Assembly (NCBI GenBank): GCA_017410195.1
Contig: JAFQRF010000032.1
Coordinates: 1-33,281 of the forward strand
From: Clostridia bacterium
GTDB taxonomy: Bacteria; Bacillota; Clostridia; Oscillospirales; Acutalibacteraceae
Direction: 5' to 3'
DNA: 33,281 bases
Shown here piece by piece: positions 1 to 33,281 of this stretch. The first letter of the stretch is position 1. Each line of letters starts with the position of its first letter. The position numbers and the translations under genes were made by a program. Below the pieces are notes generated by a model, which did not search any database, was not told the DNA's origin, and saw nothing but the letters and a program-made list of their open reading frames with translations.

Positions 1-2
1 AA

Positions 3-551
3 TACTATGTGCTCACAACATTCTATATCGGCGGCTATGAGCTTCCCGCAGCTGATGAATTCAAGGTTGTATATGACGGCAAAGAAATTCCCTATTATAA
101 TTTCAATTCATATCTGCCCAGCGACAGTGCATATTATCTTTATAAACATGGCGGTAACGGCAAAGCAACGTGTATTATAAGAATCAAACTCGGTGATTTT
201 GAAACTCCCGGAACTGATATCAGCGTTATAAACGGCAAGGCTTCTGCTTCAAATGCGGTTATCGGCAACGTTGTAACAATCACGGCAGATCAGATTGACG
301 GCAAGATTTTTTATTGCTGGAATATCACAGGCGCAACCCCCGAAGATTATTATGATTCCGAAACAACGTTTACAATGGGAGTTTTCAATGTTATTGCAGA
401 AGCGGTTTACAAAGATTGTGAATGCAATTGCCATAAAGGCGGAATTGAAGGATTCTTCTTTAAATTCGTCCTCTTCTTCCAGAAGATTTTTGGTATGAAT
501 ACGGTTTGCGGCTGCCAAATGAACCACAATGTTTTCGGCGATCTCTGGTAA
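3..551 (+). CDS. C-terminal part of a secreted repeat-domain protein with a Cys-bracketed hydrophobic tail (5'-truncated)
   Basis: The reading frame is open to the left edge of the window, so the true start lies outside; the GTG at 9 is probably internal. The visible 180 or so residues contain a segment (about residues 72-135 from the GTG) with the pattern of the bacterial extracellular repeat that reads roughly 'V-NGxA..GxxVTITAD..GKxFxxW..TTFTM..VxAVY', common in clostridial surface proteins. It is followed by a tail of about 45 residues: CECNCH, then an aromatic stretch (GFFFKFVLFFQKIFG), then CGC. The tail resembles the C-terminus of the nucleotidase at 2680-5397. The gene ends just before a strong terminator. 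Its enzymatic or binding role cannot be known from this end; it is probably exported and cell-associated. Confidence 0.75.
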   Translation, partial: YYVLTTFYIGGYELPAADEFKVVYDGKEIPYYNFNSYLPSDSAYYLYKHGGNGKATCIIRIKLGDFETPGTDISVINGKASASNAVIGNVVTITADQIDGKIFYCWNITGATPEDYYDSETTFTMGVFNVIAEAVYKDCECNCHKGGIEGFFFKFVLFFQKIFGMNTVCGCQMNHNVFGDLW

Positions 552-571
552 GATTTAAAATCTCATAACTC

Positions 572-600
572 AAACGGCGGAGCGATCCGCCGTTTTTTTA
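572..600 (+). terminator. Rho-independent terminator of the first gene
   Basis: A perfect 9-bp stem (AAACGGCGG, 572-580, with CCGCCGTTT, 587-595) encloses a 6-base loop and runs into a T tract. It sits 20 bases after the stop codon of the preceding gene. Confidence 0.9.
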
Positions 601-905
601 AAAAATATGCACTATCCGAGCTTCTTTCTCCGATTGATGACCCGAGATATGTTTTAATCGGCACAAAGGGCATCTCCAAGCTCCGGACAACAAATTATGT
701 TCAGAGCTATGCCTGCCCGTCAATTATCGGAGTTAATAAGGAAACAGCTCAAATCCTTGCAAAAAATTTAAAATCTGCAGGCGGTAAATTTGACCTTGTC
801 TTCACAAGAAGTGAACAGGGGAGAAAAGAGCTTTTTAAATGCCGTAAGTTTTCATATATCAACGCAAACAGTAAGCTTGTAAAAACCAAGAAAATTGTAA
901 AATAG
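600..905 (+). pseudogene. Start-less C-terminal fragment, helicase-like
   Basis: An open stretch of about 100 codons ending in TAG at 903-905 has no start codon and begins directly at the T tract of the preceding terminator. It reads LSELLSPIDDPRYVLIG, then a region with YACPSIIG and a basic end (GRKELFKCRK). This pattern resembles the extreme C-terminus of large DEAD/DEAH-type helicase proteins carried by mobile elements, but that is recognition from memory without an alignment. It has no plausible ribosome binding site, so it is a gene remnant left by rearrangement. Confidence 0.5.
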
Positions 906-915
906 TTTTATCAGA

Positions 916-957
916 AACTCAGCACCAAGGTTTACAGCCTTGGTGCTGAGTTATTTA
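916..957 (+). terminator. Strong hairpin after the helicase-like fragment
   Basis: A perfect 15-bp stem (916-930 with 938-952) has a 7-base loop. The T run after it (TTATTT) is weak, so this is either an intrinsic terminator with a poor U tract or a structured repeat. It follows the fragment stop codon by 10 bases. Confidence 0.7.
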
Positions 958-991
958 TCGTCAGTTATGTTGTTTTATCAATGTACAATAA

Positions 992-1294
992 AAATGTGAA
1001 AACTGCGAGTTCAGAGCACAGTGTACAAAAAGTAAGAATACACAGAAGGTCATAAACAGACATATATGGGAAGAATACATAGAACGAGCAGAAGACATAC
1101 GACATTCTCCATTTGGTAAGAAAACGTACTCGATGCGGAGTCAGACAATTGAATGAGTGTTTGCCGATGCCAAAGAAAAACACGGTATGAGGTACACATA
1201 TTACAAACGCTTAAACCAAATCCGAGATGCACGGTTTTTCGACAGTCTGGGAATGAGTCCGGTACAATACCGAACTCATACGTTAACAATTTAA
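992..1294 (+). pseudogene. Eroded transposase remnant (IS1182-type C-terminus, possibly fused to an IS3-type end)
   Basis: Read in one frame, this stretch gives the Cys motif CENCEFRAQCTKSKN, then INRHIWEEYIERA and a C-terminal catalytic region ending in VFADAKEKHGMRYTYY. This is the order seen in IS1182-family DDE transposases (C-x2-C-x5-C motif, then the ETIERVFADAKEKHGMRYT block with the last acidic residue). A TGA stop at 1154-1156 replaces the usual Arg just before VFADAKEKHG. No start or N-terminal half exists. After the KHGMRYT block the frame changes character and ends with GMSPVQYRTHTL, the usual C-terminal pattern of IS3/IS150-type transposases. Two unrelated transposase ends therefore seem joined. 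Not functional. Confidence 0.75.
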
Positions 1295-1303
1295 TATTTA
1301 TTT

Positions 1304-1354
1304 TTGTCTAATCTTTGGGGTTCACTTCAAATTTCAGGGCTCTTTTTATGTGAA
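1304..1354 (+). mobile_element. Relic right end of an IS3-type element
   Basis: The sequence directly after the transposase remnant reads TTGTCTAATCTTTGGGG followed by a TTCAGGGCTCTTT stretch, similar to the right terminal repeat region of IS3-family elements (TGTC..A-CTTTTTGGGG). A partly matching copy lies at 9215-9264. No left end or target duplication was found, so this is a relic. Confidence 0.4.
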
Positions 1355-1391
1355 AAGCTGTTACGGTGTAAGTTTATCTGTAACAGTTTTT
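1354..1391 (+). terminator. Possible weak terminator upstream of the TetR cassette
   Basis: CTGTTAC (1358-1364) pairs with GTAACAG (1380-1386) across a 15-base loop and is followed by five Ts. The stem is only 7 bp, so the call is tentative. It would insulate the TetR promoter from upstream transcription. Confidence 0.35.
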
Positions 1392-1398
1392 AAATTGT

Positions 1399-2141
1399 CA
1401 ATGCAGCGAATTTTTTAAAAAACATATTGACATTTATTCGTACTCGTGCTAAATTATGTATAGTACGAGTGCGAATATTGCTTTTGAGGAGGCACTATGG
1501 CGAAGAAAGAAACAACAAAAGATAAAATAATCCGAGTTTCAACCCGAATGTTTCTTGATTACGGATATTCGGCATCAAGCGTAAAAATGGTCTGCGATGA
1601 ACTTGGAATAAGCAAAGGTAACTACACATTTTATTTTCACTCGAAGGACGACATTCTTGCGGTGCTCACGGATTTGCTGTGCAAATATCAGTGGAAGATG
1701 ATAAAGGAAGAAGCAGATGACGGCATAAGTTCACTGCTTGCTCTTTGCTTTGAGCTGATGACAATGGCGGCAGCTTGTGAAGAAAGCGAGGTTGCGAAAG
1801 ACTTTTTTATTTCGACTTATCAGAGTCCGAAGTGCCTTGAGATTATCCACAACAACGACACCGCCCGTGCAAAAGAGGTTTTTGCTCAGTATTGTCCTGA
1901 TTGGACAGACGAGCAGTTCAGAGAAGCGGAAATTCTTGTTGCAGGCATTGAACACGCAACTCTGAATGCCATTGATAAAACCATACCGCTTGAAACACGT
2001 ATTTCGGGAGCCTTGAATGCTATTATGACAATTTATAACGTACCCGAAGAAATCCGCAGGATAAAGATTGATAAGGTTCTTGCAATGGATTACCGTTCAA
2101 TCGGCAAACGCATTTTCAACGAGTTTAAAGAATATGTTGAA
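1399..2141 (+). repeat. Copy 1 of a duplicated promoter-operator-TetR cassette
   Basis: This stretch matches 11697-12438 from CAATGCAGC upstream of the promoter to AATATGTTGAA near the end of the TetR gene. The copies share the promoter, operator and ribosome binding site, with mostly silent differences in the coding part and a one-base length difference upstream. Similarity stops abruptly at both ends, where the surrounding genes differ. Copy 1 lies next to insertion-sequence relics. Confidence 0.9.
1427..1475 (+). promoter_or_regulatory. TetR promoter with overlapping palindromic operator (copy 1)
   Basis: TTGACA (1427-1432), a 17-base spacer and TAAATT (1450-1455) form a good sigma-A type promoter. 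An inverted repeat with 14-base arms, TTCGTACTCGTGCT (1437-1450) and AGTACGAGTGCGAA (1462-1475), matches at 12 of 14 positions around an 11-base spacer. It covers the spacer, the -10 and the likely start of transcription. This is where an autorepressing TetR protein would bind. The same arrangement occurs at 11724-11772. Confidence 0.85.
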
Positions 2142-2162
2142 CAGAAAAGTGAGGTGCTTTGA
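1497..2162 (+). CDS. TetR/AcrR-family transcriptional regulator (copy 1)
   Basis: The 221-residue protein has the classical layout: an N-terminal helix-turn-helix at about residues 9-55 (IIRVSTRMFLDYGYSASSV, then KGNYTFYFHSKDDIL, the usual 'GxLYxHFxSKEDL' signature) and a helical ligand/dimer domain of about 160 residues that matches no particular subfamily I know. The ATG at 1497 follows GAGGAGG (1486-1492) at a 4-base spacing. The palindrome over its promoter suggests autorepression. Its stop is one base before the start of the next gene, so it probably co-transcribes with the genes through 9177. The first 160 or so residues are identical to the copy at 11794. Four substitutions follow, then an unrelated C-terminal tip. 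The effector is unknown. Confidence 0.93.
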   Translation: MAKKETTKDKIIRVSTRMFLDYGYSASSVKMVCDELGISKGNYTFYFHSKDDILAVLTDLLCKYQWKMIKEEADDGISSLLALCFELMTMAAACEESEVAKDFFISTYQSPKCLEIIHNNDTARAKEVFAQYCPDWTDEQFREAEILVAGIEHATLNAIDKTIPLETRISGALNAIMTIYNVPEEIRRIKIDKVLAMDYRSIGKRIFNEFKEYVEQKSEVL

Positions 2163-2163
2163 A

Positions 2164-2646
2164 ATGAATGAGAAAATTAAGAAAATCATTTTCGGAATTG
2201 GTGCGGTTGTTCTTATCGCTGTGTGTGGTGTCTGGTTTTTAAGTAGCGACCTTGAGCATATTGAAGACACTAACGGTGCTGATAATTTCAGCTTGCAGAC
2301 AATTACAGACTCAAACATAATTAACCGTGATATCGGCGCAATGGGTCTTGAAAAATCTACAGATTCCGCTTTTAACACAACAACTTATTCTTCAAATAAG
2401 TTTACCGGTGTTGAGGAAATCTTCGGTGAAAATATATGGGGTAACCGTTTTGAAATTACTGTTAATCATGCAAGAGTAGACTCGGGCAATTTTAAAATCG
2501 TTCTGCTTGAGGATGATAAAATCGTCCATGAATTTACTCTTAATGAGCTTATGCAAACCTATGTTCTTGAAAATCCTAACGGATATATTTCACTTCGCAT
2601 TGCAGGCGAAAGTGCAGATTTCATGTTTGACTATCATATCAATTAA
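2164..2646 (+). CDS. Small membrane-anchored extracytoplasmic protein, unknown function
   Basis: A 160-residue protein starts at ATG 2164, one base after the TetR stop, with GAGGTG (2151-2156) as its ribosome binding site. In-frame starts further upstream lie inside the TetR gene and lack that site. Residues 1-8 are basic (MNEKIKKI), then a single hydrophobic segment (about 9-25) would anchor it in the membrane with the remaining 135 residues outside. The outer part is acidic and Thr/Asn-rich with beta-like patterning (FEITVNHARVDSGNFKIVLLEDDKI). I recognise no family. Its place between the regulator and the secreted nucleotidase suggests an envelope role in the same operon, possibly as sensor or partner; that is inference. 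Confidence 0.85.
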   Translation: MNEKIKKIIFGIGAVVLIAVCGVWFLSSDLEHIEDTNGADNFSLQTITDSNIINRDIGAMGLEKSTDSAFNTTTYSSNKFTGVEEIFGENIWGNRFEITVNHARVDSGNFKIVLLEDDKIVHEFTLNELMQTYVLENPNGYISLRIAGESADFMFDYHIN

Positions 2647-2679
2647 ACATATTAATTAAATTTTTTAAGGTGAATACAA

Positions 2680-5397
2680 ATGAAAAAATTATTGTCAATT
2701 ATTCTTGCCGTTATTATGATTTTATCCGTTATGCCAATAGCTTTTGCGGCAGAAGCAGAAACGGTTATTCTTTACACAAACGATGTTCACTGTGCAATTG
2801 ATGATTATGCTGTGCTTGCCGCTTATAAGGCTCAGCTTGAAGCGGAAGGCAATACGGTTATCACCGTTGATGCGGGCGATGCAATTCATGGAGAGGTTAT
2901 CGGTTCAATAACCGAAGGCGAAGCTATAGTTGATATTATGAACGCTGTCGGCTATGACTACGCCGTTCCCGGTAACCACGAGTTTGACTACGGCATGGAG
3001 GTATTCCTTGACCTTGCACAAAACAAGGCGGAATATGATTATATCAGCTCCAATTTCTATGATCTTACATCCAATTCGCCTGTGCTTAAACCCTATGCTA
3101 TTGAAGATTTCGGGGCTTATCAGATTGCATTTGTGGGTATTTCAACTCCGGATACGGTCACTTCAACAACTCCCGAATATTTCAAGGATGAAAGCGGTAA
3201 TTTTATTTACGGATTTCCTTCTTATCCCGGGGGATTGACAAATGAAGATCTTTATAACAGCATTCAGGAAAGCGTTGACGAAGCGATAAAAGACGGTGCG
3301 GATTATGTCGTTGCGGTAGGCCATGCGGGAATTATCGGTTCAAATGATGGTTGGAAATCGAGCGATATTATTGCAAACACCGACGGCATAGACTGTTTCA
3401 TTGATGCTCATTCCCATGAAATAACGGAAAAAGCAGTCTATAAAAACAAAGATAACGAAGATGTTTTCCTTACATCAACGGGTGCGAAGTTTGCAAACTT
3501 CGGTGTGCTCACAATCAGCGGTGATAACAAAAGCTTTGAACTTGTAAACCCCGATAATGTTGATATTGAAACGATGTCGGCAGACGCAAAATCGGCTTAT
3601 ACTGCCGTCAAGGAAAAGATTGACGATTACAACGAAGATATAGCATATCTTTTTGAAGAAATAGGCAAATCTGAAGCAAATCTTATTATCTATGATTCCG
3701 ATTCGAGCAGAGCTGTAAGAAAGAGAGAAACCAATGCAGGAGATTTTGTTGCCGATGCTTACCGTGCGGTAACAGGCTCTGATGTAGCAATAGCCAACGG
3801 CGGCGGTATCCGTGCAGAGATTGAGGCCGGAAGCGTAACAAGAAAGAGCCTTATGGATGTGAATGCATTCAACAACAATATGTGCGTTCTTGAGGTTACG
3901 GGTCAGCAGATTATTGACATACTTGAGCACGGTGCACGCAAGTGCCCCGAAGAACTCGGCAGCTTTTTCCAGGTTTCGGGTATGTCATTCGAAATCCACA
4001 CATACAGAGAAACTCCCGTTATTACCGATCAGCTTGGTAATTTTGTTGGGGTTGACGAAACAATGGAACGCCGCGTTCAGAATGTCTGCATCGGCGACGA
4101 GCCTGTTGACCTTGACAAGAAGTATACACTCACAGGCAGCACTTATGTGCTTCTTCAGGGCGGTGACGGACTTACAATGCTTGACGGTGCAAGAGTTCTT
4201 CAGCAGGAAGGACTGCCTTGCGATTCCGAAATGCTTATTGAATATTTCGTCGAAACCCTTGAAGGAAAAATAACTGCCGAAAAATACGGCAGCCCTGACG
4301 GTGAAGGCAGAATCAAAATTATCGACAAGAATCCCGATGCTCCCGAAAGTGATTATGAGATTGAATACGGCGATACTCTGACAATTGAAACAGAATCCGC
4401 CGCTGGCGTTTTTGTTAAGTTTGTACCCGAAAAAACAGGTAAATATATTTTCAGAACCGAATCCGACGGGGTTGACACCGGAGCTTGCCTTTATGATGCC
4501 AACGGTGAAGAGCTTTTCGGTGAATATCAGGACGATACAGAAGAAGGTTTTGATTTTAGGCTTGAATATGAGTTTGAAGCAGGCGAAGAGTATTATCTCA
4601 ACATATTTACATATTCCGAAGGCACAGAAACCTTTGAGCTTATTATCGAATGCGGTCATGATTTTGAGGAAGGCAGCTGCATTATCTGCGGTGAGAGATG
4701 TGACCATACAGAAACAGGTTTTCTCGGTTACTGTTTCTGCGGCGAGAATTTCCTTGGAAAAGATATAAATATCGGCAATGAATATGTGCTTGAAAACGAA
4801 GCTGCTTATGAAATTTTCTGGTTCAGATTTACTCCTGACGTAAGCGGATATTATTCCTTCAAATCCGTATCGGAAAACGCTGACCCTGATTGTTCTCTTT
4901 ATTATGCAGATGGCGAATGGCTTGCCGACAGTTATGATGTCAACGGTTTGGATTTTGACCTTGTGTATTACTTTGAAGCAGGCGAAACTTATTATTTCGA
5001 TTTACATAACTGCTATACCGCAGGTGCTTTCAGTGTTAATCTTAACCGCATAGTTCATACCACTGACGATGGCAGCGAGCATAGCATTGAATTCGTTGAG
5101 GGCGTATATTCGAATTGCACGGAGCATGGATATACTGACGGACTATTCTGTAACGATTGTGAAGAATTTATTTACGGTCACGAGGAATTGCCGCTCGATG
5201 AAGGTTATCATATTGATGATGACTATGACGAAATCTGCGACCTTTGCGGTGAAGAAAATATCTATGACGAAGAAATGTGCTCACATATATGCCACAGTGA
5301 CCATTGGTTCTGGAGATTTATCTGGACAATAGGCAACTTTATTCACAGCCTTCTGGGCATCAGTCCCGTTTGCGAATGCGGCGAGGCTCATTATTGA
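2680..5397 (+). CDS. Secreted UshA-type 5'-nucleotidase / metallophosphoesterase with Cys-rich C-terminal region
   Basis: This 905-residue exported enzyme is likely to hydrolyse nucleotides or related phosphoesters outside the cell. A signal peptide (residues 1-23, ending AFA) leads into a calcineurin-type metallophosphatase domain with metal ligands D35 and H37 (TNDVH), D67 (DAGD), N99-H100 (GNHEFD) and H244/H246 (DAHSH). The 5'-nucleotidase C-terminal domain follows, with the substrate-loop motif NGGGIR at about 373-378 and GGDGLTML later. Beyond residue 550 come two PPC-like beta domains (each containing FEAGE..YY), CxxC zinc-ribbon-like segments including CDLC (853-856), and a tail with CSHICH, an aromatic stretch and CECGEAHY. 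Typical UshA proteins are about 550 residues, so the last 350 are an accessory surface region. Ribosome binding site AAGGTG at 2667-2672. It lies 33 bases after the previous gene with no terminator. Confidence 0.93.
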   Translation: MKKLLSIILAVIMILSVMPIAFAAEAETVILYTNDVHCAIDDYAVLAAYKAQLEAEGNTVITVDAGDAIHGEVIGSITEGEAIVDIMNAVGYDYAVPGNHEFDYGMEVFLDLAQNKAEYDYISSNFYDLTSNSPVLKPYAIEDFGAYQIAFVGISTPDTVTSTTPEYFKDESGNFIYGFPSYPGGLTNEDLYNSIQESVDEAIKDGADYVVAVGHAGIIGSNDGWKSSDIIANTDGIDCFIDAHSHEITEKAVYKNKDNEDVFLTSTGAKFANFGVLTISGDNKSFELVNPDNVDIETMSADAKSAYTAVKEKIDDYNEDIAYLFEEIGKSEANLIIYDSDSSRAVRKRETNAGDFVADAYRAVTGSDVAIANGGGIRAEIEAGSVTRKSLMDVNAFNNNMCVLEVTGQQIIDILEHGARKCPEELGSFFQVSGMSFEIHTYRETPVITDQLGNFVGVDETMERRVQNVCIGDEPVDLDKKYTLTGSTYVLLQGGDGLTMLDGARVLQQEGLPCDSEMLIEYFVETLEGKITAEKYGSPDGEGRIKIIDKNPDAPESDYEIEYGDTLTIETESAAGVFVKFVPEKTGKYIFRTESDGVDTGACLYDANGEELFGEYQDDTEEGFDFRLEYEFEAGEEYYLNIFTYSEGTETFELIIECGHDFEEGSCIICGERCDHTETGFLGYCFCGENFLGKDINIGNEYVLENEAAYEIFWFRFTPDVSGYYSFKSVSENADPDCSLYYADGEWLADSYDVNGLDFDLVYYFEAGETYYFDLHNCYTAGAFSVNLNRIVHTTDDGSEHSIEFVEGVYSNCTEHGYTDGLFCNDCEEFIYGHEELPLDEGYHIDDDYDEICDLCGEENIYDEEMCSHICHSDHWFWRFIWTIGNFIHSLLGISPVCECGEAHY

Positions 5398-5431
5398 TTT
5401 AACTGAATTGTATTTGAAAAATGGAGGTTTT

Positions 5432-7144
5432 ATGAACGGCATTACCATTATGATAATCTCTCTTGCCGTTTTGCTTTTTGCATATATTTTGTACGGCAGG
5501 TGGATTGCCAAAAAATGGGGAGTAGACCCAAAAAGAAAAACTCCCGCTTATGAACAACGTGACGGCGTTGACTATGAGCCTGCGCCCAAGAGCGTTGTTT
5601 TCGGTCATCAGTTCGCTTCAATTGCAGGAGCAGGTCCGATAAACGGTCCGATTCAGGCGGCGATATTCGGATGGGTGCCTGTGCTATTATGGGTGCTTAT
5701 CGGCGGTGTTTTTTTCGGAGCAGTTCAGGATTTTGCAGCAATGTATGCTTCTGTCAGAAACAAAGGCAGAAGTATCGGCTACATAATTGAAAAATATATC
5801 GGCAAAACAGGAAAAAAGATGTTCCTGCTTTTCTGCTGGCTTTTCTGCATCCTTGTTGTTGCAGCATTTGCCGATATAGTGGCAGGCACTTTTATGGGCT
5901 TTACCGTAACCGACGGTATTCAGAGTGCAAACATAACGGCAAACGGTTCCGTAGCAACTACATCGGTGATGTTTATCATGTTTGCGGTTGTTCTCGGTCT
6001 TATTCTCAAATATGCCAAATTGCCGACAGCCGCAAATACCGCTGTTGCAATTGTAATGCTTGTTGCATCAATAATCATCGGTCTGAAATTTCCTATGTTT
6101 CTTTCTCTTGATGTATGGCACATTTTTGTTTTTGTTTATATTTTTATTGCATCCGTTGTGCCTGTATGGATTCTTTTGCAGCCGAGAGATTATCTCAACA
6201 GCTATCTGCTTGTTGTAATGATAGTTGCGGCAGTTATTGGCGTGTTTGTTGCAAATCCTCAGATTAATCTGCCTGCATTTGTGGGATTTGAGGTTGACGG
6301 CAGCTATCTTTTTCCCATCCTTTTTGTTACTATTGCCTGTGGTGCTGTTTCGGGCTTTCATTCATTGGTTTCTTCGGGTACGGCATCAAAGCAGATTAAG
6401 AACGAAAAAGATATGCTTCCCGTATCTTTCGGCTCAATGCTTCTTGAAAGTATGCTTGCCGTAATCGCTCTCATTGCGGTTGCTTCTTTTGCAAGCGGTG
6501 AAGCGGCTGCACAGGGCTGGAATACTCCCGCACAGGTTTTTGCAGGTGCAGTTTCGGGATTCCTTACAACTCTCGGTTTACCCTCTGATATAGTTTATAC
6601 TCTTATCACTCTTTCAATTTCTGCCTTTGCGCTGACTTCCCTTGACTCTGTTGCCCGTGTCGGCAGACTGTCGTTCCAGGAGCTTTTTCTTGACGATTCT
6701 ATAACCGATGAAAACATGGGTAAGGTCAGAAAGGTGCTTACAAATAAGTATTTTGCGACAATTATTACCCTTGTGCTTGCATACGCTCTTACTCTTGTGG
6801 GCTATAAAAACATCTGGGCACTTTTTGGCGCATCAAATCAGCTTTTGTCTGTATTTGCGTTTCTTGCATGTGCGGTGTTCCTCAAGAGGAGTAAAAAGGT
6901 AAGATGGTTTATGTATATTCCTCTCGGCGCAATGCTTGCCGTAACCTTCACAGCTTTGGGTATGACGGTTTACAACAAGGCAACGGCACTGCTTATGTCT
7001 TCAAGCACAGACATTTTCGGCGATGTACTTCAGCTTGTGTTTGCAACGCTGATTATAATTCTTGGTGTCTGCGTTGTGATTGAAGGTTTCAGAAAGCTTT
7101 TCAAAAAAGGCGGCATAGAAATAAAAAGTGAGGTAAGTGTATGA
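5432..7144 (+). CDS. cstA: CstA-family carbon starvation transporter (peptide/pyruvate type)
   Basis: The 570-residue polytopic membrane protein has many hydrophobic segments and the CstA hallmark HQFASIAGAGPINGP near residues 59-73. A second conserved region (FHSLVSSGTASKQ) and the C-terminal five-helix part end with a basic cytoplasmic tail. CstA/BtsT proteins of E. coli take up peptides or pyruvate; the substrate here is not fixed by sequence. ATG 5432 is chosen because GGAGG (5423-5427) precedes it; an in-frame TTG at 5408 has no such site. It follows the nucleotidase by 34 bases and its TGA overlaps the ATG of the next gene (ATGA), a sign of translational coupling. It lies in the TetR-headed gene run. 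Confidence 0.95.
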   Translation: MNGITIMIISLAVLLFAYILYGRWIAKKWGVDPKRKTPAYEQRDGVDYEPAPKSVVFGHQFASIAGAGPINGPIQAAIFGWVPVLLWVLIGGVFFGAVQDFAAMYASVRNKGRSIGYIIEKYIGKTGKKMFLLFCWLFCILVVAAFADIVAGTFMGFTVTDGIQSANITANGSVATTSVMFIMFAVVLGLILKYAKLPTAANTAVAIVMLVASIIIGLKFPMFLSLDVWHIFVFVYIFIASVVPVWILLQPRDYLNSYLLVVMIVAAVIGVFVANPQINLPAFVGFEVDGSYLFPILFVTIACGAVSGFHSLVSSGTASKQIKNEKDMLPVSFGSMLLESMLAVIALIAVASFASGEAAAQGWNTPAQVFAGAVSGFLTTLGLPSDIVYTLITLSISAFALTSLDSVARVGRLSFQELFLDDSITDENMGKVRKVLTNKYFATIITLVLAYALTLVGYKNIWALFGASNQLLSVFAFLACAVFLKRSKKVRWFMYIPLGAMLAVTFTALGMTVYNKATALLMSSSTDIFGDVLQLVFATLIIILGVCVVIEGFRKLFKKGGIEIKSEVSV

Positions 7145-9177
7145 AAAAAGCGTTATCATTAATTCTCGCAGCGTCAATGCTGTTTGCTTTTGCCGCCTGC
7201 GACACAAAAGATGTCGATATGGTTGCCGAGCTTGGTTTGAGTGCAGACACAAAAGCGGCTACGGAGCAGACGGTAAAGATTAATTCTGCAATTTATTCCG
7301 AGCTTGATTTTGAAGATAAAACGGAATATGAATTTGCTGTAAAGGGACTTATAGATGCGCCCGAAGAACTTGAACTTAAGGATGCTGACGGAAAAGTTAT
7401 CTGGAGCCAGAAGGCATACAGCTTTGTGGACAATTATGAAGAATGTCCCGATACTGTAAATCCAAGCCTCTGGGAAAACACTAAAAACAACCACGCCTAT
7501 GGTCTTTTTAATGTTTGTGAAAACATATATCAGGTCAGAGGTTATGATATGGCAAACCTTACTCTTGTCAAAGGTGATACAGGCTGGATAATTTTTGACC
7601 CTTTGATGAGCATTGAATGCACTCAGGCGGCAATGCAGCTTGTTGAAAAGAATCTTGGCAAGCTTCCCGTTAAAGCCGTTATTGTTTCTCACCCCCATGT
7701 TGACCATTATGGCGGAATCAAAGGCGTTATTAATGATGAACAGGTTGCTGACAGCAATCTTACGCTCGAAGAACAGCTTGCAAGCGGCTTTATCCCGGTT
7801 ATTGTTCCCGAGCATTTTACCGAACACGCAGTGAGCGAAAATCTCTATGCAGGTAAGGGTATGGGAAGAAGAGCGTCTTATCAGTATGGCGTTTTTCTTG
7901 AACAGTCGGAAACAGGTAAAATGGCAATGGGAATCGGAATGGGTCAGTCCACGGGAACGGTCGGCTTTATCAGACCGACATACGAAATCAGAAACACGGG
8001 TGAAGTTTACACAATTGATGGCGTCACAATGGAATTTCAAATGACTCCCGGAACTGAAGCTCCCGCAGAAATGAATATCTGGTTTCCTGAAATGAAAGCG
8101 CTTTGGGTTGCCGAAAACTGCACAGCAACTCTTCATAATCTTTATACGTTAAGAGGCGCACAGATTCGTGACGGAAATGCATGGGCAAAATATATAACAG
8201 AAGCAATTGCTCTTTACGGCAATGACGTGCAGCTTACCTTCCAATCGCATAACTGGCCGCATTGGGGCAATGAATTCGTCAATGATTACCTTGCGGATAC
8301 AGCAGCTGTTTACAAATTTATAAACGACATGACTCTCACTTACATAAATCAGGGCTACACCTCTGATGAAATTTCAAATATGATTGAATTGCCCGATGAA
8401 CTTGCAAAGAATTGGTATACCCGTCAGTATTACGGCACGGTTGCCCACAATTCTAAAGCGGTTTACCAGAAATATATGGGTTGGTACGACGCAAACCCTG
8501 TCAATCTTAATCCTCTGGAGCCTTCTGAAAGTGCAAAGAAATGGGTCGAATATCTTGGTGATACGAATGAGGTTCTCCGCAAAGCAAAGGCTGATTTTGA
8601 CAAGGGAGAATACCAATGGGTTGCGGAGGTTACGAACGTTCTTGTTTTTGCCGACCCCGAAAACAAAGCGGCAAGACTTCTCTGTGCCGATGCACTCGAA
8701 CAACTCGGATACCAGGCTGAATCAGGAACGTGGAGAAATGCTTATCTTTCCGCTGCACTTGAACTGCGAAGCGGAAATGCCGCACAAAAGGCTGCAAATA
8801 CAAAAACAGACGGTAGTCTTATCAGAAACATGACTGCGGAAATGATATTTGACTATGCCGCCATTCTGTTGGATAAAGAAGCAATTTCAAAAGAAAACTT
8901 TAAAATAAATATTGTTCTTTCGGATACGCAGGAAAAAATTATGCTTCATTTCAACAACGGAGCATTGTTGCAGTACGCAAACATGAATTCGGATGACGCA
9001 GAGCTTACCGTAACCTGTCCTCAGAAGGCAGTTGCGCTTATCCTACAGAAAGATATGAATAAAATCAAAACTTCAATGAAGCTGGAGGGCGATGCTTCAA
9101 AGCTTGAACTCATCGTCAACAACCTCAATCAGTTTGATTCGGCAGGCAACGCCAATTTCAATATAGTTGAGCCTTAA
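7141..9177 (+). CDS. Lipoprotein of the SdsA1/BDS1-type alkylsulfatase family (metallo-beta-lactamase fold)
   Basis: The 678-residue protein begins with a lipoprotein signal (Cys20 after LFAFAA), so it should be anchored outside the membrane. The metallo-beta-lactamase domain carries HPHVDH at 184-189 (HxHxDH, two-zinc site). Later come VPEHFTEH, the block WVAENCTATLHNLYTLRGA and an SHNWPHWGN motif with H370. These are hallmarks of the SdsA1/BDS1 class III alkylsulfatases, which release alcohol and sulfate from alkyl sulfates. The alkylsulfatase dimerisation region (YMGWYDANPVNLNPL) and an SCP2-like C-terminal domain follow. Length fits the family (about 650). Most described members are from Proteobacteria and fungi, so its role in an anaerobe is open. 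Translation is coupled to cstA by a 4-base overlap. No clear terminator follows. Confidence 0.92.
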   Translation: MKKALSLILAASMLFAFAACDTKDVDMVAELGLSADTKAATEQTVKINSAIYSELDFEDKTEYEFAVKGLIDAPEELELKDADGKVIWSQKAYSFVDNYEECPDTVNPSLWENTKNNHAYGLFNVCENIYQVRGYDMANLTLVKGDTGWIIFDPLMSIECTQAAMQLVEKNLGKLPVKAVIVSHPHVDHYGGIKGVINDEQVADSNLTLEEQLASGFIPVIVPEHFTEHAVSENLYAGKGMGRRASYQYGVFLEQSETGKMAMGIGMGQSTGTVGFIRPTYEIRNTGEVYTIDGVTMEFQMTPGTEAPAEMNIWFPEMKALWVAENCTATLHNLYTLRGAQIRDGNAWAKYITEAIALYGNDVQLTFQSHNWPHWGNEFVNDYLADTAAVYKFINDMTLTYINQGYTSDEISNMIELPDELAKNWYTRQYYGTVAHNSKAVYQKYMGWYDANPVNLNPLEPSESAKKWVEYLGDTNEVLRKAKADFDKGEYQWVAEVTNVLVFADPENKAARLLCADALEQLGYQAESGTWRNAYLSAALELRSGNAAQKAANTKTDGSLIRNMTAEMIFDYAAILLDKEAISKENFKINIVLSDTQEKIMLHFNNGALLQYANMNSDDAELTVTCPQKAVALILQKDMNKIKTSMKLEGDASKLELIVNNLNQFDSAGNANFNIVEP

Positions 9178-9214
9178 TTTAGTTTCTTTAATTTTACCAT
9201 AGAGATGTTTTTCA

Positions 9215-9264
9215 TTGTCCTTTTTTAAGGAACTATCCATTAATTCAGGGCTCTTTATGTAAAA
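9215..9264 (+). mobile_element. Orphan IS-end-like sequence upstream of the GH16 gene
   Basis: TTGTCCTTTTTTAAGGAAC, a short gap, then TTCAGGGCTCTTTATGT align with 1304-1354, including the TTGTC start and the TTCAGGGCTCTTT end. There is no transposase nearby. It may be a decayed IS end marking a rearrangement point between the sulfatase and GH16 genes. The assignment rests on this one similarity. Confidence 0.3.
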
Positions 9265-9307
9265 TACGTTCCGAACAAATAAGAATTTCTTAGAAGGATG
9301 ACAAACT

Positions 9308-10384
9308 ATGTTCAGAAAAAGTATAGTTTTTTTACTTGTTTTAACTATGCTGTTTGGCTTGCCGTCAGTCGCATATGCCGAAGAATGTGTTTCCGAAAAG
9401 GAAGGTTATGTGCTTGATTTCAGCACCGAATTTAATGATGGTAATTTAAATACAGAGTATTGGTTACCGCAGTATCTGCCTCACTGTAGTGCCAATACAG
9501 AAGGCTCCTCTGCAAGGTATAAAGTCGAGAACGGTTATCTGAATTTGTATATCACAAAGGATTCACCTGATTATTTCGGCGGTCAGCCCGGTTCTGTAGA
9601 CCCTGATAACCTTCTATGGATAGCTAACGGTATTCAGACTTGGGAAAAGAACAATCTTCATCCCGGCGGTGCTCAACAGAACCAAGTTGAGCCTTATGAA
9701 GGATATGCAACACAGTATGGCTATTTTGAAATACGTATGAAAATGCCTGATACCGGCGGTGGCGGATACGCTTCATGGTGGCTTATAGGCACTCAGGATG
9801 ATGCAGCTCCTGACGGAACAGGTTCTGTTCAGAATGGCGAAATAGATGTCTTGGAAACCTTTTTTAAATCTCCAGGAGTGTTTGAGCCTAAAGTTCATGC
9901 TTGGAATGATCCCAATCTTGACGAATGGGCAAGCAGGGTCGAATTGGATGGCGACCCAAGCGACTATGTTAATGAATTTCACACCTATGCTATGGACTGG
10001 AGACCCGAAGGAATAACATTTTATGTTGACGGAAAAGAAGTGGCGCAGACGAGGGAATCACCGCAATACAGAATGTGTATGATTTTGTCTATGTATATAA
10101 ATTCTGATTTCAGCGGTTGGGATGAGCCTGAAAATAATTATCCTATAGAATGGCTGATTGATTATGTGCGTGTCTATAAAGATAAAAACGGTTATGACGA
10201 GAGCAACCGCCTTACTGAGTTTGAGCGTTTTATAAAAGATATGTGCGACTCGCTGACTGTATTCGGGCAGCGTATATTATCATTTTTTCAACACCTCTGT
10301 ATGCAGTGCCGGCAGTTCTTTGAGCGTATATTCAGTAAAATTCCTGTTATGTACAGAACAACAAATTCCAATTTGTTGAGTTGA
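9308..10384 (+). CDS. Secreted GH16-family endo-beta-glucanase (laminarinase/lichenase type)
   Basis: The 358-residue protein has a signal peptide (residues 1-24, ending AYA) and a glycoside hydrolase family 16 beta-jelly-roll domain at about 35-295. The catalytic motif is EIDVLE, with E178 as nucleophile, D180 as helper and E183 as acid/base. Flanking family features are YGYFEIRMKMPDT before it and FHTYAMDWRPEGITFYVDGK after it. Members cut beta-1,3- or mixed-linked beta-glucans, galactans or related chains; the subfamily cannot be fixed by eye. The last 55 residues (from FERFIKDMCDSL) form an amphipathic, aromatic stretch with three Cys, longer than needed for the fold. It may hold the enzyme at the envelope. 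The ATG at 9308 follows GAAGGATG. Confidence 0.93.
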   Translation: MFRKSIVFLLVLTMLFGLPSVAYAEECVSEKEGYVLDFSTEFNDGNLNTEYWLPQYLPHCSANTEGSSARYKVENGYLNLYITKDSPDYFGGQPGSVDPDNLLWIANGIQTWEKNNLHPGGAQQNQVEPYEGYATQYGYFEIRMKMPDTGGGGYASWWLIGTQDDAAPDGTGSVQNGEIDVLETFFKSPGVFEPKVHAWNDPNLDEWASRVELDGDPSDYVNEFHTYAMDWRPEGITFYVDGKEVAQTRESPQYRMCMILSMYINSDFSGWDEPENNYPIEWLIDYVRVYKDKNGYDESNRLTEFERFIKDMCDSLTVFGQRILSFFQHLCMQCRQFFERIFSKIPVMYRTTNSNLLS

Positions 10385-10488
10385 ATATCGGTTTCTTTTA
10401 CTTTTTTACAGAATATTTATCTAAATCATCAATAGCTTTAATTATCTGCTTCTGTAAATAAATGATATTTACATTTATTAACTGCAAG

Positions 10489-10518
10489 GGAGTCTGTATT
10501 TTGTACAGGCTCCTTTTT
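10489..10518 (+). terminator. Rho-independent terminator after the GH16 gene
   Basis: GGAGTCTGTA (10489-10498) pairs with TACAGGCTCC (10504-10513), one G-T pair, loop TTTTG, then five Ts. It lies about 105 bases after the GH16 stop codon. Confidence 0.8.
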
Positions 10519-10657
10519 CGCTTTTTATCATCATAGAAAAAATTTTTGAAAAATTAGTTTTTTCTAATGTTCCTTTAATCTTTGGCGGTTATGATTAAGC
10601 CACAGTCAAGGATGACTTAACAGAATAAACATAAAATTAATTTAAGAGGTGACTAAA

Positions 10658-11401
10658 ATGAAAAAAAGATTATTTACAGCATTAGTATCCGCAGGTCTGG
10701 TTTTGTCGGTGGCACTGCTTGTCGGTTGCGCAGACAATAAACCGCAGGTTGAAGAAAACGTAACAGTAAATCAGGCGCAGGCATCTGCACCAGAAGTAAA
10801 CAAAGAAGAGCCTTCTACAGCAGTTCCCGAAACGGAAAAGGTTGAAGCTCCCGTGACTGAAAAAGCCACAGAAGAGAATAAAGCTCCTGAAAAGGCAGAA
10901 GCACCTGCAACAAAGGAAAACACAACGAAGAAAAAAGCCGATAATAACGGCAAGGTCAGCGCTGAAGTCGCCAAGCAGAAGGCACTTGAAAATGCAGGCG
11001 TAAAAGCTGAAGATGCGGTTTTTGTAAAAGCAGAGTACGATTATGACGACCGTGTTCCTCACTACGACGTAGAGTTCCACGCTAACGGTTATGAGTACGA
11101 ATACGAAGTCAGAGCTTCTGACGGTGCCGTTCTCGATAAGGATGTCGAAAGAGAAAGAGAACCCGTCAAGACAACAGCCGCAGCTAATAACTACGTATCC
11201 GCAGAAAAGGCAAAGACAGCTGCTTTCAACCACGCTAAAGTCAAGGCAGCAGACGTTAAGTTCGTAAAGGCAGAGCTTGACAGAGATGATAGAGTAGTAC
11301 ACTACGACGTAGAGTTTGTTGCCGGTAAGTACGAGTATGAATACGAAGTAAACGCTGAAAACGGCAAGGTGCTTTCTTACAATAAAGAGTTCAACGATTA
11401 A
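10658..11401 (+). CDS. Lipoprotein with two PepSY domains
   Basis: The 247-residue protein starts at ATG 10658. An in-frame GTG at 10649 is part of the ribosome binding site AAGAGGTG and is rejected. A lipobox (LLVGC, Cys24) shows it is a lipid-anchored extracellular protein. Residues 25-97 are a Glu/Pro/Ala/Lys-rich linker of low complexity that probably spans the wall. Two PepSY domains follow at about 99-168 and 178-244, each starting VSAE.AK and sharing VKAE.D.DDRV.HYDVEF and GKYEYEYEV-type blocks. PepSY domains occur in peptidase propeptides and in envelope proteins thought to inhibit proteases or bind ligands. The gene is flanked by terminators, so it is likely monocistronic. Confidence 0.92.
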   Translation: MKKRLFTALVSAGLVLSVALLVGCADNKPQVEENVTVNQAQASAPEVNKEEPSTAVPETEKVEAPVTEKATEENKAPEKAEAPATKENTTKKKADNNGKVSAEVAKQKALENAGVKAEDAVFVKAEYDYDDRVPHYDVEFHANGYEYEYEVRASDGAVLDKDVEREREPVKTTAAANNYVSAEKAKTAAFNHAKVKAADVKFVKAELDRDDRVVHYDVEFVAGKYEYEYEVNAENGKVLSYNKEFND

Positions 11402-11496
11402 TCAGTAACACAATAAAATTAAGGATGTCGCTTTCGCCCACACCCGACAAGGCAGTATTTCTTTAAAATGTGAATTTTAAGCACAATAATGCGTCA

Positions 11497-11538
11497 AATC
11501 CCGCAGATATGCGTCAGCATTATCTGTGGGATTTTCCT
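11497..11538 (+). terminator. Rho-independent terminator after the PepSY lipoprotein
   Basis: AATCCCGCAGATA (11497-11509) pairs with TATCTGTGGGATT (11521-11533) with one G-T pair and continues into TTCCTTTT. It lies about 95 bases after the stop codon. Confidence 0.8.
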
Positions 11539-11544
11539 TTTCTT

Positions 11545-11571
11545 GCACTTTAAAATTTCATTTTAAAGTGC
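11545..11571. repeat. Perfect 12-bp palindrome
   Basis: GCACTTTAAAAT (11545-11556) and ATTTTAAAGTGC (11560-11571) are perfect inverted copies around TTC. A degraded similar sequence (CTTTAAAATGTGAATTTTAAGC) lies at 11461-11482 on the other side of the terminator. It could be a second hairpin of the terminator region or a small palindromic repeat. Confidence 0.6.
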
Positions 11572-11602
11572 TTTGCAGTTTCGTAAGGGTATAAAATTTC
11601 TT

Positions 11603-11660
11603 GTATCGAAGCCAAAAACGCAGCAAGGCTGTCGCCTTGCGAGGCTTTTGTCAAAGATAC
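11603..11660. repeat. Three-tier nested palindrome in the gene-poor stretch
   Basis: Three inverted-repeat layers nest inside one another: GTATC/GATAC (11603-11607, 11656-11660), AAGCC/GGCTT (11609-11613, 11643-11647) and GCAAGGC/GCCTTGC (11623-11629, 11634-11640, loop TGTC). It looks like a folded repeat element or a structured RNA segment. The rest of 11402-11793 holds only the terminator, the 12-bp palindrome and the TetR promoter; I see no gene in it. Confidence 0.55.
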
Positions 11661-11696
11661 GGGGTTCTATATTAAATATCTGTGGATATTAATCAA

Positions 11697-12438
11697 CAAT
11701 GCAGCAAATTTTTTAAAAACATATTGACATTTATTCGTACTCGTGCTAAATTATGTATAGTACGAGTGCGAATATTGCTTTTGAGGAGGCTCTATGGCGA
11801 AGAAAGAAACGACAAAAGATAAAATAATCCGAGTTTCAACCCGAATGTTTCTTGATTACGGATATTCGGCATCAAGCGTAAAAATGGTCTGCGATGAACT
11901 CGGAATAAGCAAGGGCAACTACACATTTTATTTTCACTCGAAGGACGACATTCTTGCGGTGCTCACGGATTTGCTGTGCAAATATCAGTGGAAGATGATA
12001 AAGGAAGAAGCGGATGACGGAATCAGTTCGCTGCTGGCTCTTTGCTTTGAGCTGATGACAATGGCGGCGGCTTGCGAAGAAAGCGAGGTTGCAAAGGACT
12101 TTTTTATTTCGACTTATCAAAGCCCGAAATGCCTTGAGATTATCCACAACAACGACACCGCCCGTGCAAAAGAGGTTTTTGCTCAGTATTGTCCCGATTG
12201 GACAGACGAGCAGTTCAGAGAAGCTGAAATTCTTGTTGCAGGCATTGAACACGCAACTCTGAATGCCATTGATAAAACCGTGCCGCTTGAAACACGTATT
12301 TCGGGAGCGTTGAATACCATTATGACTATTTACAACGTGCCCGAAGAAATCCGAAAGATAAAGATTGATAAGGTTCTTTCAATGGATTACCGTTCAATCG
12401 GCAAACGCATTTTTAACGAGTTTAAGGAATATGTTGAA
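11697..12438 (+). repeat. Copy 2 of the duplicated promoter-operator-TetR cassette
   Basis: Direct repeat of 1399-2141, in the same orientation about 10.3 kb away. Identity runs from 97 bases upstream of the start codon to codon 215. Most differences are third-position changes. Downstream this copy abuts palindromic repeats and a giant surface protein instead of the nucleotidase-cstA run. Confidence 0.9.
11724..11772 (+). promoter_or_regulatory. TetR promoter with overlapping palindromic operator (copy 2)
   Basis: TTGACA (11724-11729), 17 bases, TAAATT (11747-11752). The 14-base arms at 11734-11747 and 11759-11772 have exactly the sequence of copy 1. Conservation of every operator base while silent sites in the gene have drifted suggests both copies still use the same site. 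Confidence 0.85.
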
Positions 12439-12456
12439 AAGGCGAATGCTTTTTAA
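11794..12456 (+). CDS. TetR/AcrR-family transcriptional regulator (copy 2)
   Basis: The 220-residue paralogue of the protein at 1497 has an identical helix-turn-helix and identical residues up to about 160. It then differs by conservative changes (I to V, A to T, R to K, A to S) and ends differently (EYVEKANAF instead of EYVEQKSEVL). The ribosome binding site GAGGAGG and 4-base spacing are kept. With the same DNA-binding domain and the same operator, the two proteins should cross-regulate and could form mixed dimers. The next gene downstream, after 362 bases of repeats, is the giant surface protein at 12819, a possible target. No terminator is obvious directly after it, apart from the palindromic repeats themselves. 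Confidence 0.93.
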   Translation: MAKKETTKDKIIRVSTRMFLDYGYSASSVKMVCDELGISKGNYTFYFHSKDDILAVLTDLLCKYQWKMIKEEADDGISSLLALCFELMTMAAACEESEVAKDFFISTYQSPKCLEIIHNNDTARAKEVFAQYCPDWTDEQFREAEILVAGIEHATLNAIDKTVPLETRISGALNTIMTIYNVPEEIRKIKIDKVLSMDYRSIGKRIFNEFKEYVEKANAF

Positions 12457-12481
12457 GCGCAGAACGACGAACGCAGATATA

Positions 12482-12622
12482 GCCTTTCCCTTGAGGGGAA
12501 GGGGGACCGCTTGCGGTGGATGAGGTGGAAGAAAATACAATACTTTATATTACACCTCATCAGTCACTCCGTGACAGCTTCTCCTCAAGGAGAAGCCTTT
12601 GGTAGGCAACCGAGCCGAAAGG
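12482..12622. repeat. MITE-like palindromic element A
   Basis: Imperfect terminal inverted repeats of about 46 bases (12482-12527 and 12552-12597) flank an AT-rich centre. Each arm holds two small hairpins (CCCTTGAGGGGAAGGG and ACCGCTTGCGGT on the left; GTCACTCCGTGAC and CTTCTCCTCAAGGAGAAG on the right) and ends inward in ATGAGGTG. After the element comes GGCAACCGAGCCGAAAGG, a module also found after element B. It carries no gene. It lies between TetR copy 2 and the giant surface gene. Confidence 0.75.
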
Positions 12623-12629
12623 AAACAAG

Positions 12630-12769
12630 CTCCTTTTGAATGGAGCTGTCGAGCAAAGCGAGACTGAGGATTGGAAAAGAAAAAACGGTAAATCAATCCT
12701 CCGTCAGACCTTGCGGTCTGCCACCTCCTTTTCAAAGGAGGTTAACGGAAAGGCAATCGTGCCGAAAGG
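12630..12769. repeat. MITE-like palindromic element B
   Basis: It has the same architecture as element A with diverged sequence: inverted arms at 12630-12673 and 12695-12741, each with two hairpins (CTCCTTTTGAATGGAG; CAGACCTTGCGGTCTG; CCTCCTTTTCAAAGGAGG) meeting at GAGGATTG/CAATCCTC around an AT-rich centre. It is followed by GGCAATCGTGCCGAAAGG, two bases different from the module after element A. Elements A and B are thus tandem members of one family. The remaining bases to 12803 show only a 7-bp hairpin (12789-12806) beside the next ribosome binding site. Confidence 0.75.
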
Positions 12770-12818
12770 CTTTTATTTACATAATTAATTTGTATTCACA
12801 TACAAAGGAGGAAACCCT

Positions 12819-15800
12819 ATGAAAAAAACAAACAAACTCATAAGCATTTTAATCGCTGTTGCAATGCTTTTGTCAATGGCGCCGATTTCGGCGTTTGCGG
12901 CAGCAGCTCCGCCGACAGTTGAAATCGGCGGTAAAACCTATTACGAGATTGACTCGGCAGATGACCTTGATTGGTTTGCCGCTCAAGTAAACAGCGGTAA
13001 CACCGCAATCAATGCCTCGCTTACTAAAAATATTACTTATAACAGCGGCACTATGTCGGCTTCTACCACGGGTGCCCGTGTGTGGACTCCAGTCGGAACA
13101 CGCGATAATCCGTTTACAGGTATCTTTAACGGTAACGGCTACACCATAAGCGGTCTTTACTGTAAGGACCCTGAAGACAGCCCCTATCTGTCACTTGTGG
13201 CTCACTCTGTAAAAGCAATTATAGCCAACGTTGCGGTAACCAATTTCTATTTTGAAAGCAGATACGGTCTTGTTGCAGGTATTGCTTCATATGCTGCTGG
13301 CTCAACCATTACCAACTGCTATGCACAAGGCTCGATTTATGCCAAAGATGCCGGTGCGGCTGCCGCAGGTATTTGTGCTGCAGTATTCGGCCACAGCAGA
13401 ACTGAAATTCTTAACTGTCTTGCAGACGTAGCTCTCAAGGTTGACGATCCCTCGGATTTTACCGTTTCGGGTCTGTCTGTAAGAAATTATATCGGCGGCA
13501 TTATCTGTACAGGTGACAAAGACAACCCCGTACTGATTCAGAAAACAATTTACATTACCGACAGATATAACGGCGCCGTTTACGATTCGGATTATGCATT
13601 GGCATCACACTTTGAAATATATGACAGCGAGGGAATGCCCGCTTCAAAGCTCTCAACAGGTGAAATCGCCTATGCTCTCGGTAACGGTTGGGGACAGAAG
13701 CTCGGCACAGATCCCATGCCCGTTATCTTAAGTGCATACAAGGTTAACTACGGATATATTTCCTGCGATGTCGATGCAGAGAAGGTTTATACAAACTCTG
13801 CAATAAATCTCAACTATCCCTGGCATTACGACAGCGAAACAGACAGCGACAGCGCTTGCGATTTTTGCGGAATAAATCTTCATACTCACTCATTTGAATA
13901 TACCGCTTCGGGTGATACAATTACCGCTGTTTGCGAAAATACAGACGGCAACTGCCCGGATTCAGTGGGCACACTCACAATTCTTGCACCTGCTGACCTT
14001 TATACAGACGGCACAACCGCAAAGGAAGCAACCATTGAAAACAACCTTGTTGACACTTCGGTTGCAATCAGTGATATTACATATTCAGCCCCTTATGGCT
14101 TGCCCCCTAAAGATGCAGGCAATTACACCGCAAGCGTAACAGTCGGCGGAGCAACGGCAACGGTTGAGTTCACTCTGCTCAACTACGCCGCAAAGGTAAC
14201 CGATAAAGACGGCAACGCTGTCGGTACTTACAAGACCTTTGCAGATGCAATTACAGCAGCACAGGACAACGAGGGCAGCACGCTTACCCTGCTTGATAAC
14301 ATCACTCTTACTTCTACACAGATTATCTACTCCGGCAAGTTCACCCTTGACCTCAACGGCAAAACCCTGCTCAATGAAACCGGCGTTACACTTCAGATAA
14401 ATAAGGAGGCTAACGTAACCGTTAAGAACAGCGGCGAGGGCGGCACGGTCAAAACGGGCGGCACAAACACACCTGCAATTTCCAACCTTGGCACACTCAC
14501 CGTTGACGCGGGAAACATAATCGGCAAAAAACAAGCGGTTAACAGTTCAGGAACGCTTACCGTAAACGGCGGTAAATTTGAAGCGGAATATTCACTTTAT
14601 ATTTCATCAGGGGAAACCGTAATTGAAGACGGCGAATTTAACGGAATCGTATGTGTCTTTGCTTCCTGTACCGTAAACGGCGGCGATTTCACGGCACCAC
14701 GTATCAGCATTAATTATGAGGACGGTATTCTCACAGTAAACGGCGGCACGTTTGATATTGATGAAATAAGGATTTTAGCAGGCACCGTATCGCTCGCAGG
14801 CGGTGAGTTCACAAACGGTTTTGTCCTTAAATCCGAGAATACCGAGGACACTTTAAATTCATTCCTCGCAGAGGGTTATAAATTTTACGATGCCGACGGC
14901 AACAAGATGACCGTTGCCGATGATGCAACCGTAATCAACGGCTACGTTAAGGTTAAGGAACATATTGTTGCAAGTGTAACCGTTAATAATGGCGGCGTAG
15001 AAGAAGTAAGCTATTACAAAACCTTTGCAGATGCAATAACAGCGGCACAGGGCAGCGAAGGCAGCACGGTAACTCTGCTTGATGATATTACACTTACAAC
15101 ACGTCAGGCTATTAGCTCCGGCACGTTCACTCTTGACCTTAACGGAAAAACCTTACTTAACGAAACCGGTGGAGTTCTATATATATATGAAGAAGTCGAT
15201 TTAACAATTAAGGACAGCGGTGAAGGCGGTACGGTTGAAACTAAACGCATGTATGTGGATTGTATTGACAATTCCGGTAAACTCACTGTTGAATCAGGTG
15301 TAATCAAGGGCGACGGCGGTATTCGCAACCACGGTGTTTTGTATTTTAATGACGGAACGGTTGAAGCTGACAACTATCCGGCGATTGCCAATTATAATGA
15401 CAGCACTGTTTATGTTTATGACGGTGTTCTTAAAGGTGGTAAAAACTCCGGCGCAGTTGAAAACGGCGGTACGCTTTACGTTTACGGTGGCGAGATTGAA
15501 AGCATCTTAAACGCAAATGACGCCTATATTTCCGGCGGTAAAATAGACCGTGACGACTATGTGGCACTTAATCTGCTTGGCGGTACTGTTGAGATAACAG
15601 GCGGCAGCTTCACGGGAACAGACTTTTCAGACGGTTATTTCAGCGGCACACCCTACGGCGAATGGACGGTTGATATCAACGAAGGTGCAACCCTCATCCT
15701 TAAGGGCGGCGAATTCCCGAACGGCTTTGTTGTTGCTAACACAACCGCAAACGCATTCCTTGCAGAAGATTATTACTACAAAGATGCCGACGGTAAGCTT

Positions 15801-18800
15801 ATTGATGTTGCAGAAGATGCAAAAATTATTAACGGCTATGTAAAAGTAAGCAAGGGCGCTGACCTTTCAGATGCAGTTATCACCGTTGATAAAACAGAAT
15901 TTGTTTATAACGGTCAACATCAAGCACCTGCCGTTACCGTAACAATCGGCGGAAAGACACTCACAGAAAACGTGGATTATGTTGTAAATGCTCGAAGATG
16001 GGAAAACGGTGTTCCGGTTCAGTGGTTCTATTACGTAGATGCAGGTGTTTATACTTCAGTTATTGACGGTTTGGGCGATTATACCGGTAAGGTTGAAAAA
16101 GAATTTGTTATCAAGCCCGCAACGGTTGATATTATCTGGGAAGGCGACGAATTCTATTACACAGGCAACCCCCACAAAGTAACCGCAAAATATATTGACA
16201 TTGACGGCAACGAAAGTAATGAATTTGAACTTATAAACTACGTTAACACAGATGTTGGTGTTTACACTGCAACGGCGATTTTTGCCGACAACAACTACTC
16301 TGCAACCGAAGCAGCACTCAACCACACCTACGAAATCAAGTGGTATGACGGCGCACCCGATGCAGAAATCGGTGGAATAAAGGGCGAAAACGGCTGGTAC
16401 ATCCGCCCTGTTATTGTAACCGCACCGGACGGATATGTGATAGACACACTCGTTGACGGCACCTACGGTAACACAATTACCTTTGTTGAAAACGAAGAAA
16501 ATGCTGTTTATTATCTCAAGCAGACTGAAAACGGCTATATCGCAAAGGTTGAGCTTGGCGAAATCAAGTTTGATTTTGAAAATCCGACTGCAGAAATTAC
16601 AGTAGGCGAAAATAAGTGGAATTCTTTCCTCAATACTGTTACCTTTGGTAAATTCTTCAAGAAGACACAGTCGGTCACAATTGAGGCTTCAGACAAAACA
16701 AGCGGTCTTGCAAAGATTGAGTACTTTATAGCAACCGAAGAAATCACCGATTTTGAAAACATTGAATGGATTGAATACACCGAAAAATTCAACATTGAAC
16801 CCAACAGCAAAAACATAATCTACGCAAAGGCAACCGATAAAGCAGGCAGAACAATTATTATAAATTCCGACGGTATTGTGCTTTATACCGACAGCACGCT
16901 CAATGTCGAAGATAAGGATGAAGTAATATATGTACTGACGAAAAATGCAGATCAGGCGTTCAATCTTAACCTCAATGGTAACACAGTTGCTTACATTAAG
17001 ATTGACGAATCGGTTCTCGGTGCAGAGGATTACGAAGTTCTCGGTAATATGGTTTTAGTTTCAGCCGAAGTTCTTGAAAATCTTGAAGCAGGCGAGTACA
17101 TAATCACAGTCGGTTTTAATCCGATGGGTCAGGTTTATGTTGAAGGTGATGCTCCTGCAGAGGTAACAATTCCTCTCACGGTTAAGAAGGCTGACGTAAC
17201 AATCGAAATCAGCGATATCGGCAAGATTTATGATGGCAAGCCCGTAACTGCAGAATACAAAATCAGCAAGTCAAGTGATTCTTCTCCTGCAGTAAGCAAT
17301 ATCAAGTATAACGAAACTGTCGAGTTTAAGGTTAAGGGTGCTGACAACAGCACATACACAACCGAAGCTCCCGTAAACGCAGGTGAATATACAGTCAGAA
17401 TCACAGTTGCACAAACAGATAAAATCAGTTATGCACAGGTAACAGCAGATTTCACAATTGAAAAGAAAGCTGTAACCGTTACAGCAACCGCACCCGATAA
17501 GGTTTACGACGGAACAACAGATATTCTTGAATATTCAAAAGTTATTGTAAAAATTGACGGCGCTGTTGAAGGCGAAATGCTCGGCTTCACTGTCGGAAAA
17601 GCTTGGTATGACACTTCGGATGCAGGCATAGACAAGACTGTTCACATCATTTATGCTCCCGTAGCAAGTAACAATATTGATAACTATGAATTCCCCATGA
17701 ATCCCGAATATTCAACTGATAACTGCTATGTTGCGGCAAAGGCAGACATTACAAAGAAAGCCGTTTCTGTTTCCGCAACCGTTCCCGACAGAATTTACGG
17801 TGAAAGCGTAAATTGTGATACAACAAAAGTTGTTATTACCTTTGACGGAATTGTTGAAGGCGATGACGTAGGCTATGTTGTAACCGATGCAACTTATTAT
17901 ATGCATACTGTTACAGATAATGCTCCCGTTCAAGTCGTTTACAATGTGAACGGGGCAGATTCAGGCAATTATCAGTTCCCCGAATTCGGCGAATATTTGC
18001 CTCCCGAGTACGGCGTTCAGGCAACAGGCAGAGTTCTTCCGAGAGATATTGCAAACGCAGAAATTACTCTCGGCGATGCTCTTGTTTACAATGGCGCAGA
18101 GCAGACACAGACAGTTGCAGCCGTAACCGTTGACGGTCTTGAAGTAACATATACCGTAAGCGGCAACAAAGCAATAAACGTCGGTGTTTACGAACTCACA
18201 ATCACAGGTAACGGCAACTTTGCAGGCGAAACAACCGCTCTTTATGAAATTGCTCCCGATACAACAGGGGTTGATGTTCTCACTGTTGATAACGTCAAAT
18301 CAAGCGATAAAGAAGCAATAGAAGCTGTTGCACAGCAGATTGAAAATGCGGTAACAGACCTTGCAGACGATGAAAAGAAAGCCGAATACAAGGTAATCAC
18401 CGATAAGTGCGATGAACTTCTTTCAAAAATCAATGATACCGCAAATGAAATCGAAAGAATTGATGAAGCTGTAAACGGCTACGATAAGGAAACAGTAACA
18501 TCAGCTGATATTCCCGAACTCAGCAAGCTCATCGACGACATTAAGGCTCTCACCGACGGCGATAACCTTACCGAAGATGAAAAGGCTGCTCTTGAAGAAA
18601 CCGACAAGGCAATAGACGAGCTCATTGAAAAGCTCGCAAAGGTTGCAGAGGAAATCAAGAAGGCTGATGAAGCTGTTAAGTCCTATGATGAAGAAACAGT
18701 CAAGTCAACCGACAGCGAAGACCTTGCACAGCTCAAAGAGGATATTCAGGCTCTTATCGACAGCGACAATACCACCGAAAACGAAAAGACCGCACTCGAA

Positions 18801-19367
18801 GAAATGATTAAGGACATCGAAGGTCTTGAAGATAAGATTGAAGAAATCGAAACACAGCTTGAAAGAATCGCAGGTATTGAAAACGCCTACAACCCCGAAA
18901 CCGTAACAAGCGATGATAAGTCAGCTATCGAAAACGCTATTGCTGAAATCGAAGCTGTAAATCCCGACAATCTTACCGACGAGCAAAGGAAAGAATATGA
19001 AGAAATCAAGGCAGGCTTCGAAGCTCTCCTTGACAGAATTTCAGCGGCTACGCTTCAGGTTGATGCGGTAGGCGAGGTGCTCGCAACATTTGATGCTGAC
19101 CGTGTAACAATCTTCTGGGAAGATGATATTGAAGCTCTCAAAACAAAGATTGACGAAATCCTTGCAGACGAGAACATGGGCGAAGCAGAAAAGGCAAAGC
19201 TTAATGAATACAAGGCAGAATGTGATAATCTCATCGTGATTATCCACACACCCGTTGAATATTTCTCACTCCGTCTGTTCTATTTTATCTGGGATCTCAT
19301 TCTTTGGATATGGAACAGCGTAGTCAACGTCTTCTCAGGCCTCTTTGGCATTCAGGCAATCGCATAA
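12819..19367 (+). CDS. Giant secreted multidomain surface protein / adhesin-like (2182 residues)
   Basis: An export signal (residues 1-27, ending AFA) is followed by a GLUG-like beta-helix region at about 35-240 (NPFTGIFNGNGYTISGL). A short segment with DSDSACDFCG (Cys347, Cys350) comes next. Two related pectate-lyase-like beta-helix modules start near 458 and 717 (both containing YKTFADAITAAQ and LDLNGKTLLNETG). Then come an MBG-type Ig domain near 1015 (VYNGQHQAPAVTVTIGGK), an Ig-like domain near 1251, and four MBG/YDG repeats between about 1461 and 1810 (IYDGKPV, VYDGTTD). A helical coiled-coil-like region of three to four repeats of about 80 residues (1815-2143) and a strongly aromatic tail (2147-2182: FYFIWDLILWIWNSVVNVF) finish it. 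There is no catalytic signature; adhesion or a scaffold is the likely role. No LPXTG. AAAGGAGG precedes the ATG. TetR copy 2 lies upstream. Confidence 0.9.
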   Translation: MKKTNKLISILIAVAMLLSMAPISAFAAAAPPTVEIGGKTYYEIDSADDLDWFAAQVNSGNTAINASLTKNITYNSGTMSASTTGARVWTPVGTRDNPFTGIFNGNGYTISGLYCKDPEDSPYLSLVAHSVKAIIANVAVTNFYFESRYGLVAGIASYAAGSTITNCYAQGSIYAKDAGAAAAGICAAVFGHSRTEILNCLADVALKVDDPSDFTVSGLSVRNYIGGIICTGDKDNPVLIQKTIYITDRYNGAVYDSDYALASHFEIYDSEGMPASKLSTGEIAYALGNGWGQKLGTDPMPVILSAYKVNYGYISCDVDAEKVYTNSAINLNYPWHYDSETDSDSACDFCGINLHTHSFEYTASGDTITAVCENTDGNCPDSVGTLTILAPADLYTDGTTAKEATIENNLVDTSVAISDITYSAPYGLPPKDAGNYTASVTVGGATATVEFTLLNYAAKVTDKDGNAVGTYKTFADAITAAQDNEGSTLTLLDNITLTSTQIIYSGKFTLDLNGKTLLNETGVTLQINKEANVTVKNSGEGGTVKTGGTNTPAISNLGTLTVDAGNIIGKKQAVNSSGTLTVNGGKFEAEYSLYISSGETVIEDGEFNGIVCVFASCTVNGGDFTAPRISINYEDGILTVNGGTFDIDEIRILAGTVSLAGGEFTNGFVLKSENTEDTLNSFLAEGYKFYDADGNKMTVADDATVINGYVKVKEHIVASVTVNNGGVEEVSYYKTFADAITAAQGSEGSTVTLLDDITLTTRQAISSGTFTLDLNGKTLLNETGGVLYIYEEVDLTIKDSGEGGTVETKRMYVDCIDNSGKLTVESGVIKGDGGIRNHGVLYFNDGTVEADNYPAIANYNDSTVYVYDGVLKGGKNSGAVENGGTLYVYGGEIESILNANDAYISGGKIDRDDYVALNLLGGTVEITGGSFTGTDFSDGYFSGTPYGEWTVDINEGATLILKGGEFPNGFVVANTTANAFLAEDYYYKDADGKLIDVAEDAKIINGYVKVSKGADLSDAVITVDKTEFVYNGQHQAPAVTVTIGGKTLTENVDYVVNARRWENGVPVQWFYYVDAGVYTSVIDGLGDYTGKVEKEFVIKPATVDIIWEGDEFYYTGNPHKVTAKYIDIDGNESNEFELINYVNTDVGVYTATAIFADNNYSATEAALNHTYEIKWYDGAPDAEIGGIKGENGWYIRPVIVTAPDGYVIDTLVDGTYGNTITFVENEENAVYYLKQTENGYIAKVELGEIKFDFENPTAEITVGENKWNSFLNTVTFGKFFKKTQSVTIEASDKTSGLAKIEYFIATEEITDFENIEWIEYTEKFNIEPNSKNIIYAKATDKAGRTIIINSDGIVLYTDSTLNVEDKDEVIYVLTKNADQAFNLNLNGNTVAYIKIDESVLGAEDYEVLGNMVLVSAEVLENLEAGEYIITVGFNPMGQVYVEGDAPAEVTIPLTVKKADVTIEISDIGKIYDGKPVTAEYKISKSSDSSPAVSNIKYNETVEFKVKGADNSTYTTEAPVNAGEYTVRITVAQTDKISYAQVTADFTIEKKAVTVTATAPDKVYDGTTDILEYSKVIVKIDGAVEGEMLGFTVGKAWYDTSDAGIDKTVHIIYAPVASNNIDNYEFPMNPEYSTDNCYVAAKADITKKAVSVSATVPDRIYGESVNCDTTKVVITFDGIVEGDDVGYVVTDATYYMHTVTDNAPVQVVYNVNGADSGNYQFPEFGEYLPPEYGVQATGRVLPRDIANAEITLGDALVYNGAEQTQTVAAVTVDGLEVTYTVSGNKAINVGVYELTITGNGNFAGETTALYEIAPDTTGVDVLTVDNVKSSDKEAIEAVAQQIENAVTDLADDEKKAEYKVITDKCDELLSKINDTANEIERIDEAVNGYDKETVTSADIPELSKLIDDIKALTDGDNLTEDEKAALEETDKAIDELIEKLAKVAEEIKKADEAVKSYDEETVKSTDSEDLAQLKEDIQALIDSDNTTENEKTALEEMIKDIEGLEDKIEEIETQLERIAGIENAYNPETVTSDDKSAIENAIAEIEAVNPDNLTDEQRKEYEEIKAGFEALLDRISAATLQVDAVGEVLATFDADRVTIFWEDDIEALKTKIDEILADENMGEAEKAKLNEYKAECDNLIVIIHTPVEYFSLRLFYFIWDLILWIWNSVVNVFSGLFGIQAIA

Positions 19368-19384
19368 AACAAAATAAACCTACA

Positions 19385-19416
19385 AAGCCGGCGGATAATC
19401 TCCGTCGGCTTATTGT
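19385..19416 (+). terminator. Terminator after the giant surface protein
   Basis: AAGCCGGCGGA (19385-19395) pairs with TCCGTCGGCTT (19401-19411), one G-T pair, 5-base loop, then ATTGTATT. The T tract is imperfect. It lies 17 bases after the stop. Confidence 0.75.
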
Positions 19417-19573
19417 ATTATGAAAACAAAGAAGAAATTAATAACAAATTACAAGAATATGCTTATAAAATTCAATTATAATTTTTGCCAAAATCAAGTT
19501 GTAAAAACAAAACGAGGTTGCCTAATGGCACAGCGAAGTTGACCCTCGGGTAAAGGGCTTGACTTTCAATTGA

Positions 19574-19602
19574 TTGTAATTTTATAAGTGTTGTGATATA
19601 GT
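19574..19602 (+). promoter_or_regulatory. Orphan promoter module
   Basis: TTGTAA (19574-19579), 17 bases, TATAGT (19597-19602) with a TGTGA extended -10. The 60 bases up to here align with the promoter region at 20808-20869. Downstream on this strand there is only a 20-codon frame (ATG 19608, stop 19668-19670) with no clear ribosome binding site, and then antisense sequence of azlD. The stretch 19417-19573 shows nothing else I can name. Confidence 0.5.
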
Positions 19603-19650
19603 GCATTATGCTTGTTACCGAATGGGGCAGACTTAATATCTTTATCTTGT

Positions 19651-19950
19651 TCAGATTATCAAATCTGTAATAAGTCCTGAAGCGGCGGCTGCCAAAGCGA
19701 CAATCAGCAGCGGCTTTTCAAAGAAAGCTACGACAACTGCAACAACTGTACCGACAACTGCACTTTTAAGATTTCCTGTTGAATAAAAAATCGCAGGAAC
19801 TGTCATTGCCGCAAGCACGGCATAAGGCAAATAATAAAGGATGCTTTTAATAAACCGTGACTTGATTTGTTTTCGGAATGCCGCAAAAGGTATCATTCTG
19901 ATGAGGTATGTTACGCCTGCCATTACGGCAATATAAATTATTATGCTCAT
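19651..19950 (-). CDS. azlD: AzlD-family branched-chain amino acid transport subunit
   Basis: The 99-residue, very hydrophobic protein has three to four membrane segments and the AzlD pattern: MAGVTYLIRMIPFAAF near the start, then YYLPYAVLAAMTVPAIF. AzlD works with AzlC in export of branched-chain amino acids or analogues (B. subtilis azlCD confers 4-azaleucine resistance; E. coli YgaZH exports valine). Its start overlaps the azlC stop by 4 bases, so the two are translationally coupled. Confidence 0.93.
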   Translation of the reverse strand: MSIIIYIAVMAGVTYLIRMIPFAAFRKQIKSRFIKSILYYLPYAVLAAMTVPAIFYSTGNLKSAVVGTVVAVVVAFFEKPLLIVALAAAASGLITDLII

Positions 19951-20648
19951 AATTCTTCTTCCTCCTCTTTAACGGGGAACAAAGCTGCGCAGATTACAGC
20001 GGCAATGACTGCGCTTATAATTACCGAAAATCCGCTGCTGATAAAGGGGAAAAAGTATTTTAACACTACACTCACTGCTGCAGAAATGATTACGGCAACA
20101 AGAACGGCTTTGCTCTTTTTTGCGGCAGGAATGAATATGGCAATAAACATACCGTAAAGAAGAATTCCCATATTGTTTGCTATTATTTCGGGCAGAAGCT
20201 GATTGGCAAGTGCGCCTGCAACTGTACCCGAAGTCCAGCCGATGAAAGGTATTACTATCAGACCCGCCATATATGATGCGGTAATCTTGCCTTTCTGTGA
20301 AATTGCTACGGCATAAATCTCATCGGTAATACCGAAGGCCAACAAAAGCCTTTTAGGCGTGGTAAAGCTGCTGTCGAGCTTCTGTGTCAAAGAAAAGCCC
20401 ATTAAAGAGTATCTTAAGTTTATAACAAGCTGTGTCAGAATCATTTCCGCCAGCGTACCTGATGCGGCTATTATTTCAGCTCCTGCTACCTGACCGGCAG
20501 AGGTCAGATTTGTTGCGGAGATAAGCCATGCAAAGAAAGCAGATATTTTGGAACTCATAGCTAAAATGCCAAAGCCGAAAGAAACCGAAAAATAGCCTAA
20601 ACCAATAGGTATACCGTCTGAAAATCCTTTTTTAAAATCCTTTTGCAT
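19947..20648 (-). CDS. azlC: AzlC-family branched-chain amino acid exporter subunit
   Basis: The 233-residue membrane protein has the AzlC signature region: FSDGIPIGLGYFSVSFGFGI at the N-terminus, AGQVAGAEIIAASGTLAEMI and QLVINLRYSLMGFSL, then FGITDEIYAV. It has about seven hydrophobic segments and ends in an acidic KEEEEEL tail. It forms the large subunit of an AzlCD exporter. The ATG at 20648 is preceded by AAAGG. No local Lrp/AzlB-type regulator is next to it. An inverted repeat overlaps its -10 and start codon (see the promoter entry). Confidence 0.94.
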   Translation of the reverse strand: MQKDFKKGFSDGIPIGLGYFSVSFGFGILAMSSKISAFFAWLISATNLTSAGQVAGAEIIAASGTLAEMILTQLVINLRYSLMGFSLTQKLDSSFTTPKRLLLAFGITDEIYAVAISQKGKITASYMAGLIVIPFIGWTSGTVAGALANQLLPEIIANNMGILLYGMFIAIFIPAAKKSKAVLVAVIISAAVSVVLKYFFPFISSGFSVIISAVIAAVICAALFPVKEEEEEL

Positions 20649-20708
20649 ACTGTTGACCTTTCTTTAGTCGCTGCCCAACAGTATAACATATACGCATTTT
20701 CAAAACAA
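20647..20708 (-). promoter_or_regulatory. azlCD promoter with inverted repeat
   Basis: On the minus strand, TTGTTT (20703-20708), 17 bases, TATACT (20680-20685) with a TG extended -10. ATACTGTTG (read on minus, 20676-20684) and CAACAGTAT (20647-20655) form a perfect 9-bp inverted repeat that overlaps both the -10 and the ATG, enclosing the ribosome binding site. It could be an operator or, if enough of the left arm is transcribed, a translational hairpin. Confidence 0.6.
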
Positions 20709-20840
20709 TAACGAAGCTAACGATTTGAGCGCCGATTTTAGCTTTATATATGTTGAAATTATCATAACAAGGAAGACTTTTGTTGAAGGTTCTTCGGCAT
20801 TGGTTGTCGTCTTTCGGGCAAACGGATTGCTTTTACCCGA

Positions 20841-20869
20841 TTGTAATCTTATATAAGGTGTGATATAAT
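20841..20869 (+). promoter_or_regulatory. Promoter of the small membrane protein gene
   Basis: TTGTAA (20841-20846), 17-base spacer, TATAAT (20864-20869) with an extended TGTGA before the -10. It lies 41 bases before the ATG at 20910. The sequence from 20808 on resembles 19545-19602. Confidence 0.75.
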
Positions 20870-20909
20870 TATCTTGAAAAACCTGAACGTGACAAGGGAG
20901 TTTTATTCT

Positions 20910-21251
20910 ATGAAGCGTTACATTAAAGAAATTATCGTTTCGTTATTACAGATTTTTATGTTTTATGTTTTCCCTTTGTTTGCAGGGCCGACCGATGCAA
21001 TGGGAATGGTGGTATTGATTATATTAGCAACCCTGTTCTTATCTTTTATTATCGGTGTGCTGTCAAACAATGCGCTGAAATATCTGTACCCGATTGTTAC
21101 AGCCGTTGTGTTTATACCCTCGGTGTTTATTTACTACAATGAATCAGCGTTAATACATTCGATTTGGTATCTGGTGGTTTCAGGTGTCGGTTTATTAATA
21201 GGGTCGGGTATAAATGCAATTGTTTGCCGCCTTAAGCAAAGAAAGAAGTAA
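20910..21251 (+). CDS. Small four-helix membrane protein, unknown
   Basis: ATG 20910 is chosen because AAGGGAG (20894-20900) precedes it; an in-frame TTG at 20874 overlaps the promoter region and lacks a ribosome binding site. The 113-residue product is almost entirely hydrophobic, with four predicted membrane segments (roughly residues 8-25, 32-52, 59-77 and 84-104) and a basic end (CRLKQRKK). No conserved motif points to a family or substrate. It has its own good promoter and diverges from azlC with about 260 bases between the start codons. Confidence 0.8.
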   Translation: MKRYIKEIIVSLLQIFMFYVFPLFAGPTDAMGMVVLIILATLFLSFIIGVLSNNALKYLYPIVTAVVFIPSVFIYYNESALIHSIWYLVVSGVGLLIGSGINAIVCRLKQRKK

Positions 21252-21336
21252 TTAATCCAATTAAAGAAATACGCAGTTCAGACAGCTTGAAGAAACGCTT
21301 TCATGCAACAATTTTTAATCGTAAGGTGAAATTTAT

Positions 21337-23307
21337 ATGTTTTCGAAAATAGTTTCTGTACTTATTTGCATATCAATGATGATTTCCTGTATGAGCATTG
21401 CGTCGTATGCTGTTGACGGTGAAAGCCTTCGGGTGCCGTTTATTATAAATAAATTTGAAGAAATATCGGGAATGTTTATCAGCGTTATTGCGGGACTTTT
21501 TAACAAGAACAATTCAGAAGCCGATATACCGTCTGCAACCGTCAATCCTCATTCGTGGGTTGAATATGACGGCAATCCGATTGAAAATCCCGAACAGACG
21601 TTGAATGCCCAAACGTGGGTTGCAAATGAAATTACATTTGAGAGTGAAAAGTCATATACCAATCCGTTTGGTGACGTTGATGTTGAACTTCTTCTCTGGA
21701 GTAACGGCAGGCTTTATAAAATTCCCGGCTTCTGGGACGGTGATAATATTTGGAAAATCCGTTTTGCTTGTCCGTCAGCAGGGGAGTGGTATTATAAAAC
21801 TGTCTGTACAGATGGGGAAAACACATCAATTAACGGCAGAACGGGTAAGGTTATCTGCTCGGAATACAGCGGCGAACACGATATTTATAAGCACGGTTTC
21901 ATCACAACAAATGCAGGTGAAAAATATTTTACCTATGATGACGGAACACCGTTTTTCTGGCTCGGCGATACTCATTGGAGTCTCGGTGATGAAACGGTTG
22001 ATATGGTTAAAACAATATGCGAAAAGCGTGTTTCTCAGGGCTTTACCGTATATCAAAGCGAGCCTATCGGTGCAAAGTTTGATTTCACAAACGGCATAAC
22101 ACAAGAGGATATGGCGGGTCTTGCAGACTATGACGAGAAGTTTGCGATAATTGCTGAGAATGGTCTTGTTCATGCAAATGCACAGTTTTTCTTCTCCTAT
22201 TTTATCGAGCCTCTGATTTCAAACAACGGCGGTTTCAACGGCAGCGAGCCTTCAGATTCAGCAAAAGCTTACCTTGAAAAAGCCTGCCGTTACTGGGTTG
22301 CAAGATACGGCGCATATCCCGTTGTATGGACACTCGGTCAAGAGGTAGATAACGATTTCTATTGGAGCGAAACAAATCATCCCGAATGGGGATTGGATAA
22401 CAACCCCTACAAGCTCGTTGCGGAATATATTGCAAAATACGATGCTTATGACCATCCTCTTTCAGCTCATATGGAAAACGTTGGCTCAACATCTGTTTAC
22501 GGCAACGGCGAAGGTGCAACGGATGAATGTAAGGTTTATTTTAAAGATGCTGCGCCTTCTGCCTTCAGAGATATAAAGTCGCATAATTTCTATGCCGTTC
22601 AATGGCATACTTCAAAAACGGAGCAAAGCGATTTCCGTATTGAAAAAGACTGCTGGTATAATTCTCAGGGCAAGCCTGCAATCAATTACGAGGGACAGTA
22701 CTGCTATTTGTGGACTAAAAATTTCGGCTCAAGAATGCAGGGCTGGACAGCGTATCTCAACGGTATGTACGGCTACGGCTGGGGCGGTCACGATACGTGG
22801 AGCTATTTGAATATTTACGATGAAGAAAATGACAGCTCCGACGGTGTCGACACAATAACAAGCGAAGAAAAAATCAACGCAACGTGGCAGGATTCACTCG
22901 AATATGAAAGCTCGTATCAGGTCGGATATATGCGTGAATTCTTTGAACAAACGCAGTGGTATAATCTTATTCCGAGATTTGATAACAAGGCATATTTCGT
23001 TCCCGCAAGCAATGTTTACTATGTATATGCCGGCAACGAAGATAACACCGAAATTGTTGTTTACTTCTATTCATTCACCGATAATTCCGTTGCACAGAAG
23101 GCCAATACAAAGTATTACGGCGGAATCAAGACGGGTACGGTCGGTAGACTTATTCCCAACGAAAGCTATACATATCAATGGTTTGACCCGATAAGCGGTG
23201 AATACTCCGAAGAATACGAATTTACCGCCACGAGATTCGGCACGTATTATATCGGCGACAGACCGCAGGCAACCGATATGGTTTTGCTCATGCGTGTCAG
23301 CGAATAG
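21337..23307 (+). CDS. Secreted DUF5060/DUF4038 glycoside hydrolase (GH140-like)
   Basis: The 656-residue exported protein has a signal peptide (1-27, ending SYA), a 40-residue hydrophobic/amphipathic segment (KFEEISGMFISVIAGLF), a DUF5060 beta domain (about 75-170; NPFGDVDVELLLWSNGR, WKIRFACPSAGEWYY) and a DUF4038 (beta/alpha)8 domain. In the barrel, WTLGQEVDND (E336) and INYEGQYCY (E452) are at the positions expected for acid/base and nucleophile. DUF4038 proteins include the apiosidases of family GH140, which act on pectic side chains. The substrate here is a guess, since the superfamily also contains other activities. AAGGTG precedes the ATG. The GH110-like gene follows by 78 bases with no terminator, so they are probably co-expressed. 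Confidence 0.87.
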   Translation: MFSKIVSVLICISMMISCMSIASYAVDGESLRVPFIINKFEEISGMFISVIAGLFNKNNSEADIPSATVNPHSWVEYDGNPIENPEQTLNAQTWVANEITFESEKSYTNPFGDVDVELLLWSNGRLYKIPGFWDGDNIWKIRFACPSAGEWYYKTVCTDGENTSINGRTGKVICSEYSGEHDIYKHGFITTNAGEKYFTYDDGTPFFWLGDTHWSLGDETVDMVKTICEKRVSQGFTVYQSEPIGAKFDFTNGITQEDMAGLADYDEKFAIIAENGLVHANAQFFFSYFIEPLISNNGGFNGSEPSDSAKAYLEKACRYWVARYGAYPVVWTLGQEVDNDFYWSETNHPEWGLDNNPYKLVAEYIAKYDAYDHPLSAHMENVGSTSVYGNGEGATDECKVYFKDAAPSAFRDIKSHNFYAVQWHTSKTEQSDFRIEKDCWYNSQGKPAINYEGQYCYLWTKNFGSRMQGWTAYLNGMYGYGWGGHDTWSYLNIYDEENDSSDGVDTITSEEKINATWQDSLEYESSYQVGYMREFFEQTQWYNLIPRFDNKAYFVPASNVYYVYAGNEDNTEIVVYFYSFTDNSVAQKANTKYYGGIKTGTVGRLIPNESYTYQWFDPISGEYSEEYEFTATRFGTYYIGDRPQATDMVLLMRVSE

Positions 23308-23385
23308 TTCTTCAAATGAATATCGGTATGTTGATATATTTCAATTTGTCAAACAGATAAAAAAGACTTTTGAAAGGAAAATTCT

Positions 23386-25248
23386 ATGCTTCTGAAACTG
23401 GTTTCTTTTATAGCTTCAATATTGTTGCTGTTTACCTCGTCTGCAACAACGCCCGTCAAATCCGCTGTGCTTGCGGAATCTCTTGGTTACTTAAGCGAAA
23501 ACAGAATTGCCGATGAGATTAACGGTGCAAACGGAACAAGATTCTATATTCAGCGGCCAAAAGCTGAAAAGATGAATGTTGTAAACGCATCGGATTTCGG
23601 ACTTTCCGAAGAAAACGAAGATAATTTTTCTGCTTTTCAGAGTGCACTCAATTATTGCTCACAGAATCCTCAAACGAAGCTTGTTATCAATAAGGGTACA
23701 TATTATTTCAAAAGCACGAACGGTCTTGATGCAAACAACTGTACCGATTTGCTGATTGAAGGAAACGCTGCAACCTTTGTTTTCTCCTCAACGGGATATA
23801 AATTCTTTATCAGAAACAGCGACTGCGTTGAAATACGCAACCTCAATTTCGACTGGAACTGGGCTGAAAGTCCGCTGGCTTCGGTTGTTACCGTTCAAAA
23901 CAGTAATCCCGATACCCATACGCTTGACCTTATTTTTAAGGATGCTGAATATTGCAGTGAAAGTAACAGGCTTACGGCAATTACCCAATGCGACCCCGAA
24001 ACATATACCTTTGGTGCAAAGCAATCTTCAAAAGAGGTTTATCTTTATCAGGATGAAACAAATATAAAATCCGTTCAGAAGATTACAGACAACACTTTGC
24101 GTGTTACCCATAACGGCTGTATGGATAATTTTGAGAACGGCGAAGCGTATATTCTCAGACACTTCGTTTATGACGGAACGATTTTCAGCATAAGAGATTA
24201 CTGCAAAAATGTGACTTTTGACAATGTCAGTATCTACGGCAGTGCCGGAATGGCATATATCTGCGAGGGCAACAGCTCGCATTTTCAGATTATCAACAGC
24301 TTTATAGGCGTTAACCCCGAATACAAAGATAAGAGATGTGTTTCGTTGACTGCCGATGCGATTCATATTGTAAACACCAACGGCTGCTTCAATGTTTCGG
24401 GCTGTGATATCAGCGGTATGGGTGACGATGCAATTAACGTTCACGACGGTCTCGGCTACGTTTCGGCTGTAAACGGCAACACGCTTACACTTATAGCATT
24501 TGCAATGAGGCTTGAAGCAGGGGACACTCTCGGTTTCAAAAACGATAAGTTTGAAAATACGGACGTTACTGCAAGGATTGTTTCCGTAAAAGCTCTTGAA
24601 GGAATAACAAAAGAGGTTGTTGTAGAAGTCTTGCCCGAAAGCGTAACGGAAGGCTGGACTGCATATAACAAGGAATGTAACAGCGGCAACTATGTTATCA
24701 GTAACAATTATTTCCACGAAAACAGAGCAAGAGGCTTGCTTTTGCAGTCCTCAAACGGACTTTGTGAGAACAACCGATTCTATAAAACTATGGCTCAGGC
24801 CATAAAGGTTGTAATGGATATTGAACCTGCACTCTGGCAAGAAGGCACGGGCGTTGATAATCTCGTCATCCGCAACAATACCTTTGAAAAGTGCAACTAC
24901 AGCGACTGGGGCTCAGTAATTGAAATAGGCACCAATATTGCAGGCAAAACTGCAAAAACAGCCGTTTTTACAAATATAGAAATCAGTTCAAACAGCTTTA
25001 AGGATATGCCGTCAAGGCTTATGAGAACCGACAATATTAACGGGCTTGTTTTTTGCGGCAATACAATTGATGCGGGCGATTTCTTTGACGGTACATCAAA
25101 ACAAGGTAAGCTTTGCTTCGGAGAATACTGTTCAAATATAACCTGCACAGAAAACGTTTTTCTCAACAGCGGATTTCTGCGGCACAGAGAAATTGCAGAA
25201 TCAGACAGTGCCTTTGTCTGGGCACAGGTTAACTCAAAGTTATTGTAA
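23386..25248 (+). CDS. Secreted right-handed beta-helix glycosidase, GH110-like (alpha-1,3-galactosidase type)
   Basis: The 620-residue protein has a short signal region (about 1-28) and a long parallel beta-helix. The block LTADAIHIVNTNGCFNVSGC followed by GMGDDAINVHD places acidic residues at D324 and D347-D348. The region RGLLLQSSNGLCENNRFYKT continues the match. These blocks have the layout of the GH110 alpha-1,3-galactosidases (ADATH..., MxDDAINVHGT, RGVL...I.NNTF) that remove terminal alpha-1,3-galactose, as in the blood group B epitope. Identity to that family is from memory and moderate, so a neighbouring beta-helix hydrolase or lyase family is possible. Ribosome binding site GAAAGGA. 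It is in one transcription unit with the DUF4038 enzyme. Confidence 0.78.
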   Translation: MLLKLVSFIASILLLFTSSATTPVKSAVLAESLGYLSENRIADEINGANGTRFYIQRPKAEKMNVVNASDFGLSEENEDNFSAFQSALNYCSQNPQTKLVINKGTYYFKSTNGLDANNCTDLLIEGNAATFVFSSTGYKFFIRNSDCVEIRNLNFDWNWAESPLASVVTVQNSNPDTHTLDLIFKDAEYCSESNRLTAITQCDPETYTFGAKQSSKEVYLYQDETNIKSVQKITDNTLRVTHNGCMDNFENGEAYILRHFVYDGTIFSIRDYCKNVTFDNVSIYGSAGMAYICEGNSSHFQIINSFIGVNPEYKDKRCVSLTADAIHIVNTNGCFNVSGCDISGMGDDAINVHDGLGYVSAVNGNTLTLIAFAMRLEAGDTLGFKNDKFENTDVTARIVSVKALEGITKEVVVEVLPESVTEGWTAYNKECNSGNYVISNNYFHENRARGLLLQSSNGLCENNRFYKTMAQAIKVVMDIEPALWQEGTGVDNLVIRNNTFEKCNYSDWGSVIEIGTNIAGKTAKTAVFTNIEISSNSFKDMPSRLMRTDNINGLVFCGNTIDAGDFFDGTSKQGKLCFGEYCSNITCTENVFLNSGFLRHREIAESDSAFVWAQVNSKLL

Positions 25249-25302
25249 CGCAAAACAATTGAATTTGTCTGAATTTGCATAGAAAAGCCCCGACCTTATT
25301 TG

Positions 25303-25330
25303 TTGTATCCGATATTACTTGTAATATAAT
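25303..25330 (+). promoter_or_regulatory. Promoter for the YaiI/YqxD gene
   Basis: TTGTAT (25303-25308), 16 bases, TATAAT (25325-25330), 68 bases before the start codon. Confidence 0.65.
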
Positions 25331-25398
25331 ATTCATATACAGAAATATTAGTTTATTGGTCGATTACGGCAAAAAGAAATAGATACTTCAGGTGAAAT

Positions 25399-25833
25399 AT
25401 GAAAATAATTATTGATGCGGATGCGTGTCCGGTGGTTGATATCGCCGTTGATACTGCAAAAGAGCGTAATATTGAATGTGTTATTGTTTGTGACAATACT
25501 CACTCTATTCAAAAAGACGGTGCTGTTACCGTGGTTGTTGATAAGGGGGGCGATTCCGCTGATTGCAAGATTGCAAATATCACACAAAAAGGTGATGTTG
25601 TTATAACGCAGGATTACGGGCTGGCGGCCCTTGTTCTCGGCAAGGGCGGAAGGGCACTTAATCAGAACGGTCTTTTATATACCGATGCCAATATTGAAAA
25701 TTTGCTTTTCAGCCGTTATATCGGCAGGAAAGAGCGAATGGCAGGCAACAGAACTAAAGGCCCACAAAAAAGGACACCGCTCAACGATGCGGATTTCGTT
25801 AAAGCGTTTGAACGTTGTCTTGACGGCGGATGA
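25399..25833 (+). CDS. yaiI: YaiI/YqxD (UPF0178, DUF188) family protein
   Basis: The 144-residue cytosolic protein has the family's opening motif DADACPV at 7-13, VVDKGGDSADCKI in the middle, ITQDYGLAALVL, and the basic segment near the end (GRKERMAGNRTKGPQKRT). The fold is PIN/NYN-like, which suggests a nuclease or RNA-linked role, but the biochemical function is not settled. Length is typical (about 150). It has its own promoter, and the GH5 gene follows by 72 bases. It is probably a housekeeping gene rather than part of the glycan cluster. Confidence 0.93.
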   Translation: MKIIIDADACPVVDIAVDTAKERNIECVIVCDNTHSIQKDGAVTVVVDKGGDSADCKIANITQKGDVVITQDYGLAALVLGKGGRALNQNGLLYTDANIENLLFSRYIGRKERMAGNRTKGPQKRTPLNDADFVKAFERCLDGG

Positions 25834-25905
25834 TTTGTGTTTCATCCTTTAAAAGCGGGTTGCTTTAATTTAGAAAAAGTCTACCTTTGTAGGGGAGGAT
25901 AAAGT

Positions 25906-27051
25906 ATGAGCTTGAGTATGCTGCACTGTGAAGGCGAAAAGCTGATTAACGCAGAAGGAAAACAGGTGTTTTTGCGCGGAACGAATCTCGGCGGATGGTT
26001 GCTCGATGAATTATGGCAGGGATTTTTCAAGGGCGGAGAGGCTCAGTGGGATATTGTAACCACGCTTGAAAAACGCTTCGGCAAACAGGAGGCCGACCGC
26101 CTTGTAAAAATCCGTGAGGACAACTATATCACCGAATATGACCTTGATTTTCTTCGGTCGCTCGGCTTTACCTGCGTGCGTGTACCGTTCTGGTACCGCA
26201 ATTTCCAAACGGATGATTGCGGTACGTGGAAACGCAAGGAAAACGGCGAAATTGATTTTTCACAGCTCGATTGGGTGGTTGAGGAATGCGGCAAAAGAGG
26301 GATGTACGTCATTCTTGATATGCACGGCGTACCCGGACACCAGAGCATTGCCCACCATTGCTGCCGTGTGAATCATTGCAGGCTTTATGACGAAACGGAA
26401 GAAGGTGCTTATTTCCGTGCGCTTGCCTGCGATTTGTGGAGCGAAATAGCCCGCCGTTTTGCAGGCAACCCAACGGTTGCCGCCTACGACCTGATGAATG
26501 AGCCGATGTGTGATTACGAGGGCGAAGACAAAGTGAACAGCAGGTATCACGATGTTTATTCTTTGCTTTACGATGCCGTCAGGGCTGTTGACCCCGACCA
26601 TATCATAACGCTTGAGGCAATCTGGACACCGGATGACATACCGCATCCGAATGAACGCGGCTGGAATAACGTGATGTATCAGTATCACCTTTATGACGAT
26701 TCAAACGACAGCTTTAGGGAGGTTACCCGACACCACGCAAGCAAAAAGTTCAATGTGCCCGTGCTTGTCGGTGAATTTTCCCCTTGCAGAGGCACCGCAA
26801 GCTGGGAATACATATTGAAGCTTTTCAATGAATGCTCATACAATTGGCAGACGTGGACCTACAAGGGACATTGTTCCAAAGGGGAAACGAGCCGGTGGTT
26901 TATGATGGGCTCGGATGACGAGGATATCGTTGTTGATATTAATAACGACACGGCAGAGGAAATTGAACGCAAATGGTCTTCGCTCAGAACGGAAAACTGC
27001 TGCAAACCGATGAATGACCATGCACTGCTTGCCGAATATGCGAAAAAATGA
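25906..27051 (+). CDS. GH5-family glycoside hydrolase without signal peptide
   Basis: The 381-residue single-domain (beta/alpha)8 enzyme opens with LRGTNLGGWLL, typical of exo-beta-1,3-glucanase-like GH5 proteins, then VRVPFWYRNF and MYVILDMHGVPG. The acid/base Glu lies in DLMNEP (E199) and the nucleophile in LVGEFS (E290). WTYKGH comes near the end of the barrel. All expected active-site elements are present. No signal peptide or membrane segment is seen, so the enzyme probably works inside the cell on imported beta-gluco-oligosaccharides or glucosides. The ATG follows GGGGAGG closely. A strong terminator ends the unit. The exact subfamily and substrate need alignment. Confidence 0.92.
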   Translation: MSLSMLHCEGEKLINAEGKQVFLRGTNLGGWLLDELWQGFFKGGEAQWDIVTTLEKRFGKQEADRLVKIREDNYITEYDLDFLRSLGFTCVRVPFWYRNFQTDDCGTWKRKENGEIDFSQLDWVVEECGKRGMYVILDMHGVPGHQSIAHHCCRVNHCRLYDETEEGAYFRALACDLWSEIARRFAGNPTVAAYDLMNEPMCDYEGEDKVNSRYHDVYSLLYDAVRAVDPDHIITLEAIWTPDDIPHPNERGWNNVMYQYHLYDDSNDSFREVTRHHASKKFNVPVLVGEFSPCRGTASWEYILKLFNECSYNWQTWTYKGHCSKGETSRWFMMGSDDEDIVVDINNDTAEEIERKWSSLRTENCCKPMNDHALLAEYAKK

Positions 27052-27106
27052 AGCTTTTCGCGCTGAAAGCAAAGCCTTATAATATTAGATTATAATACGA
27101 AGGCAT

Positions 27107-27145
27107 AAAAAGAGTTGTCCCGCGTTCAGCGGGACAACTCTTTTT
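27107..27145. terminator. Bidirectional Rho-independent terminator
   Basis: A perfect 17-bp stem with A- and T-rich ends (27107-27123 with 27129-27145, loop GTTCA) sits between the convergent GH5 gene and the zinc-ribbon membrane gene. It can end transcription in both directions. Confidence 0.95.
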
Positions 27146-27150
27146 GAACT

Positions 27151-27618
27151 TTATTTCAATATTTTGAATTTGCCGATTACGGGTAATTCCTTTGCTTTGC
27201 CGCCGATGGCGTTAACTATGCCGATAATTGCGAGAACGGTAATTGCAAGGCCTGCAATGGGAGCAATTATCCAACCGATAATGGGGATTACTGTGATTAC
27301 GGATGAGAGAATTGCGCCAATAAAGAGCACAAGACCCTGATTGGTGTGGAAGCGGGCAAACTTTGAGTCCTTTGCCGCAAGCAACGGAATAAGGAAAATT
27401 ATGTAAGCCAGCAACGCCATAACCTTGTTCTTTTCGATATCCTGTGCATCGTATTCCGCCGTTGTGTCTGCCGTGTTGTTGAGTTCTGTCAGCTTTGCGG
27501 AGAGGTCAACAGCAGGTGCGCTTGCCTGCTCGGCAGGGGCTTCAATCGGAGCACCGCAATTTGTGCAAAATTTTATGTTTTCCTCTACCTGTGTGCCGCA
27601 CTGTTTACAAGTTAACAT
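27151..27618 (-). CDS. Zinc-ribbon membrane protein (DUF4870-like)
   Basis: The 155-residue protein begins with a zinc ribbon (C4, C7, C18, C21: CKQC and CTNC). A Pro/Ala-rich linker follows, then a membrane domain with three or four helices containing FARFHTNQGLVLFI, which is the pattern of DUF4870/Tic20-like small membrane proteins (FHxxQGL). Function is unknown in the family. GGAGG precedes the ATG. It is the last gene of the minus-strand group, 35 bases after the lipoprotein gene, and shares the zinc-ribbon theme with the gene at 28424-29278. Confidence 0.88.
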   Translation of the reverse strand: MLTCKQCGTQVEENIKFCTNCGAPIEAPAEQASAPAVDLSAKLTELNNTADTTAEYDAQDIEKNKVMALLAYIIFLIPLLAAKDSKFARFHTNQGLVLFIGAILSSVITVIPIIGWIIAPIAGLAITVLAIIGIVNAIGGKAKELPVIGKFKILK

Positions 27619-27653
27619 AATTCTTTCCTCCTTAGTTTAATTAATATGAGTTT

Positions 27654-28382
27654 TTAACCCAAATAATCCTTGATAGCGTCCCTGATTTCGTCTTCGTTTT
27701 CGGACATATATTTTTCTGCTTCATCCATTGTGTCGCTGAAGCTCTTTTGCAAGCCTACGCCGATATCAACCTTTGCGCCGTCATAATAGAACAGCTTGCC
27801 AAGCTCGCTGTCTTTATTGTTGTCGTATTCGTCGCTTACGTAAACAACGTAATTCTTGCCGTCAACTCTGAATCCCCAGCCCTTCATAAGCCAGCTGTCA
27901 AGTGCTTCGTCCAGAGTTACTTCGCCGAGTGCATCCTCACCGTCGCCTGCAAACTCATAGCCTCTGATGTTGTAGCCGTCATCGGAAGCCTTTGCGGTTG
28001 CATCAAACACCTTTTTATACCACGCATCAAACTCGTCTTCTGTCACTTCGCCTTCAGCTTTGGTAAAGGTGATTACTGCGTGGCCTGTGCCCGAAGCAGG
28101 ATCATCGGCATAAGCGGAATAATCGCTTTTGAGCTTCCATTCCCAATCGGGCTCAAGCTCATCGAGCTTTATGCCGGCTGTCTTCTTGAGGTAATACTCA
28201 ACTGCACCCCGGCTGAACGAGTCGTGTTCTTCAGCTTCCTCAAGCTCTTTGTTGATAACGTCTTCAGCGTTGATTTTTTCATCGTTCTTTTCGGTGTTGT
28301 CTTCGTTTCCGCCGTTGCCGCCGCAGGAAGCGAAAACCAGCAGCATAACCGCTGCGAGTAAGATAGCCAATAATTTTTTCAT
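27654..28382 (-). CDS. Acidic lipoprotein of unknown function
   Basis: The 242-residue protein has a lipoprotein signal with Cys20 (LLVFASC) and a Gly/Asn/Asp/Glu-rich spacer. A folded part follows from about residue 45 (RGAVEYYLKKTAGIKLDEL, later GWGFRVDGKNYVVYVSDEYD), with strongly acidic composition. No enzyme motif is visible. It should be anchored outside the membrane. A good ribosome binding site (AAGGAGG) precedes the start. It lies between two zinc-ribbon genes on the same strand with short gaps, so it is probably expressed with them. Confidence 0.85.
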   Translation of the reverse strand: MKKLLAILLAAVMLLVFASCGGNGGNEDNTEKNDEKINAEDVINKELEEAEEHDSFSRGAVEYYLKKTAGIKLDELEPDWEWKLKSDYSAYADDPASGTGHAVITFTKAEGEVTEDEFDAWYKKVFDATAKASDDGYNIRGYEFAGDGEDALGEVTLDEALDSWLMKGWGFRVDGKNYVVYVSDEYDNNKDSELGKLFYYDGAKVDIGVGLQKSFSDTMDEAEKYMSENEDEIRDAIKDYLG

Positions 28383-28423
28383 AGTAATTACCTCCTTAAG
28401 TTTGTTATATGTACGGTTTATTT

Positions 28424-29278
28424 TTAAAAACCGAACAAATCCTTTAACCCTACCTGTTTTTTAGGCTGGGGCTTTACGTAGTCGTAACCGCCCGGAGGCT
28501 CTCTGTTGTCAAAGCCGATAGTCGGACAGTCGGGGTCACCCTCAAAGCAGTGCTCCGTATCAACGTGGTAAACCACACCGTCAACTCTTTTGTAGAGATG
28601 ATTTATGCTCGGATACTGGCCTGCCTGATGGAAGCCGTTTTGTACAAGATGTTTTCTGTAGCTGTCAACCGCCTGTCTTGCGGCAAAATCGTTGCCGCCG
28701 AAATCGGCTGAAAAAGAGAAGTAGTTTTCTTCGTAGCACTCAATTCCGTAATTACAGCCGCCGAAGCTCCATTTGGGGAATTGAGGCAGCTTTTCGTCCC
28801 ATTCGAGCATAACGGCTTCGTCTCTTGCTTTGGCGGCAGCCTCCTGCTCAACAGCGGCAGGCAGCTTTGTTCCGCAGTCCTCACAGAATTTTGTGCCTAC
28901 GGTGTTCTGCTTGTTGCAGTTGGGGCAGACTGCGCCCTGCGCTACCGTTGTTTCGGGCAGCTTTGCTCCGCACTCGGGGCAGAAGGTTTTGGAAGCATCT
29001 GTTGCCTTTTCGCAGTTGGGGCAGACCTTGATATTTTCGCTCATCCTTGTGGCGTAGCCCTGTGCGGCACGCTCAAGATTTGCGAAAGCACCCTCCAGGC
29101 CGCTTGCTGAGCGGGTAGTCTGCTGAGTGTTGTTCTGTGCGGCGGTGTCGAAATGCTCTGCCGCCTTGTTGGCAAACTGGGTTGCGGTGGGTTCAATCGC
29201 CTTGGAAATCGCATCGCCCACGGCTTTGCCTATTCCCTCGCTTACGCCACGGCGTATTGCTCTTTCAAGAAATCCCAT
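28424..29278 (-). CDS. Double zinc-ribbon protein, cytosolic
   Basis: The 284-residue protein has no signal peptide. Residues 1-85 are helical, with a glycine-spaced start (GVSEGIGKAVGDAISKAI). Two zinc ribbons follow: C86/C89/C100/C103 (CPNC..CPEC) and C118/C121/C132/C135 (CPNC..CEDC). The C-terminal 135 residues (WDEKLPQFPKWSFGGCNYGIECYEENYF, then a Tyr/Asp-rich stretch) match no family I know. The N-terminal helix and ribbon arrangement resembles bacterial proteins with envelope- or phage-shock-type roles, but that is weak. The ribosome binding site AGGAGG lies 8 bases before the ATG. Its promoter appears to overlap the 3' end of the gene upstream. Confidence 0.85.
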   Translation of the reverse strand: MGFLERAIRRGVSEGIGKAVGDAISKAIEPTATQFANKAAEHFDTAAQNNTQQTTRSASGLEGAFANLERAAQGYATRMSENIKVCPNCEKATDASKTFCPECGAKLPETTVAQGAVCPNCNKQNTVGTKFCEDCGTKLPAAVEQEAAAKARDEAVMLEWDEKLPQFPKWSFGGCNYGIECYEENYFSFSADFGGNDFAARQAVDSYRKHLVQNGFHQAGQYPSINHLYKRVDGVVYHVDTEHCFEGDPDCPTIGFDNREPPGGYDYVKPQPKKQVGLKDLFGF

Positions 29279-29309
29279 TGGTCTGACCTCCTGTCAAAAT
29301 ATTTTTCAG

Positions 29310-29338
29310 ATTATATTATACTATTGCCGAAAAAATGA
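29310..29338 (-). promoter_or_regulatory. Possible internal promoter of the zinc-ribbon/lipoprotein genes
   Basis: On the minus strand two overlapping TATAAT boxes (29315-29320 and 29310-29315) precede the ATG at 29278. TTCATT lies 18 bases before the second. The elements overlap the stop codon of the LRR-dockerin gene, so the three downstream genes may be expressed apart from it. Confidence 0.45.
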
Positions 29339-31709
29339 ACGACAATATTTTTTTGATAAACTCAAATATGCTTGTGATTATTGCTTCAATGCCGGTTACG
29401 GAGCTGTCGGCACCGTCCCCTTCGTTATCATTCTCGGTTGTGCCGTCTGCTTCGGGGCTGATGTCAGCCTCAACGCTTTGGTCAATAAGACCCATATACT
29501 CGATATAGAAGGCGTTTTCCTCAAGCTCCTCGGGTGTTCCGTTCTGGTTGACCCTGTTGAGCAGGAGGCCTGCGCCCGTGAGCAAATCAACGTCCAGCTC
29601 GTTAATTATGCCGTCGTGGTTGCAGTCGGCAGCTCTCCACGCATATTCTGAAACATCGTTGCTGCTGAGCATACCGTTTACGATAAGATTTACAAGGAAC
29701 GCATCGTTGCCGTCGTACCAGCCGTCGCCGTCAACGTCGCCGTAGATGAGAACGGTGTATTCCTGAACGGCTTCATTTTCGTTCATAAGTATGGCTTTTG
29801 AGCCCGTGCCAAGCTTTGAATACGGCATTTCATAAGTCCACGTATGATTAAATTTAACAATGCTTGTAATTTCATCAAAGGAAGCGAGACCCGGGTTGAG
29901 ACCCGTAACTGTATAGGTGAGGAAGTCGATTATCATACTCTCGTCCCACTCAAAGCCCGTTGCCTCTATTCTTTCGCCCTTGACACTGCCGCAGTAAATA
30001 CAGCTGCCCTCTTTTACACCGCGTGCGGTTGCGGTAGGCATTTTTGTAATTCTGTTCATTACGTGCTTGTGTTCACCCGTTTTTTCGAGCATTTCTGCTT
30101 CTTCATCGCCGCAGACGGTACAGATATAATAGCGTTTGCCGTTAGAGCCACAGGTAGGCGGTACTTCGGGCATATTGGGGTCAACGATATAGTTATGCAG
30201 AAGCTCAGAGTAAGACATACCGCAGGAGCAGGAGTAAGCCTTTTCGCCGTGCTGTGTTTCGGTGGGCTCAATGTCGGTTATCAGCTCGTAGGTGTGTCCG
30301 CCGTTTTCAGCCTGACTGAGGAAGTTATAAGTAACCCCGTCAAGGTTTTGCAGTTCATTATCGTAAATGAGCATCCAGTCGTGCTCCGAGCCGTTATAAG
30401 TCACGTTTTTAAGCGAAGCACAATTGCCAAACGCATCCGTCTCTGTTCCGATTGTTGTAACAGTTGTGGGAATTACGACAGTTTCAAGCATTTTACAGCT
30501 GTAAAATGCATCGCCTTGGATTTTTTCAACACCTTCGGGAAGAATTACGGTTTTGAGATTCTCATTGTATGAAAAAGCATTTTTAGCAATTGTCTCAGTT
30601 GCCTCATTAACGGTATAGCTTTCCCGAACCGATGCTACCGGATAAGATTTAAGTGCAGCAAAAGATGCAGTATAAAGAATACCGTACTCATCAGAAACGT
30701 AATTCGTGTTGCCTTCTTCAACTATAATCTCTGTCAGCGAAGAACAACTCTTGAAACTGCAAACAATACTTGTGACGCTTGCGGGAATCGTCAGACTTGT
30801 AAGTGATTCGCAATCGTCAAACGCAAACAGTTCAATGGTTCTGAGATTAGCAGAAAGCTTTATATTTTCAAGCAATTTACAGCCACGGAATGCCGCGTTA
30901 TCTATATGTGTAACGCTGTCGGGAAGAACTATACTTTCGATTGCCGTTTTTTCGAATGCGCAGCCACCGATAGTAGTAACGGTATCAGGTAAGTTAACGT
31001 TTTTGAGAGAGGTACATCTGTAAAATGACGTACTGCTGACATTTTTAACACCTTCTTCGATTGTAACCGTCACAATTTCATCACGAAAATCAGTCCAAGG
31101 AGCAGGGTTTGATGTGGTATAATAGGACATAGTACCTGTACCGCTGACTGTGAACTCACCCGTTACGCCGTTAAAGCGCCAGGTGGCATTGCTGCCGGTA
31201 GTGCCACTCTTGCCTGCACAGATAACCTCGGGGGTTGAGTCGGGGAACTGAACGTCAAGAGCGTCCCATTCCTCCTGCGTGCCCGTAAAGGTTACGGTTG
31301 CGAGTGAGTAACAATCTCCAAATGCGGAACTGCTGACTTCAGCGAGGCTGTAGGGAAGCACTACTTCCCTTAAAGCAGTACCCTTGAAAGCATAATCAGC
31401 CACGGTGGTGACACCCTCTTCAATAACAACGGATGTGATAAGTTCTGCGTAAGAGTACCACGGAGTTTCACTTGCGGCGGTGTAATCGGTCATAGCACCC
31501 TCACCGCTGATGGTGAGCACGCCCGTTTCGGTGTCAAAGCCCCAGCTTATATTGCCGTTTTCGCCCAGGGTGCCCGAAGCCGTTTCGGCGCTTGCGGTAA
31601 AGCTGAACAGCGGCGGCAGCTCAAGACCGGCAAAGCCGCTCAGAGGTGCGGCGGCAAGCACCATTACGACCACCATAAATATTGCAAAAAGTTTTTTTAG
31701 CTTTTTCAT
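29316..31709 (-). CDS. Secreted leucine-rich-repeat (BspA-type) surface protein with dockerin and hydrophobic tail
   Basis: The 797-residue exported protein has a signal peptide in the first 45 residues and Gly-rich modules with ISGEGAMTDYT and VSGTGTMSYYT (a clostridial surface repeat, twice). A BspA-type LRR region runs from about 60 to 440 (IVLPDSVTHIDNAAFRGC and similar). Two Cys-rich segments follow (SCSCGMSY, ICTVCGDEE, SCIYCG), then a dockerin-I-like pair of EF-hand-like loops at about 657-715 (DVDGDGWYDGND and DCNHDGIINELD). A tail at 770-797 (SIFEFIKKILSFIFSAIV) ends it. LRR and dockerin suggest adhesion and possible docking to a cohesin scaffold; no cohesin is in the window. It follows the LuxR gene by 28 bases on the same strand, so the regulator and this protein are likely one transcript. 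A GAAAGGATG site precedes the ATG. Confidence 0.9.
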   Translation of the reverse strand: MKKLKKLFAIFMVVVMVLAAAPLSGFAGLELPPLFSFTASAETASGTLGENGNISWGFDTETGVLTISGEGAMTDYTAASETPWYSYAELITSVVIEEGVTTVADYAFKGTALREVVLPYSLAEVSSSAFGDCYSLATVTFTGTQEEWDALDVQFPDSTPEVICAGKSGTTGSNATWRFNGVTGEFTVSGTGTMSYYTTSNPAPWTDFRDEIVTVTIEEGVKNVSSTSFYRCTSLKNVNLPDTVTTIGGCAFEKTAIESIVLPDSVTHIDNAAFRGCKLLENIKLSANLRTIELFAFDDCESLTSLTIPASVTSIVCSFKSCSSLTEIIVEEGNTNYVSDEYGILYTASFAALKSYPVASVRESYTVNEATETIAKNAFSYNENLKTVILPEGVEKIQGDAFYSCKMLETVVIPTTVTTIGTETDAFGNCASLKNVTYNGSEHDWMLIYDNELQNLDGVTYNFLSQAENGGHTYELITDIEPTETQHGEKAYSCSCGMSYSELLHNYIVDPNMPEVPPTCGSNGKRYYICTVCGDEEAEMLEKTGEHKHVMNRITKMPTATARGVKEGSCIYCGSVKGERIEATGFEWDESMIIDFLTYTVTGLNPGLASFDEITSIVKFNHTWTYEMPYSKLGTGSKAILMNENEAVQEYTVLIYGDVDGDGWYDGNDAFLVNLIVNGMLSSNDVSEYAWRAADCNHDGIINELDVDLLTGAGLLLNRVNQNGTPEELEENAFYIEYMGLIDQSVEADISPEADGTTENDNEGDGADSSVTGIEAIITSIFEFIKKILSFIFSAIV

Positions 31710-31737
31710 TAGGAATCATCCTTTCATTTGAATTGCT

Positions 31738-32001
31738 TTATAAATCTTTGTACTTAATCAGTAATTGTTTTCGGCTGGAAATGCCAAGCTTTTTGTAAAT
31801 ATTTTTGCAGTGAAAATGAACCGAGGAATGGGTAATGTATAATTCTTCCGCTATCTGTGCCTGTGTTTTGTCGGTAAGAAGCTGAGCGAAAACCTCAAGC
31901 TCACGTTTCGACAGGTTTTCCAGCTCGGGATAAATTTCAAGCAGCCGCTTATGCTCGTTTTCTGCCAACGCAATATAATTGAAATAATTCAATATTCCCA
32001 T
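31738..32001 (-). CDS. Small LuxR-type (GerE) DNA-binding regulator
   Basis: The 87-residue protein is almost only a LuxR helix-turn-helix. LSKRELEVFAQLLTDKTQAQIAEEL and HFHCKNIYKKLGISSRKQLL give the four-helix GerE pattern (LTxRExEVL, IA, V..H..NIxxKLGxxxR). A short N-terminal stretch holds no receiver or ligand domain. It must respond through a partner or act by abundance. The start has a strong site (AAAGAGGTGG) before it. It is divergent to the 12-TM MFS-like gene, a pairing in which the membrane protein could be the sensor, and co-directional with the LRR-dockerin gene. Confidence 0.92.
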   Translation of the reverse strand: MGILNYFNYIALAENEHKRLLEIYPELENLSKRELEVFAQLLTDKTQAQIAEELYITHSSVHFHCKNIYKKLGISSRKQLLIKYKDL

Positions 32002-32022
32002 AAGTCCACCTCTTTAATAATA

Positions 32023-32051
32023 ATTATACTTTATTTTAAACGGAGATGTAA
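32023..32051 (-). promoter_or_regulatory. Likely luxR promoter
   Basis: On the minus strand TATAAT (32023-32028) lies 17 bases from TTACAT (32046-32051), a poor -35, before the ATG at 32001. A weak -35 fits activator control from the palindrome at 32084-32099, but that is inference. Confidence 0.5.
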
Positions 32052-32083
32052 CCTGCCCGATATGAGAGGATTTTATATGTTTT

Positions 32084-32251
32084 CTACCCTTTTGGGTAGT
32101 ATTTCTAACATCTTCTTGAAAAATAGAAAAAAATAGTTTATAATTCTGTAAAACAAAAAATATACTGTTATGGCTTAATTATATTGATTTTTTTGTCCGT
32201 TTTGCACCCCCCGTTTGGGGGGTTTTTAGGAAAAAACCACCCATTTAGGTA
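32084..32251. promoter_or_regulatory. Three similar palindromes in the luxR-MFS divergent region
   Basis: Sites at 32084-32099 (CTACCC-TTTT-GGGTAG), 32206-32223 (ACCCCCC-GTTT-GGGGGGT) and 32239-32251 (ACCC-ATTT-AGGTA) share ACCC-NTTT-RGGT geometry with a four-base spacer. The last two are centred 30 bases apart. They lie between the divergent promoters and are good candidates for the LuxR-type regulator's binding sites. Apart from these and the two promoters, the 319 bases from 32002 to 32320 hold nothing I recognise. Confidence 0.6.
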
Positions 32252-32284
32252 AGTTTTTTTAGAACTCACAGTTTTTTACGGTTA

Positions 32285-32290
32285 TATAAT
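32285..32290 (+). promoter_or_regulatory. -10 box of the MFS-like gene promoter
   Basis: TATAAT lies 30 bases before the ATG at 32321. The -35 position (GAACTC, 32262-32267) is poor, as for an activator-dependent promoter. The nearest palindrome is centred about 40 bases upstream of the -10. Confidence 0.55.
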
Positions 32291-32320
32291 GATTTTTCAA
32301 AGCAAAGGAAGGTGCGGTTT

Positions 32321-33281
32321 ATGAATTACCCGATTCTTATAGAAAACCAGAAAAAGAGGAGAGATATCCCTCTGTGGATGCTGGTCTGCTTTTCCATGTT
32401 CAGCTTTTGGCAGATGGGGTTTATCTATTATTTCCTTGAGCCGTCCTCGGCTCTCGACGGAAAAATCCCACTCTCCATTAATATAGATTACGGTACCTTG
32501 CTGACGGCGGCTTGCTATGTGCTTGGTATTCTTACGATGATCTTCTTGCCGAAGATTATTGTGTATGCTCAGCGGATTGCCACGGGTGTTGCGCTCGTTT
32601 CAGCCATCGCTTTCTTCCTTCCTCTGTCGGAGGATGCTCTGCGCTTTAACATTTATTTGCAGATCTTCTGCTGCTGCCTGATGATCGGCTTTGAGACCTT
32701 TCTTGTGGTAAACTGTTTTTCAGAAAAAAGCAGCGTCAAGTATCTGACCTTTGGCTATGGTATAGCGGTCTTCCTGATTGCATTAGTTCAGAATGAGGTG
32801 GTATCAATCCCGTTCTCTGCCTTCCGTTATGCAATGGTGGTGGCGCTTATGCTTTTGTTAATCTTTTTCCTGCGTATACCTACGGGAAAGGAGCATCTGC
32901 CGCAGTTTGCGAAAAAGAGCGATGGTCTTATCGCACCGAAGAAGATGATGTGGGGGGCTTATCTTATTGCTTTCATTGCTGCACTGATGGGCGTTGGCGG
33001 TCCTGCAGTCGCAGGCAAGGTCGAGCACGGCGTATCGATTATGTATTTGGTAGTGGCTCTTTCATGCTTTACTATGTATTTTCTTCATAAGAAAGCGAAC
33101 ATTCATCCCTTCCGTATGGTGCCCCTGTTTGTCGGACTCAGTGGATTCGGTTTTCTTGTAATGCTTGTGTCCGCATATGTTCCCGCACTTTCCTACGTCG
33201 CCTGCATACTCATTGGCTTCGGTATGACGGTATGTATGCTCGCTCCGCTTTACGGTGTGCCGATTATGAAAGCCTATCCGT
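32321..33281 (+). CDS. 12-TM MFS-like membrane protein (3'-truncated by the window edge)
   Basis: ATG 32321 follows GGAAGGTG (32307-32314). The frame stays open to the window end (320 codons). It starts MNYPILIENQKKRRDIPLW and then gives regular hydrophobic segments of major-facilitator type. Loops are short and basic; about ten transmembrane helices are visible. Substrate motifs of known transporters are absent. Divergent pairing with a stand-alone LuxR DNA-binding protein suggests a signal sensor: in some gut bacteria LuxR-type regulators carry an MFS-like 12-TM part on the same chain, and here the two parts would be split. That link is inference. Confidence 0.8.
   Translation, partial: MNYPILIENQKKRRDIPLWMLVCFSMFSFWQMGFIYYFLEPSSALDGKIPLSINIDYGTLLTAACYVLGILTMIFLPKIIVYAQRIATGVALVSAIAFFLPLSEDALRFNIYLQIFCCCLMIGFETFLVVNCFSEKSSVKYLTFGYGIAVFLIALVQNEVVSIPFSAFRYAMVVALMLLLIFFLRIPTGKEHLPQFAKKSDGLIAPKKMMWGAYLIAFIAALMGVGGPAVAGKVEHGVSIMYLVVALSCFTMYFLHKKANIHPFRMVPLFVGLSGFGFLVMLVSAYVPALSYVACILIGFGMTVCMLAPLYGVPIMKAYP

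Follow-up and report, generated by a model that had tools for sequence, protein, structure and literature searches.

A module of about 40 residues, which we call the type A tail, sits at the extreme C-terminus of proteins of unrelated function and is homologous across them. It reads C-x-[CH]-x-C-H, a cationic aromatic amphipathic helix, C-x-C-G-x-x-H-[YW] and then the stop. Two proteins encoded in the window, the whole stretch of 33,281 nucleotides that was analyzed, carry it. We put the chances at about even that type A is an interchangeable C-terminal address tag that would retain exported proteins at the envelope in one family of gut Clostridia. In uncultured gut Clostridia without a sortase motif or an SLH domain, surface anchoring is hard to infer from sequence. 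A tag that predicted surface display would allow sequence-only assignment of many proteins, up to 16 matches of type A and up to 36 of a relative, type B, per genome. As a small cassette, the tail is open to testing.

The tail in the window

The relevant features are as follows.

3..551, + strand: carrier gene that lacks its 5' part because the contig starts here; InlB-like repeat match below threshold
417..548, + strand: type A tail of gene 3-551; C-x-C-x-C-H, helix GFFFKFVLFFQKIFG, then CGC...H
2680..5397, + strand: carrier, exported 5'-nucleotidase-like protein of 905 aa; Metallophos, 5_nucleotid_C; signal peptide
5209..5250, + strand: H-x-D-x-D...C-x-x-C-G repeat shortly before the nucleotidase tail
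5278..5394, + strand: type A tail of the nucleotidase-like protein; C-x-H-x-C-H, helix, CECGEAHY, then stop
10271..10333, + strand: GH16 protein, amphipathic aromatic C-terminus; core-B E 0.33, membership not demonstrated
19278..19346, + strand: hydrophobic aromatic end of the 2182-aa giant protein; no profile match
29319..29372, - strand: LRR-dockerin protein, hydrophobic C-terminus; matched by no profile and without recurrence in 60 genomes

Profile A2 scored both window tails strongly, with E 3.7e-16 for gene 3-551 and E 2.4e-17 for the nucleotidase. A 93-tail profile that excluded the nucleotidase cluster and all C.H.CHS tails gave the nucleotidase tail E 2.3e-16, and an 85-tail profile that excluded all GFFF/GFFY/FFF tails gave the tail of gene 3-551 E 5.9e-13. 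Each was thus recovered by a profile built without its own kin, and the two are one homologous tail. Their alignment contains conserved Cys/His columns, in line with the Cys brackets that the sequence-only reading had seen in both. In gene 3-551, a short extension follows the tail; the gene's homologues within the genus, 265 aa long, bear both a signal peptide and the type A tail. Beyond the window, the host genome encodes three more type A-tailed proteins, two on contig C3 and one on contig C58, where a second tailed copy of the nucleotidase (L002) is located.

The sequence-only reading had proposed one tail for five exported proteins. All five C-terminal stretches are present at the genes it named, and alignment beyond hydrophobicity stands for gene 3-551 and the nucleotidase; for the GH16, giant and LRR-dockerin proteins a common tail fell away, as far as tested. 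The three remaining ends were scored with the helix-core profiles of types A and B, and the giant and LRR-dockerin ends gave no match at E 10. The 120 bases downstream of the giant protein's stop contain no CxCG relic. Used as a query against 60 genomes, the LRR-dockerin tail matched itself and one 68-aa frame (E 0.024). By sequence comparison, these three tails are not demonstrably related to type A, and for them a reading as ordinary inheritance or chance stands. The five-protein tail thus becomes two proteins with one tail and three hydrophobic or amphipathic ends, so the earlier observation is partly confirmed, for the shared tail in a stronger form than it was given, and the earlier interpretation is partly supported. 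That reading had also set tests of its own, namely whether the tail occurs on cytosolic proteins and whether it aligns beyond chance hydrophobicity.

Of 250 genomes in the host's family, at least 16 have type A; samples drawn from the phylum and the order showed it in the host only. These searches scored 24-30 candidates per genome, so absences in them are not proofs. Among these candidates, type A matches numbered 15 in genome G563 and 16 in genome G600. Type B reached 36 matches in one genome. A permissive search returned weak, partial or stop-broken matches in five genomes of other families (G062, G080, G087, G088 and G089; E 0.009-0.099), and neither weak match recurred at E 0.01 when G062 and G080 were searched again. 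The scan with a closer alignment, A4, reaches nearer relatives only. Viral contigs gave 195 pattern matches, none confirmed, and plasmids gave no match.

Carriers, export and exchange

Fetched loci held type A on 120 distinct frames, defined by the motif C.[CH].CH...C.{1,2}CG..H, which was chosen after the tails were seen, with orthologues included. Profile matches that fail this motif were left out of the 120: gene 3-551, C-terminal variants L259-L263, the partial matches L264 and L265, and L269, a frame of 65 aa. All 120 frames end 0-13 residues past the motif, and in 110 the stop comes 0 or 1 residue after it. A motif like the H-x-D-x-D...C-x-x-C-G repeat of the nucleotidase lies at most 60 residues before the tail in 45/120.

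The great majority of type A carriers have a Sec-type N-terminus. Among carriers with a closed 5' end, 88/96 passed a signal-peptide heuristic, which is our own and not SignalP, scans 150 start positions in carriers (80 in the host sample) and cannot tell N-terminal anchors apart from signal peptides. Beyond these 88, L138 and L208 have a visible signal peptide that scores slightly below threshold. The other six (L008, L075, L076, L183, L185 and L187) have no signal peptide in the available sequence, and they start mid-protein or lie near a contig end. Counted within the 88 is L093 (= L272), which has a charged non-aromatic helix and a membrane-anchor-like N-terminus.

Among the host proteins sampled, the tail occurs on exported and not on cytosolic ones. 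A host sample of 20 stretches (about 296 kb) held 29 exported soluble proteins, 133 without signal or transmembrane segment, and 57 transmembrane proteins. Type A or B tails ended 5/29 of the exported soluble proteins versus 0/190 of the others (0/133 and 0/57; Fisher p 3e-5), and a tail on cytosolic proteins, which would have refuted the sequence-only reading, was not seen. The first profile counts included the sample's own tails; they were repeated without host sequences, and the same five proteins were recovered. These profile counts took the place of a crude count of hydrophobic or aromatic C-ends (5/29 exported, 3/57 transmembrane, 2/133 neither), which missed type B and flagged chance ends. 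Shuffled tails reached E 0.01 in at most 2/2400 cases.

The proteins in front of the tail vary. Matches to 32 Pfam families were found in 64 carriers, with some families represented by one protein. LRR_5 occurs in 25 carriers and InlB-like repeats in 8, and CotH, rhamnosidase, GH3, subtilase, transglutaminase and C-type lectin in 1-2 carriers each. When carriers were aligned jointly, the invariant columns all fell within the tail. Single-linkage clustering of the 120 gave 20 clusters, the largest of 84, with 12 singletons, some of them fragments.

The tail has been exchanged between unrelated genes at least once, and this is visible in the DNA. Over the 300 bases that precede the tail, the 265-aa orthologues share 91-98% identity. 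In two of them, L009 and L008, the tail shares just 77-80% identity with the tails of the remaining orthologues but 88-93% with those of unrelated 389-602-aa proteins. These two tails are 98% identical to each other, so their swap may be one event. Type A is also constrained at the amino-acid level, with paralogues in G563 and G600 using different codons at 36% and 47% of identical residues.

The helix and the Cys/His clusters

The middle part of the tail has the alpha-helical periodicity and segregated polar face of an in-plane amphipathic anchor. Its helical moment peaks at 100 degrees (0.54), and 112/120 helix cores exceed z 1 against their own shuffles. Mean charge is +2.5, with the polar positions confined to a single face of 80 degrees. 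The best 19-residue Kyte-Doolittle mean is 1.1, with 3/120 above 1.6, so the helix is not a classic membrane span. Phe is present at -6 in 107/120 and Ile at -14 in 103/120; this is more sequence-specific than simple membrane binding needs and favors a specific partner or tight packing.

From their sequences, the flanking Cys/His clusters most likely bind metal, probably zinc. This step derives from one substitution pattern, the exchange of Cys (70/120) and His (50/120) at the third ligand position. Three distinct variant tails (L259 = L260, L261 and L262) carry CC and a nearby Asp in place of CxCGxxH. If the tail binds metal outside the cell, its design would also be unusual among exported tags.

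Type B is a Cys-less relative of type A and ends at least 14 host proteins. The two share a core over 21 columns (hhalign probability 95.5), and a type B profile from other genomes matched both contig C3 type A tails at E 5e-4. The helix is all that type B has in common with type A, and this suggests that the helix is the functional part.

No known family accounted for the tail in Pfam, NCBIfam or PDB sequences. Pfam gave no match for the two type A tails searched, no NCBIfam CTERM tag model matched, and the type A tail alone hit only ZPR1_znf in NCBIfam, at E 0.37. Profile A5 matched nothing among PDB sequences at E 10, and a recognizable zinc-knuckle-like family was set aside on the Pfam and PDB results. 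A literature search returned no description of such a tail. No partner enzyme or receptor was found, as neighbor families recur in at most 7/44 loci. Sortase matches were present in 20/20 type A-positive and 10/10 type A-negative genomes chosen, so sortase does not track the tail. SLH domains were found in 6/20 positive versus 4/10 negative genomes and were absent from the host genome, which sets SLH/S-layer anchoring aside. A linked sortase or other partner was likewise rejected, with no conserved neighbor and no co-distribution. The absence of LPXTG reported for the window tails extends to the carriers, where strict LPxTG occurs in 1/120 (last 120 residues, inside a repeat) and the looser [LINS]Px[TS]G in 13/120, mostly in IPATGH-type repeats. 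Sortase substrates of the LPXTG kind were rejected on these grounds.

Proposed envelope retention and comparison with known systems

The tail probably keeps its carriers at the cell surface. After export, the middle part would form the cationic aromatic amphipathic helix, which may lie in the outer-leaflet interface of the membrane or fit into a groove on a partner in the envelope. Adhesins, nucleotidases and glycosidases would thereby be kept at the cell instead of being lost, with the clusters C-x-[CH]-x-C-H and C-x-C-G-x-x-H, if they hold metal, clamping both ends. This reading as a retention tag draws on position, export, modularity, swapping, protein-level constraint, the helix, the Cys/His pattern at the third ligand and the core shared by types A and B. 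Counted against it are the lack of a dedicated partner, the specific helix, the CC-variant tails, L093, the six carriers without a signal peptide and the chance that the swap in L009 and L008 was one event. A broader proposal, held tentatively and with less confidence than the tag itself, is a new C-terminal targeting system. In it, metal-clamped type A tails and their Cys-less sister, type B, would pass between genes as cassettes, and a single cell could use them to direct adhesins and enzymes, up to dozens in number, to one specific receptor in the envelope or patch of membrane.

The tail could instead be a processing signal, as in PEP-, GlyGly- and MYXO-CTERM, cut by an intramembrane or sortase-like protease that moves the carrier to lipid or wall, perhaps via the first Cys. 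The placement logic is the same, at the extreme C-terminus of unrelated exported proteins and with 15 and 16 matches in G563 and G600, and a conserved Cys precedes the hydrophobic helix as it does in MYXO-CTERM in the cited description (PMC11980579). However, type A has no uninterrupted hydrophobic helix, no basic end and no linked enzyme, sortase presence does not follow it, and the CxCGxxH after the helix is among its most conserved residues rather than disposable. We consider this explanation unlikely. An equally doubtful alternative is a small folded domain of helix and Cys/His clusters that plugs into a surface or complex receptor, dockerin-like and without membrane contact. The sequence-specific helix, the swapping between carriers and the 15-16 matches in some genomes suit it, but there is no receptor candidate, the host already has a known docking system (3 dockerin matches), and one of these, L218, ends in the dockerin without the tail.

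Outward action, in which the cationic aromatic helix binds membranes of other cells or of the host or is released as a membrane-active peptide, is very improbable. Net charge and the high moment would fit, but the phenol-soluble modulin model that one type B tail matched did so at chance level (E 0.81, 9.5 bits, cut-off 33) and carries no weight, a conserved cleavage site was not noticed, and the carriers include nucleotidases and glycosidases without an evident lytic role. Functionless hydrophobic C-termini inherited among paralogues of one surface-protein family, or arising by chance, find some room in the 84-member cluster and in three of the five original tails being simply hydrophobic or amphipathic as far as tested, but for types A and B the 20 clusters with varied Pfam content, the tail swapping, the synonymous codon divergence and the shuffles already make this unlikely, and we give it hardly any weight.

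The retention tag can be set beside several known C-terminal modules. Dockerin type I (Pfam PF00404) and the T9SS C-terminal domains are, like type A, carried at the C-terminus of varied secreted enzymes and adhesins; type A differs in its length of about 40 residues and in having no Pfam match. Like the LPXTG cell-wall sorting signal (PMC5817068), type A is a C-terminal tag on monoderm surface proteins, but it lacks the LPXTG motif, the positive end and the co-distribution with sortase. PEP-CTERM and GlyGly-CTERM (PMC1569441, PMC3237569) are C-terminal sorting tags that were also first recognized as short homology domains; type A differs in having no NCBIfam tag match and no tripartite layout, and with 3/120 above the Kyte-Doolittle value of 1.6 it was rejected as a CTERM tripartite signal. 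MYXO-CTERM, the tag of the myxosortase system (PMC11980579), has a transmembrane helix and an Arg-rich cytoplasmic end and is cut by a CPBP protease. The two agree in being short homology tags that form the extreme C-terminus of many exported proteins and in placing an invariant Cys ahead of a hydrophobic helix, whereas the type A helix is amphipathic, Cys/His clusters flank it on both sides and no enzyme is assigned to it. Noc (PMC4331003) is an example of the in-plane anchors, in which an amphipathic helix is proposed to keep its protein on the membrane, as we propose for type A. Noc is a cytoplasmic DNA-binding protein, whereas the type A helix is bracketed by Cys/His clusters and sits on exported proteins.

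Tails of the window and their kin

The host assembly comprises 2.36 Mb in 88 contigs, the window being contig C25. A sequence-only reading had assigned one aromatic C-terminal tail, a possible surface-retention signal, to five window proteins. All five C-terminal stretches were located in the window, and a common tail held for two:

3-551, gene with a type A tail
2680-5397, 5'-nucleotidase-like gene with a type A tail

The type A tail runs for about 40 residues: C-x-[CH]-x-C-H, an aromatic helix, C-x-C-G-x-x-H-[YW] and the stop. With profiles built without each tail's own kin, E was 2e-16 for the nucleotidase tail and 6e-13 for that of gene 3-551. The nucleotidase tail, used alone as query, found a second nucleotidase on host contig C58, its tail 69% identical (E 6e-18). 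A second query, the tail of gene 3-551 with its ending exchanged, returned two more proteins on host contig C3 and many in the genus. For GH16, the giant protein and the LRR-dockerin protein, no evidence of kinship was obtained. The GH16 tail reached E 0.33 against a helix-core profile from type B, the Cys-less relative of type A; the giant and LRR-dockerin tails had no helix-core profile match at E 10, and the latter was not recurrent among the 60 genomes searched. These three tails are hydrophobic or amphipathic C-termini whose role may be similar.

Contig C58 holds a diverged second copy of window 2680-7144 (loci L002 and L038), with the nucleotidase and, after it, a transporter gene judged by eye to be CstA-like. 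This copy in the same assembly represents either a paralogous operon or a strain mixture. At locus L108, a 503-aa nucleotidase-like protein (1060-2569) adjoins a tail gene and lacks both the tail and an evident signal peptide, in contrast to the exported tailed nucleotidase. Two further features were observed in the window:

1497-2162 and 11794-12456, a pair of regulators judged by eye to be TetR-like, 9.6 kb apart and about 95% identical over their first 640 bases
21433-21510, aromatic amphipathic stretch VPFIINKFEEISGMFISVIAGLFNKN of the apiosidase-like protein (21337-23307), just past the signal peptide and thus at the N-terminus rather than the C-terminus

Motif, carriers and export

The type A profile, built from 16 rows, is invariant in a Cys, three residues of which the middle is Cys or His, C-H, then some 24 residues later C-x(1,2)-C, and last a His; Gly follows the last Cys in 15 of the 16 rows. 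Searching the fetched loci for open reading frames with C.[CH].CH.{8,34}C.{1,2}CG..H yielded 120 distinct carriers, i.e., proteins ending in the tail. The distance from motif to stop is 0 residues in 28 of them, 1 in 82, 3 in 2, 6 in 1, 7 in 6 and 13 in 1. At the third ligand position 70 carriers have Cys and 50 have His, a swap that a metal site could tolerate but a disulphide probably would not. Within the 60 residues ahead of the tail, 45/120 carriers have an H-x-D...C-x-x-C repeat; those of the window nucleotidase (5209-5250) had no Pfam match.

Some tails depart from the motif. Loci L259 (tail same as L260), L261 and L262 retain the helix and CxCxCH, but their C-terminal CxCGxxH gives way to CC and, one or two residues on, an Asp. 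L263 ends in C-x-x-C-E and matches the profile without the motif, as do two partial tails and one 65-aa frame (L264, L265, L269). In the protein L093/L272 (G515:C10), 419 aa long and anchor-like at its N-terminus, the Cys/His brackets surround a charged, non-aromatic helix; this natural variant could show which tail part is important.

Type A carriers are unrelated to each other. Clustering the 120 without their tails gave 20 groups. One has 84 members, seven have 2-7 each, and 12 are singletons, some of which are fragments. From 76 non-redundant closed carriers, 63 were aligned together with the window nucleotidase, leaving out nine for size plus L008, L075, L076 and L138. All seven invariant columns of this 64-member alignment lie inside the tail. 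These members matched 32 Pfam families at E 1e-4, several from one protein. Among the 25 families listed were LRR_5 (25 members), LRR_8 (16), InlB-like repeats (8), alpha-2-macroglobulin (3), CotH, 5'-nucleotidase and C-type lectin (2 each), and rhamnosidase, GH3, subtilase and transglutaminase (1 each).

Tail exchange was examined by comparing 15 carriers. In a 265-aa orthologous group, the 300 bases ahead of the tail are 91-98% identical. The tails of its members in genomes G006 and G008 are 77-80% identical to those of the remaining orthologues and 88-93% identical to those of unrelated 389-602-aa proteins, whose DNA upstream of the tail is at background identity (28-33%). We read this pattern as replacement of a tail cassette, perhaps in a single event, since the G006 and G008 tails are 98% identical. 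Where tail residues are identical, the codons differ in 36% of comparisons in G563 (14 copies, 25 equal-length pairs) and 47% in G600 (16 copies, 81 pairs). Tail similarity is therefore kept by protein-level selection, not recent copying.

Of 96 carriers with the frame closed upstream, 88 passed a signal-peptide heuristic, including L093, which resembles an N-terminal anchor. L138 and L208 have a visible signal just under the threshold. No signal peptide was seen in L008, L075, L076, L183, L185 and L187, where a crude upstream look found no alternative start. The expectation that the tail is confined to exported proteins was borne out in a host sample made up of contigs C1-C20, each taken up to 20 kb from its start (~296 kb, 219 genes called). 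Tails ended 5/29 proteins with a signal peptide and no other transmembrane segment, 0/133 with neither and 0/57 transmembrane proteins (Fisher p 3e-5). They were two type A tails on C3 and type B tails on C3, C10 and C20; host-free profiles returned the identical five and none further at E 0.01, a threshold reached by at most 2/2400 shuffled tails. Extreme C-terminal position, exported carriers, unrelated bodies and cassette exchange together make the pattern expected of an address tag.

Predicted helix and the Cys-less relative

Counting back from CxC, at least 93% of the 120 tails are hydrophobic at each of the positions -18 to -6, save -15, -12 and -8, mostly polar, and -9, mixed. On a helical wheel the polar positions, including -19 and -5, fall at 220-300 degrees. 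The hydrophobic moment is highest at 100 degrees per residue (0.54, vs 0.40 at 90 and 0.46 at 110), and 112/120 cores exceed z = 1 against their own shuffles. Mean core charge is +2.5, and the 19-residue Kyte-Doolittle mean reaches 1.6 in only 3/120. The predicted helix thus looks amphipathic rather than membrane-spanning. Phe at -6 (107/120), Ile at -14 (103/120), Phe at -10 (98/120) and Phe at -11 (95/120) indicate residue-specific conservation, beyond the need of membrane binding alone.

Type B tails have the type A core; hhalign of the two profiles gave a probability of 95.5 over 21 columns, and a type B profile built on non-host genomes matched the two type A tails on C3 (E 5e-4). The match ends 0-12 residues from the C-terminus in 24/24 type B proteins read. 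Of these, 22 passed the signal-peptide heuristic, another narrowly missed it with a visible signal, and the last showed no signal; in the host, 14/14 passed, these being the ones read of 17 matches. The region ahead of the tail looks Ig-like: one of two tested regions matched Big_9 at E 0.004, below the cut-off, and the other matched nothing. Because the helix is common to both types, it would be what does the work, with the Cys/His clusters added as a clamp.

Proposed envelope retention, distribution and known systems

Full-length type A tails (E < 1e-12) occur in 18/37 genomes of the genus and 0/23 of other families, and type B tails (E 1e-3) in 36/37 and 0/23, respectively. Across the family, type A was found in 16/250 genomes and 9/135 genera, and type B (E 1e-5) in 12/250 genomes. 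Samples of the phylum (299 genomes) and order (295) returned type A in the host itself only; in a permissive search, five genomes from other families yielded weak, partial hits. Named relatives (44 loci) belong to assemblies of Clostridia and Oscillospiraceae, many of ruminant-gut origin. No type A tail was confirmed in the viral contigs or plasmids searched.

We favour envelope retention, to which we give about an even chance: the amphipathic helix would hold the carrier at the envelope, with the Cys/His clusters acting as a metal clamp. The main rivals, a receptor-docking module and a cut-and-attach signal, each appear unlikely. Sortase matches occur in 30/30 genomes tested, irrespective of the tail. 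SLH was found in 10/30 genomes tested but was absent from the host, and the commonest neighbour family occupies no more than 7/44 loci around tail genes. On this basis, no partner can be named.

The tail had no Pfam match, no NCBIfam tag model and no match among PDB sequences. No description of it or of six tail peptides was found in the literature covered, which takes in few subscription papers and preprints. The nearest kind is the tripartite CTERM tags (PMC11980579, PMC1569441, PMC3237569); LPXTG signals (PMC5817068) were compared as well. The defining features tested were a transmembrane helix and a curated model for the former, and the LPXTG motif and tracking with sortase for the latter. 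Since the type A tail does not show these features of either, we file it as a C-terminal tag of exported proteins belonging to no named family.
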